A DNA stretch of 64,000 nucleotides, from positions 186,001 to 250,000 of the forward strand of contig NZ_JAHDTF010000011.1 of NCBI RefSeq assembly GCF_018531465.1. Direction: 5' to 3'. Of this stretch, positions 1-64,000 are shown in pieces. The notes under the pieces are model-generated. The model was not told where the DNA came from. It worked only from the letters and a program-made list of their open reading frames with translations, and made no database searches. Both the position numbers and the translations under genes were made by a program. Every line of letters begins with the position of its first letter. Positions within the stretch are counted from its first letter, which is position 1. The stretch comes from Sphaerisporangium fuscum. GTDB taxonomy: Bacteria; Actinomycetota; Actinomycetes; Streptosporangiales; Streptosporangiaceae.

Positions 1-369
1 CCGACCGAGCTCGTCCACGGCGCCACGCCCGTCACCGGGGAGACCAGCAGGCTCACCCTCTCCTTCGGGTTCGTCGTCGACCCGCGCGGCGTCTGGGAGC
101 GGCCCCTGCGCCCGGCACCCGGCCTCGAACCCGAGCTCGTCGACGGCGTACGCGCCCACCTGCGCACCCGCCCGATGCATCCCGCGCGTGCGGGGGCGAT
201 CGACCTCCTGCTCGCCCAGAGCGCGGCGTTCCGCGTGCGCGACATCGCCGACGCCCTCGGCGGTGACCCCTCGGTCGTGTGGGAGGAGGCCCACCGGCTC
301 CTCAAGCTCGGCCTCCTCCAGAGCCGGGCCCCCGAGCCCGTCCCCGGAGCACGCCGCGTCGCCCTGTAG
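1..369 (+). CDS. C-terminal part of a 2OG-Fe(II)-oxygenase-like protein with a winged-helix-like tail
   Basis: Only the last 122 codons are in the window; the frame is open from base 1 to the TAG at 367-369. The visible start, with a His in ELVHGATP followed by SRLTLSFGF, resembles the end of a 2-oxoglutarate/Fe(II) oxygenase jelly roll (distal metal His, then the 2OG-binding Arg). The last 65 residues form a separate small domain ending in LLKLGLL that looks like a winged helix, as in four other proteins of this cluster. It lies 26 bases upstream of another oxygenase on the same strand. The oxygenase call rests on a short segment and is tentative; the position in the RiPP-like cluster suggests a peptide-tailoring hydroxylase. 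Confidence 0.6.
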   Translation, partial: PTELVHGATPVTGETSRLTLSFGFVVDPRGVWERPLRPAPGLEPELVDGVRAHLRTRPMHPARAGAIDLLLAQSAAFRVRDIADALGGDPSVVWEEAHRLLKLGLLQSRAPEPVPGARRVAL

Positions 370-395
370 CGGCCGGCCGTCCCCGAAAGGACGTC

Positions 396-1115
396 ATGAA
401 CATCGACTCGACGTTGCGTCCCCACCTCGACGCGCTGGACGACCGCTACTGCGAGGTGCTCGCCCTGACGCCGCACGCCGAAGCGATCATCCGGAGCCCC
501 GGCCCGGCCCACGAGGCCGGAGATCGCTTCCTTCGGGCCGGCTTCGTCCGGATCCCCGGCGTCGTCTCGCCGGCCGCGCTCGAGGCGCTGGCCGGGGAGC
601 TGTGGCCGATCCTGTCGCCGCTGGCGTTCGCGGTGCGGGTTCCACACACCACCGGGCCGGCGGGCACCCTGCTGGGCGGCGGGCGGTTGCGCCGGGTCGA
701 CACCGGCTCGCTGGAGCGGGACGGCCAGGGCGACGCCCTCGCCTCGGTGCTGAGGGCGGTCGGGCTCGTGGAGTTCGGCAGGCTCCTCGCCGACCGGCTC
801 GCACCGATCCTGCGGCACGTCATCGGGCCGGCCGTCTACGAGCGCATGTTCTTCAACCTGTACGACGAGGGCGACTACATCAGCCCCCACGACGACGCCC
901 ACATGGGGGACCGCATCGACGTCACCTTCCCGGTGACCCTCGACGGCGTCGGCGGCCTGCGCGTGCTGTCCGGGGGGTACCTCGAGACGCACTACGACGG
1001 CGAGGGGGCGATGAGCGTCCTCGGCCCGAGGGTCTGGCACGAGGTCCCCCCGCTCCTGCGCGTGTCGCCCGAGCGGCCACCCCGGCGCCTGACCATCACC
1101 ATGCGGTACGTCTAG
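396..1115 (+). CDS. 2OG-Fe(II) oxygenase family protein
   Basis: This 239-residue protein has the cupin-type hydroxylase signature. A HxD pair (H165, D167, in SPHDDAH) and a distal His (H215, in RVWHEV) would hold Fe(II), and R230/R231 near the C-terminus (PRRLTI) would bind 2-oxoglutarate. The start is the ATG at 396, which has a GAAAGGA Shine-Dalgarno sequence just upstream. It follows another oxygenase-like gene, and its stop overlaps by 4 bases the stop of the convergent methyltransferase gene. In this context it is a candidate for hydroxylating the peptide product of the neighbouring cluster; the substrate is not visible from sequence. Confidence 0.8.
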   Translation: MNIDSTLRPHLDALDDRYCEVLALTPHAEAIIRSPGPAHEAGDRFLRAGFVRIPGVVSPAALEALAGELWPILSPLAFAVRVPHTTGPAGTLLGGGRLRRVDTGSLERDGQGDALASVLRAVGLVEFGRLLADRLAPILRHVIGPAVYERMFFNLYDEGDYISPHDDAHMGDRIDVTFPVTLDGVGGLRVLSGGYLETHYDGEGAMSVLGPRVWHEVPPLLRVSPERPPRRLTITMRYV

Positions 1116-2560
1116 TCCTTCGGGTCGAAGGCGTCGTCGTCCCACAGTCCGGCGCGCAGGGCCAGGGTGCGCACGTGAAGCCGCCGGTCGGGGGAGCCGG
1201 CGACGGTGCCGCGCAGCAGGTCGAGGTCCGCGCGGGACAGCGTCACGGTCCGGCCGAGGTGCCCTGGGGGAAGGGCGAGGTGGACCACGTCCGCGGGACC
1301 GGCGAATGCTTCGATGACGAGGGCGTCGCCCGGGACGCGGATCGGCGCCGCCAGCACGGCGTCCCGCCCCCGGTGCACCGCGGAGATGCCGCGGAGCAGG
1401 CGCACGATCGACAGGGGTGCGACGCCGTCCCACAGGCTGCCGTCCACCTGGACGGTCTCCCGCCAGCCGCGGCAGGTGGCCGCCGGACGCTCGAACACCG
1501 CGATCGCCGGCCTGAGGGCCGCCAGCCCGACCCGGGCGAGATGCGTCCGCATGGCGGGGACGGCGGCGTCGAAGGAGGCCACGCCCTCACGCAGCAGGGG
1601 CAGGGCGTACCTCGTGCTGTAGACGTCGGCGTCCACCGGCGAGCCGAGAAGGCGCAGGCCGCACAGGCCCGGCTCCGGCGCCGGCAGCCGCCACGGGTCG
1701 GCGTCGTCCCCGCCGGAGGTCACCGGGGCCTCGTAGACGACCGCCGCCCGCCCTCCCGCCCGCAGGTGGGCCGGGGCCCCGGCGATGACCCGGGACGGCA
1801 GGTCGACGCCCCGCCGGCCGCCGTACAGGTACGCGGCCTCGGCCGTCTCCGGCGGCCGGGGGACGAAGGGGGGCTGCGCGACGATGAGGTCGAACCGCTC
1901 CCCGGCGACGGGGTCGAACAGGTCCCCCGACCTGAACTCCACGGTGGTCACGCCGTTCACCCGGGCGTTGACCCGGGCGAGCGCGAGCGCCCGCTCGTTG
2001 ACGTCGGTGGCGACCACCCTGGAGGCGTGCCGGCTCAGGGCGAGGGCCGCCGCGCCCGCCCCGCACCCGATGTCGGCGGCCACACCCGCGGGCCAGCGGG
2101 CCGACACCACGCCGCGGAAGGCCTCGTTGCCGAGGCCGCCGCCGAACACCGCGTCGCCGCGCCGGGTGACGTCGTCGCACAGCACGAACAGGTCCCCCTG
2201 GGCGCGCAGCAGCAGGTCCGACCGTACCGTTCCTCCGGGCGCCTCCAGCAGCAGGCCCGCGTCGAGGGCGGTGGCCAGTACGGGACGGGTCAGGGCGGCG
2301 GCCGCCGCCCGCTCGCCGATCGGTTGTCCCAGGCAGAACAGCCGGTAGACGTCGGCTGCGGGCTCCTCGAGCCCGCTCGCGCGCCACTGGTGGATCGGCC
2401 GGTGCAGGCCGGGGTACCGGTCACGCGGCGCCCTCCACATCGCCGCGCAGTAGGCGGGGCCGAAGCCGACCTCGGCCAGCCTGAGTCCGAACGCCCGCCA
2501 CGCCTCCGGGCGCACCCGGGCGAAGCCGGAGATGTCGGGGAGTTCCCCGGAGCCGCTCAC
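1112..2560 (-). CDS. HemK/PrmC-like SAM-dependent methyltransferase
   Basis: This is a 482-residue class I methyltransferase. A N-terminal helical/winged-helix region (about 40-120) is followed by the Rossmann core with the SAM-binding motif ADIGCGAG and, further on, AQPPF, equivalent to the NPPY motif of HemK-like N- and Q-methyltransferases. Actinobacteria have stand-alone proteins of this layout whose targets are mostly unknown. The GTG start at 2560 shares a GTGA overlap with the stop of the upstream asparagine-synthetase-like gene, so translation is coupled. It is the last gene of the minus-strand operon, which fits tailoring of the cluster's product, but a housekeeping protein or RNA target cannot be excluded. 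Confidence 0.8.
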   Translation of the reverse strand: MSGSGELPDISGFARVRPEAWRAFGLRLAEVGFGPAYCAAMWRAPRDRYPGLHRPIHQWRASGLEEPAADVYRLFCLGQPIGERAAAAALTRPVLATALDAGLLLEAPGGTVRSDLLLRAQGDLFVLCDDVTRRGDAVFGGGLGNEAFRGVVSARWPAGVAADIGCGAGAAALALSRHASRVVATDVNERALALARVNARVNGVTTVEFRSGDLFDPVAGERFDLIVAQPPFVPRPPETAEAAYLYGGRRGVDLPSRVIAGAPAHLRAGGRAAVVYEAPVTSGGDDADPWRLPAPEPGLCGLRLLGSPVDADVYSTRYALPLLREGVASFDAAVPAMRTHLARVGLAALRPAIAVFERPAATCRGWRETVQVDGSLWDGVAPLSIVRLLRGISAVHRGRDAVLAAPIRVPGDALVIEAFAGPADVVHLALPPGHLGRTVTLSRADLDLLRGTVAGSPDRRLHVRTLALRAGLWDDDAFDPKD

Positions 2561-4848
2561 GCCGCCGGTCCCGCGGGGAGGCCGCTCGCCGCCGCCGTGA
2601 GGTCGGGCGAGGCGTCCGGACACCCGGCCGGCGTGGCTTCGACGAGCCAGCGGCGCGCCAGGAACGCCTCGACCACGGGGGCCGCCACGTCGGCGCTCAC
2701 GCCGAGGGCGGCCGCCAGGTCGGCGAGGCCCAGCCGCGGGGAACGGATCAGCCGGTCGAGCCGGGCGGCCGGGCAGTCCGGCGCGAGCTCGACCCGGGCC
2801 ACCACCCCGCCGCCGTGGATGACGAGCAGGTGGCGCTCCGGGCCGGTGGTGACGGCCAGGGTCACGCCCTTCGCGGGCCGGAACGCGGCTCCGGGCAGCG
2901 GGCGCGCCGCCGCGCCGCCCGCGGCCTCGGCCGGTACGGCGCCGGGGACGCTCTCGGGGGCCGGTACGGTGCCGGCGGCGACCCCGGGAGCCGGCAGCGG
3001 GCACGGCAGGGCCCGGGAGAGGGGCGGCCGCAGGCCGGGCCGGGCCAGATCGCGGCAGGTCCGCTCGAAAACCGCGATGGCCATGCACCGCAGAAGCAGG
3101 GCGGCCGCGTCGTCGGCCGCCCCGGCGCGGGCGGCGCGGTCGTGGAGCTCGACGAGGCGCCGCTCGTCGAACAGCGTGTCGTCCGCGCGGAGGTACTTCT
3201 CCCGGAAGTCGCCGAACGACGCCTCGATCAGCCGCGAGCGGAGCAGCCGGATCGACCCGCCGCGCCCGCCGGTGGCGTACATGGGGGTCTTGGGCCGGTG
3301 GGCGATCGAGGCGGGGAGAACCCGTTCGGCGACGAGCCGGACGATGCGCTTGTCGTGGAAGAGCCGCTCGTGCAGCGCGGGCGGTACCGAGCACAGCAGC
3401 TCGACGAGCCGGTGGTCGAGGAAGGGCACCCTGCTCTCCCGGCCGCTCGCCGAGGCCGTGCGGTCCTCGTGCCACAGGTTGTGCGCGGCGAGGTCGCCGA
3501 ACCGCGCCGCCTGCCAGGCGGGCGACGACGCGGGGAGGTCCGCCGGCGGGGCGTCGGTGACCCGCGCGCCGACCAGCGGGGCGAACGCGGCGGGGATCCC
3601 GAGCGTGCGGGCCCGCGCGCGGCGCAGCGCGGCGGCCTCGTGCCGGGTCCACTCGGCCCAGGTGGACGAGCCGAGCCGGGAGTACCCGCCGGCGAACTCG
3701 TCCGCGCCCTGGCCGAGCAGGACGACCTTCATGTCGGGGCGGGTCGCGGCGACGTAGCGGTGGAGTTCGTGCTTGAAGAGGATCTCGGGGTCGAACACCG
3801 GGAAGTCCATGATCCAGACGAGGTGCTCCAGCGTCGGGAGGCCGAGCCCGATGGTCGAGGCGAGCGCGTCGGCGTCGACCCGCACCGCGTGCAGCGGCAG
3901 GCCGAGGGCACGGGCGGCGGACCGGGCGGCCGCCGGATCACCGGCCGCCGTGATCGACGGCTCCACCAGCGTGAACGCCTCCAGCGCGTCGTTGTGCCGC
4001 GCCGCGAGGGCGGCCACCAGCGCCGAGTCGACCCCTCCGCTGAGGAACACCCCGACCGGCACGTCGCTCATGAGCCGCAGGCGCACGCTGTCGGCCAGCA
4101 GCTCGGCGTACCGTTCGATCCATCCGGCCGCGTCCCCGGCCCCGTCCGGCGACGGCCCGGCGGGCTCCCAGTAGCGGGTGCCGGTCACCGGACGGCCGGG
4201 ACGCCACTCCACGTAGCAGCCGGGCTCCACCTGCTCGACCCCCTCGACCCCGGACGGGACCGCCCGCCCCGCCGGGCGCTGGTAGGGGAAGCTCAGGCCG
4301 GGCACGTCGTGGAAGGCGTCCCAGTCCAGAGACCTCGGCGCGTCGGGGTGGACGAGCAGCGCCCGGAGCTCCGAGGCGAACACCAGCCGCCCGCCGAGCT
4401 CGGCGTAGTACAGCGGCTTGACGCCGAGACGGTCGCGGGCGAGCACGAGGCGGCGTTCCCAGGCGTCCCAGACGGCGATGGAGAACATGCCGTTCAGCTC
4501 CGCGAACGCCGAGGTCCCCATCGACGCGAACAGGTGCAGCACGATCTCGCAGTCGGAGCGGGTGCGAAGGCGGTCCCCCGGCACGTGACGGCGTGCCAGC
4601 TCGGCGTGGTTGTAGATCTCGCCGTTCACCACCACGGTCAGCCGGCCGTCCGGGGACCGGAACGGCTGGTGGCCGCCGGTCAGGTCGTTGACGGCGAGGC
4701 GTCTGAAGACCACGCGGAAGTGGTCGTCGGCGTGGAGGCTCTCGCCGTCGGGGCCGCGGGCCGCGAGAAGGCGGCCCATGGCCCGCAGCAGGTGGACCTC
4801 CGCGCCCGGCTCGGGCGAGCCCCCCACGGTTCCGGCGAAACCGCACAT
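2557..4848 (-). CDS. Asparagine-synthetase-like amidotransferase with C-terminal winged-helix-like extension
   Basis: At 763 residues this is longer than usual for AsnB (about 600-650). It starts MCGFAG, so Cys2 is the glutaminase nucleophile of a class II amidotransferase domain (1-210, with NGEIYNHAEL). The synthetase domain carries the PP-loop FLSGGVDSA, which would activate a carboxylate as acyl-AMP. After the synthetase fold, a Gly/Pro/Ala linker leads to a roughly 100-residue tail that ends in a helix-rich winged-helix-like segment (FLARRWLV), like those on other enzymes here. In RiPP pathways AsnB homologues make amides or lactams on peptides. Lying 10 bases after the glycosyltransferase gene, it probably acts on the precursor peptides. 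The earlier in-frame start upstream was rejected because Cys must be residue 2. Confidence 0.88.
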   Translation of the reverse strand: MCGFAGTVGGSPEPGAEVHLLRAMGRLLAARGPDGESLHADDHFRVVFRRLAVNDLTGGHQPFRSPDGRLTVVVNGEIYNHAELARRHVPGDRLRTRSDCEIVLHLFASMGTSAFAELNGMFSIAVWDAWERRLVLARDRLGVKPLYYAELGGRLVFASELRALLVHPDAPRSLDWDAFHDVPGLSFPYQRPAGRAVPSGVEGVEQVEPGCYVEWRPGRPVTGTRYWEPAGPSPDGAGDAAGWIERYAELLADSVRLRLMSDVPVGVFLSGGVDSALVAALAARHNDALEAFTLVEPSITAAGDPAAARSAARALGLPLHAVRVDADALASTIGLGLPTLEHLVWIMDFPVFDPEILFKHELHRYVAATRPDMKVVLLGQGADEFAGGYSRLGSSTWAEWTRHEAAALRRARARTLGIPAAFAPLVGARVTDAPPADLPASSPAWQAARFGDLAAHNLWHEDRTASASGRESRVPFLDHRLVELLCSVPPALHERLFHDKRIVRLVAERVLPASIAHRPKTPMYATGGRGGSIRLLRSRLIEASFGDFREKYLRADDTLFDERRLVELHDRAARAGAADDAAALLLRCMAIAVFERTCRDLARPGLRPPLSRALPCPLPAPGVAAGTVPAPESVPGAVPAEAAGGAAARPLPGAAFRPAKGVTLAVTTGPERHLLVIHGGGVVARVELAPDCPAARLDRLIRSPRLGLADLAAALGVSADVAAPVVEAFLARRWLVEATPAGCPDASPDLTAAASGLPAGPAA

Positions 4849-4858
4849 GCCGTCCGCC

Positions 4859-6904
4859 TCACCCGAGGGGCGACCGCAGCAGCGGCGGGAGCGCGGCCGG
4901 ATCGGACCGGGCCCCCTTGCGCCACCCCAGGACGGGATCGGTCTCACCGAAGACGATCACCCCCAGCCGGTACAGCCGGTCGAGCGCGGCCAGGACGGCG
5001 GCCCGAGCCTCAGGACCGGCGTCCGATGCCGTGGCGGCCACGACCTCGCCGGTCGTGAGGCTTCCGTCGCAACGGGAAAGGAGCTCCAGGGTGCGCTCGT
5101 CGATCTCCAGTTCGCGGGGGATGAGGTTGGGCAGCCGCTGGAACAGCACCAGCATCGGCCGCGCCGTCACCGACCGGAAGGCCTCGCCGTCGGCGGGGGA
5201 GCGGCCGGCGGGGTCGGCCCACACGGGGAACAGCGCCGCCACGTCGTGCTCGAACCGCTCGGCCCACGCCGTGACGGCCCGCACGGGGTACAGGCCGTCC
5301 GCGTCGCCGCCGACCGGCCGGCCGCCGAGCCGGTCGACCACGGCGTACGGCGGCGGGGCGTCCGGCATGTCGTGACTCGCGTGGATCCGGGCGGCCTGGT
5401 AGCGCAGGGCGTCCCGCACGACGGGCGCGTACCCGGCGAGAGGCCCCGACGCCAGGCGGCCGGCGAGGAACGCGCAGAACCGCAGCCCGCACGAGGCCGG
5501 GTCGGTCGCCGGGCCGGTGGCCGCGAACTCCTCCACGGCGGACGGCCAGCTCGCCCGCACGTACCGCAGCAGGGAGGGCGCGACCAGCCCGAGCACGTCC
5601 TCCACGTCACCCGGCGCCGCCGGGCCGTCAGCGGCGGCCTTCGGCCGGGCATGGTGCCGGAGGAGGTCCTCCCAGGCGGCGACGTACGCCTCGAAGTCCC
5701 CCGGCGTGCCGCCGCCGGTCTGCGCGCCGGCCGCGCCGAGCCGCCTGGCGCCCTCGGGGTCGTCGACGACCCACCTGAGCGCGGCCGTCAGCGCGTCACC
5801 GTCCTTGGGGTCGCCGACGACCAGGGGATTCTCACCCGGCCGTGGCCCGTCGCCGTGCCCCTGCTTGTCGGCGATCTCTCCCGACAGCACCAGGCAGGTG
5901 CCGCAGGCCATGACCTCGCGGGCGACGACCGGGCCGTGGATGGCGACGGGGAAGTCGCGTTCGAGGAAGCACACGGCCGTGCAGGCCCGGATGAACGACG
6001 GCACCCTCCAGTTGGGGAGGTACGGCAGGATGATCGTGCGCTTGGCCAGCCCGGCGTCCCGCAGCGCGGGCGCGAGGAGCTCGCCCATCGGGCCGCCGAC
6101 CATGGCGAGGAAGGTGAAGGACCTGCCCTCGGCGGCCAGCCGGCCGAGCGCCCGCACCAGGTCGAACGTGCCCTTCGTCTCACCGACCTTGCCGTAGACG
6201 CCGATGGCGGGGACCGCGGGGTCGAACGGGCGCGGCCGGTTGCCCTCGCCGTCGCGCAGCGCGACCGCGTCGACGTCCAGCGGTTCGGCGCCGGGGTGGA
6301 ACGCCGGGGCGAGGGCGTACGGCGGGTCGAGGACGATGCGGCCGGGCGGCACACCCATGCCCGCGAAGCGCCGCACGAGGTGACGTCGCGTCACCACCGC
6401 GTCGGCGCTCCTGAGGACCTCTTTGTACGCCGTGGCCAGGCCGGGCACCCCGGCGAGCCGGTCGAGGTCGCTGCCCGCGTGCTTGACGATCAGCGGGCGG
6501 CCGGTCCACCGTGAGGCGAGCCACCCGGCCACGCCGTACGGCTCGAAGTAGTACGCGAGCACGACCTCGCATCCGTGCCGGCGCACGACGTCCGTGGCCA
6601 GGGAGGACAGCCGGGTCACGTACGGGTCGGCGACCGGGATGTGCGCCATCGCGCGCCGGGCGAAGGACTCCACGCCGTGCACGCGCACCCGCCCGCCCGT
6701 GCCGGGGAACTCCGGCTGCATCAGCGGGGCGTCCCGCGGCCCGAGCGTGATGCGGTAGCGGTCGTCGACCTCGTCGGCGTTGGTCACCACGTGCACCTCG
6801 TGACCCCGCGCGGCCAGCCCCCGGGCGAGCCAGTACGTCGAGGAGCTGACCCCGCCCTCGATCGGCGGGTACTTGCCCACGATGCAGACGCGCATGGGGA
6901 TCAC
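4859..6904 (-). CDS. Family-4 glycosyltransferase with long C-terminal extension
   Basis: This 681-residue protein has an N-terminal GT-B fold (about 1-400), opening with VCIVGKYPP and a Gly-rich EGGVSSS loop, and GKVGETKG in the second domain, as in GT4 enzymes. About 260 extra residues follow. The last 80 (around LLSRCDGSLTTGE and ending LYRLGVI) look like the PqqD/winged-helix domain found on RiPP enzymes. The GTG at 6904 overlaps the stop of the DUF692 gene by 4 bases; an in-frame ATG at 6895 is an alternative. It probably transfers a sugar to the modified peptide. The donor and acceptor cannot be read from sequence. Such fusion of a glycosyltransferase to a peptide-reader-like domain is unusual. 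Confidence 0.85.
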   Translation of the reverse strand: MIPMRVCIVGKYPPIEGGVSSSTYWLARGLAARGHEVHVVTNADEVDDRYRITLGPRDAPLMQPEFPGTGGRVRVHGVESFARRAMAHIPVADPYVTRLSSLATDVVRRHGCEVVLAYYFEPYGVAGWLASRWTGRPLIVKHAGSDLDRLAGVPGLATAYKEVLRSADAVVTRRHLVRRFAGMGVPPGRIVLDPPYALAPAFHPGAEPLDVDAVALRDGEGNRPRPFDPAVPAIGVYGKVGETKGTFDLVRALGRLAAEGRSFTFLAMVGGPMGELLAPALRDAGLAKRTIILPYLPNWRVPSFIRACTAVCFLERDFPVAIHGPVVAREVMACGTCLVLSGEIADKQGHGDGPRPGENPLVVGDPKDGDALTAALRWVVDDPEGARRLGAAGAQTGGGTPGDFEAYVAAWEDLLRHHARPKAAADGPAAPGDVEDVLGLVAPSLLRYVRASWPSAVEEFAATGPATDPASCGLRFCAFLAGRLASGPLAGYAPVVRDALRYQAARIHASHDMPDAPPPYAVVDRLGGRPVGGDADGLYPVRAVTAWAERFEHDVAALFPVWADPAGRSPADGEAFRSVTARPMLVLFQRLPNLIPRELEIDERTLELLSRCDGSLTTGEVVAATASDAGPEARAAVLAALDRLYRLGVIVFGETDPVLGWRKGARSDPAALPPLLRSPLG

Positions 6905-7746
6905 CGGCGGCCCTCTCCCGCGGCGGTGATGATCTGCCGCGACCGGTCGACGTCGTCGAGCATCGGCGTGAGCTCGTCGGGGAAGTCGGCGTCCTGCTCG
7001 AGGATGCTCACCCGCACCGGGACCCGCTCGGCCAGCACCTCCAGCAGCTTCCAGGTCGGCTCGTTCACCCGGGCGCAGTGGCCGTCGATGTAGACGTCGC
7101 CGTCCAGGAAGCCGCCCGCCAGGTGGATCTGCACCACGGCGTGGAGCGGCATCGAGTCGAGGAACGCCTCGGCGGAGAAGCCGTGGTTGCAGGAGTTGAT
7201 GTGGACGTTGGCGACGTCGAGCAGCACGCCGCAGCCGGTCGCCTCAACCATGCGGTGGAAGAACTCGCCCTGGCTCATCGTGGCGTACGGGATCTCGAGA
7301 AGGTAGGAGATGTTCTCGACCACGAGCGGCCTGCCGAGGAAGTCCTGCACGGCCGCGATGTTGTCGACGACGGTGCGCAGCTGGTCCTCGACGAACCACA
7401 CGGGGGACAGGTGACCGATGTCGATCCCGGGCGCCCGGGTGATCGCCAGGTGCTCGCTGTAGTAGGGCGCGTCGATGAGGTCGCAGACCCGCTTCACGCG
7501 GCTCAGGTAGTCGCGGTCGAGCGGCCCGACGGTGCCGAGCGACAGGCCGACGCCGTGCGGGATGACCGGGAAATGGTCGGCGAGTTCCTCCAGCTCGCCT
7601 TCGGCGTCCATGAACTGCTCGGTGACGATTTCGAGGACGTCGATGCGCCCGGCCGCCCGCAGGATGTGGTCGCGCAGCTCGCGCCGGTAACCGAGCCCGG
7701 ATCCCAGGTGGGGGACGCCGGGGAGGTGCTCGCCGGAAGATGTCAT
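6901..7746 (-). CDS. DUF692 multinuclear non-heme iron oxidative enzyme (MNIO)
   Basis: This 281-residue TIM-barrel protein of the MbnB/TglH family keeps the metal-binding set: H64 (PHGVGLSLG), E98-H99 (YSEHL), E144-N145 (VENIS), D177, N180, N184 and H188 (around DVANVHINSCNHG), H208 (IHLAGG), D221/H223 and E250. Known family members use two or three iron ions and oxygen to rearrange or cleave Cys (oxazolone/thioamide in methanobactin, carbon excision in 3-thiaglutamate, thiooxazoles in bufferins). It overlaps the partner gene's stop (ATGA at 7743-7746), which matches the usual pairing of an MNIO with a leader-binding partner. The Cys-repeat peptides at 10388-10776 are its likely substrates. 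Confidence 0.93.
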   Translation of the reverse strand: MTSSGEHLPGVPHLGSGLGYRRELRDHILRAAGRIDVLEIVTEQFMDAEGELEELADHFPVIPHGVGLSLGTVGPLDRDYLSRVKRVCDLIDAPYYSEHLAITRAPGIDIGHLSPVWFVEDQLRTVVDNIAAVQDFLGRPLVVENISYLLEIPYATMSQGEFFHRMVEATGCGVLLDVANVHINSCNHGFSAEAFLDSMPLHAVVQIHLAGGFLDGDVYIDGHCARVNEPTWKLLEVLAERVPVRVSILEQDADFPDELTPMLDDVDRSRQIITAAGEGRR

Positions 7747-8567
7747 GCCTCTGCCTCCCTTGCCGCGACCGTCACGACCCCGAGGCCGGCGAGCCGGCGC
7801 AGCGTGCCGAGGACGGCGGCTGTCAGATCGCCGGACCGCAGCGCCTTCTCGGCCTCGCCCACGACACCGGCGGCGGTCCGCCGCCCGTCGCACAGGCGGA
7901 GCACCAGCGCGGTCGCCCCGTTGACGCGGAGCATCCGCTGCTCGCCGGCGTCCCGGCCCGGCCGGAAGACCACGGTGTTCGGGGACGGCGGCGGATCCCC
8001 CGCGGCCTCGCCCGCCCGCAGCGCGGCGTCGAGGGCGACGACGTCGTGGCCGAAGTCGTCGATCAGGACTCCGGCCGGCACGACCGGGATGTCGGACGGC
8101 GCCATCTCCCGCGCGTGTTCGCCCCCGGCGACGGCCCGCCACACGAAGGTCGCCTCGTACGCCAGCCGCTCGAACCGCAGGAGCTCGGCGACGGCAGGGG
8201 GGAACCGGCCGGGATCGGCCAGGGTCTGCTCGGCGAAGCCGCCGAAGTCGAGGACGTCCCGGTGGGAGGTCCCCGCCGGGCGGGCGCAGGACACCTCGAG
8301 GTGGCGTGCGAGCACGGCCTCCATGGCCGCGTGGTTCCAGGCGAACGAGGCGGAGTAGGCCCGCCGCAGACGCTTGCCCCGCTTGTTGCGCAGGGTCGCG
8401 GCGAACACCTCCAGCATCCGCTGGTCGACGGCCTCGAGCGCCGCCGCCTCGCGGGCGGTGAGGTCGTACCCGGCGAGCGTGCCCGCCGGGTCGGCGCGGA
8501 AGAGGGTGCGGAAGGTGTCGCTGACGTAGAGCCGGGCCAGGCACGACTGCATCTCGAGGAGGCTCAC
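7743..8567 (-). CDS. MNIO partner protein with C-terminal PqqD-like domain
   Basis: This 274-residue protein is encoded directly upstream of the DUF692 gene and overlaps it by 4 bases. The N-terminus (LLEMQSCLARLYVS, then RADPAGTLAGYDLT) resembles the helical start of MNIO partner proteins such as MbnC and DUF2063-type proteins, which bind the leader peptide and deliver it to the oxygenase. The last 70 residues (LRLCDGRRTAAGVV to LAGLGVV) match the look of a PqqD/RRE winged helix. The GTG start at 8567 is chosen because its GTGA overlaps the upstream stop; ATG at 8552 is an alternative. Assignment rests on gene order and weak motif likeness, so the exact family remains open. Confidence 0.75.
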   Translation of the reverse strand: MSLLEMQSCLARLYVSDTFRTLFRADPAGTLAGYDLTAREAAALEAVDQRMLEVFAATLRNKRGKRLRRAYSASFAWNHAAMEAVLARHLEVSCARPAGTSHRDVLDFGGFAEQTLADPGRFPPAVAELLRFERLAYEATFVWRAVAGGEHAREMAPSDIPVVPAGVLIDDFGHDVVALDAALRAGEAAGDPPPSPNTVVFRPGRDAGEQRMLRVNGATALVLRLCDGRRTAAGVVGEAEKALRSGDLTAAVLGTLRRLAGLGVVTVAAREAEA

Positions 8568-10312
8568 GGGCGGCACCGCGCCCGTGACTCGATGAAGTCG
8601 AGGATGCCGCCCACGGCGTCCACATCGCCGTGATGTTCCATGAAGGCCTCGCAGAAGTACTCGAACATGAGCAACTGGCGTTTGGCGGTGAAGCAGAAGC
8701 CGAGCTCGTGACGGTCGAGGTAGTCGCCGGGCAGGCGGCTCTCGCACAGCTGATCGAACTCCTGCAGCCGGCGGACGCCGGAGGACGGCGCGCCGAGCTT
8801 CTCGCGCAGGACGACGTCGACGACCGCCGGGCCGTAGACCGGGGCGAAGCGCCGCAGGGCGAGCCGCCGGAGGATGTACTTGCGCACGCCGATGTCGGCG
8901 CGCACCAGGTGCCGCAGGGGGATGCGCCGGGCGAGCTCCACCATGGGGTCGTCGAGGTACGGCACGCGCATCTCCAGCCCGGCGGACATGGCGCACCGGT
9001 CCACGACGTCGAGGTGCAGGCGCTGCAGCGGGTCGCCGAGGTTCACCTCGAACACGGCGCGAAGGTGCTCGTCGAACGGCCCCGCCGCCGACAGCCGCAC
9101 GATGGTCTGCGCCGCGAGGTCGCTCGGCGCCGTGCCGAGCCGCTTGAGCAGCCCCAGCCGCCGCTGGAAGGACCTCGCCCGGTAGCCGCGGTCGAGGTAC
9201 TCGGGGTACCCGCCGAACAGCTCATCGGCCCCTTCGCCGTGGACGCACGCCTTGACCTCGCCCGCGATCCGCCCGCAGAGGTACTGGAAGCTCGCCCCGA
9301 ACAGACTGGCGGGCCCTTCCTCGGAGCGGACGAGGGCGGGGATCGTCTCCAGGTAGGAGCCGGCGTCGAGGACGCAGGTGCGGTGGTCGGAGCCGATCAG
9401 CTTCGCGACCGTCTCGGCCTGCACGATGTCGGGATGCTCGGCGTGGTCGGCCACGGTGAAGGTGCGCAACGGGAGGTCGGTCTGCTCGCGGGCGAAGAGC
9501 GCCAGCAGGGTGGAGTCGATGCCTCCGGAAAGGGTGAACCCGACCTCGACGTCCGCCGCGAGGTGGGTGCGCACGGCGTCCTCGAACGCGGCGGCCAGAC
9601 GCTCCTCGGCCTCTTCGTAGGTCATCGCGTCGTCGCGCGCGGAGTCGGAGGAGTGGTACGGCGCGGGTGGCTCCACCTGGAGCGCGCCGGCGAACGAGAC
9701 CCGCATGGTGTGCCCGGGCGGCAGCGCGCGGACGCCGTCGAACAGGGTCTGGTCGCCGACGAGGTGGCCGAGGACGACGAGGTCGGCGAAGGCCTGCCGG
9801 TCGAGCCGTGGCCGGCGCCCGAGCCGGGGAAGGATCGCCTTGGCCTCGGAGGCGAACAGGAACGCCGGGGTCTCGGGGACGAGCGCGTAGTAGAGCGGCT
9901 TGATGCCGAGCCGGTCGCGGGCGAGGAAGAGCCGGTCGCCGTGCAGGACGGCGAAGGCGAACATGCCCCGCAGCCGCTGGACGCACCCCTCGCCGTGCTC
10001 TTCGTACAGGTGGAGCACGACCTCGCTGTCGCAGCGGGTACGGAAGCGGTGCCCTCTTGCGGCCAACTCGGCGCGCAGCTCACGGTGGTTGTAGATCTCG
10101 CCGTTGAAGACGAGGTGGATCGTGCCGGTCTCGTCGGAGATCGGCTGGGAGCCGGCGGCGGGGTCGACGATCGCGAGGCGGGTCGCCCCCACCCGGGCGG
10201 CGCCGGCGCCGGTCCAGCCGCGCCCGTCCGGCCCCCGATGGGACAGGGCGAGCGTCATCTGCTCGACCGCGCCCGCGCCGGTCGTTCCGACGGTTCCCGC
10301 GATGCCGCACAT
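8564..10312 (-). CDS. Asparagine-synthetase-like amidotransferase (second copy)
   Basis: This 582-residue protein has normal AsnB length. Cys2 (MCGIAG) begins the glutaminase domain with HRGPDG and NGEIYNH; the synthetase domain has TLSGGIDSTLL for ATP binding and EGADELFGGYPEY in the acceptor site. The enzyme would release ammonia from glutamine and attach it, or another amine, to an adenylated carboxylate. It is the first enzyme gene after the precursors and a stem-loop, and it overlaps the partner gene (GTGA). Unlike the copy at 2557-4848 it has no C-terminal extension. Having two different AsnB-type enzymes in one RiPP-like operon suggests two separate acyl activations. A role as true asparagine synthetase is possible but less likely here. 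Confidence 0.88.
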   Translation of the reverse strand: MCGIAGTVGTTGAGAVEQMTLALSHRGPDGRGWTGAGAARVGATRLAIVDPAAGSQPISDETGTIHLVFNGEIYNHRELRAELAARGHRFRTRCDSEVVLHLYEEHGEGCVQRLRGMFAFAVLHGDRLFLARDRLGIKPLYYALVPETPAFLFASEAKAILPRLGRRPRLDRQAFADLVVLGHLVGDQTLFDGVRALPPGHTMRVSFAGALQVEPPAPYHSSDSARDDAMTYEEAEERLAAAFEDAVRTHLAADVEVGFTLSGGIDSTLLALFAREQTDLPLRTFTVADHAEHPDIVQAETVAKLIGSDHRTCVLDAGSYLETIPALVRSEEGPASLFGASFQYLCGRIAGEVKACVHGEGADELFGGYPEYLDRGYRARSFQRRLGLLKRLGTAPSDLAAQTIVRLSAAGPFDEHLRAVFEVNLGDPLQRLHLDVVDRCAMSAGLEMRVPYLDDPMVELARRIPLRHLVRADIGVRKYILRRLALRRFAPVYGPAVVDVVLREKLGAPSSGVRRLQEFDQLCESRLPGDYLDRHELGFCFTAKRQLLMFEYFCEAFMEHHGDVDAVGGILDFIESRARCRP

Positions 10313-10333
10313 CCGCCGCCTCTAGTTCATCGG

Positions 10334-10361
10334 GCCGGCGGCGCGGGGACCGGCCGCCGGC
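10334..10361 (-). terminator. Stem-loop between precursor genes and enzyme genes
   Basis: GCCGGCGGC (10334-10342) pairs perfectly with GCCGCCGGC (10353-10361) across a 10-base loop, with no U-tract. It sits in the only real gap of the minus-strand operon, between the second precursor stop (10388) and the start of the AsnB-like gene (10312). RiPP operons often use such a structure as a leaky terminator or mRNA stabiliser so that precursor exceeds enzyme. The function here is inferred. Confidence 0.55.
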
Positions 10362-10387
10362 GTGAGTGGGATGCGCTCATGCGCGGG

Positions 10388-10582
10388 TTACATGGAGCAG
10401 CCGCTGCAGCCGTTGCAGCCGCCGCAGCTGGAGACCAGGTCGCCGTCGGGCGCGAGGCGCCGGACGAGGTCCTGGATGCGGAACTCGACGGCGAGGTGGT
10501 GGTCGTCGGTCAGCTGTACCGACGCCTCCTCGAGCGAGGTGATCTTGCGAACCCGGCGCTCGGAACCGCTTGACTCGGTCAT
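10388..10582 (-). CDS. Cys-repeat RiPP precursor peptide A
   Basis: This 64-residue peptide has a charged leader (1-50) that includes VEFRIQDLVRRL, and a 14-residue tail with Cys at 53, 56, 59 and 62, spaced CxxCxxCxxC with Gly, Asn and Ser between, and a final Met. It is downstream of precursor B and overlaps it with an ATGA junction. Leader and tail align with precursor B (VEFxIxDLxR, then VSxC). No domain of known function is visible; size, Cys-Gly-rich end and position ahead of an MNIO operon make it a strong precursor candidate. The Cys spacing could also bind metal directly, so a small metal-binding protein is the main alternative. Confidence 0.87.
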   Translation of the reverse strand: MTESSGSERRVRKITSLEEASVQLTDDHHLAVEFRIQDLVRRLAPDGDLVSSCGGCNGCSGCSM

Positions 10583-10776
10583 CGGTCCACCTCCGGAGCC
10601 GCGGCGCTGCAGCTGTTGCAGCCGTTGCAGGACACGACGGGCCTGATGCCCTCGACTTTGATCTGGCGGATGAGGTCGTCGATCAGGAACTCGACCTGGA
10701 CGCGGTCGCGATCGACGAGACGGATCTTGGGACGGTCGGCGCCTGGCGCGCCTTCTTCTTCGGATGAGGTCATCAT
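10579..10776 (-). CDS. Cys-repeat RiPP precursor peptide B
   Basis: This 65-residue peptide has an acidic N-terminus, a leader segment VQVEFLIDDLIRQI like that of precursor A, then Cys at 50, 53 and 56 (CNGCNSC). A nine-residue tail, SAAAPEVDR, follows and could be a follower peptide removed later. Two ATGs lie side by side (10776 and 10773), both behind an AGAGGGGG Shine-Dalgarno sequence; 10776 is used here. It is the first gene of the minus-strand operon, with a plausible promoter at 10892-10920. The ATGA overlap with precursor A means both are made together, so the cluster may give two related products or one joined from both. Confidence 0.85.
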   Translation of the reverse strand: MMTSSEEEGAPGADRPKIRLVDRDRVQVEFLIDDLIRQIKVEGIRPVVSCNGCNSCSAAAPEVDR

Positions 10777-10891
10777 TTCCCCCTCTGGGCCGGTTTCTGC
10801 CCGGTCGAGCCCATTTCGGTGATGTGGGGGTGCCACGCGGCTTTGGTGGTGAACGACATTGCCCGTGCCGGCTATTGGCGATGTCGTGTGT

Positions 10892-10920
10892 ACCGTACCC
10901 GTGGGATAATGGCCTGGCAA
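10892..10920 (-). promoter_or_regulatory. Predicted promoter of the precursor operon
   Basis: Read on the minus strand, TTGCCA (10915-10920) and TACGGT (10892-10897) are separated by 17 bases, matching the housekeeping -35/-10 layout of actinobacteria. Transcription would start near 10885, leaving a leader of about 110 bases before precursor B. The call is by consensus only. Confidence 0.4.
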
Positions 10921-10936
10921 GCATTAATTAAAGATC

Positions 10937-10964
10937 TTGAATTCCCTTCTCCTCGTGCCATAAT
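10937..10964 (+). promoter_or_regulatory. Predicted promoter of the divergent glycosyltransferase gene
   Basis: TTGAAT (10937-10942) and CATAAT (10959-10964) are spaced 16 bases apart in an AT-rich patch. The expected start of transcription falls on or next to the ATG at 10970, and no Shine-Dalgarno sequence precedes that ATG. This suggests a leaderless mRNA, which is common in actinobacteria. Confidence 0.4.
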
Positions 10965-10969
10965 CGCCT

Positions 10970-12691
10970 ATGGCCTTTGCGAGTCCGCTCGTTTCCCTCG
11001 ACGCCCGGCGGAGGCCCGTGAGAAGTCTCGTGATCGGAATCGCCCGCCACGGCGGCACCGAGGGGTCCGGCCTCGGCGCGTCTCCGGGGACGCGATTGCT
11101 GTTCTCCCTGCTGGAGCGGAGCCTGCGCCAGAAATGCTCCTTACGTCGGCTTCCTCCGTATTTTTATGGCATTGCTCCGCGGCAGGCCGTCGAGATCGCC
11201 GAGGAGCTGCTGGGCGAGGTCGACGCGTTGGTGCTGTCGCTTCCGCCGCATCCGGCCGATCTTGAGGCGTTGTTCCTGGTGCGCCGACAATTACGGCGAC
11301 GCATACCCTTTGTGTATCTTCCGCTCGGCGAGTTCCCCCGCGGAGCCTGGTTCTACCGTCATTTCCACCAGTATCTCGGCCCCGACGATCTCATTTGGTT
11401 CTCCAGTGCCGCCGATCGTCAGGTCCATGATCTGCTCGTCGCCTCGCCCAGGGCGCGTATCCGCGTCCTTCCTTTCGGGATCGACCTCGCCCCTTATTCC
11501 GGCGCGGCCGCAACTCGAGCGACCACGAGGCGACATTTAGGGATAAATCATGAAGAGGTCGTATTTGTCGTTCATGGGCGGCTTGATCCGGAGAAGAATG
11601 TGCACGGGGTGGCGGCCGTGTTCGGTGAGGTGGCCCGCCGCGCCCCCGCGTGCCGTCTGTGGGTCGTCGGTCCCGTTCCCGGGGACTTCCGGCTGATGCC
11701 CGGACCGCATCCCCTCGCGGCGGTCCCCGCGGGCCCGTACAAGGACCTGCTCGCCGCCGGCCTGGGCGGGGACGGCGCCGGGCGCGTCTCGTTCTGGGGC
11801 GGCGTGCCCCAGGAACTGCTCCCGCGCGTCCTCGCCGCCGCCGACATCGGCGTGAACCTCACCGTGAACCGCGACGAGAACTTCGGGTTCAGCGTCGTCG
11901 AGGCGATGGCCGCGGGCCTGCCGGTGATCGGCACCGACTGGGGCGGGCTCCGCGACACGATCGACGACGGCGTGACAGGGTTCCGCGTGCCGACGGTCGT
12001 CACCGCGGCGGGGATCGCCGTCGACCACCCCGCCGCCGTACGGCACGCGCTCGACCTCGCCGCCGACGGGCCGGCGCGCAGGCGGATGGGCGAGGCGGCG
12101 GCCGCCAGGGCACGTGATCGTTACGCGATCGACCAGTGTGCCGATCACCTGCTGCTCGAGGTGCGGCGCCTGCTCGCCCGTCCCCGCCCGGCACGCCCGC
12201 ACCGGTGGACCTCCCTCGGCCTGCGGCTCGTCCAGGAGCACTCGGTCCGTCTCTCCGGCGCCGGCTCCCGCTCCTTCCCGCTCCCGCTCCCGCCCGCGGC
12301 GCTCGACGAGCGGGCACGCGCGATCATCCGGCCGTACGCGACCCGCACACAGGACCTCGAACCCGATCCCGGCGCCGTCGTCCTGCTCGCCTCGCCCCTG
12401 ATCCGCTGCGACGGCCGGGCCGTGACGTCCGCCGATCCGGCCTACCCGATCGACGGCCGTCTCGCCGGCCCCGCCGACCTCCTCGTGTGCCGCGTCCTCG
12501 CGGCCGAGGGACCGGTGGGAGTGCGCGATCTGCTGGCCTCCGCGGCCGGCACGGCGACGCGGCAGGAGGTCCTCGACGCGCTGCGGCGGCTGCTCGCGGC
12601 CGGAGTCGTGCTGCAGTCGAGGGAGCCCGCGCCGGCATGTCATGACACTGGAAAGGACGAGGCGCATGTGGATCCTCGGAATCGCCGGTAG
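10970..12691 (+). CDS. Family-4 glycosyltransferase with C-terminal winged-helix-like extension
   Basis: This 573-residue protein has a GT-B fold in residues 1-400. GRLDPEKN marks the nucleotide-sugar domain, and ENFGFSVVEAMAAG is the E-x7-E motif of retaining GT4 enzymes. A roughly 165-residue extension ends in LLAAGVV, similar to the tails of four other proteins here. Translation may begin leaderless at ATG 10970 or at GTG 11018 behind GGAGG. Three TTA leucine codons (58, 108, 190) occur in the AT-richer first third, so expression may depend on the rare bldA-type tRNA. It is divergent from the precursors and overlaps the carbamoyltransferase gene. It probably adds a second sugar to the product. 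Confidence 0.86.
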   Translation: MAFASPLVSLDARRRPVRSLVIGIARHGGTEGSGLGASPGTRLLFSLLERSLRQKCSLRRLPPYFYGIAPRQAVEIAEELLGEVDALVLSLPPHPADLEALFLVRRQLRRRIPFVYLPLGEFPRGAWFYRHFHQYLGPDDLIWFSSAADRQVHDLLVASPRARIRVLPFGIDLAPYSGAAATRATTRRHLGINHEEVVFVVHGRLDPEKNVHGVAAVFGEVARRAPACRLWVVGPVPGDFRLMPGPHPLAAVPAGPYKDLLAAGLGGDGAGRVSFWGGVPQELLPRVLAAADIGVNLTVNRDENFGFSVVEAMAAGLPVIGTDWGGLRDTIDDGVTGFRVPTVVTAAGIAVDHPAAVRHALDLAADGPARRRMGEAAAARARDRYAIDQCADHLLLEVRRLLARPRPARPHRWTSLGLRLVQEHSVRLSGAGSRSFPLPLPPAALDERARAIIRPYATRTQDLEPDPGAVVLLASPLIRCDGRAVTSADPAYPIDGRLAGPADLLVCRVLAAEGPVGVRDLLASAAGTATRQEVLDALRRLLAAGVVLQSREPAPACHDTGKDEAHVDPRNRR

Positions 12692-14360
12692 CCACAACTC
12701 GGCGGCGGCGCTGGTCCACGACGGTGTCGTGGTCGTGGCGGTGCAGACCGAGAGGCTGACCCGGATCAAACGCCACGCGATCGACCTGTCCCGCATGTCC
12801 GGCGACGCCGTCCGCGTCATCGAGTACTGCCTGCGCGCGGCCGGCATCGACCTGCCCGACATCGACGCCATCGCGACGTGCTCGCCGTACGAGCCCGCGG
12901 CCAGGTTCCTCTTCGAGGACCCCGCCGCCGCGCCCGTGGGCCTGCCGCCGTTCGTCTCCGTACCGCACCACCTCGCGCACGCCGAATACGTCATCCACTA
13001 CGCGCCCGCCGAGCCGTCGATCGTCCTGGTCTGCGACGGCAGCGGCACCTTCGAGCACCACCGCGCTGGGCTCGACATCCAGGAGCTCGAAGCCGACCCG
13101 GTCCGCCACGTGACCGCGTCCGGCAAGGAGTCGATCTCCGCCTACACCTACGACGGCCGCGACCTGCGGCTGATCCACCGCATCGCCCACGGTCCCGCGC
13201 CCTGCCGGCCGCCCGGCGCGGTGTTCCGCACCCCGCACGGCGAGGTGCTGGTGAGCCTCGGCCACCTGTGGCAGTGGGCGGCGCACTACTGCCACGGCGG
13301 CGTCAACGAGGCCGGCAAGGTGATGGGCCTGGCTCCGTTCGGCGACCCCGCCGTCCACCGCGACCTGCGGACCGTGACGATGAGCCCCGACGGCGACCTG
13401 TCGATCGACTTCGCGGCGCTCTTCGACCGCTTCGGGCGGCCCAACACCGAGGCCCGCGACGTGACCGGCGTGAAGCACTACGAGGACCTCGCCGCCCACG
13501 TGCAGGAGGTCACCGACGACTTCCTGACCCGGCTGGTGCGGCTGCTGAGGAGCAGGTACGAGACCGACGTCGTCTGTTACAGCGGCGGGGTCGCGCTGAA
13601 CGGCATCGCCAACCAGCATCTGGTGCGCACTCTCGGCATCGACCTCCGCATGAACGGCTCCTGCGAGGACAACGGGACGGCCATCGGCGCGGCCCTCGCC
13701 GTCCACCACGCCAAGGCCGGCACAAGGGTGGTCGAACCCATCCGCGACGACTACGGCCGTGAATACTCCGCGGGGGAGATCGGCGCCGCCGTCGCCCGCG
13801 CGGGCCGCCGGGCCGAGATCCTGCCCCCCGCCCGGACGGCGGAGACGACCGCCGCGGCCCTCGCCGAGGGGGCGATCGTCGGCTGGTTCCAGGGGCGCTG
13901 CGAGTTCGGCCCGCGCGCTCTCGGCAACCGCAGCATCCTCGCCGACCCCCGCGACCCGGGCATGCAGGACCACCTGAACCGGAGGGTGAAGGGCCGCGAG
14001 GCCTTCCGCCCCTTCGCCCCGGCCGTCCTGGAGGAGCACGCCGCGGACTGGTTCGAGCTCGACGGCCCCTCGCCGATGATGCTGCGCGTCGTTCCCGTAC
14101 GGTCCGGCCGCCTGCCGGCCGTGACGCACGTCGACGGCAGCGCGCGGGTGCAGACCGTGAACCGCTCGCAGAACGCCCGGCTGCACGAGCTGCTCACCGC
14201 GTTCGGCCGGCGCACCGGGGTCCCCGTCCTGCTCAACACCTCGTTCAACATCGCGGGCGAGCCCATCGTCGAGTCCCCCGACGACGCCCTGCGCACGTTC
14301 CTGTCATCCGGCATGGACCTCCTCGTGATGGGCGACCACGTCGTGCGCGCCGAGCCCTGA
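12666..14360 (+). CDS. NodU/CmcH/TobZ-family carbamoyltransferase
   Basis: This 564-residue O-carbamoyltransferase has WILGIAGSHNSAAAL at the N-terminus, the metal-binding HHLAHA motif, a CDGSG nucleotide loop, then the C-terminal YrdC-like hallmark CEFGPRALGNRSI, EAFRPFAP and NTSFN. Family members use carbamoyl phosphate and ATP to form a carbamoyl-adenylate and carbamoylate a hydroxyl, usually on a sugar (Nod factors, tobramycin, novobiocin, bleomycin). The start at 12666 has GGAAAGGA upstream and matches the family N-terminus; it overlaps the glycosyltransferase gene by 26 bases. It most likely carbamoylates a sugar attached to the peptide. An ATG at 12642 is an unlikely alternative. Confidence 0.92.
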   Translation: MWILGIAGSHNSAAALVHDGVVVVAVQTERLTRIKRHAIDLSRMSGDAVRVIEYCLRAAGIDLPDIDAIATCSPYEPAARFLFEDPAAAPVGLPPFVSVPHHLAHAEYVIHYAPAEPSIVLVCDGSGTFEHHRAGLDIQELEADPVRHVTASGKESISAYTYDGRDLRLIHRIAHGPAPCRPPGAVFRTPHGEVLVSLGHLWQWAAHYCHGGVNEAGKVMGLAPFGDPAVHRDLRTVTMSPDGDLSIDFAALFDRFGRPNTEARDVTGVKHYEDLAAHVQEVTDDFLTRLVRLLRSRYETDVVCYSGGVALNGIANQHLVRTLGIDLRMNGSCEDNGTAIGAALAVHHAKAGTRVVEPIRDDYGREYSAGEIGAAVARAGRRAEILPPARTAETTAAALAEGAIVGWFQGRCEFGPRALGNRSILADPRDPGMQDHLNRRVKGREAFRPFAPAVLEEHAADWFELDGPSPMMLRVVPVRSGRLPAVTHVDGSARVQTVNRSQNARLHELLTAFGRRTGVPVLLNTSFNIAGEPIVESPDDALRTFLSSGMDLLVMGDHVVRAEP

Positions 14361-14558
14361 CCGGGCGCACCGCACCGCTCCAGGCGCTGGGCCACGGCGT
14401 GGCACGGTACCGTGGCGGCGTGCGAACGGGGGCGGCGGAACGCGGGCGGGACGGCGCGCCGGAGGAGACCGCACGGGGGTGACGAACGCCGCCGGGGTCG
14501 CTCCGTCTTCTCCGGGCGCATCCGGCCGAGCCCGTCCCGTCCCCGAGCGAGGATTCCC

Positions 14559-15317
14559 GTGCACATCTCCTACCGCACCGTGCCGGCGCCGTCCCCTGGA
14601 CGCCGCAACGAGGACTTCGTGATCGCGGGCCCGGACTGGATCGCCGTCCTGGACGGGGCGACCGCCCCGGCGGGTGTCGATTCCGGCTGCCGTCACGACG
14701 TGGCGTGGTTCACCGGCCGGCTCGGCGCCGCACTCGGCCGCGGGCTGACCACCACGCCGGAGTCCGGCCTGGTGGACGTCCTCTCCGAAGCCGTCCGCGA
14801 GGTCATGGCCGCTCACCAGGACGGCTGTGACCTCACCAACGCCGACTCGCCGTCCTCGACGGTGGCCATGGTCCGCCGGCGTGCCGAGACGGTCGACTAT
14901 CTCGTGCTGTGCGACTCGCCCGTCGCGCTGGCCTTCACCGACGGCACGGTCACCGTGATCGATGACGACCGGACCGAGCATCTGCCCGGCGGCCGGCCCT
15001 ACAGCCTCGAACTCGTGCGGTCACTGCGGAACCGGCCGGGCGGGTTCTGGGTGGCGAGCACGAGGCCGGAGGCCGCCTGTGAGGCGCTCGCCGGCTCCGT
15101 CCGGGCCGAGGACCTGCGCGGGGTCCTCCTGGCCACGGACGGGGTCACGCGCTTGGTCCAGTGGTACGGGCGGACCTGGGAGCAGCTGGTGGAGACGGCC
15201 GCGAACGAGGGACCCGGCCGGTTGATCGCCCAGGTGCGGGAGGCGGAGTCCGCGCACGGCACTCCCGGCGGAGCCAAGCGCCACGACGACGCCACAGCCG
15301 CATGGGTCTGGTGGTGA
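14559..15317 (+). CDS. PP2C-like serine/threonine phosphatase
   Basis: This 252-residue protein resembles small PP2C-type phosphatases: RRNEDFVIA near the start, VLDGATAP (the metal-binding Asp-Gly), SPSSTVAM, LLATDGVTR and a C-terminal DDATA with the last metal-binding Asp. The GTG at 14559 follows GAGCGAGGA; a longer in-frame start at 14412 lies in low-complexity Arg-rich sequence and is rejected. It follows the carbamoyltransferase by 198 bases with nothing recognisable in between. I see no link to the peptide cluster; it probably dephosphorylates a cytoplasmic protein. Confidence 0.75.
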   Translation: MHISYRTVPAPSPGRRNEDFVIAGPDWIAVLDGATAPAGVDSGCRHDVAWFTGRLGAALGRGLTTTPESGLVDVLSEAVREVMAAHQDGCDLTNADSPSSTVAMVRRRAETVDYLVLCDSPVALAFTDGTVTVIDDDRTEHLPGGRPYSLELVRSLRNRPGGFWVASTRPEAACEALAGSVRAEDLRGVLLATDGVTRLVQWYGRTWEQLVETAANEGPGRLIAQVREAESAHGTPGGAKRHDDATAAWVWW

Positions 15318-15379
15318 GGAAGCCTGACGGCGCCGGCGGGCGGTCCCTCACGGAATCCTGTGGTGACGTGGCGTGCGCC

Positions 15380-15856
15380 CTATCCGCGGTCCCCGTCGTG
15401 CTCGGGCGCCTCGGCCTGACGGCGGATCGCGGCGAGCAGGCGGCGCATGCCGGCCACATGGGCCCCCGTGCCGATCACCAGCGCCCGGTAGCCGCGCCCG
15501 GCGCGGCCCGGGAAGGCGGCCCGGCTCTCGGCGCGCAGCCGGCTGCGGCCCGCCTCGAGCGGTTCGATCCGGAACACCAGGGTGTAGTCCGAGAAGCGGT
15601 GCCGCCCCGCCAGCCCCAGCTCTCGTCCGGATACGGCTGACACGACCCGGAAGCCCGGCACGGTCGAGCCTTCGGCGGGCGGCCACGGCCCGGTCGCCAC
15701 AAGTGGCTCGGCTCCGACGAGCCGGGCGTAGCGGGCCGAGAGGCCGCGCGAGAAGGATCGGCCGAACACCTGGGCCGTCGCCTGCCACAGCGCCTCGGGC
15801 CCGGCCGCGACGACGGCAGTGTGCTCGTCCAACCAGGGCAGCGGGTCCTCGGACAT
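15380..15856 (-). CDS. Polyketide-cyclase/START-fold (SRPBCC-like) protein
   Basis: This 158-residue protein starts at MSEDPLPWLDEHT. The early ALWQAT helix, the central GFRVVSA and GLAGRHRFSDYTLVF strands and the long C-terminal helix (HVAGMRRLLAAI) suggest the helix-grip fold of SRPBCC or DUF2867-like proteins, which bind hydrophobic ligands. The start at 15856 excludes an Arg-rich upstream stretch that overlaps a kinase pseudogene. No catalytic residues are assignable, and the ligand is unknown. Confidence 0.6.
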   Translation of the reverse strand: MSEDPLPWLDEHTAVVAAGPEALWQATAQVFGRSFSRGLSARYARLVGAEPLVATGPWPPAEGSTVPGFRVVSAVSGRELGLAGRHRFSDYTLVFRIEPLEAGRSRLRAESRAAFPGRAGRGYRALVIGTGAHVAGMRRLLAAIRRQAEAPEHDGDRG

Positions 15857-15971
15857 CCGGCCTCCACGGCAACTCGGTTCGGCGCCCTCAGGTTCATCCT
15901 CCCGGCACCCGCCGCGACCATACCGGGCCGCGTCGTCCTCCCGGCCCGCGGCCCGGCCGGCAGGACGGTCC

Positions 15972-16536
15972 TCAAACGAGGCGACCCGGCCAGTCGCCGC
16001 TGCGAGCGCGTATCTCCGCGGCCACCTCCTGCACGGACCGGCCATCGGTGTCCACGCGCAGATCACCCGCCCCGGCACGGTCGAGCGCCTCGGCCTCGCG
16101 CCGCGCGTTCGGCGACACGGTCCAGGGCGTCCGGATCCAGCCCTCTCAGCTCGTCACCGGGTAGGGCCGGCCCGCCTCCCCGGCCGCGCCGCGCGACGCG
16201 CTCGGCCAGCGTCGCCGGCCCTGCATGCAGACGGCACACGGTCGATGCCGTTCCAGGCGGCAACTCGGCATAGGCACGAATGGTGTCGCCGGAGTCGGCT
16301 TCCCCGGAGACGATCAGGCACCGCGCGCCCGCCGCGCGGTATCCGGCCCAGATCGCCGCGAGGTTGCGCGCCTTGAGGCGATGGCCGCCCACGTCGTCGT
16401 CCGCGACGGGACGCAGCGCACCGATCTGCTTCACATCGACGTAGGCGGCTCGCACGCCGGTCCGGTGGACCTGCGTGAAGATCTCGTAGCCGACCGCCGA
16501 CTTCCCGGCCGCCGTCGCGCCGCAGAGCCACAGCAC
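15972..16536 (-). pseudogene. Frameshifted P-loop kinase-like gene
   Basis: The reading frame begins with a clear Walker A, GATAAGKSAVG, followed by VDVKQIG and LIVSGE, as in small AAA-type/gluconate-kinase-like proteins of actinobacteria. Near 16095-16110 the frame is lost. One frame stops soon after at an Arg-Gly-rich tail, while the neighbouring frame continues as REAEALDRAGAGDLRVDTDG to a natural stop at 15972. A single-base indel therefore splits the gene, by real decay or sequencing error. The start is uncertain (GTG 16536 or upstream). Confidence 0.65.
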
Positions 16537-16635
16537 GGGTAGGGGCGCGGTAGCGGGTGCGGCATCGACCTGTGGTGCCGGCGGACGGCTCTGCCGCCCG
16601 AGGGGATTCCGGGACGGCGCGGCGGGCAGGGCGCC

Positions 16636-16785
16636 CGGCCATCCCCGGCCCGCTCGCCGATCAGCCGGGCCACCTCGGGCACCGTGAGGCCGCCGGTGTC
16701 CAGGCACATGTCGGCGTAGTCGCTCCGGTCCAGGGCCTCCGCCGCGGCGATCGCGTCCTCCGCCAGATCAGGACGCTGCCGGACG
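16636..16785 (-). pseudogene. C-terminal fragment of a second, paralogous kinase
   Basis: A minus-strand frame reads AEALDRSDYADMCLDTGG then VPEVARLIGERAG, which parallels the end of the adjacent kinase (AEALDRAGAGDLRVDTDG, VQEVAAEIRARSG). No Walker A part is present upstream; instead the 3' end of the gene at 16768-17274 overlaps it in another frame. It looks like what is left of a tandem duplicate. Confidence 0.5.
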
Positions 16786-17274
16786 CGGGTGGATCGCGGG
16801 GACGATGCGCCAGTCGCGCTGGAACACGAGGTTGTGCAGGTCGGCGGCGGCGATGGCGCGCAGGACGGGAACGAGTTCGGCCGCCTGCTCCGCGTCCGTC
16901 ACGTTGAGCGGCCACTCGCCGACCGTGGCGCCCCGCAGGTGCGGGTGGTGGAACCCGGCGCCGTAGTGGGCGGTCAGCGTGATCGGCGCGATGCCCGCCG
17001 TGCGCTGCGCCGGCCACGACAGCCGCCAGGCGGCGAAGCTGCCGCCCGCCGTGTCGGCGCGCGGACCGGTGGCCTGGATCGTGCCCGTCCCCAGCAGGAG
17101 GTGCCGGTCGAACTCGGCGAGCACCTGCCGTGCGGGCGCGTCGAGCAGGCCGACCGCCTGCCGGAAGGCGCTCTCCTTGCCGTGGCGGGTGGCGTGCCCG
17201 GCATGGGTGCCGTCGCGCAGGTCGCCGAAGTGGCGGATCAGCGCCTCGAGCGGGGCAGGGGCGGTGGAGGTCAC
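16768..17274 (-). CDS. Uncharacterised 168-residue protein
   Basis: I do not recognise this family. The protein is globular with no signal or membrane segment. It has an N-terminal helical part (LEALIRHFGDLRDG, LDAPARQVLAEF) and a beta-rich middle (PITLTAHYGAGFHHPHLRG), and ends NLVFQRDWRIVPAIHP. The GTG start at 17274 overlaps the stop of the upstream hydrolase gene (GTGA), so the two form an operon and probably act together. Its end overlaps a kinase fragment in another frame. Confidence 0.6.
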   Translation of the reverse strand: MTSTAPAPLEALIRHFGDLRDGTHAGHATRHGKESAFRQAVGLLDAPARQVLAEFDRHLLLGTGTIQATGPRADTAGGSFAAWRLSWPAQRTAGIAPITLTAHYGAGFHHPHLRGATVGEWPLNVTDAEQAAELVPVLRAIAAADLHNLVFQRDWRIVPAIHPRPAAS

Positions 17275-18068
17275 GGCAGGTCCTTTCGCAGGGCTCGGGC
17301 GAGGTGGTGGATGAGGGGGCCGTCCGGGCGCAGGATGTCGCCGTGGGCGGCGCCCGGCGGGTGGAGGAGCCGTACGGGGACGCCGACCCGGCGCAGGCGG
17401 TGCGCGTAGGTCACGACGTCGTCGTGGACGGGGTCGTCGCGGCCGACGGCGAGGACGGCGGGCGCGACCCCGGCCAGGGACGGCGCCTCCCAGGGCGTCG
17501 AGTACAGGCGGGTGCCGTCGTGGTCGTAGGCGGCGCTCTCGCCGGTCCCTCGCCAGGCGCGCCAGGCCTGGCGCAGCACGGACGCCTGCGGGTAGGCGGA
17601 GGGTGAGCGGTGGTAGGACGGGCTGCCGCATGTGGGGTCCAGCGGCGGGTAGGCCAGCACCTGCGCGGCCAGCGGCAGGCCGCGGTCCCGTGCGGCCAGG
17701 GCGGCGCAGGCGGCGAGCGTGCCGCCCGCGCTGTCGCCGCCCACCGCGAGCGGGCTCCCCGCCGCCTGGTCACGGGCCCAGGCGAGGGCCGTGAGGACGT
17801 CCCGCACGGCGCTGGGGTGGCGGTGACGCGGCGCGAGCCGGTAGTCGACGCTGATCACCGACCATCCGGAGTGCGCGGCCAGGGCCGCGGTGGCGTGGTG
17901 CCACTCGGCCGCCGAACCGTGCTGCCAGCTTCCGCCGTGCGCCCAGACCAGCAGCCCGGCCTCGGGACGGTCCTGCGGTCGGTAGACCTGGACCGGGAGG
18001 GGGCGGGCGCCGGGAAGGACGAGCCGGGACCACGACCGGCGCTCGCCGGTCGTCATGGGCATGACCAT
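17271..18068 (-). CDS. Alpha/beta hydrolase of the HSL/esterase type
   Basis: This 265-residue protein carries the oxyanion-hole HGGSW, nucleophile elbow GDSAGG, the acid in VGRDDPVHDD and the catalytic His in GAAHGD. This is the layout of hormone-sensitive-lipase-like carboxylesterases. The ATG at 18068 is five bases after GAGGAG; other ATGs follow closely. It is coupled to the uncharacterised gene downstream by GTGA. Substrate is unknown; a small ester or lactone is likely. Confidence 0.85.
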   Translation of the reverse strand: MVMPMTTGERRSWSRLVLPGARPLPVQVYRPQDRPEAGLLVWAHGGSWQHGSAAEWHHATAALAAHSGWSVISVDYRLAPRHRHPSAVRDVLTALAWARDQAAGSPLAVGGDSAGGTLAACAALAARDRGLPLAAQVLAYPPLDPTCGSPSYHRSPSAYPQASVLRQAWRAWRGTGESAAYDHDGTRLYSTPWEAPSLAGVAPAVLAVGRDDPVHDDVVTYAHRLRRVGVPVRLLHPPGAAHGDILRPDGPLIHHLARALRKDLP

Positions 18069-18190
18069 GGATGCTCCTCATGTCGGGAACGGATCGCCGT
18101 GGCCGTGTTCACGACCGGCGCGGGGCTCCTCGGCCGGCGGCCCGCCGCCGGCCGTCCGGTCGGCCGGCGGAGCCGCCGGGTGCCGAAGAG

Positions 18191-19618
18191 TCAGGCGCGC
18201 CGGGTGCGCAGGGCGACGGCGGCGATGACGACGCCGAGCAGGACGAGAACGGCGTTGACGGCGATGGCGGTGGTGACGCCGTGCAGGATGGCCCCCGCGG
18301 ACACCGCGCCGCCCGTCGTGGCGGTGACGATCGCGGACATGATCGGGGTGCCCATGGTGATCCCGATCTGCTGGGACATCGAGGCCAGCCCGGTGGCCAG
18401 CCCCTGCTCGTGGTCCGGCAGGCCGGTGGTGGCGGTGACCATGAAGCCGACGATGACCAGCATGTTGCCCACGCCGCCGAGGAAGGTGGCGGGCAGCAGC
18501 AGCCCCATGGAGGCCGGCGTGTCTCCCAGGAGGAGCAGGACGGCGGTGAAGGCCGCCTGCAGCAGCCCGCCTCCGACCAGGACGGCCGTGGTGGAGGTGC
18601 GGGTGATCACCTTCGGGGCGAGCAGCCCGCCGGCGACGGTCCCGAGGCCGAGGACGCCGAAGGAGAGCCCGGCGCCCAGGGCCGAGAAGCCGAGGGTCTT
18701 CTGCAGGTAGAGGGTGAGCAGGTACACCAGGGAGGTCTCGGTGACGAAGGCGAGCATCCCGAGCAGGTTGCCCCAGGCCACGGTCCGCTTGCCGAGCACC
18801 CGCAACGGGACCAGGGGCTGGGCGGCCCTGCGCTCGACGAGGTAGAAGACGATCAGCAGCAGCGCGCCGGCCAGCAGCCCCGCCACGGCGAGGGGGTGGG
18901 TCCAGCCGTGCTCGCCGGCCTGGGTCAGGCCGTAGACGATGCCGAGCAGCCCGAGGGTGACGCTCAGCACGCCCGGCAGGTCGATCTTGGGGCGGTCGGC
19001 GGGCCGGGATTCGGCGATGACGGCGGGCGCGACGGCGAGCACGGCGAGCGCGACGGGGACGTTGATGAAGAACGCCCAGCGCCAGGAGAGCAGGTCGGTG
19101 AGGACGCCGCCGAGGACCGCGCCGGTGGTGAACCCGGCGGACATGAGGGCGCCGTTGAGGCCCAGGGCCTTCTGCCGCAGCGGTCCTTCGGGGAAGGACG
19201 TGGTGAGCAGGGCGAGGCCCGCGGGGGTGGCGGCGGCGGTCGCGAGCCCCTGGGCGATCCGGGCGATGATGAGGACCTCGGGGGATGGGGCGAGCCCGCC
19301 GGCGAGCGAGGCCACGCTGAGCAGCGCGAGGCTGCCGAGGAAGATGCGCTTACGGCCGATCAGGTCGCCGACGCGGCCGAAGAAGAGGGTGAACCCGGCC
19401 GCGCACAGGGCGAAGGCGGTGGCGATCCACTGCAGATCGGCCAGGGAGAAGCCGAGGTCGTCGCCGATGCGGGGCAGGGCCACGTTCAGGATCGAGAAGT
19501 CCACGGCCAGCATGAACTGGGCGACCAGCAGCACCGTGAGGATGACCTTGAGGCGGCCGGTCAGGTGTCGTGGCGGCGCCTCGTGCGCGGACGCCGGCAG
19601 GGGTTTCGTGATGGACAT
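18191..19618 (-). CDS. MFS drug/H+ antiporter, DHA2-like
   Basis: This 475-residue integral membrane protein has many hydrophobic segments. AVDFSILNVALPRIGDDL in the first helix and FGRVGDLIGRKRIF in the 2-3 loop (motif A) are typical of DHA2-family multidrug efflux pumps. It is divergent from the TetR gene at 19757, the usual repressor/efflux arrangement, and the 138-base gap holds inverted repeats. A 120-base gap separates it from the hydrolase downstream. Predicted role: proton-driven export of a hydrophobic compound. Confidence 0.9.
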   Translation of the reverse strand: MSITKPLPASAHEAPPRHLTGRLKVILTVLLVAQFMLAVDFSILNVALPRIGDDLGFSLADLQWIATAFALCAAGFTLFFGRVGDLIGRKRIFLGSLALLSVASLAGGLAPSPEVLIIARIAQGLATAAATPAGLALLTTSFPEGPLRQKALGLNGALMSAGFTTGAVLGGVLTDLLSWRWAFFINVPVALAVLAVAPAVIAESRPADRPKIDLPGVLSVTLGLLGIVYGLTQAGEHGWTHPLAVAGLLAGALLLIVFYLVERRAAQPLVPLRVLGKRTVAWGNLLGMLAFVTETSLVYLLTLYLQKTLGFSALGAGLSFGVLGLGTVAGGLLAPKVITRTSTTAVLVGGGLLQAAFTAVLLLLGDTPASMGLLLPATFLGGVGNMLVIVGFMVTATTGLPDHEQGLATGLASMSQQIGITMGTPIMSAIVTATTGGAVSAGAILHGVTTAIAVNAVLVLLGVVIAAVALRTRRA

Positions 19619-19626
19619 GACAGAGA

Positions 19627-19719
19627 GTTCCCTTCAGGAACGCCGATGACGGCCAAACAGGCCTGCAGTTCCGTTAAACTGAGAGAACCGTAGCACTAGA
19701 TGCGCCCCTAAGGGAACTG
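19627..19719. promoter_or_regulatory. Probable TetR operator region
   Basis: The gap between the MFS and TetR genes contains GTTCC-CTTCA-GGAAC (19627-19641), CAGTT-N6-AACTG (19666-19681) and a GGAACTG copy at 19713-19719. These share the half-site GGAAC(TG). They are candidate binding sites for the TetR protein encoded at 19757, controlling both genes. Confidence 0.45.
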
Positions 19720-19756
19720 AAGTACCGATAAGGGGGCCCTTGAGGAGGAGTCCGTC

Positions 19757-20365
19757 ATGGCCGCCGCTCCACAACCCGGTGCCGTCCGACCTGGCGGGCG
19801 CACCGCCCGCGTTCGCGAGGCCGTCCTCGAGGCCGCCGGTGACGCCCTGGCGGAGAAGGGCTTCGACGGGCTCGACCTCGGCGAGATCGCGCGGGCGGCG
19901 GGCGTCGGGAAGACCACCGTCTACCGCCGCTGGGGCACACCCGGCGCGCTCGCCGCCGACCTTCTCCAGGACATGGCCGAACGATCCCTGCCCCGCTCCC
20001 GCAACGGCGACGTCGGCCAGGACCTGCGCGACAACGCCCGCCTGGTGGTCAAGACCCTCACCGATCCCCGCCAGGGCCGGCTGTTCAAGGCGCTGATCGC
20101 CGCCTCACTCTGCAACGACCAGGCCACGCAGGCGCTGCACCGCTTCTACGCCGTACGCATCGAGGAGTGGTCCGGCTGCGTCACCGACGCCATAGAACGA
20201 GGCGAACTGCCTCCCGGCACCGACCCGCGCCGGGTGATCGCCGCCGTCTCCGCGCCCCTGTACTACGCCCTGCTCAACACCGGGGAACCCCTGGACGACG
20301 CCGCCGCGGATCGCGCCGCCGCGGCGGCGCTGGCGGCGGCCCGGGCCGGGGTCATCTCGGGGTGA
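19757..20365 (+). CDS. TetR-family repressor
   Basis: This 202-residue protein has an N-terminal TetR DNA-binding domain (VLEAAGDALAEKGFDGLDLGEIARAAGVGKTTVYRRWG) shown by the recognition-helix signature GVGKTTVYRRW, and a helical C-terminal ligand/dimer domain. The ATG at 19757 follows TTGAGGAGGAG. Divergent from the MFS pump, which it most likely represses until a pump substrate binds. Confidence 0.92.
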   Translation: MAAAPQPGAVRPGGRTARVREAVLEAAGDALAEKGFDGLDLGEIARAAGVGKTTVYRRWGTPGALAADLLQDMAERSLPRSRNGDVGQDLRDNARLVVKTLTDPRQGRLFKALIAASLCNDQATQALHRFYAVRIEEWSGCVTDAIERGELPPGTDPRRVIAAVSAPLYYALLNTGEPLDDAAADRAAAAALAAARAGVISG

Positions 20366-20389
20366 ACGCCGCGGCGGAGCAAGCGAAAA

Positions 20390-20418
20390 GCCCGGACGGT
20401 CGGCACGACCGTCCGGGC
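20390..20418. terminator. Bidirectional terminator
   Basis: A perfect 13-base-pair stem (20390-20402 with 20406-20418) closes on a three-base loop. On the minus strand TTTT follows directly. It lies between the converging TetR and pruA genes and should end both transcripts. Confidence 0.85.
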
Positions 20419-20503
20419 ATCGCTGTCCCTGCGGGAGATGGTGGCCAAGAGGCCTGGTGGCGCCGAGGGCGGGTGTCCGCGCCCCCGGCACCGCGGGTGG
20501 GGC

Positions 20504-22129
<1,626 letters not shown>

Positions 22130-22137
22130 GGAAGACC

Positions 22138-23055
22138 TCACTTGGAGCGGAGTGAACGCAGGAAGAACGCGACGTTGGCAGGGCGCTCGGCCAGGCGGCG
22201 CATGAAGTAGCCGTACCAGTCGTCGCCGTAGGGCACGTAGACGCGGACCTTCGAGCCCGCGATGGCGAGCGCCTCCTGCTTGTCGGTCCTGATCCCGTAG
22301 AGCATCTGGTATTCGAAACTGTCGCGGCCGCGCCCGTGGCGGTCGGCCAGCAGCTCGGTGATGGCGATCAGCCGGTCGTCGTGCGTGGCCACCATGGGAT
22401 ACCCCTTCCCCTCCATGAGGATCCGCAGGCACCGCACGTACGCCTTGTCGACGTCGGTCTTCTTCTGGTACGCCACCGTCATCGGCTCGGCGTAGGCACC
22501 CTTGACCAGGCGCACCCGCGACCCCTCGTAGGCCAGATCGCGCAGGTCGGACTCGCTGCGGTACAGGTAGGCCTGGACGGCCACGCCGGTGGCGGGGAAG
22601 TCCTCGCGCAGCGTGCGCAGGATCGACAGCGTGGAGTCGACCGTGGTGTGGTCCTCCATGTCGAGGGTCACGGTGGTGCCGGCGTCGCGGGCGGCGGAGC
22701 AGATCTCCCTGGCGTGGTCGAGGGCCATGCCCTGGTCGAGCACCTGGCCGACGGCCGACAGCTTGACCGACACCTCGGCGCGGTCGCCGAGCCCGAGCGG
22801 GCGGAGCGCGTCGAGCATGGCGACGTACGCCTTGACGGTCTCCGCCGCGGCCCTGGCGTCCTTGGTCTCCTCGCCCAGGTGGTCGAGGGTGACCGTGAGG
22901 CGGGCGTCGGTGAGGCGCTGGACCGCCGACAGGGCGTCCGCGGTGCCCTCACCGGCGACGAACCGGTCGACCACGTGCCGGGTGACCGGGAGACCGGAGA
23001 CGGCGCGGCGCGCGAGGGAACTCCGCGACGCCGCCAAAAGTACGGAACCGAGCAT
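22138..23055 (-). CDS. putB: Proline dehydrogenase (monofunctional)
   Basis: This 305-residue FAD enzyme has KLSAVGQ, TLDMEDHT, RLVKGAYAEP, VATHDD and, near the end, EYQMLYGIR and VYVPYGDDWYGYFMRRLAERP, the hallmark substrate- and flavin-binding segments of PRODH. It oxidises proline to pyrroline-5-carboxylate and passes electrons to quinones. It is first in the operon with pruA. Start MLGSVLLAASRS at 23055 follows family practice. A PucR-type activator is encoded divergently 76 bases away. Confidence 0.95.
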   Translation of the reverse strand: MLGSVLLAASRSSLARRAVSGLPVTRHVVDRFVAGEGTADALSAVQRLTDARLTVTLDHLGEETKDARAAAETVKAYVAMLDALRPLGLGDRAEVSVKLSAVGQVLDQGMALDHAREICSAARDAGTTVTLDMEDHTTVDSTLSILRTLREDFPATGVAVQAYLYRSESDLRDLAYEGSRVRLVKGAYAEPMTVAYQKKTDVDKAYVRCLRILMEGKGYPMVATHDDRLIAITELLADRHGRGRDSFEYQMLYGIRTDKQEALAIAGSKVRVYVPYGDDWYGYFMRRLAERPANVAFFLRSLRSK

Positions 23056-23124
23056 GTTCACCACCCTAAATCCGCAGTTCAGCGGCATCCATGGACAACC
23101 GCCACGGCTCACGGCTACCCCGTT

Positions 23125-23138
23125 CATACATATGTATG
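23125..23138. promoter_or_regulatory. 14-base perfect palindrome at the regulator start
   Basis: CATACATATGTATG at 23125-23138 is its own reverse complement and includes the ATG at 23132. It sits in the 76-base gap between putB and the regulator gene. It may be an operator for that regulator or part of overlapping promoters. Confidence 0.45.
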
Positions 23139-24214
23139 ACAATGGGCGGGTGGACCTGCAGGAAATCGTCGACGAGATCGCCCGCGTGCTCGACGCCTCG
23201 GCGACACTGGAAGACCGCTCCTTCCAGTTGCTCGCCTACGCCGCCCAGAGCGGCGACATCGACACGGTGCGGCGCGAGTCGATCCTGCGCCGCCGCGCCT
23301 CCGACGAGGTCCGCGCCTACTTCGAGGGGTACGGCATCGCCTCGGCGCCCGGGCCGGTGCGCATCCCCGCCGACGAGCGTCTCGGCGTGCTCGCCCGGGT
23401 CTGCGTGCCGCTGCGCCACCGCGAGGTGACCTACGGGTATCTGTGGCTGCTCGACTCGGGGAAGCTGGACGACCGGCTGCTCGCGAGCGTCTCGCCGCTG
23501 GTCGAGCAGGCCGCGGCCGTGCTCGCCCGCGAGGCCCGCAGCCGCGCCGACCTCGGGGCGCGCCTGCGCGACCTGCTGTCGGCCGATCCCGAGCTGCGCG
23601 CCGCCGCGGGCCTCGACCTGGCCGGGCCCGTCGCCGCGATCGCCGTCCACAGCGTCTCCGGCCGGGTGGTGCCGCTGTGGACGCTGCCGCGCGGCGTCCT
23701 CGCCGACGCCGGCGACCCCGTCACCGCCGTCCTGGCGCCCGCCGCGCAGGCCCGCGCGGTCGCCGGCCGCGTCCAGGCCCTGTACGGCACGGCCGCCGGC
23801 ATCGGCGGGGCCCGGGAGGATCCGGGCGAGGCGTGGCGGAGCTGGCGGGAGGCGACGCTGGCCCTGCGGGTGGCCCAGAGGGTGCCGAGGTTCGCCTCTG
23901 TCGCCGCCTGGGCCGACCTGGGCGTCCACCGCGTCCTGGCGCGCCTGTCCGGGGCGCAGCTCGCCGACCTGGCGGCCGAGGCGGGCGCGCTCGAACCCGA
24001 GCTGGCCCGCACCGTCGAGACCTACCTCGACCGGGCCGGGCAGGCGGGAGAGACCGCCGCGCGGCTCGGGGTGCACCGGCAGACGCTGTACTACCGGCTG
24101 GCCAAGGCCGAGCGCCTGACCGGGCTCGACCTCGCCGACGGCGAGAACCGCCTGGTCCTCCACCTCGCCCTCAAGGCCGCCGAGCTCCTCGGCGGACCTC
24201 AGGGCGCGCGGTAG
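23132..24214 (+). CDS. PucR/CdaR-type transcriptional regulator of proline catabolism
   Basis: This protein of about 360 residues has a GAF-like sensor region in the first half (LLAYAAQSGD, CVPLRHREVTYGYLWLLD) and a C-terminal PucR helix-turn-helix (GETAARLGVHRQTLYYRLAKAE). Actinobacterial putBA-pruA operons are often controlled by a divergent PucR-type activator that responds to proline, and the position here matches. Two starts are possible: ATG 23132 inside the palindrome, or GTG 23150. Neither has a clear Shine-Dalgarno sequence. Its end overlaps the convergent GH16 gene by 16 bases. Confidence 0.87.
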   Translation: MYDNGRVDLQEIVDEIARVLDASATLEDRSFQLLAYAAQSGDIDTVRRESILRRRASDEVRAYFEGYGIASAPGPVRIPADERLGVLARVCVPLRHREVTYGYLWLLDSGKLDDRLLASVSPLVEQAAAVLAREARSRADLGARLRDLLSADPELRAAAGLDLAGPVAAIAVHSVSGRVVPLWTLPRGVLADAGDPVTAVLAPAAQARAVAGRVQALYGTAAGIGGAREDPGEAWRSWREATLALRVAQRVPRFASVAAWADLGVHRVLARLSGAQLADLAAEAGALEPELARTVETYLDRAGQAGETAARLGVHRQTLYYRLAKAERLTGLDLADGENRLVLHLALKAAELLGGPQGAR

Positions 24215-25212
24215 ATCTTGACCCAGTCGACGAACATCGAGACCGTCCGGGGCGTGGAGGCGTTGCGGCAGGGGGACCACTGGTTGCACACCACGTCGTT
24301 CTGCAGCGTCAGGTGCATCGGCTGCCCCTCCGGCACGCGGGGCCCGGCGTAGTCCCAGGTCTTCTGCCCGTCGAGCCAGAAGGTCAGCCGGCCGGGCAGC
24401 CAGTCGACGGCCACGGTGTGCCACTGGGTGAAGTCGGCGCGCATCTGGCTCTGCGCCTGCGGGGCCTCGCCCCGGTGGACGTAGATGCCGCCGGTCCGCC
24501 GCGAGGGGTCGATCACCTCGGCGAAGTCGATCTCGGAGTACTCGCCGTTCTCGCTGCTCGGCCACAGCAGGGTGACCAGGGAGTACCCGGCGCCCGCCTC
24601 GCCCCGGAACCGCACCTCCCACCGGCCGTACGTCTGCGACAGGTGGCTCGCGACCCCGCCGGAGAGGTCCTTCCCGCCGTAGAAGCCGCCGGTCATGTGC
24701 AGCACGCCGTCGTGAACGGTGGTGGCGCGCGCCGTCCGGGGGTTCACCTGGGCGTCGGGGGAGTCGTACACCTCCCATCTGCTCCGGTCGATCGCGCCGC
24801 CGTCGAAGTTCTCCACCAGCACCGGCGTGCCCCACCGGGCGTCCGGCTGCGCCGAGACGCGCTGGGTGGCCTGCCCGGAGGGCGCGCTCACGGCGGGGCG
24901 TCGCGTGGCGCTCGCGGAGGGGCGGCCGTACGAGGCGGGCGGGGGGACGGGGCGTTCGTACCGGCGGTCGTACACCGGCGGCGGAGGGGACGTGGGACCG
25001 TACCCGGACGGGTGGCCGCCGCTCGCCGGGCGGCCGGTGACCGGGCCGGCGTGCGGAGGGTGGTCCTGGGCCGAGGGGGAGGGGCGGCCGTGCGCCGCGG
25101 GCGGGCGGGCCGCGCCGACCGGGTGGCCCCCGTACGGGCCGTCGTGCCCCGGACCGGGACAGAGGCTCAACGTCGTCGCCGCTACGATCATGTACGCGTT
25201 ACGAATCGACAT
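24199..25212 (-). CDS. Secreted GH16-family glycoside hydrolase
   Basis: This protein of about 337 residues has a short hydrophobic N-terminus (MIVAATTLSLC) that may be a weak signal peptide, a Pro/Ser/Tyr-rich low-complexity linker (about 25-125), then a GH16 jelly roll. The catalytic signature is EYSEIDFAE (ExDxxE type: nucleophile and acid/base Glu). WEVRFR, TVAVDWLPGRLTFWLDG and a final VDWVKIY strand complete the fold. Likely substrates are beta-1,3/1,4-glucans or galactans outside the cell. The start is uncertain (ATG 25212, or GTG 25236). I cannot assign a subfamily. Confidence 0.82.
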   Translation of the reverse strand: MSIRNAYMIVAATTLSLCPGPGHDGPYGGHPVGAARPPAAHGRPSPSAQDHPPHAGPVTGRPASGGHPSGYGPTSPPPPVYDRRYERPVPPPASYGRPSASATRRPAVSAPSGQATQRVSAQPDARWGTPVLVENFDGGAIDRSRWEVYDSPDAQVNPRTARATTVHDGVLHMTGGFYGGKDLSGGVASHLSQTYGRWEVRFRGEAGAGYSLVTLLWPSSENGEYSEIDFAEVIDPSRRTGGIYVHRGEAPQAQSQMRADFTQWHTVAVDWLPGRLTFWLDGQKTWDYAGPRVPEGQPMHLTLQNDVVCNQWSPCRNASTPRTVSMFVDWVKIYRAP

Positions 25213-25295
25213 GCGCCCATGAAAGCAAGCGAACACCCCTGATCACCGGCTTATAGCGATTCGGTGTCGCATCGGGCCGCCCGCTGAGGCTCTTG

Positions 25296-25814
25296 TCACC
25301 GAGAGGTGTCGGGGCGGCGGGCGTGGGCGGGTCGCCGGTACCCGGGGTGCACGCCGGCCGTGAGCCCCTGCCGGTCGGCGATGAGCCCGAGCAGGGTGGC
25401 GAGTTGTTCCCGCTGGGACTCGTCCAGCCCGGAACAGATGTCGTCCTCGTGGGCGGAGGCCACGCGCCAGATCTCGCCCATGAGGCGCTCCGCCTCGGGG
25501 GTGAGGTGCAGGGCGTGGTTGCGGCGGTCCTCGGGGCTGCGGCGCCGCTCCACGAGCCCCTTGCGGTCGAGGTTGTCGATCAGCGTGACGACGCGGCTGG
25601 GCACGACACCGAGATCGGCGGCCAGCGACTGCTGGCTGCGGCCCGGGCTGGTGGCGATCATGCGCAGCAGCCCGATGTCGGGCGGGGTCAGCCCGAGTTC
25701 GCCGACCCGCTCGGCGAAGCGCCCTGTCGCGTGGGCGCCGAGCTGCGCCAGCAGGAACGCCACTCCCCTCGGCCGGGGGTGCTCGCCGTCGGTCGGTTGC
25801 CAGGGTGCGGTCAC
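25296..25814 (-). CDS. MarR-family regulator
   Basis: This 172-residue winged-helix protein has QQSLAADLGVVPSRVVTLIDNLDRKGLVERRRSPEDRRNHALHLT, of which GVVPSRVVTLIDNLDRKG is the recognition helix and RSPEDRRN the wing. The GTG start is at 25814. It is divergent from the SDR gene and the 69-base gap holds repeated GAATCATTC sites. It probably represses that gene and itself until an inducer binds. Confidence 0.92.
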   Translation of the reverse strand: MTAPWQPTDGEHPRPRGVAFLLAQLGAHATGRFAERVGELGLTPPDIGLLRMIATSPGRSQQSLAADLGVVPSRVVTLIDNLDRKGLVERRRSPEDRRNHALHLTPEAERLMGEIWRVASAHEDDICSGLDESQREQLATLLGLIADRQGLTAGVHPGYRRPAHARRPDTSR

Positions 25815-25835
25815 TGTCCTATCGTACTCGCATCA

Positions 25836-25861
25836 GAATCATTCTCCATAGTGAATCATTC
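25836..25861. promoter_or_regulatory. Direct repeats, probable MarR operator
   Basis: GAATCATTC occurs at 25836-25844 and again at 25853-25861, 17 bases apart. Each copy is almost palindromic. They lie between the divergent MarR and SDR genes in the only AT-rich stretch nearby, as expected for operator half-sites. Confidence 0.55.
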
Positions 25862-25883
25862 ACCTCAGAGAACGGAGTTCGAC

Positions 25884-26672
25884 GTGAACGCAGCGGAGAC
25901 GGCCGGCGCCTGGCCCCGGCACCCCGGCCTCGACGGCAAGGTCGCGCTGGTCACCGGCGGTTCCGGCGAGATCGGCGCCGCGACCAGCCGCGCCCTCGCG
26001 GCCAACGGCGTCAAGGTGGGCGTCAACGGCCGCGACCGGGTGGCGATCGACGCGGTCGTCGAAGCCATCGAGGCGGCCGGCGGGCAGGCGGTCGCGGTGC
26101 CCGGCGATGTCACCGATCCCGAAGCGGTCGCGCGGATGCGCGAGACCGTGGAGAGCGCGCTCGGCCCGGTGGACGTCCTCGCGCCGTTCGCCGGCGGCCA
26201 GGGCAGGCCCGTGCCCACGGTGGAGCTGGCCCCCGACCAGTGGCGGGCCGTCATCGACTCCGACCTGACCTCGGCCTTCCTCACGGTGCGGGAGTTCCTT
26301 CCCGGGATGGTGGAACGCGGGGCCGGATCAGTGATCATGATGGCGTCCTCGGCCGGGCGGCTGCCGAGCGGCGCCAACGCCGCCTACGCCGCCGCCAAGG
26401 CCGGGGTGATCATGCTCGCCAAGCACCTCGCCAACGAGGTCGGGCCCGCGGGCGTGCGGGTCAACTGCCTGGCGCCGTCGGCGGTCCTCAACGGCAAGAT
26501 GCGGCGCTTCATGCCGGACGAGGAGCGCGAGCGGCTGGCCCGCGCGTTCCCGCTCGGCCGGCTGGGGATGCCGGAGGACGTCGCGCACGCCGTGCTGTAC
26601 CTGGCCTCGGCCGCGTCGTCCTGGGTCACCGGGGTCACCCTCGACCTGACCGGCGGCCGGGTCATCGCATGA
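25884..26672 (+). CDS. Short-chain dehydrogenase/reductase
   Basis: This 262-residue classical SDR has the cofactor loop TGGSGEIG, PGDVTD, the MASSAGRLPS catalytic Ser, YAAAK catalytic Tyr-Lys and a C-terminal TLDLTGGRVIA as in FabG-like enzymes. NADP(H) preference is suggested by NGRDR after the second strand. The GTG at 25884 follows CGGAG. It is regulated by the divergent MarR protein; the substrate is unknown. Confidence 0.9.
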   Translation: MNAAETAGAWPRHPGLDGKVALVTGGSGEIGAATSRALAANGVKVGVNGRDRVAIDAVVEAIEAAGGQAVAVPGDVTDPEAVARMRETVESALGPVDVLAPFAGGQGRPVPTVELAPDQWRAVIDSDLTSAFLTVREFLPGMVERGAGSVIMMASSAGRLPSGANAAYAAAKAGVIMLAKHLANEVGPAGVRVNCLAPSAVLNGKMRRFMPDEERERLARAFPLGRLGMPEDVAHAVLYLASAASSWVTGVTLDLTGGRVIA

Positions 26673-26742
26673 CCCTTCCTGGCCGCGCCCCGCGGCAAGC
26701 CCATCGGCCCACGGCCGGACGACCCCACCCCGGAGAGATCAC

Positions 26743-27558
26743 ATGAACTTCCCCTTCACCGAACGTCTCGTGCGCTTCCAGCAGCCCGAGAAGGTCCTGA
26801 CCTACCTCGGCAAGGTCGACGAAGCCCATCTGTTCGGCCTCGACCCCGACGAACACCGGGCCCTGCTCGAAGGCTTCGACGAGCAGGTCCGGAAGGCGGC
26901 GGCCGATCTCCTGGGCGACCCCGGGACGGCCGAGCGGGTCGACCGGCTGCCGTTCGCCCCCGGAGACCACGTCGTCGTCATCGGCGAGAGCACCAGCGCC
27001 GACCGGTTGTCCTGGTTCGAGATCCTGCGGCACCTGGTCTCCCTGCGGCGCCCCTCCGACGGGATCACGTTCACGAACCTCGCGATCTCGGGCTGCACCA
27101 CCACCCAGGCCCTGACCGGCCTGCCCGGCCTCGCCCACCACCGCCCCGACTGGGTGCTGTGCATGCTCGGCGGCAACGACGCCCGGCGCCTCGGGGGCGC
27201 GGACGGGCCCACGCTGGTCAGCCTGGCCGAGACCGAACGCAACCTGCTCGCCCTGCGCGATCTGGCCGCCGCGCACGTCCCGGCCCGGTGGGTCTGGCTC
27301 ACGCCGAGCGCGGTGGACGAACGGCGGGCCGCCGCCTACCCGCACTTCCAGCGTGCCGGGCTCAGCTGGGGCAACGGCGACATCGACGCCATCGCCCGCT
27401 TCCTGCTCGACCGGCCGGAACCGGCCGTCGACACCCGGACCGCCACGATAGGCGGCACGGAGAGCGGGCTGCACCTCGACGACGGGGTGCACCTCACCCC
27501 GGCCGGCCAGCGGGCCGTGGCCGCCGCGGTGGTCGAGGGCCTGGCGAGGCTGTCGTGA
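26743..27558 (+). CDS. SGNH/GDSL-family hydrolase
   Basis: This 271-residue protein has the SGNH blocks: IGESTS with the nucleophile Ser, LAISGCTT (Gly), LGGNDAR (Asn) and DGVHLTPAG with the Asp/His pair. There is no signal peptide, so it acts in the cytoplasm as an esterase or lipase. ATG 26743 follows GGAGAG. It overlaps the NAD(P)-binding gene by GTGA and probably shares a transcript with the SDR upstream. Confidence 0.87.
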   Translation: MNFPFTERLVRFQQPEKVLTYLGKVDEAHLFGLDPDEHRALLEGFDEQVRKAAADLLGDPGTAERVDRLPFAPGDHVVVIGESTSADRLSWFEILRHLVSLRRPSDGITFTNLAISGCTTTQALTGLPGLAHHRPDWVLCMLGGNDARRLGGADGPTLVSLAETERNLLALRDLAAAHVPARWVWLTPSAVDERRAAAYPHFQRAGLSWGNGDIDAIARFLLDRPEPAVDTRTATIGGTESGLHLDDGVHLTPAGQRAVAAAVVEGLARLS

Positions 27559-28193
27559 GATTGCTGATCTTCGGGGTCACGGGCGGCACAGGCGCCCGGC
27601 TGCTGCAACAGGCACTCGCCGCGGGGCACGAGGTGACCGCGGTCGCCCGCGACCCCGGCTCGGTCGGCGAGCGGGGCCACGACCGCCTGACCGTGCTCCG
27701 CGGCGACGTGCTCGAACCGGGGACGTGGCGCGCGGCGGTCCCCGGCCACGACGCCGTGCTCTCCTGCCTCGGCAGCACCGACCGCAAGCACCCCACCACG
27801 GTCTACTCCCAGGGTTCGGCCAACATCCTCGAGGCCATGCGCCCCGCCGGGGCGCGCCGCTTCGTCTGCCTGTCCTCGGCCGGCCTGGAGATCGCGCCCG
27901 GGACCCCGCTGCCGCAGCGCCTGGTCACCCGATTCGTCATCCAGCGCCTCTACCGCCACGGTTACGCCGACATGGCCGAGATGGAACGCCTCGTCAGGGC
28001 GAGCGACGCCGACTGGACCGTCATCCGGCCGCCGATGCTGACCGACGGCCCTCTCACAGGCCGGTACCGGACGGCGATCGGCGCGCCCCTCCCCGGCGCC
28101 AGGTCGGTCGCCCGGGCCGACCTGGCCGACTGCGTGCTCTCCCTGATCGACGACCGCCGCACCTGGCGGGCGGTCGTCGAGATCTCCGGCTGA
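27555..28193 (+). CDS. NAD(P)-binding NmrA/SDR-a5-type protein
   Basis: This 212-residue atypical SDR begins VRLLIFGVTGGTGARLL, with the Gly-rich nucleotide loop GVTGGTG. ARDP follows the second strand, with LRGDV, and SSAG in the position of the active-site Ser; the usual YxxxK is not clear. This fits biliverdin-reductase-B/YwnB-like flavin or NADPH-binding proteins. It is translationally coupled to the hydrolase gene. Confidence 0.82.
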   Translation: MRLLIFGVTGGTGARLLQQALAAGHEVTAVARDPGSVGERGHDRLTVLRGDVLEPGTWRAAVPGHDAVLSCLGSTDRKHPTTVYSQGSANILEAMRPAGARRFVCLSSAGLEIAPGTPLPQRLVTRFVIQRLYRHGYADMAEMERLVRASDADWTVIRPPMLTDGPLTGRYRTAIGAPLPGARSVARADLADCVLSLIDDRRTWRAVVEISG

Positions 28194-28252
28194 GCGACAC
28201 CCGCACACTTCCGGTCCGTGCTCCTCGCGCCGGCCGGTCCGGGGGCGCCGGG

Positions 28253-29764
28253 TCAGCGGCCGGGGAGGGTGACCGTGCGGCAGGCCAGGTGGAGGGCCAG
28301 GCGTTCGTCGCGGTGGCGCAGGTCCACCCCCAGCAGCCGCTCGATCCGGTCGATCCGCGCCGTCACGGTGTTGCGGTGCACCCCCAGCACCGCCGCCGTC
28401 TCCGCGATCGACGACTCCGCGTCGAGGTAGGCCGACAGCGTGCGCACCAGGTCGCCCGGCTGGTCGCGCAGCGGTGCCAGCAGCGCGCGCGCCGCCGGCT
28501 CGAAGGTGTCGGTCCGCGTCCACTCCAGCAGCAGCTGTGCCATGCCGAGCTGGTCGACGTGCAGGAAGAAGCCCGTCTCGGGGCGGGTCGCCGCGAGCCT
28601 GGCCGCGTCGGTGGCCTCCGCCAGCGTGCCCGCCAGCCCGTCGGCCCGGGGGTGCGGCCGGCCGACGCCCATGTGGGCGCTGATCGAGCCCTGCAGCTTG
28701 CGGTTGGCGGCGTGCAGGTCGGCCGCCAGGGCGCGCACCCGGGCGGCGGTGGGCTCCTGGGCGAACGTCGTCCACGCCGTCCACCCTTCGCCGTGCTCGA
28801 CGACGACGGCGTCGATGCCCTCGCCGTGCAGGACGCGGGAGATCTCCGCCGTCCGGGCCACGATGTCGAGCGCCGACACCGCGCCGATACGGATGCCGAC
28901 GTGCCAGCCGCCGAGCCGCCACCCGGCGTCGGCCACCCGCCTGCGCAGCTCGGCGGGCGGCTCGCCGTCCAGGCGCAGCAGGTCGCCGAGCAGCGCGGTA
29001 CGCGCCCGCGCGTCGCGTTCCAGCTCCAGCCGGTGGGACAGCAGCCAGCGCTGCACCGCGGCGGCCGCCACGGCCAGGGCGGGGGGCACGACGTCGGCGC
29101 GCGCCGCCGCCGTGCCGCGCAGCTCGGTGGCCAGCCAGAACGTCGGGCGCGCCGGGTGCGGCAGCAGCGCCGGGTGCGCGAGCAGCACCCCGTCGGGGAG
29201 GTCGGCGCGCTGCGGGACGGGTTCGTCGGCCCGTACGGCGCCGGGCTCGGCCAGGTCGCCCGCCAGCGGCTGCCCCCGGTCGTCGAGCAGGCCCACCGGA
29301 GTGCCGAGCAGGTCCCTCAGCCGCCGCACCACCTCCTCCGGGGTGCACGGCCGGTCGAAGGCGCGGTGCGCGGCGAGCACGAGCCGGGCGCGGTCGATCT
29401 CCGGCGCGGCCAGCAGCAGACGCGCCGCGACGACCAGGTCCAACGGATCCCCGCCGGTGCCGAGAAGGGGAAGCCCGAGCCGGTCGGCCAGCAGCAGCGT
29501 GGCGCGCGGCGGGCCGCAGGGCACGAGCACGCCCGCCCCGCCCGCGTCCGCCACCCGCCGCAGCAGCGCGTCGACGCGCCAGTCGCCGGGGTCGAGCCGT
29601 CCCGTCACGACGACCAGTTCGTCGCCGGCGACGGGACCGCCGGCTCCCGGGCCGGCGACCGGGCGGACCGTGCGCACCGGCGCGTCGAGCCCCGCCGATC
29701 CGGCCAGCACACGCACCTCGCCGCTCCACTCGGGCAACGCCAGCAGCCTGCGTACGCTGGTCAT
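28253..29764 (-). CDS. PucR-family regulator of the DUF917 operon
   Basis: This 503-residue protein has an N-terminal PucR ligand domain (VRRLLALPEWSG, GDELVVVTG) and a C-terminal HTH (IAETAAVLGVHRNTVTARIDRIERLLGVDL). It overlaps the upstream DUF917 gene by ATGA (29761-29764), so it is the last gene of the catabolic operon and is probably its own regulator, sensing the ring compound or a breakdown product. The 807-residue longer frame runs through the upstream gene and is rejected. Confidence 0.9.
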   Translation of the reverse strand: MTSVRRLLALPEWSGEVRVLAGSAGLDAPVRTVRPVAGPGAGGPVAGDELVVVTGRLDPGDWRVDALLRRVADAGGAGVLVPCGPPRATLLLADRLGLPLLGTGGDPLDLVVAARLLLAAPEIDRARLVLAAHRAFDRPCTPEEVVRRLRDLLGTPVGLLDDRGQPLAGDLAEPGAVRADEPVPQRADLPDGVLLAHPALLPHPARPTFWLATELRGTAAARADVVPPALAVAAAAVQRWLLSHRLELERDARARTALLGDLLRLDGEPPAELRRRVADAGWRLGGWHVGIRIGAVSALDIVARTAEISRVLHGEGIDAVVVEHGEGWTAWTTFAQEPTAARVRALAADLHAANRKLQGSISAHMGVGRPHPRADGLAGTLAEATDAARLAATRPETGFFLHVDQLGMAQLLLEWTRTDTFEPAARALLAPLRDQPGDLVRTLSAYLDAESSIAETAAVLGVHRNTVTARIDRIERLLGVDLRHRDERLALHLACRTVTLPGR

Positions 29765-30858
29765 CGGCCCGTCCCCAGCAGCGCGGGGTCGCAGTCGATG
29801 CCGTAGGCGCGCGGCGCGAGGACGTCCAGCCTGCCCGGGTGGGTCCAGAACGGTGAGATCGCCAGCTGCAGCACCATGACCTCCATGCCCGGGCGGACCG
29901 TGTCGCACGCGATCGGCACGGCGGTGCGGCGGTCCAGCACCGCGAGCACGTCGGGGGTGGACGCCACGACGAGCCCGTCGCGCAGCGCCAGGAGGTATTC
30001 GTTCTCCATCTCCAGGCGCAGCAGCGCGCCGGAGGCGTGGTCGGCCAGCGTGACGCTGCCCCGCGCGAATCCGGCGCGGCCGTGCAGTTCGGGGCCCGGG
30101 CGCCGGGTCACCTCGGCCACGCGGCCGAGCGCCAGTACGCGTCCGTTCGTGGCGGCGGCCAGCCGGGCCGGGTCGGGGGACTCGCCCAGGGCCAGCACCT
30201 GGCGGCCCAGCCACAGCGCGGAGGACACCGAGGCGACCACGGCGCAGGCGGCGAGCTCCCGCGCCCGGATCGGCGCGAGGGCCAGCATCGCCCACCCGCC
30301 CGCGCTGGGCAGGAACGCCCGCGCCATGCGCTCCAGGTCGCCCGGCGCGCCGGTGGCCTGCAGGAGCACCTGCCCGCTCGGCTCGGCCAGCGCCGCGGGC
30401 ACGACCGGGCGGCCCGCGGCCCCGAGGGAGAGCTGGTCCAGCCGCGGCAGCCCGCGGCCGGACAGGTCGGCGTCCACGGTGGACAGGCCGAGGTCGCAGG
30501 CGGCGACCAGCGGCATCACGCCGTTCAGCCCGCCGATCTCGATGGAGACCAGCGCGTCGGCGCGGGTGCCCGTCCAGCGTTCGACGGCGCCGACGGCCGC
30601 GGCGAACTCGTGGCCGCCCGGCAGCTTCTCGGTGAACACGGCCGTCGCGCCGACCACCCCCACCGGGACGATCCACGCGTCGGGCGGCAGGTCGGCGATC
30701 GGGTGCACGGCGATGTCGAGGCCGGAGGCCAGCCGCCGGCGCAGCAGGGTCGCCGCGGTCCGGCTGTCCCCGCCGCCTCCGGAGCCGAGCACGGCGACCC
30801 CCCGTTCCAGGGCCGCCACGTCCGCCACGTCGATCCGCACCCCATCAGCTTGCCGCAC
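29761..30858 (-). CDS. DUF917 (S-Me-THD-like) protein 3
   Basis: This 365-residue protein has the family opening GVAVLGSGGGGDSRTAA, then GGLNGVMPL and ENEYLLAL. It is the most divergent of the three DUF917 proteins here: the DADGMGR segment of the others reads DADLSGR. Start GTG 30858 has AGGTGA just upstream. DUF917 proteins occur with hydantoinase-like subunits; the fold is known from structures but most reactions are not established. The degenerate motif suggests a structural subunit or a changed specificity. Confidence 0.8.
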   Translation of the reverse strand: MRQADGVRIDVADVAALERGVAVLGSGGGGDSRTAATLLRRRLASGLDIAVHPIADLPPDAWIVPVGVVGATAVFTEKLPGGHEFAAAVGAVERWTGTRADALVSIEIGGLNGVMPLVAACDLGLSTVDADLSGRGLPRLDQLSLGAAGRPVVPAALAEPSGQVLLQATGAPGDLERMARAFLPSAGGWAMLALAPIRARELAACAVVASVSSALWLGRQVLALGESPDPARLAAATNGRVLALGRVAEVTRRPGPELHGRAGFARGSVTLADHASGALLRLEMENEYLLALRDGLVVASTPDVLAVLDRRTAVPIACDTVRPGMEVMVLQLAISPFWTHPGRLDVLAPRAYGIDCDPALLGTGR

Positions 30859-30862
30859 GTGT

Positions 30863-31573
30863 TCACCTGAGCGCGTAGCCGCCGTCGGGGTACAGGGCCG
30901 AGCCGGTCATGTAGGTGGCGGTGAACAGGAACATGACGGCGTCCGCCACCTCCCCCTCCCGGCCCACCCGGCCGAGCAGCGTGTCGCGGGAGTACTGCGC
31001 GAAGCTCGCCCGCCGCACCTCCGCCGGCCGCTGCGACCACAGGTTGCCGTCGATGGTGCCGGGGGAGACGACGTTCACCCGGACGGGCGCCAGTTCCACG
31101 GCCAGGCCGCGGCCGAGCCCCTCGATGGCGGCGTTGCACGCCACGTACGCGGGGGCCGCCGCGGGTGGCCTGACGCTCGCCGCACCTGACATCAGCACGA
31201 TCGACGCGTCCTCGCCGAGCTTCGGCAGGGCGAACCGGACGGCGTGGTACTGGCCCCAGAACTTCGACTCGAACGGGCTGCGCGCCTCCTCGTCGCCGAG
31301 CTCCCGCATCGGGCCGACCGTGTAGGAGGCGGCCGGGGTGAACAGGTGGTCCACGCGGTCGACCGCGGCGAAGAACGCGGCCAGCGAATCGGTGTCGGTG
31401 GTGTCCACGACGTGCCAGCTCGCCGCCTCGCCGAGTTCGGCGGCGGCCGCCTCCAGCCGTGCCCGGGTGCGGCCGCCGAGCACCACCCGGGCCCCGGCGG
31501 CCACCGACCGCCGGGCCACCTCCAGGCCGATGCCCGATCCGCCGCCGATGATCACTACCGTGCGCCCGTTCAT
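30863..31573 (-). CDS. SDR-like protein with altered catalytic Lys
   Basis: This 236-residue Rossmann protein has the cofactor loop IGGGSGIG and a catalytic-type Ser in LMSGAAS. The expected YxxxK reads YVACN, so the Lys is replaced by Asn. PASYTVG replaces the usual NNAG. NADP(H) binding looks intact, but classical dehydrogenase activity may be lost or altered. It overlaps the middle DUF917 gene by ATGA and belongs to the same operon. Confidence 0.83.
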   Translation of the reverse strand: MNGRTVVIIGGGSGIGLEVARRSVAAGARVVLGGRTRARLEAAAAELGEAASWHVVDTTDTDSLAAFFAAVDRVDHLFTPAASYTVGPMRELGDEEARSPFESKFWGQYHAVRFALPKLGEDASIVLMSGAASVRPPAAAPAYVACNAAIEGLGRGLAVELAPVRVNVVSPGTIDGNLWSQRPAEVRRASFAQYSRDTLLGRVGREGEVADAVMFLFTATYMTGSALYPDGGYALR

Positions 31574-32664
31574 CGAAGCTCCTCCACGGGCCTGAAGTCG
31601 TGGGGCAGGCCGAACGCGGCGGGCCCGAACACCGCGAGCGCCTCCGGCGTCCTCATCAGATCAGGGGTGGAGATGCCCACGACGGTGACCCGCTGGCCGT
31701 AGCGCAGGTTCTCCGTCGTGATCGGCTCGGCCTGGTCGGCCTCCAGCACGCACACCAGGTCGGGCACGACGCACCGCACCTCGCCGTCCACCAGCGCCAC
31801 CAGGTGCTCGTTCTGGAACACCAGCTCCAGCTTGTGCCTGCCGTCGAACGACACCGCCGCCGCCCGGCCGCGTGCGAAGCCCGCCTCGGTGCGCCGCTCC
31901 ACGTCGGAGATCTTGCCGCGGAACAGCACCCGCAGGTGCCCGTACAGCGTGTCGCGCAGCGCCTCGGCCAGCGCCGCCACCGGGTCGGCGCCGCGTTCCC
32001 TGGCCTGCCGGATCGTACGGCCGACGGTCAGCGCGAGCGTCAGCGTGCGCGGCACCGCCGTGCGCCTGACCTCCGCGCCGCTCATCGCGTACTCGGCGAT
32101 GTGCGCCACCCCGCCCAGCCGGATCGTGATCCCGCGGGCCAGCCACTCCATCCGTTTGTTGTCGCGGCCGGTGTCGATGATCGTGGTCTCGCCGCGCTCG
32201 CCAGCGACGGCCATCGGAGAGCCCGGCACCCCGTACACGCCGAAGGTCTCCATCTGCAGCTCGGGGAAGGCACGGCCCATGCCGTCGGCGTCCACGACCG
32301 GCAGGCCGGTGCGGGCGGCCACCACGAGGGGGATCATCGAGTTGATCCCGCCGCATTCGATCGGCATGGTGGCGCCGGCCCTGCGGCCCAGGTGCGCCTC
32401 CAGCGCGCGCAGCGCGGCGATCGGCTCGGTGCCGCACGGCAGCTTCTCGTGCACCACGGTCGGCGCGCCCATCTGCGCCGTCGGGATGACCAGGGCGTCG
32501 TCGGCCAGCTCGTCGGGGTCGAGGACGGTGACCGGACCGTGCTCGCGGATCGCCTGCCGCACCAGCAACCGCCCGACGTACGGGTCGCCGCCGCCGCCCG
32601 TGCCCAGGACGGCGGCACCGCGGGCCAGGTCCGGAAGGTCCTGTTCGGTCAGCGACCGGCTCAC
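31570..32664 (-). CDS. DUF917 (S-Me-THD-like) protein 2
   Basis: This 364-residue protein reads GAAVLGTGGGGDPYVGRL, then MGAPTVVHEKLP, GGINSMIPL, DADGMGRAFPELQM and FQNEHLVAL, all family hallmarks. The GTG at 32664 overlaps the preceding DUF917 gene's stop by 4 bases. It is close to protein 1 over its whole length, which suggests duplication and probably a heteromeric complex with it and the HyuA-like subunit. Confidence 0.88.
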   Translation of the reverse strand: MSRSLTEQDLPDLARGAAVLGTGGGGDPYVGRLLVRQAIREHGPVTVLDPDELADDALVIPTAQMGAPTVVHEKLPCGTEPIAALRALEAHLGRRAGATMPIECGGINSMIPLVVAARTGLPVVDADGMGRAFPELQMETFGVYGVPGSPMAVAGERGETTIIDTGRDNKRMEWLARGITIRLGGVAHIAEYAMSGAEVRRTAVPRTLTLALTVGRTIRQARERGADPVAALAEALRDTLYGHLRVLFRGKISDVERRTEAGFARGRAAAVSFDGRHKLELVFQNEHLVALVDGEVRCVVPDLVCVLEADQAEPITTENLRYGQRVTVVGISTPDLMRTPEALAVFGPAAFGLPHDFRPVEELR

Positions 32665-33731
32665 CGTCCCGCCCCCACCGGGTCGAGGTCGTAGCCGAAG
32701 TAGCGCGGCCCGGCCAGCGCCAGGCCCTCGGGGGTGTGCCAGCGCGGGTCGCACGGGGCGGAGATGACGGTCACCCGCTGCCCGAACCGCAGCGACTCGG
32801 TGGTCACGGCGTCGCCGGTCTCGCGGTCCAGGGTGCAGATCAGGTCGGGCACGCAGGCCTGCACCGCGCCGTCGACCTCGGCCACCAGGTACTCGTTCTG
32901 GAAGCGGAGCACCAGCTCGCCGCCGGTGTCGCCGTCCGTGCCCGACAGCGTCGCGGTGCCGCGGGCGAAGCCGGTCACGGTCCGGCGCTCGACGTCGACC
33001 ACCTTCCCGCCGAACAGCCTGCGGCCCCCCAGCCGCGCCACCACGGCGTCCACCGGGTCGGCGTGCCCGGCGCGGGCCTGACGCACCAGCGCGCCCAGCT
33101 CGGCGCACAGGCTGAGGGTGCCCGGCACGAGCGACTCGGCCGCCTGGGCGCCGGTCATCGCGTACGAGCTGATCATGGCCGAGCAGCCCATGTCGATGGT
33201 CGCCGAGCGGGCCAGCCGTTCGGCCCAGTGGTTGTCCACGGTGTCCAGGACGGCCCGGTTGCCCTTCTCGTCGGCGATCGCCATGGGCGTGGCCCGCACC
33301 CCGTACAGCGTGGGGAGCACCATCTGGATCTCCGGGAACGCCCGGCCCATGCCGTCGGCGTCCACCAGCGGCAGTCCCAGCTGTGCCGCGGCGACCACGG
33401 GGATCAGCGAGTTGACCCCGCCCGCCTCGGCGCAGGCGATGTGGGTGAGCTCGCGGCCGAGGTAGCCGGCCAGGGCCTCGGCCGCGACGGCGACCTGGTC
33501 GGTGACCGGCAGCTTCTCCACCATCACGGTGGGCGCGCCCATCATCGCCACCGGCAGGACGGAGGCGTCGGCGGGCAGCTCCTCCAGCGGGCACAGCCGC
33601 ACCGGGCCGTGGCGGCGCAGGGCGGAGGCGGCCAGCAGCCGGCCGATGTGCGGGTCGCCGCCGCCGCCCGTGCCCAGGATCGCCGCGCCGCGCGCGATGT
33701 CGTCCAGGTCCGCAAGGGTGATCTCGCGCAT
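32661..33731 (-). CDS. DUF917 (S-Me-THD-like) protein 1
   Basis: This 356-residue protein has GAAILGTGGGGDPHIGRL, MGAPTVMVEKLP, GGVNSLIPV, DADGMGRAFPEIQM and FQNEYLVAEV. It starts one base after the stop of the HyuA-like gene. The family is often encoded with HyuA-type proteins in operons for uptake and opening of small N-heterocycles. The conserved Gly-rich loop and acidic motif are intact, making it the best candidate for a working copy. Confidence 0.88.
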   Translation of the reverse strand: MREITLADLDDIARGAAILGTGGGGDPHIGRLLAASALRRHGPVRLCPLEELPADASVLPVAMMGAPTVMVEKLPVTDQVAVAAEALAGYLGRELTHIACAEAGGVNSLIPVVAAAQLGLPLVDADGMGRAFPEIQMVLPTLYGVRATPMAIADEKGNRAVLDTVDNHWAERLARSATIDMGCSAMISSYAMTGAQAAESLVPGTLSLCAELGALVRQARAGHADPVDAVVARLGGRRLFGGKVVDVERRTVTGFARGTATLSGTDGDTGGELVLRFQNEYLVAEVDGAVQACVPDLICTLDRETGDAVTTESLRFGQRVTVISAPCDPRWHTPEGLALAGPRYFGYDLDPVGAGR

Positions 33732-33732
33732 G

Positions 33733-35304
33733 TCAGCGTCCCTTCGTGTCGGTCAGCTGCAGCTCGCCCACGGCCTTGGCCCTGATGCGGGTCCCGTTGC
33801 CGGGCAGGTAGGGGATCGGCACCTCGTCGAAGTCCACGATCTGGACGGTCGAGGGGGACGCGCCCGCCGCCACGGCCCGGTCCACCGCCTCCTGCTTGGC
33901 CGCGTCGACCACGGTGTCACGGCGGCCGGGCTCCACGGCGTACACCCGGTCGACCTCGCCGCCGATCTGGGCGATGGCCGCGCCGATCGCGTTGGCCACC
34001 GCGTAGTGCTCGGGCCGGTGCACGGCGCCCACGTCGCCCAGCTCGTCGGGCAGCAGCATCGAGCCGCCGCCGACCGCGACCACCGGCAGCGGCTCGGCGG
34101 AGGTGCGCATGCGCTCCACGGCGTCGGCGACGTCGCCGGCGATGCGCCGGAGGGCGGCCTCGACCAGGTCCTTGTCCAGGTGGGCCACCAGGCCCGGGTC
34201 GCCTATCCGCGCCCGGCCCGCGGCCACGGCGATGTCGGTGGCGGTCAGCGTGTCGCCGCCGAACACCAGCGCCTTCGACGTCAGCTCGTAGCCCACCGAG
34301 TCGGGCCCGACCGTCACCCCGCCCGCGTCGCCGCGGACCCGGCTGCCGCCGCCGATGCCGATCGACAGCACGTCCGGCATGCGGAAGTTGGTACGGATGC
34401 CCGCCACGGTCACGTCGGTCGTCGCCTCGCGCGGGAACCCGTGCCGCAGCACGCCCACGTCGCTGGTGGTGCCGCCCACGTCCACCACCGCGCAGGTGTC
34501 CAGGCCGGACAGCACGGCGGCGCCGCGCATGGAGTTGGTCGGGCCCGAGGCGAACGTCGCCACCGGATAGCGGCGGGCGAAGTCGACGTCCATCAGCGTG
34601 CCGTCGTTCTGGCTCAGGTACAGCGGGGCGGTGATGCCCGCCCCGCTGACCGAGGTCGCCAGGCCGTCCACGATGTGCGCGGCCAGCTCGCGGAGCGCGG
34701 CGTTGATGATGGTCGCGTTCTCCCGCTCCAGCAGGCCGATCCGTCCGATCTCGTGCGACAGGGAGACCGCCACGTCCGGCAGCTCCGCCGCGATGATCTC
34801 CGCCGCGCGGGCCTCGAACTCGGCGTTGACCGGGGAGAAGACCGAGGTGATCGCGACGCTGCGCACCCCGGCCAGCCCCATGTCCTCGGCCGCCTTGCGG
34901 ATCTCGGCCTCGTCCAGCTCCGCGATGTGCCTGCCGTCGAACTCGTGCCCGCCGTGCACGAGGTAGCTTCGGCCCGCCACCGCGTCGACCAGCCGCTGCG
35001 GCCAGTCGACCATCGGCGGCAGTGACGCGCCGGCGGGCAGGCTCAGCCGCAGCGCCGCGGTCGGCGCGAGCCGGCGGGCCTCCACCAGGGCGTTGATGAA
35101 GTGGGTGGTGCCGATCATCACCGCCCGCACCTCCGCCGGGTCGAACGCCCGCTGCGCCTGCAGCCCCTCGACGGCGGCCACGATGCCGGAGGTGACGTCG
35201 GTGGTGGTGCTGGTCTTGACGGCGGCGAGCACCTGCCTGCCGTCCAGCAGGACGGCGTCGGTGTTGGTGCCACCCACGTCGATGCCGATACGCACGAGAT
35301 TCAC
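33733..35304 (-). CDS. Hydantoinase/oxoprolinase-type subunit A (HyuA-like)
   Basis: This 523-residue protein is shorter than full N-methylhydantoinase A (about 650-700). It has the ASKHA ATPase motifs GIDVGGTNTDAVLLDG at the N-terminus, VVDVGGTTSDVGV in the middle and GGGSRVRGD. Family members use ATP to open the ring of hydantoin or 5-oxoproline-like lactams. It is placed between the permease and three DUF917 genes, which fits ring opening of the imported compound with DUF917 partners in place of a HyuB subunit. No hyuB-like gene is visible. Confidence 0.9.
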   Translation of the reverse strand: MNLVRIGIDVGGTNTDAVLLDGRQVLAAVKTSTTTDVTSGIVAAVEGLQAQRAFDPAEVRAVMIGTTHFINALVEARRLAPTAALRLSLPAGASLPPMVDWPQRLVDAVAGRSYLVHGGHEFDGRHIAELDEAEIRKAAEDMGLAGVRSVAITSVFSPVNAEFEARAAEIIAAELPDVAVSLSHEIGRIGLLERENATIINAALRELAAHIVDGLATSVSGAGITAPLYLSQNDGTLMDVDFARRYPVATFASGPTNSMRGAAVLSGLDTCAVVDVGGTTSDVGVLRHGFPREATTDVTVAGIRTNFRMPDVLSIGIGGGSRVRGDAGGVTVGPDSVGYELTSKALVFGGDTLTATDIAVAAGRARIGDPGLVAHLDKDLVEAALRRIAGDVADAVERMRTSAEPLPVVAVGGGSMLLPDELGDVGAVHRPEHYAVANAIGAAIAQIGGEVDRVYAVEPGRRDTVVDAAKQEAVDRAVAAGASPSTVQIVDFDEVPIPYLPGNGTRIRAKAVGELQLTDTKGR

Positions 35305-35342
35305 AACTCCTCTTCAGACGGCTTTGTCGGCCTTCTCCTGGC

Positions 35343-36668
35343 TCAGGCCACCGGTACGGCGGAGGCGTCCGCCGTACGGCCGGTCCCCACGCCGCGCACG
35401 AACCCCAGCTTCCCGGCGGCGACATAGAGGACGAACGCGACGACCAGGGCGTTGATGCTGCCGAGCCCGACGTCGACGAACTTGCCGACCAGGGCGGCGG
35501 CCAGCCATATGACCAGGGTGGCCGGGACCCAGTTGGGCGCCTGCTCGGGCAGCGCGCCGGCCGCCCTGGCGGCCTCTAGCTCCCCGCGCCAGCGCCGCAC
35601 CACGAAGTACTCGGCCACCATGATCCCGGCGATCGGCGGGAAGACCACCCCGAGCAGCATCAGGAACTCGATGAACTGGTTCAGGATGCCGGCGGCGGCG
35701 AGGACGCTGCCCACCAGGCCGATGACCGCGGTGGCCGCCCCGCGGTGGACTCGCCTGCCGAAGACCGTGCCGACGAAGCTCACCAGCCCCAGGCCCGACG
35801 AGTACAGGTTCCAGTCGTTGATCTTGATGGTGCCCGCGACGATCACCAGGATGCCGACCCAGCCGACCGAGGAGGTGACGATCGTGGTGATCTCACTGGT
35901 GCCGACGGCGTGCGCGAGCAGCACGCCGGCCATGCCGATCACGTACTCCCCGAGCGTGACGCCCACCAGCGTCTGCTTCACCACGTCGGCGACGCTGCGG
36001 TTGAAGCGCGTCATGTCGGGGGTGATGATCGCTCCCACGATGAAGCCGCCCGCGACCAGCGTGGTGCCCTGCAGCAGGGTCAGGTGCGGCCCCGGCGGCG
36101 GCGAGGCGACCAGCGCGCCGACGTCGTGCCGGGACAGTTCGGTCACGATCGACCAGCCGACCAGGAGCAGGAACGCCGGCACCGTCAGGTAGGCCGTCCA
36201 CGCCATCGAATGGAAGCCCCACAGCACGATGGCCGTGACCAGCAGCCCGAACACCAGCGACCACCCCCACTCGGGCAGCCCGCCCACCAGGCCGGCCAGC
36301 CCCTGCGCGGAGACCGCCGACTGGATGCCGAACCATCCGATCAGGCTGATGCCGATCGCCAGCCCGATCACCGCCGACCCCGCCCGGCCGAACCCCGTCC
36401 AGCGGGCCAGCATGGAGGTGGACAGCCCCTCCCGCACCCCGATCACCCCGACGAAGACGGCCACCACCTCGAGGATGACGGCGCCCAGGGTCAGCGCGAG
36501 GAACGCCTGCCAGAACCCCATCCCGAACCCGAGGGTGGCGCCGAGCAGGAACTGGCTCAGCGCGGAGACCTGGCCGAAGCGCTGGACCGCGACCGACAAC
36601 CAGGAGTAGCGGGCGCGTTCGGGCACCCTGGTGAGCGCGTAATCGTCGACACCGACAGCTGAGGCCAT
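35343..36668 (-). CDS. NCS1-family nucleobase/hydantoin permease (CodB-like)
   Basis: This 441-residue membrane protein has about 12 hydrophobic segments. LLGATLGFGMGFWQAF and ITPDMTRFNRSVADVV are typical of the NCS1 cytosine/allantoin/hydantoin symporters. It is the first gene of the minus-strand operon, with 215 bases upstream that should hold the promoter and the terminator of the next gene. It probably imports the substrate of the DUF917/HyuA enzymes with a cation. Confidence 0.93.
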   Translation of the reverse strand: MASAVGVDDYALTRVPERARYSWLSVAVQRFGQVSALSQFLLGATLGFGMGFWQAFLALTLGAVILEVVAVFVGVIGVREGLSTSMLARWTGFGRAGSAVIGLAIGISLIGWFGIQSAVSAQGLAGLVGGLPEWGWSLVFGLLVTAIVLWGFHSMAWTAYLTVPAFLLLVGWSIVTELSRHDVGALVASPPPGPHLTLLQGTTLVAGGFIVGAIITPDMTRFNRSVADVVKQTLVGVTLGEYVIGMAGVLLAHAVGTSEITTIVTSSVGWVGILVIVAGTIKINDWNLYSSGLGLVSFVGTVFGRRVHRGAATAVIGLVGSVLAAAGILNQFIEFLMLLGVVFPPIAGIMVAEYFVVRRWRGELEAARAAGALPEQAPNWVPATLVIWLAAALVGKFVDVGLGSINALVVAFVLYVAAGKLGFVRGVGTGRTADASAVPVA

Positions 36669-36816
36669 GCCGACCTCCTTCGCGAGCGAAACCTGTTGCT
36701 TGGCCGCTTACGGTATGCACCGGTCACGCAGGTGTCAGTGTTGATATTCCACAGTGCGGACGGCGTGGCTGTGCAGTGTGCACGGTCCAGGCTTCGGGGA
36801 AGGCCGCGAGCATGAC

Positions 36817-36851
36817 TGAGCCCGTGCCACCGATGGGGTGGCACGGGCTCA
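36817..36851 (-). terminator. Strong stem-loop terminator
   Basis: A perfect 15-base-pair stem (36817-36831 with 36837-36851) closes on a five-base loop, with no U-tract. It lies just after the stop of the glycosyltransferase gene at 36885 and upstream of the NCS1 operon, so it should isolate the two transcripts. Confidence 0.85.
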
Positions 36852-36884
36852 GCCGGGTGGGGGAGTGGTGCTGAGGGGTGGTCG

Positions 36885-38060
36885 TCAGGCGGCCTCGGCC
36901 TCGGTCTCCTCGACGTCCACGGGCTGCTGGCGGCCGGTCACGCCGTCGTAGACGCGGACCAGCTCGCGGCTGATGCGCTCCAGGGAGTAGCGGGAGCCCG
37001 CCCGGTCGGCGCCGGCGTACCCGAGGGCGGTCCGGCGGGTGAGGTCGCCGAGCAGCTGGCGGGTGCGGCGGGCGAGCAGCGCGACGTTGCCGGGATGCAC
37101 CAGCAGGCCCGTCACGCCGTCGACGACCGAGTCGAGGTGGGCGCCGACCGCGGAGGCGATCACCGGGACGCCGCAGGCCATCGCCTCCAGCGCCACCTTG
37201 CCGTTGGGCACGGCGACCGGGAGCGAGAGCACGACGTCGGCGCTGCGCATGAGCTTCGGCATCGCCGAGTGCGACACGTGGCCGAGCAGGGTCACCCGGT
37301 CCTCGACGCCGACCTCCTTGGCGAGGATCCGCAGGCGCTCGAGGTCCTGCTCGGTGTCGGGGGAGCCGGCCACCGGGCCGCCCGCGATCAGCAGCTCGGC
37401 GTCGGGGATGCCGTCCAGGGCACGGATCGCGGCGTGCGCGCCGCCTCCCCGGGTGATGTGGCCGACGTGCAGCAGGCGGGGCCGCTGACCCCGCGGGTGC
37501 GAGGCGCCCTGGCGGCGGAAGCGCTCGACGTCGACGCCGTGCGGGACGACCGCGATGTTCCGGCGCGGCACGCCCATGCGGATCAGCTCGTCCGCCTCCT
37601 GGCAGCAGAAGGCGATCACGGCGTTCGCGCGGCGGCCGATCGCGCGCTCCAGGCGGGCCCGCGCCGGGTCCGTCTTCGCGCCGGGGCGCAGGCCGGTCGA
37701 GCCGAGCCGGTGGAAGGTCTGGACGATGGGCGTCTCCAGGCCCTCGGCTCCGGCGATCGCGGCCAGGCCGCCGCTCCAGGAGTGGGCGTGGATCACGTCG
37801 GGGCGCTCCTTGACCCACCGCTGGGCGAGCTGGGCGCTGAAGTCGGAGATGTACGGCATCACGCCGGACTCGGGAAGCTCCTCGGCGGGGCCGGCCGTCA
37901 GGTATTCGACCGTCACACCGGCCGCCATCTTCACACGCGGCTTGCGGTCGGCACGGTCACGACGGGTGTAAACGGTGACCCGGTGGGAAGTGCCCAGTTC
38001 ACGGGCGATGGCCGGGATGTCGGCGGGAAGTTCGTGCACAGAGACGATGGCGATGTTCAC
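36885..38060 (-). CDS. Family-4 glycosyltransferase
   Basis: This 391-residue GT-B enzyme begins MNIAIVSVHELP, with HAHSWSGG in the first domain, VVPHGVDVERF, RLLHVGHITRGGGA and GKVALEAMACGVPVIAS, the GT4 E-x7-E motif (the first Glu is replaced by Asn/Gly in PNGKVALE). Unlike the two in the peptide cluster it has no C-terminal reader domain. It is alone, with about 300 bases of non-coding sequence upstream. It may glycosylate a cell-envelope lipid or small thiol precursor; MshA is not supported. Confidence 0.85.
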   Translation of the reverse strand: MNIAIVSVHELPADIPAIARELGTSHRVTVYTRRDRADRKPRVKMAAGVTVEYLTAGPAEELPESGVMPYISDFSAQLAQRWVKERPDVIHAHSWSGGLAAIAGAEGLETPIVQTFHRLGSTGLRPGAKTDPARARLERAIGRRANAVIAFCCQEADELIRMGVPRRNIAVVPHGVDVERFRRQGASHPRGQRPRLLHVGHITRGGGAHAAIRALDGIPDAELLIAGGPVAGSPDTEQDLERLRILAKEVGVEDRVTLLGHVSHSAMPKLMRSADVVLSLPVAVPNGKVALEAMACGVPVIASAVGAHLDSVVDGVTGLLVHPGNVALLARRTRQLLGDLTRRTALGYAGADRAGSRYSLERISRELVRVYDGVTGRQQPVDVEETEAEAA

Positions 38061-38228
38061 GGCACACCTCAGGAAAGTCGGGCCGCGTCGGGGCCCACAG
38101 ACGTACTGAGTTGTGCCTGCGTCTTAGGCACGAAATCTGTATGACAGTGTACCGGCGTCCGGAAAGACGCAAACCTCTTCGAGGCAAAAAATCTTGAAAA
38201 GTTCTCGCAAGGGAAGGGTGGGGCCGCC

Positions 38229-38256
38229 GGCCGGGCGCCCGTCGCGGCGCCCGGCC
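38229..38256 (-). terminator. Stem-loop terminator
   Basis: GGCCGGGCGCC (38229-38239) pairs perfectly with GGCGCCCGGCC (38246-38256) around a six-base loop. It lies downstream of the SpoIIE-phosphatase gene on the minus strand. The rest of the 38061-38365 gap shows no gene; an AT-rich stretch near 38140-38210 may hold the promoter of the glycosyltransferase gene. Confidence 0.7.
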
Positions 38257-38365
38257 CGCAGCGGCCTCAGGCCCGTTTCCCGCACGTCGCCCTCATCGAC
38301 CTGCGAGCGCCGGACCGCTCACAGGGTCCGGCCGGAGGGCATCGGGCTCGTGCGGAGAACAGGCC

Positions 38366-40258
38366 TCAGCGGGTGCGGCGCAGCGCCAGGACCGTGGTCT
38401 CGTCCAGCACCTGCCCGCCGCAGAACGCCAGGTGGTCGTCCTCGACGGCCTTGACCACCGCCGAGGCCGTCTGCCCGGTGCAGCGCGCCAGCACCTCGGT
38501 CAGCCGCCCCTCGCCGTAGGCCAGCTCGGCCTGCCCCGACCTGCCGCGCGAGCCCGCGAGCCCGTCGGAGTACAGCACCAGCGTCTCGCCCGGCGCCACG
38601 GCGACCTCCTCCACGGAGATCTCGGCGCCGGGCTCGATGCCGAGGGGCATCCCGCCGCCCAGCGTGTAGCGCACCCCGCCGTCGGACTTCAGCACCGCCG
38701 GAGGGTGGTTGCCCGCCGAGGCCAGCCGCACCCGTCCCGCGCGCCTGCCGGGGGTGACGAACCCGGCGGCCACCATGACGAACATGCCGGTGTCCTGCAC
38801 GACCAGGGCGTCGTTGAGCCTGGCCACCACGGCCCCCGGGTCGTCCTCCAACACGCTCAGCGTGCGCAGGCCGCCACGGACCATGGCGGTGACCGACGCG
38901 GCCTCCTCGCCCTGGCCGACCACGCCGCCGACCGCGAACCCCCAGCCGTCCTTCACCCGGAAGACGTCGTAGAACTCCCCGCCGATCGCCCTCGGGCCGG
39001 CGCCGGTGTGGTAGGCGGCCGCGGTGTCGTAGCCGGGGATCTCGGGCAGGGTGCGCGGCAGCACGCCGGTCTGGAGGGTGTCGGCCGCCTGCGACCTGCC
39101 CTGGAAGACCCGCTGCGCCCGCAGGGCGAGCCCGATGTGGGTGCCGGCGTCCTCCAGCAGGGCGAGGTCGGCCAGGCCGAACGGGGGCCGCTCCCGCAGC
39201 CGCAGCAGGGTGAGCACCCCGAAGACCTCGCCGCCGGCGTGGATCGGCACGCTCAGCACCGAGCCCGCCCGCGTCGCCTGCAGCACGGGGGCGCCGTCCG
39301 GGAGCGCTCCTAGCAGCGACTCGTCCTCCACCATCTCGTGCACCACGCCGTCCCCGCTCTCCAGCACCTGGGAGACGATCGGCGCCGCCGAGGGGTCCAT
39401 GCGCTCCAGGGTCTGCACCAGGCGCGACACCGGCTGGTTGGTGGGGCCGATGACCAGCGACCGCTGCGGCACCCCGCCCCGGAACACGTCGGCGAACACC
39501 CAGTCGGCCGTATGGGAGGCCAGCAGCCGCCCGGCCCGGATGAGGGCCACCGGCTCGCTGAGGCTCTCCTCGTCGAGCAGCAGGCGGGTGAGCTGCGACA
39601 TCAGCTCCTGACGCCGCGCGGCCGCGAAGACCTGCGACTCCTCCGGCCGCTGCCCGCTCTCGGCCGGCGCGGACTCGGCCACGCGCACCTCGACCGGGAG
39701 CGCCACCGCGGCGATCATCTCCTGCGGCTCACCCGGCATGCGCAACTGGGTCAGCACGAGCCGGACGTTGTGGGCGCGGCCCTGGTGGGTGAGCCGGGTC
39801 GGGAAGGCCGCGGTCTCCCCGGTGTGGAGCACCGCGGTGAGGTGCGACCGGAACGCGGCGCGCCGGGAGACGTCGACCAGCAGCGGGAAGGCCCGGCCGG
39901 TCAGGTACCCGTCGGGGCTGCCGAGCAGGCGGGAGGCCTCGGCGTTCACCCGCCGCACCGTCGCGGCCTGGTCCAGGATGATCACCGGCACCGGCATGGT
40001 GCGGTACACCGTGCGCAGCAGCTTCAGCTCGCGGTTGGAGCCGCCGTCCTTGCCGCCCGCCCTGCGGCGGGACTTGCCGAGCTCGCCGAGCGCGGCCCGC
40101 AGCAGGTCGCGGGCCGTGTCGAGCTCCACCAGCGCGGCGTCCAGAGTGGGCCCCGGCTCCTTGGGGTAGGCCGCCCGGGCGTCGCGGAGGGAGGATATGC
40201 GGGCCGTGAGGCCGTTCAGCGCCTGTTCGAGCGCGGGAAGATCGGTCAGGTCGGTCAA
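38366..40258 (-). CDS. PAS-GAF-SpoIIE phosphatase (RsbU-like)
   Basis: This 630-residue protein has a coiled N-terminus, a PAS domain (about 85-180), a GAF domain (about 215-375, with VLSVPIHAGGEVFGVLTLL) and a C-terminal PP2C-type SpoIIE domain with GGEFYDVF, VGGVVGQGEEA, AGNHPP and LYSDGLAGS. In family terms it would dephosphorylate a STAS anti-anti-sigma factor when its sensors are triggered. The STAS, sigma and kinase genes lie within 5 kb, so it is probably the upstream input of that switch. Confidence 0.9.
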   Translation of the reverse strand: MTDLTDLPALEQALNGLTARISSLRDARAAYPKEPGPTLDAALVELDTARDLLRAALGELGKSRRRAGGKDGGSNRELKLLRTVYRTMPVPVIILDQAATVRRVNAEASRLLGSPDGYLTGRAFPLLVDVSRRAAFRSHLTAVLHTGETAAFPTRLTHQGRAHNVRLVLTQLRMPGEPQEMIAAVALPVEVRVAESAPAESGQRPEESQVFAAARRQELMSQLTRLLLDEESLSEPVALIRAGRLLASHTADWVFADVFRGGVPQRSLVIGPTNQPVSRLVQTLERMDPSAAPIVSQVLESGDGVVHEMVEDESLLGALPDGAPVLQATRAGSVLSVPIHAGGEVFGVLTLLRLRERPPFGLADLALLEDAGTHIGLALRAQRVFQGRSQAADTLQTGVLPRTLPEIPGYDTAAAYHTGAGPRAIGGEFYDVFRVKDGWGFAVGGVVGQGEEAASVTAMVRGGLRTLSVLEDDPGAVVARLNDALVVQDTGMFVMVAAGFVTPGRRAGRVRLASAGNHPPAVLKSDGGVRYTLGGGMPLGIEPGAEISVEEVAVAPGETLVLYSDGLAGSRGRSGQAELAYGEGRLTEVLARCTGQTASAVVKAVEDDHLAFCGGQVLDETTVLALRRTR

Positions 40259-40389
40259 TTGACGTCCTTCGTATGGCCGAGGGGAGCGAAGGCTTCCCCT
40301 GCTAGACGGTACGTCAAACGGGGGTCACCCTTCGATGAGCATCTCGTGCCTGGAATTAATCTGGCATCCCAGGGAAGCAGAAGGCTTGT

Positions 40390-41118
40390 ATGGAGACGAT
40401 GCGGATGTTCGGTCCGGCTCTGGCGCGTGACCTCGCGGCTCTCGGCCGCGTCCACGAGGGCACCTCGACTGAGAGCGTGCTGCGGGGGATCACCGAGGCC
40501 GTCGCGGTCGGGGTGCCCGGCTGCGCCGGCGGCACGGTGGAGCTGCGGCGGGAGGAGCGCATCATGCTCGTCGCCTCCCACAGCGACCTGATCACGCTGG
40601 TCGACCGCGAGCAGGCCCTCGGCGAGGGCCCGTCGGCCGAGGCGCTCGCCTCCGGCCGCAGCGTCCTGGTGCCCGACCTGCTGGTCGACCCGCGCTGGCC
40701 CCGCTACGCCGCCACGGCCGTCACCCATGGCGTGCGCTCCACGCTCGTGCTGCCGATCAGGATCGACGGGGCGACGCTCGTGCTCGGACTGTACGCCGTG
40801 CGGCCGGGCGCCTTCGCGGGCGGCCAGGTCGACGCCCTCGCCACCCTGCTCACCGAGCAGCTCACCGTCGCGCTCGCCAACATCAGCGACTACGACGACG
40901 TGCTCACCGACGCCGCCCAGCTGCAGGAGGCCCTCGCCGGCCGGGCCGTGATCGACCAGGCCAAGGGCATCATCATGCACGCGAGCGGCTGCTCGGCCGA
41001 GGCGGCCTTCGACGAGCTGCGCCGTCTGTCGCAGCACCACCAGGTCAAGGTGGCCGACCTGGCCCGGCTGCTGGTCAGCGAGCACCAGAGCAAGCACGGC
41101 GGCGCCGCGCCGTCCTGA
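40390..41118 (+). CDS. GAF and ANTAR domain regulator
   Basis: This 242-residue protein has a GAF sensor (about 20-165; SVLVPDLLVDPRWPRY, LVLPIRIDGATLVLGLYA) and a C-terminal ANTAR domain (ALAGRAVIDQAKGIIMHASGCSAEAAFDELRRLS). ANTAR proteins bind paired hairpins in RNA to prevent termination. It is divergent from the SpoIIE gene across 131 bases and convergent with the STAS gene. It probably adds an RNA-level output to the same stress response. Confidence 0.92.
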   Translation: METMRMFGPALARDLAALGRVHEGTSTESVLRGITEAVAVGVPGCAGGTVELRREERIMLVASHSDLITLVDREQALGEGPSAEALASGRSVLVPDLLVDPRWPRYAATAVTHGVRSTLVLPIRIDGATLVLGLYAVRPGAFAGGQVDALATLLTEQLTVALANISDYDDVLTDAAQLQEALAGRAVIDQAKGIIMHASGCSAEAAFDELRRLSQHHQVKVADLARLLVSEHQSKHGGAAPS

Positions 41119-41142
41119 CGGCTCCGCCCGCGGCGCGGGGGC

Positions 41143-41514
41143 TCAGCCCTTGAAGGCGGCCAGCGCCTCCTCCAGGGTGTCGTACAGCGGGAGGCGCTGC
41201 GCGAGGCCGGTGACCCACATCACCTTGGAGTTGGAGTACTGGACTCCGACGAGGGCGAAATGTCCCTGCGCCGCCATGGTGCGCTGCCAGTGGTGCACGA
41301 TCAGCCCCAGCGCCCGGGAGTCCATGAAGGTCACCCCGGCGAGGTCGAGCACGAGGTCGGGGCCGTGGTCGTCGGCGATCTCGGCCAGCCGCTCGGTGAA
41401 CCGCTCACGCGTGGTCGCGTCCAGGATGCCGCTGACGTGCACGACGGGGATGCCCCCCTCGGCGACCGCCGAAGTAAGGGTCAGGGCTGAATTCGCCCTA
41501 TCTGGAACGGTCAC
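41143..41514 (-). CDS. STAS anti-sigma factor antagonist (RsbV-like)
   Basis: This 123-residue STAS protein has VVHVSGILDATTRERF, then LDLAGVTFMDSRALGLIV. The Ser of MDSRALG is the site phosphorylated by the anti-sigma kinase. GTG 41514 lies six bases after GAGGAGG; the GTG one codon upstream is too close. It is divergent from the sigma factor gene. Unphosphorylated, it would capture the RsbW-like kinase and free the sigma factor. Confidence 0.92.
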   Translation of the reverse strand: MTVPDRANSALTLTSAVAEGGIPVVHVSGILDATTRERFTERLAEIADDHGPDLVLDLAGVTFMDSRALGLIVHHWQRTMAAQGHFALVGVQYSNSKVMWVTGLAQRLPLYDTLEEALAAFKG

Positions 41515-41738
41515 CACGCGCCTCCTCGCCGCTTCCCTGGCGCAAGGCGCCAACCCCGGACGGGGTCAACCGCAACCTTACTGTTGCCTGGGGGGTAGCA
41601 ATACTCTTGATTTTTGGGGAATACTGGAGCCGAGGTCCAGCAGAGGGCCTCGTCTCGACAGTAGTACGCGAGGCGACGTCTGCTCTGCATGGGTCCAGGC
41701 GGTCCGCCTCGCTTGCAAGGCATACGAGGGAGCAGCAA

Positions 41739-42521
41739 ATGGCTGCCGAGAACCGCACGTTCTCCTCCGACACCGAGATCACCGCCGAGGACCTGCTCCG
41801 CGAGCTGGCCGAGCCGGACACCACCGAGGCCAGGCGGGCCCGGCTGCGCGAGATGATCGTCGAGATGCACCTGCCCATGGCCCGCGAGATCGCGCGCCGC
41901 TATCGCCACCGGGGCGAGCCGATGGAGGATCTTCTCCAGGCCGCGTACGTCGGGCTCATGAAGGCGATCAACGGGTTCGACGCTGAGCTGGGGCATAGCT
42001 TCAGAGGCTATGCCATGGTGACCATGACCGGCGAAGTGAAGCGCCACTTCCGCGACCGCACCTGGGCCGTCCGGGTCCCGCGCCTCTACCAGGAGCGGCG
42101 CTCGGAGCTGAACCGCCTGGTCGCCGACTTCACGCAGGAGCTCGGGCGGTTCCCCACCGTCGCCGAGCTGGCCGAGAAGATGGGCATCTCCGAGGAGGAC
42201 ATGCTCCTCACCATGGACGCCTCCGCCGCCTACAGCACCCTGTCGCTGGACGCCCCGATGGGCGCCGACGACGACGCCGCGGCGCTCGGCGAGGTCATCC
42301 CGGACGACGACGACGAGCTCGGCACGCTCGTCGACCGCGAGGCGGTCAAGCCCCTGATCGACCAGCTTCCCGACCGCGAGCGCAACATCCTCCTGCTGCG
42401 CTTCTACGGGAACATGACCCAGGCCGAGATCGCCGCGGAGTTCGGCATCTCCCAGATGCACGTCTCCCGGATCCTCCGCAAGGTCCTCGACCAGCTGCGG
42501 GCGCAACTGGTCTCGGCGTGA
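41739..42521 (+). CDS. SigB/SigF-type stress sigma factor
   Basis: This 260-residue group 3 sigma-70 factor has region 2 (REIARRYRHRGEPMEDLLQAAYVGLMKAINGFD, HSFRGYAMVTMTGEVKRHFRDRTW), region 3 (LGRFPTVAELAEKMGI) and region 4 (RERNILLLRFYGNMTQAEIAAEFGISQMHVSRILRK). ATG 41739 follows GAGGGAG; an earlier in-frame ATG at 41607 lies in promoter sequence. It is followed by the RsbW-like kinase gene and faces the STAS gene, which is the classic partner-switching arrangement. Confidence 0.94.
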   Translation: MAAENRTFSSDTEITAEDLLRELAEPDTTEARRARLREMIVEMHLPMAREIARRYRHRGEPMEDLLQAAYVGLMKAINGFDAELGHSFRGYAMVTMTGEVKRHFRDRTWAVRVPRLYQERRSELNRLVADFTQELGRFPTVAELAEKMGISEEDMLLTMDASAAYSTLSLDAPMGADDDAAALGEVIPDDDDELGTLVDREAVKPLIDQLPDRERNILLLRFYGNMTQAEIAAEFGISQMHVSRILRKVLDQLRAQLVSA

Positions 42522-42598
42522 TTAAGGCCCCTATCCTGGGGCAGCTCACGCGTGGAACAGAAGGTGCGTGAGTGGGGCACTTCCCTCGGGGGGCGTGT

Positions 42599-43150
42599 AT
42601 GCCGGAGTATCTACGTCGGAGTAGTCGGCGACTCCGGACGCAGGGGGAACTTTTAGAGCGGATCGCTGTTGGAGGCGGTTATCGGGTGAACGAGGACGGA
42701 GTCCCTCCTCCCCGCTTCCTTTCGGACGGGGGCGGCCCCTGGCCGCCTCCGTCCGGCGCGGCGGTCCGGGAAATGACGTTCTGCGTCGGGGACCTCCCCG
42801 ACGTGCGCGACTTCGCCGCCCTGCAGGCCCGGCGGGCCGGCATGGCGGAGGAGGCCATCGGCGACTTCCTGCTCGCCATCAACGAGGTCGCCACCAACGC
42901 GGTGACACACGGGACGGCCAAGGCGCGGCTGCGTGTGTGGCTCGACGGTGGCGACCTCGTCATCGACGTGCACGACGACGGCTACTGGGTGCCCGACGAG
43001 CTGCCCGGGATGACCGCCCCCCATGACTACTCCACCAGTGGCATGGGCCTGTGGGTGGTCAGGCGGCTGGTGAAGGAGCTTCTACTACGAACCGGGCCAG
43101 CCGGGACAAACGTCATAATGCGCTTCGGACTTGGGCAAATGCCCCTATAA
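42599..43150 (+). CDS. RsbW-like anti-sigma kinase (HATPase)
   Basis: This 183-residue GHKL ATPase has the N-box INEVATNAVTHGTA, the G1 box HDDGYW and the G2 box SGMGLWVVRRL. Such kinases bind the sigma factor and phosphorylate the STAS antagonist. A longer GTG start at 42572 is possible; ATG 42599 follows GGGGGGC. About 50 N-terminal residues rich in Pro and Arg precede the kinase fold, which is unusual for RsbW. It lies 77 bases after the sigma gene. Confidence 0.88.
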   Translation: MPEYLRRSSRRLRTQGELLERIAVGGGYRVNEDGVPPPRFLSDGGGPWPPPSGAAVREMTFCVGDLPDVRDFAALQARRAGMAEEAIGDFLLAINEVATNAVTHGTAKARLRVWLDGGDLVIDVHDDGYWVPDELPGMTAPHDYSTSGMGLWVVRRLVKELLLRTGPAGTNVIMRFGLGQMPL

Positions 43151-43178
43151 CGGTGCTTGCCGGGGTACGTCCCCATCT

Positions 43179-44537
43179 ATGACTCAGCGAATCCCGCACG
43201 TGCTCGTCGTGGGAGGCGGCTACGTCGGCATGTACACCGCTCTGCGCCTGCAGAAGAAGCTCCGCCCCGACGAGGCAGAGGTCACCGTGGTCGACCTCGA
43301 CTCCTACATGACCTACCAGCCCTTCCTGCCGGAAGTGGCCGGGGGCAACGTGGAGGCCCGCCATGTCGTGGTCTTCCTGCGCCGCCTGCTGCCGAGGTGC
43401 ACCGTGCTCAGCGGCCGGGTGGTGCGGGTCAGCCTGGCCGACCGGACGGCCGACTTCCAGCCCCACGAGGGACCGGGCTGGCGCATCGGGTTCGACTACC
43501 TGGTCTACGCGCCCGGCTCCATCTCCCGGGCCCTTCCGATCCCGGGCGTCGCCGAGCACGGCATCGGCTTCAAGACCCTGGAAGAGGCCATCTATCTGCG
43601 CAACCACGTGCTCGACAAGCTCGACCTCGTCGCCTCGACCACCGACGAGCGGGTACGCCGGCGGGCGCTGAGCTTCGTCTTCGTCGGCGCCGGATACGCC
43701 GGCGTGGAGGCCCTGGCCGAACTCGAGGACATGGCGGCCGACGCCTGCCGCTACTTCCCCAGCCTGGAACCCTCCGACATGCGGTGGGTCCTCGTCGAGG
43801 CCACCGACAAGATCATGCCCGAGGTGGGCCTCGAACTGGGGGAGTGGGCGGTCCAGCAACTGCGGAGCCGGGGGATCGAGGTGCGCACCCGCACCCTGCT
43901 GCGCTCGGCCGTCGACCACCACATCGTCCTCAGCGACGGCGAGGAGTTCGACGCCGACACCCTGGTGTGGACCGCGGGTGTCAAACCGAATCCACTGATC
44001 AAGGACACCGACCTGCCCCGCGACTCCCGCGACCGCGTCAAGGTCGACGAGTACCTCACCGTCGAGGGGAGTCCCTTCGCCTTCTCGGCGGGCGACTGCG
44101 CGGCCGTACCCGACCTCACCCGGCCCGGCCAGACCACCCCGCCCAACGCCCAGCACGCCGTACGGCAGGCCCCGCGGCTGGCCGACAACCTCATCGCGAT
44201 GCTGCGCGGCGCGCCGCGCAGGCCGTACAGGCACAAGAGCGTCGGCTCGGTCGCGAGCCTCGGCCTGTACCGGGGCGTCGCCAACATCTACGGATACCAG
44301 CTGCGCGGATTCCCCGCCTGGTTCCTGCACCGCACCTACCACCTCTCCAAGGTCCCGACGCTCAACAAGAAGACCCGCGTACTGATCGACTGGACTCTCG
44401 GCTTCCTGTTCAAACGCGAGATCGTCGCCATAGGCGCCATCCAGCATCCGCGGCACGAGTTCGAGCTGGCGGCCCGGTCCGCCCGCGAGGAGGCCGCCGA
44501 ACGCCGGCCGGTGGCGGCGGGCGCCCGATCCGGCTAG
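43179..44537 (+). CDS. Type II NADH dehydrogenase-like flavoprotein
   Basis: This 452-residue protein has two Rossmann folds: HVLVVGGGYVGMYTALRL for FAD and FVFVGAGYAGVEALAEL for NADH. It also has TLVWTAGVKPNPL, AFSAGDCAAVPD, PPNAQHAVRQ and an amphipathic C-terminus typical of NDH-2 membrane attachment. It would pass electrons from NADH to menaquinone without pumping protons. ATG 43179 is chosen over the upstream frame, which overlaps the kinase gene. It has no close functional link to its neighbours. Confidence 0.93.
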   Translation: MTQRIPHVLVVGGGYVGMYTALRLQKKLRPDEAEVTVVDLDSYMTYQPFLPEVAGGNVEARHVVVFLRRLLPRCTVLSGRVVRVSLADRTADFQPHEGPGWRIGFDYLVYAPGSISRALPIPGVAEHGIGFKTLEEAIYLRNHVLDKLDLVASTTDERVRRRALSFVFVGAGYAGVEALAELEDMAADACRYFPSLEPSDMRWVLVEATDKIMPEVGLELGEWAVQQLRSRGIEVRTRTLLRSAVDHHIVLSDGEEFDADTLVWTAGVKPNPLIKDTDLPRDSRDRVKVDEYLTVEGSPFAFSAGDCAAVPDLTRPGQTTPPNAQHAVRQAPRLADNLIAMLRGAPRRPYRHKSVGSVASLGLYRGVANIYGYQLRGFPAWFLHRTYHLSKVPTLNKKTRVLIDWTLGFLFKREIVAIGAIQHPRHEFELAARSAREEAAERRPVAAGARSG

Positions 44538-44559
44538 AGCCTCTCCCACGGACGCGGAA

Positions 44560-44585
44560 GGGCGCCGCCCCACCGGGCGGCGCCC
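44560..44585. terminator. Bidirectional terminator
   Basis: A perfect 11-base-pair GC stem (44560-44570 with 44575-44585) closes on the loop CACC. It lies between the converging NDH-2 gene and the small membrane protein gene. Confidence 0.85.
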
Positions 44586-44595
44586 CCTCCTGCGC

Positions 44596-44781
44596 TCAGC
44601 GGCGGGCGCGGCGGTACCCGTGCCAGCTACCGACCGACGAGGTGCCGATGCCGCCCTGGTGCAGGGCGAGCAGGCACAGACCAAGAGCGATCATGGCCGT
44701 GGTGGAGATGCCGATACTCGTGCCGATGAGGCTGAACAGGAAGGCGATGCCGAAAACTATCGCGGCGACGATGGCAAGCAT
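44596..44781 (-). CDS. Small two-helix membrane protein
   Basis: This 61-residue protein has two hydrophobic helices (MLAIVAAIVFGIAFLFSLIG and ALGLCLLALH) and a short basic C-terminus. I do not recognise a function; many actinobacteria encode such proteins. It is four bases downstream of the next gene, so the two are in one operon. Confidence 0.7.
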   Translation of the reverse strand: MLAIVAAIVFGIAFLFSLIGTSIGISTTAMIALGLCLLALHQGGIGTSSVGSWHGYRRARR

Positions 44782-44784
44782 CGG

Positions 44785-45540
44785 TTACCTCGCTTCGTGT
44801 CGGGCCGGGGAACCTCCGTCCCCGGCCGGGTTGTGGGCGAGCCCGACGAGATCCTCCAACAGGGAGCGGTAGTCCCGCAGGGCCAGGCGGAGCTGTTCGG
44901 TGTCGTTCCGGTCGGCGTCCTTCCAGCGGCCGGCCAGCGCCTCGCGACGGGAGGCGATGGCGGTCACGGCCTCCTCCACGAGCTGGTCGGCCTGCCGGAC
45001 GGCGTCCTGCGGGTCGTCGACGAACCCGGCCTGGATCTCGCGCCAGCGCTGCCGGAAGTCCGGCTCCGCGTCGAGGCCGCCGGCCGGGGTGGCGCCCGTA
45101 CCGGCCACGGTGCCGGTCGCGGGCGCGGTGCCCGCCCCGCGCGCGGGGACGGTGTCCTCGGTCTCCTCCGACAGGGCGGCCTCGTCGGCGTCCATCACCG
45201 GCACGGGCCCCGCCCCGGAGACGCCGTCCGCTCCGCCGTCCCGGCCGGACCAGGACGAGTGGTCGTTCTCCGTCGGGTACACGATCACGTCCGGACGCTC
45301 CGGCTGCGGCCTGTCGCGGTCGACGCCGTCCGTCGTGCCGGATGTGGAGCCGATGTCCGGGCGGGTCCGCGGCCCGGCGCCGTCCAGGACGTCCGCCGTG
45401 GTGGAGTCGTGCGCGGGATCGGGGTCGGTGTCGTGGCCGCCGCCGTTCCAGTCCCAGCGGCGGGTGTCCTGCTCGAAGGAGTGGCCGTTCTCGTGCTCGC
45501 GGACCGGCTGGTCCACGCCGTCTCGGCGATACGGTTCCAT
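44785..45540 (-). CDS. Acidic protein with C-terminal helical domain shared with its neighbour
   Basis: This 251-residue protein starts with about 155 disordered, acidic Gly/Thr/Asp-rich residues. A C-terminal helical domain follows (about 158-235: RWREIQAGFVDDPQDAVRQADQLV, then LRLALRDYRSLLEDLVG), which matches residues of the protein encoded upstream. No membrane segment is visible. The role is unknown; the two may work as a membrane-bound and a soluble member of one pair. Confidence 0.72.
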   Translation of the reverse strand: MEPYRRDGVDQPVREHENGHSFEQDTRRWDWNGGGHDTDPDPAHDSTTADVLDGAGPRTRPDIGSTSGTTDGVDRDRPQPERPDVIVYPTENDHSSWSGRDGGADGVSGAGPVPVMDADEAALSEETEDTVPARGAGTAPATGTVAGTGATPAGGLDAEPDFRQRWREIQAGFVDDPQDAVRQADQLVEEAVTAIASRREALAGRWKDADRNDTEQLRLALRDYRSLLEDLVGLAHNPAGDGGSPARHEAR

Positions 45541-45546
45541 CGGTGG

Positions 45547-46263
45547 TCAGCCTCTCTGCGGGTCGCGGTGGGAGATGGCGGCGCGGGCGTCGGTCCCCAC
45601 GGTCTCGCGGCCGTCCCGGCCGAAGCCGGTGCCGTCCACCGGCTCGCGACGCTCACCGTCGAAGCCGGCGGCGTCCTCGTGCCGCCGGAAGGTCGCCGCG
45701 TCCTCCCGCGCGCGCTCGTCGCGGCGGGCGCCGGTGGTGTCCTCCAGGAGTTCCTCGAACAGGGCGCGGTAGTGCACCATGGCCTGCCGGAGCTCCTCGG
45801 TGGAGGCCTCCCGCCTGGCGGCGCGGCTGCTGATCTCGTGGGCCTCGCGGTAGTGCTCCAGCGCCTGGCCGTGGGCGACGGACAGGTCGGAGGCCTGCTG
45901 CTCGAACCCCTCGGTCGGGTATCCGCGGTCGGCCATGACCGAGGTCACCAGATGGTCGGCCTCCGTCACGGCGAAGCCGGGAGCGTCCACGAACCGTTCC
46001 TGCACCTCGGTCCACTTCTTCGCGTAGGCCGCGCGGGCCTCCGCGGGGAGCGGCCTGATGTCGAGCTTGGCGTGGCGCTGCTCCCTCTCGAGCAGTTCCT
46101 GCTCCGCCTCCTTGCGGCTCTCCCGCTCCCGGACCGTGCGGTCGTACTCCGGCCCGAAGCGTTCTTGAAGCCGGCGTCTGCGCTGCTGCTGCGCCACGAG
46201 GTAGCCGACGGCCAGGATCGCCACCACCGCGGCTACAACGACGGCCACCCAGGTGATGGTCAT
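45547..46263 (-). CDS. Membrane-anchored coiled-coil protein
   Basis: This 238-residue protein has an N-terminal transmembrane helix (MTITWVAVVVAAVVAILAVG), a charged coiled coil (about 27-65), then a helical domain (KKWTEVQERFVDAPGFAVTEAD, LRQAMVHYRALFEELLED) shared with the protein downstream. ATG 46263 follows CGGAGG. Streptomyces and relatives have similar 'secreted/membrane' proteins of unknown function. The cytoplasmic domain may bind the downstream paralogue. Confidence 0.75.
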   Translation of the reverse strand: MTITWVAVVVAAVVAILAVGYLVAQQQRRRRLQERFGPEYDRTVRERESRKEAEQELLEREQRHAKLDIRPLPAEARAAYAKKWTEVQERFVDAPGFAVTEADHLVTSVMADRGYPTEGFEQQASDLSVAHGQALEHYREAHEISSRAARREASTEELRQAMVHYRALFEELLEDTTGARRDERAREDAATFRRHEDAAGFDGERREPVDGTGFGRDGRETVGTDARAAISHRDPQRG

Positions 46264-46350
46264 CTCTGCCTCCGGTATGTCTGCCTTTGTAACCCCCCGA
46301 CTGCCCTGGACGGACACCCCGAAACAGGACGCGCACCGGCCGCCGGGACG

Positions 46351-46794
46351 TCACTCGTCCTCGGGCACCTGACCACGTTCGCGCAGGGCCTCCAGCGCGT
46401 CGTTCAGCACCGACCGGACGTGGGAGGCGCCCCCGGCGGGGACCTCCGAGAACCCCGCCTCAGGGCTGTAGGCGACGTCCAGGCCGCCGTCGACGAGCCG
46501 CCGGGCCCAGCGGACGGCGGTATTGATCTTCACCTGGGGCACGGCGCCGCCCTGGGCGACGGCCGACAGGTTCCGCAGGTTGGTGGCGGGGCCCGTCTGG
46601 TTGTGGGCCCTGTTCAGCTTCCACGGGATCGCCCTGCTGTGGTCGAGCATCGGCTTGGCGAGGCCCGCCGCCCGCTTGGCCTGCAGGATCCCCGACTCGC
46701 TCACCCCGAAGTGCCCGGCCAGTTCGGCGTTGGACCACCCCTCGCCCGCCAGCCGCCGCAACTCGTCCCGATCGATAGCAGCCTTCCGCCCCAT
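46351..46794 (-). CDS. Small helix-turn-helix protein
   Basis: This 147-residue protein has an N-terminal HTH (DELRRLAGEGWSNAELAGHFGVSESGILQAKRAAG) resembling DNA-binding domains of small phage- or recombinase-like proteins. The remainder (ARRLVDGGLDVAYSPEAGF) is not recognised. ATG 46794 avoids an Arg/Pro-rich upstream stretch. It probably binds DNA; targets are unknown. Confidence 0.65.
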   Translation of the reverse strand: MGRKAAIDRDELRRLAGEGWSNAELAGHFGVSESGILQAKRAAGLAKPMLDHSRAIPWKLNRAHNQTGPATNLRNLSAVAQGGAVPQVKINTAVRWARRLVDGGLDVAYSPEAGFSEVPAGGASHVRSVLNDALEALRERGQVPEDE

Positions 46795-46935
46795 GCCCCC
46801 ATCCTGCCCGCATCCCGGACCCGCCACGAGCGGTTCGTGGCCGTCCCGGGGCAACGGAGGAGGCAGGCGCTTCCGGTGCGCCGGGCGCACGCGGTACGGT
46901 CGTCGCGATCCGCCCGGAAAGGCCTGCTCTCAGAC

Positions 46936-47898
46936 GTGATCACTGTGAAGAGGACCGCCGCCGTCTGCATCTCCCTCGTGGTGCACGGGCTGACCCTCGC
47001 GATGATCACGGTTGGCGTGCTGATCATCTACGCCGCCCCGGGTTTCCTGCCCGCCTGGCTGCTGGGCGGCCTGTTCGCCGGGCTCGGGATCCTGCTGTTC
47101 CCCCGGCCGCGCCGCCTCCCCGCCGACGCCGAGATGCTGACCCCCTCCTCGGCCCCGGAGACGTACGGGGTGGCGCGCCGCGTCGCCGAGGCGGTGGGCG
47201 CGCGACCGCCGGCGGCGGTCACGGTCAGGGACCTCGCGGTGGCCTGCGAATACGCCGAGGTGGGCTGGTGGCGCCGGCCCGTTCTCGTGGTCGGCCTGCC
47301 CCTCTGGCTGGTCCTGTCCCCGAGGGAGCGGGTGGTGCTGCTGGCCCTGACCTGCGCCGAGCGGAGCGGCCACGATCTGCTGGTGAGCGGAGCCCTGTGG
47401 ACGCTGGCGCAGTGGCGCGGGTCGATGAGCGGCGGCGGCCCCCTCAAAAAGCGGGACGAGGCGCACACGTACGTGGTCGGCGTCCTCGCCGGATTCGCGC
47501 CTCCCGGGTCGTACCAGGCCGCCGGCACGCTCGGCCTGGTGGTCGGCGCCGTGATCGGCTGGCCGGCACTCCTGCTGGAACGGCTCCTGCTCCGGCTGAC
47601 CCGCGAGCGCGACGGCCGTACCGTCCGGCGCCCCGGCATGGTGACCGAAGCGGAGGCGACCCGGCTGGCCGGACTGATGCGGGACAGGTACTTCCTGGCG
47701 CCCGTCCAGGCGGCGGTCCTGCGAGGGGCGAGCGCGGCCGAGATACGCCAGGCGGCCCTGACCCGCTCGGATCAGCAGGACGAGGACACCTCCGCCGGTG
47801 AGAGGAGTCTGCTGGATCCGGCGGCGTCGGCGGCCATCGACGAGGAACTGGCCGTCCAGTACGCGCGGGCGATCCGCGGCTTCGGCCTGATCTCGTGA
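46936..47898 (+). CDS. Degenerate M48-like membrane protein
   Basis: This 320-residue protein has two N-terminal hydrophobic helices (AAVCISLVVHGLTLAMITVGVL, PAWLLGGLFAGLGILLF), then a domain resembling M48 peptidases. VGLPLWLVLSPRERVVLLAL matches the strand and helix before the zinc site, but the expected HExxH reads TCAER. The protein is therefore probably not a metalloprotease. GTG 46936 is the likeliest start, with a weak Shine-Dalgarno; it is not certain. Function is unknown. Confidence 0.65.
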   Translation: MITVKRTAAVCISLVVHGLTLAMITVGVLIIYAAPGFLPAWLLGGLFAGLGILLFPRPRRLPADAEMLTPSSAPETYGVARRVAEAVGARPPAAVTVRDLAVACEYAEVGWWRRPVLVVGLPLWLVLSPRERVVLLALTCAERSGHDLLVSGALWTLAQWRGSMSGGGPLKKRDEAHTYVVGVLAGFAPPGSYQAAGTLGLVVGAVIGWPALLLERLLLRLTRERDGRTVRRPGMVTEAEATRLAGLMRDRYFLAPVQAAVLRGASAAEIRQAALTRSDQQDEDTSAGERSLLDPAASAAIDEELAVQYARAIRGFGLIS

Positions 47899-48088
47899 CG
47901 GCGGCTCGCGCCGGATTCACCAGGATCCGCCCGGCCGCTTCCTGAGTTCCCGGGCGGCGCCTTCCCACAGGCGGCCATCACGCCCCCGGCCTCCGGTCGG
48001 CTTGCGGAAACGCCTTATTTCATGCCCGCGACGCATGCCCCTCAGGAGACCAGAGCGCGGCCCAAAAAGCCTGCATATCTGGCTCTAA

Positions 48089-48102
48089 TAGGAAATTTCC
48101 TA
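48089..48102. promoter_or_regulatory. AT-rich 14-base palindrome upstream of the ABC transporter
   Basis: TAGGAAATTTCCTA at 48089-48102 is a perfect palindrome in the 330-base gap before the ABC transporter gene. The gap is AT-rich compared with its surroundings and has no credible gene. The site could bind a dimeric repressor of the transporter, though no regulator gene is adjacent. Confidence 0.5.
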
Positions 48103-48230
48103 CACCGACATGCACGGCATTTACCCTCATTTCCGGGCAAGGTTCTTCCGGTTGCCGGGCCGGAAAATCGTTGGCTCCCCGCGCCCGTCCTGCGTCAACA
48201 TGGCCATGGCGGGAGCATTCAGAGGGGCGG

Positions 48231-50063
48231 ATGACTGTGCTCGGATTACTTACTACTCCTCGACAGGACGAACCCTCCGCACGAAGGCCGGCCATTCTGC
48301 TGGCGCTGCGGTACTACGTCGGGGAGTTGCGGAACCAGTGGCGGGTGGCGGTGCCCGGCCTGGTCTCGCCGGCGTTGGGCAACATCTCCCTGTTCTACCT
48401 GGCGCCGCTGGCGGTGGGCGGGATCGTCGGGCGCCTGTCCGACGGCGGGGGCGGCACCGTCGGCGTGCTCCTGCCGTACGTGCTCGGCTTCGGCGCGCTG
48501 CTGCTCCTGGGCGAGGTGCTGTGGCGGGTGGGCCTGCACTTCATGAACCGCACCGACGCCCGGGGCATCGAGCACCTCGGTGTGGTGGGCATGGACAAGT
48601 TGCTCGCCAAGGACGCCGCGTTCTTCCACGACAACTTCGCCGGCTCGCTGACCAAACGGGTCCTCAACTTCTCCAGCGGGTTCGAGGGTTTCGTGGACAC
48701 GCTCGCGTTCTCGATCGTCGCCAAGGTGGTGCCGCTGGCGTTCGCCTCGGTGGTCCTGTGGCGGTACCACCCGCTGCTGGTCTTCGTCCTCCTGGGCCTG
48801 ATCGTCCTCACCGGCTTCCTCATCGCCCCGCTCATCCGGCGCCGTCAGGCACTGGTCGACCAGCGTGAGGCGGCCAAGGTCCGGGTGTCCGGCCACGTGG
48901 CCGACGTGCTGGGCAACATGGACACGGTCCGCGCGTTCGCCGCCGAGGAGCGCGAGGCCGTGGAGCACCGAGTCCGGCTCGCCGAGCAGCGCAGGCTGTC
49001 ACTGCGTTCCTGGGACTACGGCAATCTCCGGGTGGACACCGTCGTCGCGCCGCTGTCGGTCCTCACCAGCACCATCGGCCTGCTGCTCGCTGTCGTCCTC
49101 CGGGGTGGCCTGGGCGTGGAGGCGATCGTGGTGACCTTCAGCTACTACACGAGTTCCATCAGCATGATGTTCGAGTTCAACCAGATCTACCGTCGCATGG
49201 AGAGCGTGCTCACCGAGGCCGCCCAGTTCACCGAGCTTCTTCTCACACCGCCGGGCGTGGTCGACCCGGAGGACCCGCAACCACTCCGCCCGGCCGACGC
49301 GAGCGTCCGGTTCGAGCGGGTGAGGTTCGCGCACGCCGGCAACCCGCTCCTGTTCGACGGCTTGGACCTGCACATCCCCAGCGGCACCAAGATCGGCCTG
49401 GTCGGCCGGTCCGGCGGCGGCAAGACGACCCTCACCCGGCTGCTGCTCCGTCTCATGGACATCGACGGCGGCCGGATCCTGATCGGCGGCCAGGACATCG
49501 CCCGGCTCCGCCAGGCCGACCTGCGCGGCCTGATCGCGTACGTCCCGCAGGAGCCCGCCATGTTCCACCGGTCGCTGCGCGACAACATCGCCTTCGCCCG
49601 GCCGGGCGCCACCGACGCCGAGATCCACCGGGCCGCGCGGGCGGCGCACGTCACGGAGTTCGCCGAGGCCCTGCCGAACGGCTTCGACACGCTGGTGGGG
49701 GAGCGCGGCGTCAAGCTCTCCGGCGGCCAGCGGCAGCGCGTCGCCCTCGCCCGCGCCATCCTGCGCGACGCGCCGATCCTGCTGCTGGACGAGGCCACGA
49801 GCGCCCTGGACTCCGAGAGCGAGATCCTCGTCCAGGAAGCCCTGTGGGGCCTGATGCGCGACCGTACGGCCCTCGTGGTCGCGCACCGGCTGAGCACCGT
49901 CGTCCGCATGGACCGCCTGGTCGTCCTCGACCAGGGCCGCATCGTGGAACAGGGCAGCCACCACGAACTCGTCCAGGCCCAAGGCCCGTACGCCAACCTG
50001 TGGCACCACCAGTCCGGCGGCTTCCTCCTCGAAGAGGACGCCTCGGACGCCGTCCACAGCTGA
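48231..50063 (+). CDS. ABC exporter (fused membrane and ATPase domains)
   Basis: This 610-residue half-transporter has about six transmembrane helices (residues 30-330), then an ATPase domain with Walker A GRSGGGKTT, the signature LSGGQRQR, Walker B ILLLDEATSALD and H-loop VAHRLST. This is the MsbA/LmrA type. ATG 48231 follows AGAGGGGCGG. It is a single gene, so it would work as a homodimer to export a lipid, peptide or drug. It is too far from the peptide cluster to link them. Confidence 0.92.
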   Translation: MTVLGLLTTPRQDEPSARRPAILLALRYYVGELRNQWRVAVPGLVSPALGNISLFYLAPLAVGGIVGRLSDGGGGTVGVLLPYVLGFGALLLLGEVLWRVGLHFMNRTDARGIEHLGVVGMDKLLAKDAAFFHDNFAGSLTKRVLNFSSGFEGFVDTLAFSIVAKVVPLAFASVVLWRYHPLLVFVLLGLIVLTGFLIAPLIRRRQALVDQREAAKVRVSGHVADVLGNMDTVRAFAAEEREAVEHRVRLAEQRRLSLRSWDYGNLRVDTVVAPLSVLTSTIGLLLAVVLRGGLGVEAIVVTFSYYTSSISMMFEFNQIYRRMESVLTEAAQFTELLLTPPGVVDPEDPQPLRPADASVRFERVRFAHAGNPLLFDGLDLHIPSGTKIGLVGRSGGGKTTLTRLLLRLMDIDGGRILIGGQDIARLRQADLRGLIAYVPQEPAMFHRSLRDNIAFARPGATDAEIHRAARAAHVTEFAEALPNGFDTLVGERGVKLSGGQRQRVALARAILRDAPILLLDEATSALDSESEILVQEALWGLMRDRTALVVAHRLSTVVRMDRLVVLDQGRIVEQGSHHELVQAQGPYANLWHHQSGGFLLEEDASDAVHS

Positions 50064-50138
50064 CGTTCCCGCAGGTCTACGCCGTGTCGCCGTGAACGAC
50101 GTCGGCCGGTCGAATACCGGCCGGCTGCGCCGCGTCGT

Positions 50139-50789
50139 CTAGCTGAGAGCCTGGTCGACGGGACCGACGAGGAAGGGACCGTCGAGCAGGTCAGGAGTCA
50201 TGGGCACGCCGGTGATTCCGGCCGCCAGCGCGAACACGCGCGCCAGTCCGTCTTCGACCCGGCCGTCCGATGTCGCGTCGTCTTCAGGCTCCCGCGTCGG
50301 CAGCCCGACCTCGCGCATCACCTCGTTGAGCCGGTCGGCGTCACTGCCGTGCCGATCGAAGGGCCGGTTGGGCATGAAGCCGGTGACGACCGTGCCGCCG
50401 ACGGCATGGACGAACGAGTCCTCCGCGTAGTCGTGCCGCCCGACCGCCACCATCTCGCACCCGCGGGACAGCCTGGGCGCGGTCTCCCACAATGTCGCGC
50501 ACCAGCCCCACGGCTCGACGGCCACGCTCCAGCCGCCGGTCCGAACCACCCCGACGTGACCGCCGCCCAGCCCACCGGCGGTCTCCTGGACGAACTCGAA
50601 CACCTCCTCGTTCAGCTCCTGGAAGGTCATCTGCCGCCCGGACGCCCCTTCGGGGCCGAACCTCCGCAGCACCTCGGCGGGGGCGAGCCCGCGGAAGAAC
50701 GACACGCAGTAGATGTCGCCCAGGGGGTTCTGCGTGCTCCCGTCAGGGGCTTGCAGCCAGCGGTAGGGGGCGAGGAGGTCGGTCGTCAT
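50139..50789 (-). CDS. DUF6461-like protein
   Basis: This 216-residue protein has YRWLQAPDGS, DIYCVSFFRGLAPAEVLRRFG and GGWSVAVEPWGW, which resembles the DUF6461 family common in actinobacteria. Members are of unknown function and often lie near toxin/immunity genes. No signal or membrane segment is present. ATG 50789 is the first Met in frame. Confidence 0.78.
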   Translation of the reverse strand: MTTDLLAPYRWLQAPDGSTQNPLGDIYCVSFFRGLAPAEVLRRFGPEGASGRQMTFQELNEEVFEFVQETAGGLGGGHVGVVRTGGWSVAVEPWGWCATLWETAPRLSRGCEMVAVGRHDYAEDSFVHAVGGTVVTGFMPNRPFDRHGSDADRLNEVMREVGLPTREPEDDATSDGRVEDGLARVFALAAGITGVPMTPDLLDGPFLVGPVDQALS

Positions 50790-50841
50790 GCCACGGCATG
50801 CTGCCAGACCTCACCGACAAGATCCCCGTGTCCCGCCGACC

Positions 50842-52065
50842 TCAGAGATCGCAGTCGAAAGGCGCCAGGGCCAGCGTGGCGAGGTGGCGGGCGATGCCGT
50901 TGGTGTCGGTGTCCTGCACGTTGCTGAGCACGACCACCTCGATGTCGTCATCGGGCAGGTACATGTTGCTCGCCGCGTAGCCCTGGAGAAGCCCCGGGTG
51001 GTACCGGAGCCGGTGCCCGTCGAGGCGGTCGACGAGCCACCCGAAGGCGTACGCGCTCGACGGCAGGTTGAGGCAGCCGTTGGGAGGACACTTCGCCTGC
51101 GGCGTGAAGGCCAGCCTGTCGGTGGCGGGCGGCGCGACCAGGTACGCCCCGAACGACCGGTCCCAGCGGACGAGATCGTCGACGTTGGAGTAGAGGCCCG
51201 CCGCGGAGAACACCTCGGAGCCGTTGATGGGCGGGGCCGGCGACCCGACCGTGAAGTAGCCCTTCGCGTATCCGTCAGGCGGATTTCCCCTGCTGTAGCC
51301 GGTGTGCGGGAGGTCCAGCGGGCCGGTGATCTCGTCGTGCAGTACGGTGCCGTACGGCTTGTGCGTCACCTTCTGGATGATCGCCCCGGCCAGGATGTAG
51401 CCGGAGTTGCTGTACTCCCAGCTGGTGCCGGGCTTGAAGTCCAGCGGCACGTCCACGAACCGCTGGATGAGCCTCCGCGTCGTGGTCGGTTGCGAGAGCC
51501 TGGCGTAGAAGCCGGGCAGGTTCTGGATGTCCGGGATGCCGGAGGTGTGCGTGATGATCTCGCGGATCGTGATGGGCCGCCACGCCTTCGGGCAGGTCTT
51601 GATGTACGCCGGGACGAGGTACGGGCAGATCGTGTCGTCCAGGCCGAGCAGTCCACGGTCGCGCAGCTTCAGCACGACCATCGAGGTGAACTGCTTGGTG
51701 ACCGAGGCGACCCGGAAGACCGTGTCCGGCCGGATGGGGATGTGCTTCTCCTCGTCGGCCTCGCCGGCGGCGAAGCGCGCCAGCACCTCCCCGCGCCGCA
51801 CCACGAGCGCCGAGCCGGTGAACTTCTTCTTCGCGGCCAGATCCTCCAGATAGACCCGCATCGCCTCAGCGGCCCGATCCCCCGGCGGCGCCGGCGAGGT
51901 GGGCAGCGGGTCCGATTCCCGCACGTCTCGGTGATCGACGCCCCGGCCGATCACGAGGGTGCCCCGGGCGGGGGCGGCGATGGCCGGAGCGGTCGAGGCT
52001 ATGGCCCCACCGGTCAATGCGACGCTGACCGCAAGGAACCTGACCGCAGTAGGACAGTTGACCAC
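50842..52065 (-). CDS. Secreted beta-lactamase-fold serine hydrolase
   Basis: This 407-residue protein starts with a Sec signal peptide (VRFLAVSVALTGGAIASTAPAIAAPA) and carries the class C-like motifs SVTK (SxxK), YSN (YxN) and HPG. This is the PBP4*/AmpC fold, seen in D-alanyl-D-alanine carboxypeptidases and esterases. GTG 52065 lies behind GGGGGAG. Between its start and 52416 are about 350 bases without a gene, with GGCG-CGCC followed by six Ts at 52174-52192. It probably acts on peptidoglycan peptides or esters outside the cell. Confidence 0.88.
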   Translation of the reverse strand: MVNCPTAVRFLAVSVALTGGAIASTAPAIAAPARGTLVIGRGVDHRDVRESDPLPTSPAPPGDRAAEAMRVYLEDLAAKKKFTGSALVVRRGEVLARFAAGEADEEKHIPIRPDTVFRVASVTKQFTSMVVLKLRDRGLLGLDDTICPYLVPAYIKTCPKAWRPITIREIITHTSGIPDIQNLPGFYARLSQPTTTRRLIQRFVDVPLDFKPGTSWEYSNSGYILAGAIIQKVTHKPYGTVLHDEITGPLDLPHTGYSRGNPPDGYAKGYFTVGSPAPPINGSEVFSAAGLYSNVDDLVRWDRSFGAYLVAPPATDRLAFTPQAKCPPNGCLNLPSSAYAFGWLVDRLDGHRLRYHPGLLQGYAASNMYLPDDDIEVVVLSNVQDTDTNGIARHLATLALAPFDCDL

Positions 52066-52416
52066 TTTCTCCCCCTTGAAGGTGCCGCTTTCCCGTAATC
52101 GAATGAGTGTCGTTCGGGAACATCTGGCGGACATTCTCCTTGGAGGCGTGGTCCGTTCGCTTGAGCCGTGAACGGCGATCGACGCCTTTTTTCTTCCGCA
52201 TATCCCTTCGTTAACGCCACTCGATGATCGCCGGTCGTCCTGGTCAAATTGACGGCCATTTCGGGATTCGCCCGCAGCCGTCCGGAGGTGCCCCAGAGGG
52301 ACGTCGCGACCGGCCGGGCCCCTGGGCGAGCACGTACAGCCGACGATATGATCTTGTGGTCCGTTTCGTGGAGGCGACGAACGCTCCGCCGTACGGAAGG
52401 TGGTCCTCTGCGAGAC

Positions 52417-52812
52417 ATGGAAACCGAGCCCGAGGAGAGAACTCCTGAGAGCCTCCTGCTGGCCCTGGAGGCCGACGACATCAGTCGGATACTCCAAAAC
52501 CTGGTCTGGGTGACTCTCGGTGGGTACGACCGGCGCTGGGTTCAGGACAAATGCCTGGAACTGTGCGATCACCCCGACCTTCAGGTGCGCCAACTGGCCA
52601 TCACCTGCCTGGGGCACCTCGCCCGCATGTACGCCACGCTCGACCTCGACCGTGTCCTGCCGAAACTACGCGCGCTGAAACACCTCCCGGGAACCAGGGG
52701 TGTCGTGGAGAACACCTTCTCCGATATCTCCATATTCATCTACCGCGCCATTCCGAACGTCACCGACCGACCTGACGAACCGGAGCCGAACAGTCGACCC
52801 TCCCAGGGATAG
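52417..52812 (+). CDS. HEAT-repeat-like small protein
   Basis: This 131-residue protein is mostly helical: SLLLALEADDISRILQNLV and RWVQDKCLELCDHPDLQVRQLAITCLGHLARM look like two to three HEAT-type repeats. Similar small HEAT proteins serve as immunity or adaptor proteins in actinobacteria, which is a guess here. ATG 52417 is preferred to an earlier start in Arg-rich sequence. No partner gene is adjacent. Confidence 0.65.
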   Translation: METEPEERTPESLLLALEADDISRILQNLVWVTLGGYDRRWVQDKCLELCDHPDLQVRQLAITCLGHLARMYATLDLDRVLPKLRALKHLPGTRGVVENTFSDISIFIYRAIPNVTDRPDEPEPNSRPSQG

Positions 52813-52981
52813 CTGGAGAGCATCCTGAACGAAGAGCTGGTGGCGGGGCTGATGTCGGATTTCGGGCGCAAACCCGATGAGGATTGCCGAGCCGTAGAGG
52901 CCGGTCCGTCTGACCGTTCGGCCCCGAGGATGGAAAAGGGGTTTCGGAGAAGCTCCGAAACCCCTACGACCAGCGTATATC

Positions 52982-53020
52982 TGGTGGGGACGACAGGATT
53001 TGAACCTGCGCCCCCTTGAC
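52982..53020 (-). repeat. 3' fragment of tRNA-Pro(GGG)-like gene, probable att site
   Basis: On the minus strand the sequence gives, in order, the 3' side of an anticodon stem (TCAAG), a five-base variable loop, a T-arm around TTCAAAT, acceptor 3' strand CGTCCCC and ACCA. It matches the 3' half of an actinobacterial tRNA-Pro(GGG). The anticodon and 5' half are missing: upstream sequence belongs to the XRE gene. Such 3' tRNA pieces are left where an integrative element recombined at a tRNA. No integrase is visible within the window. Confidence 0.6.
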
Positions 53021-53041
53021 CTCTGCCCCATAGGGCCTGAT

Positions 53042-53950
53042 CTACGGCATGCTGCCCGATCTGCGGGCCGGCTGGGTGGCTGCCTGGCTGGCCAGGAGCT
53101 TGAGCCGCTCTTCGGAGGTGCTGCCCGGTTCGGCGGTGTAGATGGTGAGGCCGTACACCGCCCGGTTGGACATGGGCAGGTCGAGAGACTGGTAGGTCAG
53201 CTCCAGGTCGCCGATCTGGGGGTGCCACAGCCGCTTGCTGCCGTCATGGCGGATACGCACGGCGTGGACGGCCCACTGGCTGCGGAACCCGCTGCTGAGC
53301 GTGGACAGCTCACCGACGAGGTCGCGCAGGGCCCGGTCATGGGGCTCGCGCCCGGCCTGGGCGCGCAGCAGCGCGGCGCTGACGACGGCGGCCTCGTCCC
53401 AGTCGACGAAGAACTGCTGGGAGCCCGGGTCGAGGAAGGCGTAGCGGGCGATGTTGGCGCGGCCGTGCTGCGTGGTGGTGGGGCTGTCGAAGACCGGTGC
53501 GAGCAGGGCCCGGGCCAGCGCATTGCAGGCGACGATGTCCTGGCGGCCGTTGCGTACGAACGCCGCCGACATCGTCATGGAGTCCAGCAGCCACTGGACC
53601 CGCAGCGGGACCTGGACGTCCGTGCGGCGTGAGGGCGCGCGGCGGGCGGGCCGGGCGGCGTGGGCCAGGTCGAACAGGTAGGTGCGTTCGTCCTGGTCCA
53701 GGCGCAGTGCCTGGGCCACCGCGTCGAGCACCTCTTCCGATACGCCGCCGATGTGGCCCTTCTCCAGCCGGGTGTACCACTCGGTGCTCACACCGGCCAG
53801 CACCGCGACCTCTTCGCGACGCAGCCCGGGGACCCGGCGCCGGCCGCTGGTGGGCAGCCCGACCTGCTCCGGGGTGAGCTTGGCGCGCCGGGTGGCGAGG
53901 AAGTCCCGGATCTGGGCGCGGTGGTCGGGCCGGTGGTCCACGCCCTCCAC
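53042..53950 (-). CDS. XRE-family regulator with MmyB-like ligand domain
   Basis: This 302-residue protein has an HTH domain (FLATRRAKLTPEQVG, VPGLRREEVAVLAGVSTEWYTRLEKG) and a C-terminal MmyB/PAS-like sensor (ACNALARALL, FVDWDEAA). The GTG start is at 53950; a second GTG lies three codons in. It is divergent from the SDR gene at 54128, the arrangement usual for this family, in which the regulator controls a neighbouring oxidoreductase. Its end lies 22 bases from the tRNA remnant. Confidence 0.92.
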   Translation of the reverse strand: MEGVDHRPDHRAQIRDFLATRRAKLTPEQVGLPTSGRRRVPGLRREEVAVLAGVSTEWYTRLEKGHIGGVSEEVLDAVAQALRLDQDERTYLFDLAHAARPARRAPSRRTDVQVPLRVQWLLDSMTMSAAFVRNGRQDIVACNALARALLAPVFDSPTTTQHGRANIARYAFLDPGSQQFFVDWDEAAVVSAALLRAQAGREPHDRALRDLVGELSTLSSGFRSQWAVHAVRIRHDGSKRLWHPQIGDLELTYQSLDLPMSNRAVYGLTIYTAEPGSTSEERLKLLASQAATQPARRSGSMP

Positions 53951-54127
53951 GGTAGCCGCAGGGTTCGGGCAAGTGGCGGCGGTAAGGGGGTTGAGCTTGT
54001 CCCCCCATAAAGGCGCTCTGCCTCGCGCGCGGCCAGGCGGATTTCATGGGGTCGGCGGACTTGAACGGCACTCCTTCATCGCGGGCCGCCGTCCGCCGTC
54101 CCCCGCCCATTCCTCAGGAGGATGACC

Positions 54128-54820
54128 ATGGCCAGCAAGACCGTACTGATCACCGGCGCGACCAGCGGTATCGGCGCCCACACCGCGCGGTTGCTCCTCG
54201 ACCGCGGCCACCGTGTGGCGATCACCGGCCGCAACGAGAGCAAACTGAAGACTTTCCTCGACGAGGCCGGCCACCCCGACCGTCTGCTGGGTCTTGTCGC
54301 GGACGCGGCGGACTGGCAGGCCACCGAGTCGGTCGTGACTCGCACCGTGGAGCATTTCGGTGCCCTTGACGCGGCGGTGGCCAACGCCGGATTCATGTCC
54401 GGTGACTCCATCGGGGCCGGCGACCCGACACTGTGGTCGCCCATGGTCCTCACCAACGTCCTCGGCCCCGCCCTGCTGGCCCATGCCGCCCTGCCCCACC
54501 TTGAGGCCACTGGCGGACGGCTGGTGCTCATCGGTAGCGTCGCCGGGCTGAAGAACTCTCCCGCCAATCTCTACTCGGCCACCAAGTGGGCTACCACCGG
54601 ACTCGCTGAGAACCTGCGCCTGCACGCCACGACCCGCGGCATCGGTGTCACTCTTGTCAACCCCGGCATGATCGACACACCCTTCTGGCAGGGCGCCGGC
54701 GTTCCCCCCTTCGCCCTGCCTCCCCAGCCCATCGCCGAGGCCATCTGCTTCGCCCTCGACCAGCCGGCGGGCGTCGACCTCAACACCCTGACCATCCGGC
54801 CCATGGGCCAGCCCGTCTGA
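54128..54820 (+). CDS. Short-chain dehydrogenase/reductase
   Basis: This 230-residue SDR has ITGATSGIG, VANAGFMSG, the catalytic SVAGLKNSPANLYSATK (Ser, Tyr, Lys) and NPGMIDTPFW. ATG 54128 lies seven bases after AGGAGG; the ATG two codons upstream is too close. It is divergent from the XRE gene, so it is probably regulated by that protein. Substrate unknown. Confidence 0.9.
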   Translation: MASKTVLITGATSGIGAHTARLLLDRGHRVAITGRNESKLKTFLDEAGHPDRLLGLVADAADWQATESVVTRTVEHFGALDAAVANAGFMSGDSIGAGDPTLWSPMVLTNVLGPALLAHAALPHLEATGGRLVLIGSVAGLKNSPANLYSATKWATTGLAENLRLHATTRGIGVTLVNPGMIDTPFWQGAGVPPFALPPQPIAEAICFALDQPAGVDLNTLTIRPMGQPV

Positions 54821-55287
54821 CCACGCTCGGCTGTCACACCACGCCGCTCACTCTCTCGGAGCTTTCCTTGCATGTCTTTGCCACGGGTGGGTCCGGTCTG
54901 ATCGGTCCGCAGCGGGAGCAGGCGTCCTCGGAGTCGCGGTCCAGGATGTCGCTGCTGGCGATCTGGTTGCGTGTACGGCCGAAGTCGCAGCTGCTGGGCT
55001 TGCCGGGGGGCGACGGCGAGCGGGATGGCACCTACCCCAGCCACCCCACAACCCGCACGCGTGTCGAGACCATCCCGGAGCCGGAGGGCCCCCGCCGGAG
55101 GCAGCACCCCGCGCCGCGCCGCACGCGGTGGCTGTTCCAGCCCGGCTCGCCGTTACGTCGGCCGCCGGCGTTCGTCGAAGCGCTCCTCGGCGGGTGGTGC
55201 CGCCGACGAGGCCGCGCCGCGCGCCGGCCATCTGGAACCGCAGCCGGCATGAGCGGCGGTACCAGGCCGGGCCTCGGCTCGGAACGG
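54821..55287. other. Non-coding gap
   Basis: No credible gene was found in these 467 bases. Several open frames overlap on both strands but lack family motifs, ribosome sites or the codon bias of real genes here. It may be decayed coding sequence. Confidence 0.55.
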
Positions 55288-56793
55288 CTATGGCCGCGCC
55301 CCCAACGCAAGGGGATCGAAGGTGTGCCCGGCCCACAGCTCACGGGAAGTCTCCTCCGGGTACGCCGCTGTGCGCGGCTTCGTGTCGACGATCCAGGTGT
55401 GCCTGTTGTGCGGCTCGTACGCCGGCCAGCCCGGGTCTCCGGAAGTCGCGAAGGCGGTCCACGCTGCTCGGACCCGGGCCGACAGGTCGGCCGCGGCCGG
55501 AGGTGGCTCCTGTCCGAGCAGAAGTCTTGCCACGCCGGCGGTCAGGTTGCCGAACGTCAGCGGCAGGCCCAGCCCGTGACAGGCGCCGAGGACATCTCCG
55601 CCCATGCCGGGCGCCGGCCAGGTCAACTCGTACAGGTGAGCGCGACCGTGCCGCTGGCGGGCTTCGGCCAGCCGTACGGAAGGCATCCGGAACAACCAGT
55701 CGGAGTGCACCAACTCGTACAGCCGCTCCTCGCCGGCTCCCAGATAGGCGGCCCGGTAGGCCTCCGGGTCCGGGGCGAGCACCCGCAGCGCGGTCGCCGC
55801 CCGCTCGGCGGCGATGTTGCCGATGTCGCCGCTGATGGCCATGAACAGCCGATACTCGTCGCGGTTGTGACCCACGATCAGCTCCACCTCGCGCGCGGCC
55901 CCGTCCACCAGTGACCGCCACGGCACCGCGGGCAGCACCTCGCCGTCCACGACCGGCGCGAACGGCGTCCGGACGTGCGCGGCGACGCCCCACTGCGGGC
56001 AGCCGTCCATCTTGCCCGCCACCGCGTCCCCGGCGTCGATCAGCCGCTCCGGCGACAGGCGGGCGAGTTCGCCCGCGAGCGGGGGCAGCCCCAGCTCGCC
56101 GGCCACCGCGGTGGCGATGTCGGCGGCCAGCTCGGCGGAGAAGAACAGGCCCGGCACGCTCTGCGCGATCGCCCGGCGGAACAGGCCGGTGGCGCTGGGC
56201 ATCGCCATCAGCGCCGCGATGCTCCCGGCTCCGGCCGACTCTCCGAAGACGGTGACCCGGTCCGGATCTGCCCCGAAGGCCGCGATGTTGTCCCGCACCC
56301 AGCGGAGGGCGGCCACCTGGTCAAGCAACCCGCGGTTGGCCGGCGCCCCGTGGAAGTGTCCGAACCCCTCGGCGGAGACCCGATAGTTGACGGTGACCAC
56401 CACGACGCCGTCACGGGCGAGCACGCGCCCATCGAAGACGGGGTCGCCGGACCACCCGTACATGTAACCCCCGCCATGAATCCACACCATCACCGGCAGC
56501 CGGGCGTCCCCCAGGTCGGGGGTCCAGACATTGAGGGTCAGCCAGTCGCCGTCCACGCCGGACGCGCTGGACGAACCCAGCAGCCTGGACTGCGGCGGCG
56601 GCGGACCGAACACCGCGGCCTCGCGCACCCCGTCCCATGCTTCGGCCGGTACCGGTGCGGCCAGCCGCAGGGCACCCACGGGCGGGCGCGCGAACGGCAC
56701 GCCGCGGAAGACGGCCACGCCGTCCTCCAACCGCCCACGCAGCCGTCCCGTGCTCACCCGGACCTCCGGGTCTGCGGATCCGATGGCGCTCAT
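55288..56793 (-). CDS. Type B carboxylesterase
   Basis: This 501-residue alpha/beta hydrolase has the type B layout: FRGVPFARPPVG and WIHGGGY (oxyanion hole), GESAGAGS with the nucleophile, the catalytic Glu in GHNRDEYRLF and the His in GACHGLGLPL. It has no signal peptide. ATG 56793 follows GAGGAG. It would hydrolyse esters of hydrophobic acids. It is a single gene between decayed regions. Confidence 0.92.
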   Translation of the reverse strand: MSAIGSADPEVRVSTGRLRGRLEDGVAVFRGVPFARPPVGALRLAAPVPAEAWDGVREAAVFGPPPPQSRLLGSSSASGVDGDWLTLNVWTPDLGDARLPVMVWIHGGGYMYGWSGDPVFDGRVLARDGVVVVTVNYRVSAEGFGHFHGAPANRGLLDQVAALRWVRDNIAAFGADPDRVTVFGESAGAGSIAALMAMPSATGLFRRAIAQSVPGLFFSAELAADIATAVAGELGLPPLAGELARLSPERLIDAGDAVAGKMDGCPQWGVAAHVRTPFAPVVDGEVLPAVPWRSLVDGAAREVELIVGHNRDEYRLFMAISGDIGNIAAERAATALRVLAPDPEAYRAAYLGAGEERLYELVHSDWLFRMPSVRLAEARQRHGRAHLYELTWPAPGMGGDVLGACHGLGLPLTFGNLTAGVARLLLGQEPPPAAADLSARVRAAWTAFATSGDPGWPAYEPHNRHTWIVDTKPRTAAYPEETSRELWAGHTFDPLALGARP

Positions 56794-56884
56794 GGCAGGC
56801 TCCTCATCCGGGGGTACCGGCTCCCACAGCCAGGCGCGGCCATCTTCACCCGAACCGCGTGTCCGTCGCACCTCGTTATTGAGC

Positions 56885-56980
56885 GGGTCGCGCAGATGAC
56901 ATCCACGATCGTCTGCCGCAGCGCCGGGGCGTCCTGGGCCAGGCGTTCCAGCGCGTACAGGCCGCCCAGCCGAGCTGATC
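56885..56980 (-). pseudogene. Fragment of a pentapeptide-repeat-protein gene
   Basis: A minus-strand frame reads RLGGLYALERLAQDAPALRQ then TIVDVICA, a segment typical of the N-terminal linker of actinobacterial pentapeptide-repeat proteins. Neither repeats nor a start or stop follow in frame. It is a short relic next to other debris. Confidence 0.45.
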
Positions 56981-57035
56981 ACTCGTCGCCAAGGCCTGTG
57001 GGCTCGCTGTCGTCGCGAAGACTGCCGCCCGGCAT

Positions 57036-57078
57036 CAGGCCAGGTGTCGCCCTACCTCAAGACCTGGCCTGAGGTAGG
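57036..57078. repeat. Two overlapping inverted repeats
   Basis: CAGGCCAGGT (57036-57045) pairs with ACCTGGCCTG (57062-57071), and CCTACCTCA (57051-57059) pairs with TGAGGTAGG (57070-57078). The two stems share bases 57070-57071 and interleave, so a transcript can fully form only one. They lie 63 bases before the chimeric ORF at 57141. Confidence 0.55.
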
Positions 57079-57140
57079 CAGAACAGTTCGCCAGTGCCGC
57101 ATCAGGCGACGTTCGCCCCTGTTCGACGTACGGTCGGCTC

Positions 57141-57805
57141 ATGAAGGGCGACGAGCAGCCGGGGCTGGAGGAGATCGAGCAGTGTTTCATCGCGGTTCTC
57201 GATGGACGGATGAGCCGGGACGAGGCGGACCGCTGGGCGGCACGCTGGGTCGCCGACGACGATCTCGCCTGGGATGGTGACGGCGCCAAAGGGCCGCGGT
57301 TGTACGACTGGGCGGCCGGGATGCTGCATTGGGAGGCCGAACCCGGCTTCGCCCGGTGGATCCTGATCCGCCGCAGCGCCACCGCTCCCGAGGAGGTGGC
57401 CTTCTACCTGACCCATGGTCCGATCGGCATCGGCGTTGAGGAACTGGTGGGCGTCGCCGGAGCCCGCTGGGCCATTGAGGAGTGCTTCGCCTCGGCCAAG
57501 AACGAGACCGGCCTGGATCACTACCAGGTACGCCGCTACCCGGCCTGGTACCGGCACATCACCCTGGCCATGCTCGCCCATGCCTTCCTCGCCGTCACAG
57601 CGGCCGGCGCCCCAAAAGCCCAAGCGGCCTGGTCCGCCTCACACCCGCCGAGATCCGTCGTCTCCTGGCACACCTGACCGGCACCCTCACCCGGTCCCTG
57701 GACCATGTCCTGGCCTGGTCCCGCCTGCGCCGCCTCTATCAAACCCGAGCCCGCAAGGCCCACCACCAGCGCAGATACATCAGAAACAACGAACTGTTGT
57801 TGTAG
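57141..57805 (+). pseudogene. Chimeric relic: small protein N-terminus fused to IS701-type transposase end
   Basis: Residues 1-45 (MKGDEQPGLEEIEQCFIAVL, SRDEADRWAARWVADDDLAW) resemble a small host protein common in actinobacteria. From 57276 the frame becomes the C-terminal part of an IS701/DDE transposase (AKGPRLYDWA, GARWAIEECFASAKNETGLDHYQVRRY, YRHITLAMLAHAFLA). This frame ends at 57677. The rest of the transposase continues in another frame (RLTPAEIRRLLAHL to 57805), showing a frameshift near 57615. An IS remnant has replaced the end of the host gene. Confidence 0.75.
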
Positions 57806-57919
57806 TACTGATGCCGTGACCGGAAACGATCGCCGGTTCGCGTGGAGCCGTCCTCGCCGGTCAAATGTGGATGACATGCGTGATCCGGAAAACGCGACCG
57901 ACCAGGTTCGACTAGCCTT

Positions 57920-58339
57920 TCATCCGCTGGTCGGCGAGCGGGTGGTCCAGGCGCGCGTGAGGACGGCGGCCACCGCCAGCGCGGTCAACGCCGCCACGTC
58001 GGCGAATGCGACCGAAATCAGTTTCGGGTGCGTGCCTGCGGTCGTCGCCACCAGCACGATGAAGGACGCCTTGCCGATCACGGCGACGATCAGCACCGGC
58101 CTGCGCCAGTTCGGTGCAGCGGCCGCCGCCAGGAGCGCGGCGCCGAGCAGCGCCAGCATGACCGCGCGATGCCGCAGCAGCAGCGTGCTGGTCACGTCGG
58201 CGTCCACAATTCCGTAGACGATGGCGAGCCGGGACGGTGCCAGCGCGACGATTCCCGGTGCGAGGTTGAGCAGTCCCACGGCGACGAACAGCAGAATCCC
58301 CGTGATGCGGGCAGCGGAGCGCACCGTATCCTCCTTCAC
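57920..58339 (-). CDS. Small four-helix membrane protein
   Basis: This 139-residue protein has about four hydrophobic helices: ITGILLFVAVGLLNLAPGIV, LLLRHRAVMLALLGAALLAAA, VLIVAVIGKASFIVLVA and a C-terminal one. Related small membrane proteins of unknown function occur next to AraC regulators. It is divergent from the AraC gene at 58378 across 38 bases, so shared control is likely. Confidence 0.75.
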   Translation of the reverse strand: MKEDTVRSAARITGILLFVAVGLLNLAPGIVALAPSRLAIVYGIVDADVTSTLLLRHRAVMLALLGAALLAAAAAPNWRRPVLIVAVIGKASFIVLVATTAGTHPKLISVAFADVAALTALAVAAVLTRAWTTRSPTSG

Positions 58340-58377
58340 ACGTTCTCGGCTTTCCGCTCAGCCTGCAGGAGACTCTG

Positions 58378-59178
58378 ATGCCGGCGCTTCCACCAACCCG
58401 TCGCGCCGCCGCCGGGGCTGTGGTGTGGTTGTGGCCGGGCCGCGCCCTGTACGCCGGGCCGTCCCTGCGGCTGGGACCGCACTCCGGCGCGGTCGCGTGC
58501 CTGGCCGTGGGCGTGGACGCGCCCTTCACCATTCACCCGACAAGCGGTGGCGAACTGCGGGCACGCACCGCGCTCCTCGCCCCTCGTGTACGCCACCAGC
58601 TCACGGCGTCCGGCGACCGCATGGTGTTCCTCTACCTCGACCCCGGCTCGGCGGACGACCGGGCGTGCCGCACCGGCTTCGCCACCAGCCGCGAGAAGAT
58701 CCTGGTTGAGCACCGGCACGAGGACGACCTGCTCGCCCAGGCGGCGGAGTGGTCCTCGCACACTCCCATCCCGCAGATCACCGCCTGGATCACCAAGGCC
58801 ACCGGCCACGCCAAGACGTCGTACGCCGACCCGCGGATCACGGTGGCGACCCGGCGGCTCATCAGCGCCGGCCATCCGCTGCCCGCGGCGCTGCTGGCCG
58901 CCGAGCTTGGGCTGTCTGAGTCCCGCTTCCTGCGGCTGTTCAGGGACGGCACGGGTACGTCGTACCGACGCTTCCGGCTGTGGGCGCAGATGCACCGGGC
59001 CGCGCGGGCGCTGGCGGAGGGCCACAATCTCACCCGGGCGTCGGCGGACGGTTACTTCGCCAGCCCGTCCCACCTGAGCACCGCGTTCCACGCCATGTTC
59101 GGCCTCACGCCCAGCGCCCTGCTGTCCCAGGACCTGACGATCCGCTGCCTGGACCCGTCACCTGCCGCCGTCACCTGA
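58378..59178 (+). CDS. AraC-family regulator
   Basis: This 266-residue protein has a cupin-like N-terminal domain (about 15-110) and a C-terminal AraC domain with LLAAELGLSESRFLRLFRDGTGTSYRRFRLWAQMHRA and, for the second HTH, GYFASPSHLSTAFHAMFGLTPS. The second helix reads DGYFASPSHLS, close to GF.S.SHFS. It probably regulates the divergent membrane protein gene. Its end overlaps the convergent DUF4345-like gene by 8 bases. Confidence 0.92.
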   Translation: MPALPPTRRAAAGAVVWLWPGRALYAGPSLRLGPHSGAVACLAVGVDAPFTIHPTSGGELRARTALLAPRVRHQLTASGDRMVFLYLDPGSADDRACRTGFATSREKILVEHRHEDDLLAQAAEWSSHTPIPQITAWITKATGHAKTSYADPRITVATRRLISAGHPLPAALLAAELGLSESRFLRLFRDGTGTSYRRFRLWAQMHRAARALAEGHNLTRASADGYFASPSHLSTAFHAMFGLTPSALLSQDLTIRCLDPSPAAVT

Positions 59179-59539
59179 GGCCGGCCAGCAACGCGCCGGC
59201 GGCGGCGACCTCCACCCAGAAGTAGCACCAGACGGGATAGAACGCCGCCGGCCGCTCGACCGCCCGCCCCACCAGCCGCCCGAAGGCCATGCCCAGCAGC
59301 GACACGGCAACGGTGACGACCACTCCCGCGCGCATCCCGCCCGCGCCGGCAAGCGCCATCAGCAACAGTCCGCCGACGGCCACGCCGAAACCGCCGTACA
59401 CCGCCCGGACCTCGCTGCGCGCCTCGGCCGAGTCGGCGATCATCCGGAACCGCCTGATGAGGGCGGCGGGCGCGAACAACCCGAACACACCCATCCCGAA
59501 AAAGAAGACCGCCACCACGATGATCATCCCAGCCTGCAC
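59171..59539 (-). CDS. DUF4345-like membrane protein
   Basis: This 122-residue protein has four hydrophobic helices, beginning MIIVVAVFFFGMGVFGLF and ending FWVEVAAAGALLAGL, with RAVYGGFGVAVGGLLL between, as in DUF4345. Such proteins lack a known role. GTG 59539 has GGGGAG upstream. It stands next to an IS630 relic but looks intact. Confidence 0.75.
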   Translation of the reverse strand: MQAGMIIVVAVFFFGMGVFGLFAPAALIRRFRMIADSAEARSEVRAVYGGFGVAVGGLLLMALAGAGGMRAGVVVTVAVSLLGMAFGRLVGRAVERPAAFYPVWCYFWVEVAAAGALLAGLR

Positions 59540-59589
59540 GACAACTCCCCGGACCCGACGACGGTGGACGAGGCAGCCCAGCATGCCTC

Positions 59590-59880
59590 GACGCTTCGCG
59601 CAGTGCTTCCACAAACCCGGAGTCGGCCAAGGTGAACTGGCGCAAGGGCCCGAAGTGCGCCTCGATCGGGTTGGCCCAGGCCGTGCCGGGCCAGCAGGGT
59701 GCGTAAGGCTTTCCGGCCGATGGTGATGGTGCGGCCAGGAAGCCGGTGCAGGTAGTCCAGGAGTTCGCGGATGGACCAGCGGGTGAAGGGCTGGCCGAGC
59801 TCGGCGGGGCGGGTGATGGCCGTCTGCGCGACGAAGGCTTCGTCGTCAGGACTGAGCAGGCGGTCGATGTGCGGCCCGCA
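59590..59880 (-). pseudogene. IS630-type transposase relic with internal deletion
   Basis: One minus-strand frame (59680-59814) reads TRPAELGQPFTRWSIRELLDYL then TIGRKALRTLL, the N-terminal helix-turn-helix part of IS630 transposases. Directly after, a different frame reads WANPIEAHFGPLRQFTLAD, the C-terminal NPIE block of the same family. The DDE core of about 200 residues is missing, so this is an inactive deletion relic. Confidence 0.7.
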
Positions 59881-59911
59881 TTCTTGCTCGATGAAGATCA
59901 CGCGGGACTAG

Positions 59912-60058
59912 CGGGCGTACGCCGCCGAGCGTGGCTTGGACGACGCCGAGGCGCTGGCCGAGGGACTGCGCGAGAAGGCCGCCGAGTTCACCGCGTCCGG
60001 CGGCCGCCTCTACCTTCCGCTCTCACGACCATTCGGCGCGACGCCGCCGGCGGAGTGA
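59912..60058 (+). pseudogene. Probable 3' relic of thiC
   Basis: An in-frame segment reads AYAAERGLDDAEALAEGLREKAAEF then GGRLYLPLS before a TGA at 60056. It resembles the C-terminus of phosphomethylpyrimidine synthase (ThiC), which ends with a similar helix and RVYLPL. It starts directly after a TAG and 30 bases from the IS630 relic; no upstream thiC part is visible. Confidence 0.45.
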
Positions 60059-60168
60059 GGTGCGGAGGGCCGGCCGGCGGCGGTGGACCCCGCTGACCGG
60101 CCCGGCCATGATCCCGGTCCAGGGGCGCCGCGACCGGGGTGCCGCCGGGAGGGTTCCGAGCCGGGCCC

Positions 60169-60732
60169 TCACCCCTTGACGCCCGCCGCGTCCAGCAGGA
60201 CGCGGGCGGCGTCCTTGGCCTGGTGGGCGGGGTCGGAGGAGCCGTGGATCGCGGCGGTGGTCATGGCTCCTTCGGCCAGGAGGGCGAGCTGGTCGGCGAG
60301 GGAGGGCTCGCCCCCCGCCGCGGTGACCAGCCGGCCGATGTAGCGGCGGAAGGCGTCCTTGTGGACGCGGGCGATCTCGGCGACGGCCGGGGAGGTGGCT
60401 CCGAGCTCCCCGAAGGAGTTGATGAAGCCGCATCCGCGGAAGTCGGCTTCGCCGAACCAGTCGTGCAGCCAGTCGAACACGGCCAGGATCCGCTCCCGGG
60501 GCGTCGCCTGGGCGTCGGCGTGGCCTTCCAGCGATTCCCGCCATCGGATGTCACGCCGTCGCAGGTAGGCGTCCACCAGCGATTCCTTGGAGGGGAAGAG
60601 CTGGTAGAGACGCTTGAGCGACACCCCGGAGGCGGAGCGGATCTCGTCCATGCCGACCGCTTGGATCCCCCGGCCGTAGAACAGCTCCGCCGCGGCGTCC
60701 AGCAGGCGCGTCGTGGCCGTCTGCGCGTCCAT
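60169..60732 (-). CDS. TetR-family repressor
   Basis: This 187-residue protein has a TetR HTH (LLDAAAELFYGRGIQAVGMDEIRSASGVSLKRLYQLFPSKESLVDAYLRRRD) and a helical ligand domain with DFRGCGFIN, which is common in TetR_C_11-like repressors of dehalogenase/oxidoreductase genes. ATG 60732 follows GGAGG. Two GAGAAC-N4-GTTCTC operators lie in its own promoter region, so it represses itself and probably the divergent kinase-like gene. Confidence 0.92.
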   Translation of the reverse strand: MDAQTATTRLLDAAAELFYGRGIQAVGMDEIRSASGVSLKRLYQLFPSKESLVDAYLRRRDIRWRESLEGHADAQATPRERILAVFDWLHDWFGEADFRGCGFINSFGELGATSPAVAEIARVHKDAFRRYIGRLVTAAGGEPSLADQLALLAEGAMTTAAIHGSSDPAHQAKDAARVLLDAAGVKG

Positions 60733-60764
60733 CACCCGACCTCCTTCGATCAGGCCTCCTGCGT

Positions 60765-60817
60765 TGAGAACCATCGTTCTCTAAGCTACTGTACCGAGGA
60801 TGAGAACGCGCGTTCTC
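60765..60817. promoter_or_regulatory. Twin TetR operators
   Basis: GAGAAC-CATC-GTTCTC (60766-60781) and GAGAAC-GCGC-GTTCTC (60802-60817) are perfect inverted repeats with identical arms, 36 bases apart centre to centre. The second ends four bases before ATG 60822. They fill the gap between the TetR gene and the divergent ATPase gene, so the regulator very probably binds both. Confidence 0.8.
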
Positions 60818-60821
60818 GCCC

Positions 60822-61196
60822 ATGGGAAGTGACGGATCCGGCGTAGCTGGACCAGAGCACGCTCTCCCGGCGGGCGGACCGCTGTGTGCTTTCGTGTGGG
60901 AGACGCTGGGGGAGGCCCACCCCGTTGTGGAGGAGGTGGTCTCCGAACTCGTGGCCGAGAGCGTCAGGTACTCCAACCCACACGGCCGCGGGCAGCTCGA
61001 AGTGAAGGTGAGCCAGGTCGACGGCGGCATCCGCGTCGCGGTCACCGGCCCAGGTTCCCTCCAGCAACCACGGGTGCGCCAGGACCCGCCCGCTGAGAGC
61101 GGCAGAGGACTCCTGCTCGTGGACGCCATCTCCGAGCGATGGGGCACCCACCGGACAGGAACCACCTGGTTCACCATCCGGCTCAGCACTTTGTGA
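60822..61196 (+). CDS. RsbW-like GHKL ATPase with degenerate motifs
   Basis: This 124-residue protein matches the small anti-sigma-type HATPase fold: ELVAESVRYSN in place of the N-box (ELVxNAxxHS, Asn replaced by Glu), GPGSL in place of G1, and SGRGLLLVDAISERWG for G2. Loss of the N-box Asn, which coordinates Mg-ATP, suggests binding without kinase activity. It is divergent from the TetR gene, whose operator abuts its start. Confidence 0.8.
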   Translation: MGSDGSGVAGPEHALPAGGPLCAFVWETLGEAHPVVEEVVSELVAESVRYSNPHGRGQLEVKVSQVDGGIRVAVTGPGSLQQPRVRQDPPAESGRGLLLVDAISERWGTHRTGTTWFTIRLSTL

Positions 61197-61224
61197 CATA
61201 CCGGAGTAGCTCTCGCACGGCTCG

Positions 61225-62637
61225 CTAAAGGACGTCCCTCGATGCAGGGGCGCCGACCGGAAGGGGGGCGGAGTCCGGCTCTGGCCGGCGCCGGCTCAGC
61301 AGCCAGTAGGCCACCGCCAGAACGGCGAGAGCCGGCACACCCACCATGCACGCCATCCGCATGTCAGGGACGAAGACGCCGGTGGCGTACACCGACAGCA
61401 GTGCCGCGATGCCGAGCAGGGGGACGAGTCGCCCGCCGCGCAGGCGCATGGTGGACGGCGGCCGGTTCGCGTCCCGCCGGAACACCAGCAAGGTGACCAG
61501 GATGGTGACCCATACGGCGATGAGGCCGAATATGCCCAGCGACATCAGGATGGAGAACACCCGCGCCCCGAACAGGGCGGTCAGGCCGGCGGTCGCGAGG
61601 AAACCGAGCGAGGAGACCAGGACGGCGGTCCGGGGGACGCCGCGTGCGGTCGTTCTGCCCAGCGCGGCCGGTGCCAGCCGGTCGCCGCCCAGGGAATGCA
61701 GCATCCGGGCCGCGGCGTAGAGGTTGGCGTTCAAGGCCGACAGCGCGGTCACCAGGATGACGAAATTGGTGATCGAGGCGGCGGCCGGGATGCCCGCGGC
61801 GGCGAACATCATCACGAACGGACTGGCCGTCACGCCGTGGTGCGAGGCCAGATCGCGCCACGGCGTGACGGCCAGCATCACCGCGATGGCTCCGAGGTAG
61901 AACAAGGTCAGCCGGAGGATCAGCGAGCGCAGTGCACCGCGTAGCGAGGCACCCGGCTCCCTGGCCTCCGGAGCCGTGATCGCGACCAGTTCCACGCCGG
62001 CGAAGCTGAACAGGACGATAGCCATGACCAGCCACACGGCGAGGCCGCCCTGCGGCAGGAATCCGCCCTGGGAGACCCAGTTCCCCACACCGGTCGCCGG
62101 TCGCCCTGGGAGGCCGAAGACGATGAGGACGCCGCCGATGCCGATGAAGGCGATGACCGCGGACGCCTTGACCGTGCTCAGCACCGACTCCGCCGAGCCG
62201 AAGGACCCCACTGTCGTCACGTTGACGGCGGTGACCGCGGCGGCGAGGGCCAGGACGGTCAGCGGCAGGGGGATCTGCGGCCACCAGAAGCGCAGGTAGA
62301 TGGCCGCGGCGACGACCTCGCTGCCGATGGCGACGATCAGGGCGAGCCAGTAGATGTAGCGCACCGCGAACCCGGCGAACGGGCCGAGGTAGCGGGTGGC
62401 GATGGCGCCGAAGGAGCCTCGCACGGGCATGGCGCTGACCATCTCGCCGAGGGCGAAGGCCACCGTCAGCGCGATGAGGGCGCCGGCGAGGTAGCTGATG
62501 AGGACGCCGGGGCCGGCGACGGCGATGGCCGACCCGGCGCCGAGGAACAGGCCCGTGCCCAGCGCGGAGCCCAGTCCGAGCAGCGCCATCTGGCGGCGGC
62601 TCAGCGCCCTGTGCAGGTCGTGGTGTCGTTCCTTCAT
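61225..62637 (-). CDS. APC-family amino-acid permease
   Basis: This 470-residue transporter has about 12 transmembrane helices. LGLGSALGTGLFLGAGSAI (helix 1, unwound GTG), VLFSFAGVELVAITAPEAREP and NANLYAAARMLHSLGGDRLAP are the hallmarks of the AAT/GABA-permease group. ATG 62637 overlaps by 4 bases the stop of the kynureninase relic (ATGA), so it was once in an operand of tryptophan breakdown; uptake of tryptophan or kynurenine would fit but is inferred. Confidence 0.9.
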   Translation of the reverse strand: MKERHHDLHRALSRRQMALLGLGSALGTGLFLGAGSAIAVAGPGVLISYLAGALIALTVAFALGEMVSAMPVRGSFGAIATRYLGPFAGFAVRYIYWLALIVAIGSEVVAAAIYLRFWWPQIPLPLTVLALAAAVTAVNVTTVGSFGSAESVLSTVKASAVIAFIGIGGVLIVFGLPGRPATGVGNWVSQGGFLPQGGLAVWLVMAIVLFSFAGVELVAITAPEAREPGASLRGALRSLILRLTLFYLGAIAVMLAVTPWRDLASHHGVTASPFVMMFAAAGIPAAASITNFVILVTALSALNANLYAAARMLHSLGGDRLAPAALGRTTARGVPRTAVLVSSLGFLATAGLTALFGARVFSILMSLGIFGLIAVWVTILVTLLVFRRDANRPPSTMRLRGGRLVPLLGIAALLSVYATGVFVPDMRMACMVGVPALAVLAVAYWLLSRRRPEPDSAPLPVGAPASRDVL

Positions 62638-63060
62638 GTCGGGACCTCCGTCGCGAGTACCGGTGCGCGGCCCGGCGCCGCCCACAGTTCGGTGGAGCTC
62701 GTCGACAGTGGAGAAAGGTCCGGGCGGACCCCGTCCGGAGCGCGGAAGCCGACGATGACGCCGTCGTCGATCAGGATGTCGGCGAAGTCCGCGGCCTTCG
62801 GATGCGACACCGTGACCTGTCCACCGCGTGCCGGGTCCCGCCGCAGTGAGGTGAGGGTGAATCCGAGGGGCGCGAGCCATTCGTCGTACAGGGCGACGGC
62901 CACCCCGGTGAGGGCGGCGGGCTTGGCGCGGACGCGTCCGATCCCTGCCTCCTCCAGCATTCCACGCCGCCGGCCACTCCCATGAGCCCGGTGACGGCCG
63001 GGGTACAGGAGAGCATGCTACCGATGCCGGGATCCGCCTGGTAGGCCGGACCATGGCGGA
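62634..63060 (-). pseudogene. Truncated, frameshifted kynureninase
   Basis: The 3' part reads EMLEEAGIGRVRAKPAALTG, RRDPARGGQVTVSHPKAADF and GVIVGFRAPDGVRPDLSPL, the C-terminal domain of kynureninase. Just upstream the adjacent frame gives DPGIGSMLSCTPAVTGLMGVAGGVE. The two join at about 62958, where one base is missing. Nothing of the first 270 residues, including the PLP lysine, is found. The gene is inactive but keeps an ATGA overlap with the permease gene. Confidence 0.72.
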
Positions 63061-63398
63061 ACCGTCCGCCGTGCTCATGATCGACCGCGTCGTGCGCGCC
63101 GCGATGTCGGTGGTGGACGGCCGTCCCGGTGGTACGGCGTGTGCGGGCCCGGGGTCACAGTCCGAGGTCGCTCAGGCCCGGGTGGTCCGTGAAGATCACC
63201 AAGGTGTGACCACCAAGACCGAACCATCATGCGCCGGACGCACGGCCGAGCCGGCTTCATGCTGCTTCGCCGCCGTGTGTTCCTTCCCTAACGCTCCGTC
63301 ACCATCGGAAGAGAGGCAGCGTCGATCACTGGCCGGGCCCTGTCGTCCGGATTCGGCCCTTCATATGCGAGTAGGGCTCATGTATGGTCGCTGGCACT
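63061..63398. other. Non-coding gap
   Basis: No supported gene in about 340 bases. Open frames on both strands lack family motifs. The last 40 bases contain TATGGT (63382-63387) about 12 bases before ATG 63399, which could be the -10 element of a leaderless transcript. Confidence 0.5.
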
Positions 63399-64000
63399 AT
63401 GAGGAACCGCTGGTTGTCGCCGATCGCCGTCGTGGTGCTGGCCGCCGTCATCGTGCTGGGAGCGGTGTTCGACCCGTCGGGACTGGCCGCTCCGTACACG
63501 TGGACGGGAGCCGACCTGCTACCCGTCGCCGGACTCTGGCAGGTGGCCGCGCCGGCCGTCTATGTGCCGCTGCTGCTGGCCGGGGTCGGGGTGTTGACGT
63601 GGGTGGTCGCGTGCGGGAACGCCCCGTTGCGTACGGCGCTGCTGGTGTGGGGCGCGGTGGTGTGGTCCGCCATGGCGGCCAAGCTGGGGATGTCGCTGGT
63701 GATGGCCTTCGGCGACGTGGTCTACTTGACATGGTCGACCGGCTTCACCGGCGTCAAGGCGGCGGTCTTCGGCCTGCCGGTCCTGGCGGCCACCTGGCTC
63801 ACGCAGCTCCTGCGCCGCCGCCTCACCTCACCCCCTTCTAGCTCGACCGCATCGTCCTCACCAGGGGCGGGCACTGAGCCCGCTGTGGCCTCGGTGTCGT
63901 TATTCCCGCCGGCTTCGGGGCCGGTGGCGGCGGGGGTGGCCGTGGTCTTGGGTGCGTTGGTGGGTGGAGTGTGGTGGGGCGGTTCACCCGTCGGGTACGC
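63399..64000 (+). CDS. N-terminal part of a multi-helix membrane protein
   Basis: An open frame of 200 codons runs from ATG 63399 to the window edge. It has hydrophobic segments at about 8-24 (IAVVVLAAVIVLGAV), 50-70, 78-100 and 120-140, a Ser/Pro/Thr-rich loop (about 146-166), then another helix (GVAVVLGALVGGVWW). Family not recognised; the topology fits a large integral membrane protein such as an acyltransferase or sensor. No Shine-Dalgarno is visible. Confidence 0.65.
   Translation, partial: MRNRWLSPIAVVVLAAVIVLGAVFDPSGLAAPYTWTGADLLPVAGLWQVAAPAVYVPLLLAGVGVLTWVVACGNAPLRTALLVWGAVVWSAMAAKLGMSLVMAFGDVVYLTWSTGFTGVKAAVFGLPVLAATWLTQLLRRRLTSPPSSSTASSSPGAGTEPAVASVSLFPPASGPVAAGVAVVLGALVGGVWWGGSPVGY

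Follow-up and report, generated by a model that had tools for sequence, protein, structure and literature searches.

The window analysed here is a 64,000-nt stretch of Sphaerisporangium fuscum (assembly GCF_018531465.1, contig NZ_JAHDTF010000011.1, positions 186,001 to 250,000, forward strand). Taken with the sequence to its left, it holds a cluster of 13 genes that spans window -2.7 kb to 14,360. Every part listed in the initial annotation is present in the sequence, but position 1 is not the cluster start: it falls inside the oxygenase-like gene OX1, the rest of which lies to the left along with a second carbamoyltransferase gene, CT1, where the cluster begins, ~2.7 kb further left. The genes are as follows, in window coordinates:

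-2704 to -671 (L003:3296-5329), + strand: CT1, second carbamoyltransferase, 677 aa, PF16861 and PF02543 with a probable C-terminal RRE-like domain
1..369 (3' part; start 572 bases left of the window), + strand: OX1, 2OG/Fe(II)-oxygenase-like, 313 aa whole
396..1115, + strand: OX2, PhyH-like 2OG oxygenase, 239 aa
1112..2560, - strand: MT, class I methyltransferase (MTS domain, PF05175), 482 aa
2557..4848, - strand: ASN2, AsnB-type glutamine amidotransferase, 763 aa, N-terminal Cys present
4859..6904, - strand: GT4a, GT4 glycosyltransferase with a predicted C-terminal PqqD/RRE-type domain, 681 aa
6901..7746, - strand: MNIO (DUF692, PF05114), 281 aa
7743..8567, - strand: PARTNER of MNIO, GTG start at 8567, Frankia_peptide/NHLP-like helical N-terminus and PqqD/RRE-like C-terminus
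8564..10312, - strand: ASN1, AsnB-type amidotransferase, 582 aa, N-terminal Cys and GEGADE present
10388..10582, - strand: A1, precursor peptide, 64 aa, core end SSCGGCNGCSGCSM
10579..10776, - strand: A2, precursor peptide, 65 aa, or 64 from a second ATG at 10773, core VSCNGCNSCSAAAPEVDR
10970..12691, + strand: GT4b, GT4 glycosyltransferase, 573 aa, usual ENFGFSVVE motif, divergent from A2
12666..14360, + strand: CT2, NodU/CmcH-type carbamoyltransferase, 564 aa, HHLAHA motif, start overlapping the GT4b end

A PF05114 enzyme, its partner and short precursors are thus encoded together, the combination that marks MNIO-dependent RiPP loci. MNIO matches PF05114 at E = 5e-76, the sole such match in the genome, and alignment with TglH and MbnB shows its D/H/E/N positions to be conserved. 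Its nearest NCBIfam models are BufB and HvfB, both below cut-off (217 bits, or 216.7 before rounding, against 310, and 200 against 360), and it scores below the cut-off of the MbnB equivalog of methanobactin clusters (67.6 vs. 325 bits). The N-terminus of PARTNER is Frankia_peptide/NHLP-like, above an NCBIfam cut-off, and its C-terminus is PqqD-like at 19.6 bits, under Pfam's 23.4.

The A2 stop overlaps the A1 start by four bases, and the string ASN1-PARTNER-MNIO-GT4a, of mostly overlapping genes, follows just downstream. In both precursors the leader carries the motif VEFxIxDLxR, which reads EFELEQL in relatives, and the core has the form CxGCxxC. We take these small ORFs to be more than chance because the gene order and both ORFs recur in G919, a genome of another family that carries a mirror-image copy of the cluster with the same 13 parts and enzymes 45–68% identical. 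Compared with G919, codon positions 1/2/3 show 18/16/32 differences in A1 and 14/9/22 in A2; compared with L005, which is more distant, A1 gives a weak signal (26/21/29). Ten precursors were collected in all (two each from the window, G919, L005, L019 and L020), and the alignment and profile search were built on nine, all but the second from L005. The profile gave six strong matches (E <= 1e-13), in 3 of the 338 genomes of the window's family, every one adjoining MNIO, ASN1 and GT4a. The initial annotation had tied the precursors to these enzymes, which holds for those strong matches but not for G038. There a homologue of the leader is accompanied by MNIO and partner but by none of the remaining enzymes, and the core that follows it has no CxGCxxC. 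Three weak profile matches (E 0.001-0.009), lying in or against other reading frames in the 3 kb read around them, were attributed to chance, and an A1 match to DUF6587 (E 0.001, residues 35-60) was set aside as below cut-off and covering the Cys/Gly-rich end.

The cluster occurs in natural extended (13 genes) and small (6 genes plus exporters) versions. The extended set is found in three clusters, those of the window, G919 and Actinoplanes sandaracinus, the last with most of the cluster and two precursors; the single RiPP cluster with this enzyme set that had been proposed from the window is thus conserved. CT1 and an orthologous GT4b occur only in the window and G919, and the A. sandaracinus GT4 in GT4b's stead is distant (~27% over 255 aa) and adjoins OX1. 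The small form, in G293 and G188, consists of two precursors, MNIO, partner, one AsnB, one GT4 and two ABC exporters. A survey of the phylum for GT4a found it in 2 of 396 genomes, namely the window's own and one in which the match sits on a contig of 3.9 kb, not long enough for a verdict.

Across 15 wide MNIO neighbourhoods, leader-bearing CxGCxxC precursors and ASN1 were both present in five and both absent in ten, for which the figure of 1/3003 is a guide and not a probability, the neighbourhoods being related. This set leaves aside G313, G198, G301, G312 and the second MNIO of G188, and includes L021 and L022, each at a contig end with one side of the neighbourhood unseen. The co-occurrence does not track MNIO sequence similarity: the G038 MNIO, 69% identical to the window's, is accompanied by neither, and those of L019 and L020, at ~43%, by both. 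In L049 a short uncalled frame contains CxGCxxC but no leader motif; it was counted as chance, leaving L049 among the ten negatives. L026 has GT4a without ASN1, and a small ORF ending CLNCQACW.

Profile comparison indicates that GT4a is a glycosyltransferase with a C-terminal PqqD/RRE-type domain like PARTNER's. Five of six GT4a tails matched PqqD at E <= 0.2 (best 2.2e-6; the window's own only at 0.15), and one of the six matched NGO1945_C. In hhalign the GT4a and PARTNER tails aligned at 99% and the CT1 tail at 91-93% to GT4a and 83-87% to PARTNER, vs. at most 1.7% for control tails (CT2, ASN1, OX2 and MNIO) against these three. A 15-member profile of GT4a, CT1 and PARTNER tails matched PqqD structures (5sxy, E 6e-5; 5vrd, 0.001); profiles of GT4a or CT1 alone gave no convincing match to a PDB structure, and AlphaFold models of the GT4a tail and PARTNER (two sequences each) reached pLDDT of 50 and 59, with no Foldseek match at E <= 0.001; models of such low confidence speak neither for nor against the domain. 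The CT1 tail had no direct PqqD match; from the profile alignments CT1 probably carries such a domain as well. The C-terminal domains of OX1, GT4b, ASN2 and MT gave no significant RRE-type match, leaving an RRE identity for them unsupported. Through RRE-type domains on GT4a and probably CT1, the steps that handle sugars and carbamoyl groups would thus be coupled to the leader. RRE-Finder has listed RREs fused to PF02543 carbamoyltransferases and to PF00535 glycosyltransferases, with no pathway given in the part of the text available (PMC12710340); relative to the fusions described there, the RRE-type domain here is fused to a GT4, inside a defined conserved cluster.

Sets of GT4, carbamoyltransferase, AsnB and methyltransferase genes are common in glycoside antibiotic clusters. 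The locus might on that ground be split into a small MNIO RiPP pathway (A1, A2, MNIO and PARTNER) and a neighbouring carbamoylated-glycoside pathway (GT4s, carbamoyltransferases, AsnBs, oxygenases and MT), and MNIO with PARTNER does occur apart from the rest, in G038 and, with no precursor match either, in G056. We nonetheless regard two pathways as improbable: the genes are interleaved in one string, with the order ASN1-PARTNER-MNIO-GT4a-ASN2 kept in the window, G919 and L005, GT4a, and probably CT1, is fused to a domain of a leader-binding type, ASN1 goes with the CxGCxxC precursors, and no enzyme that would build a scaffold, such as a PKS or NRPS, came up in family scans of the cluster proteins. 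We consider it likely, as judged from sequence, that the cluster is one RiPP pathway in which two Cys-rich precursors are modified by MNIO, GT4s, carbamoyltransferases and AsnB-type enzymes.

Both AsnB-type enzymes exceed the TIGR01536 cut-off of 267 (335 and 378 bits), and the genome has five higher-scoring AsnB homologues elsewhere. The N-terminal Cys (for L020, in the copy taken from its true start) and the SGGxDS loop are retained in both families; ASN2 has Gln in GQGADE, at the place of a Glu in AsnB and in ASN1, whose N-terminal Cys and GEGADE motif are consistent with amidation. Both also match the lasso cyclase model in part (130 and 158 bits), which would suit enzymes that close a macrolactam rather than amidate. 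Such a function is very unlikely, given scores far under the cut-off of 525, the retention in both families of the Cys used for glutamine-dependent amide transfer, and the lack of a recognised lasso-type protease among the scanned cluster proteins. Of the oxygenases, OX2 scores just below the PF05721 gathering score (E 3.4e-4, 21.4 bits vs. 22) and keeps HDDxHMG...WH...R in all three homologues, and OX1, with no Pfam match, keeps HxHxD...H...R in its three. MT and ASN2 form one fused 1091-aa protein in G919.

In the single pathway that we propose, the leader would dock on the PqqD/RRE-type domains of GT4a, PARTNER and probably CT1, and MNIO with PARTNER would oxidise at least one Cys of the core, the likeliest outcome being a thiooxazole-type heterocycle because BufB and HvfB are the nearest named families; according to the available part of one report, MNIO chemistry is not predictable at present (PMC13060819). 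ASN1 would convert a carboxylate, most likely the C-terminal one, to an amide with ammonia taken from glutamine, and a first sugar would come from GT4a. The extended clusters may go further: OX1 and OX2 may hydroxylate, GT4b may add a second sugar, CT1 and CT2 may carbamoylate oxygens of sugars or hydroxyls, MT may methylate, and ASN2, with its altered catalytic motif, may perform a second carboxylate-activation step.

The papers searched contain no description of the full enzyme combination, which agrees with the earlier remark that no described pathway has this set, but the main pairings have precedents, MNIO with AsnB in the nitrilobacillins and MNIO with a NodU carbamoyltransferase in the std cluster. 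The pes cluster of the nitrilobacillins/nitrilotides, reported only from Bacillus-related genera in the text available (PMC13060819), likewise has two precursors, MNIO and partner, and an asparagine-synthetase-like enzyme, which there turns the C-terminal carboxylate into an amide or a nitrile. Beyond these, pes encodes PesX, an alphaKG-HExxH enzyme and M16 peptidases, and it is marked by a C-terminal R(V/T)DN motif, an ending that none of our ten precursors shows. Unlike pes as described there, the window cluster is actinobacterial and has two asparagine-synthetase-type enzymes, GT4s, carbamoyltransferases and CxGCxxC cores. The short L005 precursor ends in Asn (CDSCN). Bufferins and oxazolin (BufB, HvfB), in the portions available of PMC12452194 and PMC13419390, are similar in their Cys-motif precursors and a partner with an RRE-type domain; the window precursors differ in having CxGCxxC, not EGKCG, and no strongly hydrophobic N-terminal stretch. 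By hydropathy only, none of the nine aligned precursors has a Sec-type stretch (best 12-residue mean near the N-terminus <= 1.27).

The Streptomyces std cluster, which makes a dihydroxyhomocitrulline RiPP, shares MNIO, an RRE-containing partner and a NodU-like carbamoyltransferase with ours, and as far as the available text goes (PMC13174530) also has YcaO-TfuA, a peptidase-carbamoyltransferase fusion and a SNKEWQE core with Lys. The carbamoyltransferases here are by comparison stand-alone or probably RRE-fused, the SNKEWQE core is absent, and no scanned cluster protein matched YcaO. That our carbamoyltransferases form homocitrulline on the peptide, as the shared NodU family and MNIO might suggest, seems most improbable: all six cores (first Cys onward) of the carbamoyltransferase-bearing clusters (window, G919 and L005) lack Lys, and the two cores with Lys (CKA; L019 and L020) have no carbamoyltransferase in the stretch read around either.

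Two ABC exporter genes adjoin ASN1 in L019 (by Pfam) and in L020 (63% and 74% identical to those of L019), which suggests that the product of these small clusters is secreted. Compatible with the RiPP reading, and possible if somewhat doubtful, is that the product remains intracellular, where it would buffer metal or serve as a redox cofactor, rather than being secreted as an antibiotic or as a metallophore, the role tentatively suggested in the initial annotation. Closely spaced Cys resemble metal sites, and among the cluster genes no exporter or peptidase was recognised in G919 or L005, nor an exporter or leader peptidase in the window; the paired exporters of L019 and L020 speak against retention, as do an MFS-like ORF (18191-19618, recognised by eye) 3.8 kb beyond CT2 in the window and a metal P-type ATPase encoded ~6 kb from the cluster in the flank examined in G919.

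Bleomycin tailoring involves two glycosyltransferases, a NodU-type carbamoyltransferase and an AsnB-type enzyme. By analogy, the cluster could speculatively be a ribosomal counterpart of the bleomycin-type metalloglycopeptides, making a Cys-oxidised, amidated, metal-binding peptide with a carbamoylated disaccharide, with a single leader that brings in glycosyltransferase, carbamoyltransferase and oxidase by way of RRE domains; we hold this specific product to be unlikely, and the papers searched offered no useful bleomycin comparison. The pathway as proposed would combine MNIO chemistry with glycosylation, carbamoylation and amidation directed by a leader, all within a single conserved system with short, testable precursors. 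Comparing the products of the small and extended versions could show the contribution of each enzyme, and RRE-fused GT4s and carbamoyltransferases would be portable tools for placing sugars or carbamoyl groups onto chosen peptides.

We called genes by codon usage in the window and the 20 kb to its left (negative coordinates) and scanned the proteins with Pfam and NCBIfam, which delimited a single compact 13-gene cluster spanning positions -2704 to 14360. The parts listed by the initial annotation were correct; position 1 of the window cuts OX1, and CT1 lies beyond its edge. From left to right the genes are:

Left part, + strand: CT1 (carbamoyltransferase), OX1 and OX2 (2OG-oxygenase-like proteins)
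Middle, - strand: MT (methyltransferase), ASN2 (AsnB-type), GT4a (GT4 glycosyltransferase), MNIO (DUF692), PARTNER (MNIO partner), ASN1 (AsnB-type), A1 and A2 (Cys-rich precursors)
Right part, + strand: GT4b (GT4 glycosyltransferase), CT2 (NodU/CmcH-type carbamoyltransferase)

Five of the seven gene junctions between A2 and MT on the minus strand are 4-base overlaps, which suggests translational coupling; the remaining two are gaps of 10 bases (GT4a-ASN2) and 75 bases (A1-ASN1). A purine-rich stretch precedes the A2 ATG, and cluster G+C (73.4%) is close to that of the flanks (72.0 and 72.2%). Directly after CT2 is a PP2C-type phosphatase gene (14559-15317), none being seen in the G919 cluster described below.

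MNIO matches PF05114 (E 5e-76), the only such match in the genome, and has TglH (8hci), MbnB and 3bww as PDB relatives. Nine residues are invariant in 8/8 homologues (H64, H99, E144, D177, N180, H208, D221, H223 and E250), among them the iron ligands of the family. A scan of genome contigs with MNIO gave one locus (L005, Actinoplanes sandaracinus), 0/10 congeners matched at E <= 1e-30, and 11/341 family genomes, including its own, matched at E <= 1e-60. With the MNIO of L019, a smaller cluster, as query, 12/345 genomes of the order matched at E <= 1e-70, all in the window's family, and with that of L005, 4/394 genomes of the class, the window's own included, at E <= 1e-50. One homologue, G198:C6:248084-248887 (L033), has one in-frame TGA. 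Fifteen MNIO neighbourhoods fall into three forms:

Extended form: window, G919, L005
Small form: L019 (genome G293) and L020 (G188), with two precursors, GT4a, MNIO, PARTNER, ASN1 and two ABC exporter genes (recognized by Pfam in L019; L020 copies 63 and 74% identical)
Other form: MNIO with or without PARTNER, and GT4a in one (L026)

G919 (loci L046 and L047) is a gene-for-gene mirror of the window's cluster, except that ASN2 and MT form a single fused gene and that an additional 182-aa ORF (L047:2336-2881) lies between this fusion and OX2. The ORF has an HEQLH motif and no Pfam match, and could encode a peptidase or HExxH-type enzyme. A heavy-metal P-type ATPase with an HMBD domain (L046:16-2388) came from a scan confined to the G919 flank, about 6 kb from the cluster. 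In L005 there are two precursors, a GT4 of distant similarity next to OX1, and one additional methyltransferase; CT1 was absent from the 20.8 kb read there, and a genome-wide carbamoyltransferase search recovered only CT2 and one other match.

Five clusters each encode one long precursor (four or six Cys) and one short (three Cys). We aligned nine of these ten, leaving out the short precursor of L005 (6889-7098), which ends in SCGGCDSCN; leader F and L residues and a core C-x-G-C-x-x-C motif were invariant. In the omitted peptide Asn directly follows the last Cys, whereas the window and G919 copies have longer tails, which helps to place the core end. Codon differences between window and G919 at positions 1/2/3 were 18/16/32 for A1 and 14/9/22 for A2, the third position dominating; for A1 vs. 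L005 (26/21/29) the third-position excess was weak.

Searched against 338 family genomes, the nine-precursor profile gave 10 matches, spread over 7 genomes, at E <= 0.01. Six were strong, all within the clusters described; one was moderate, a leader homologue in G038 whose core is CSHDKCGC and which is accompanied by no other cluster gene than MNIO and PARTNER; the remaining three we judged to be chance. The G038 MNIO is the closer to the window's (69% identity vs. about 43% for L019 and L020), yet of these three it is L019 and L020 that share the window's core, ASN1 and GT4a. By this comparison the core motif tracks ASN1 and GT4a, not MNIO similarity.

The PARTNER N-terminus scores 41.9 bits against an Os1348/NHLP-type RiPP precursor model, narrowly above its cut-off of 40, as if a precursor-like domain had joined the partner (7743-8567), and its C-terminus matches PqqD below cut-off. 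The C-terminal regions (tails) of three cluster proteins resemble one another by hhalign: 99% for GT4a-PARTNER, 91-93% for CT1-GT4a and 83-87% for CT1-PARTNER, vs. <=1.7% for control tails (CT2, ASN1, OX2 and MNIO) against these three. GT4b-GT4a gave 24-36% over 28-29 columns, and OX1-CT1 about 8%, both of which we treat as unproven. Five of six GT4a tails match PqqD (E <= 0.2; 2.2e-6 for the best and 0.15 for the window's) and one matches NGO1945_C; NGO1945 is described as an MNIO partner with an RRE domain (PMC12452194). A joint 15-member tail profile matched the PqqD structures 5sxy (6e-5) and 5vrd (0.001); structure searches with GT4a-only and CT1-only profiles gave no convincing match. 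On these profile comparisons GT4a carries an RRE-type (leader-binding type) domain, and CT1 probably does. RRE fusions are mentioned in PMC12710340.

GT4b has the usual GT4 EX7E motif; GT4a (4859-6904) lacks its first Glu, and HGPxVxRE stands there in 5/6 homologues. Both OX1 and OX2 retain the iron triad and the Arg that 2OG oxygenases should have.

ASN1 and ASN2 each have glutaminase and synthetase domains, and for both the best PDB match is the hydroxyamidotransferase 7ylz, with Escherichia coli AsnB behind. Residues 379-384 of ASN2 (3697-3714, - strand) read GQGADE in 3/3 copies vs. GEG(A/S)DE in AsnB and ASN1; this Gln replaces the Glu of the GExxDE-type motif found in ASN1 (5/5), 1ct9 and 7ylz. 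That Glu matters for AsnB catalysis; thus, ASN2 may perform different chemistry. Five of the 12 PF00733 matches in the genome outscore both cluster copies, and therefore the cell can probably make its asparagine without ASN1 and ASN2. Lasso-type closure is improbable, given that the AsnB-type N-terminal Cys is kept and lasso models score low. For ASN1 our guess would be C-terminal amidation, by analogy with TsrC, ScdTA and PesC (discussed in PMC13060819).

Gene content, conservation, coupling, the shared domain and motif co-occurrence are established at the sequence level. In the pathway that we propose, the leader would dock, MNIO would oxidize Cys, ASN1 would transfer an amide and GT4a a sugar; in the extended form the product would also be hydroxylated, receive a second sugar, and be carbamoylated and methylated. 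Unlike the dihydroxyhomocitrulline RiPP cluster (std), where a core Lys is carbamoylated, 0/6 cores in our carbamoyltransferase-bearing clusters contain Lys, making such a modification unlikely here.

Literature on MNIO/DUF692 with asparagine synthetase, glycosyltransferase and carbamoyltransferase yielded std and the nitrilobacillin cluster (pes). The present enzyme set was not found in the literature searched, which was the text of mostly open-access papers, so that it may be listed in a supplementary table; "asparagine", "glycosyltransferase" and "carbamoyl" are absent from the main text of PMC12452194. We thus regard this as a putative cluster for an MNIO RiPP; its conserved tailoring set was not described in the papers searched, and a product shown to be distinct would earn it the rank of a class.

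Elsewhere in the window, three similar ORFs (29761-30840, 31570-32664 and 32661-33731) within 28253-36626 share an LGxGGGG motif. Beside them are what we take, from ORF starts and ends, to be a possible hydantoinase-like gene, a permease-like gene and a regulator, and the region resembles a DUF917-type catabolic cluster.
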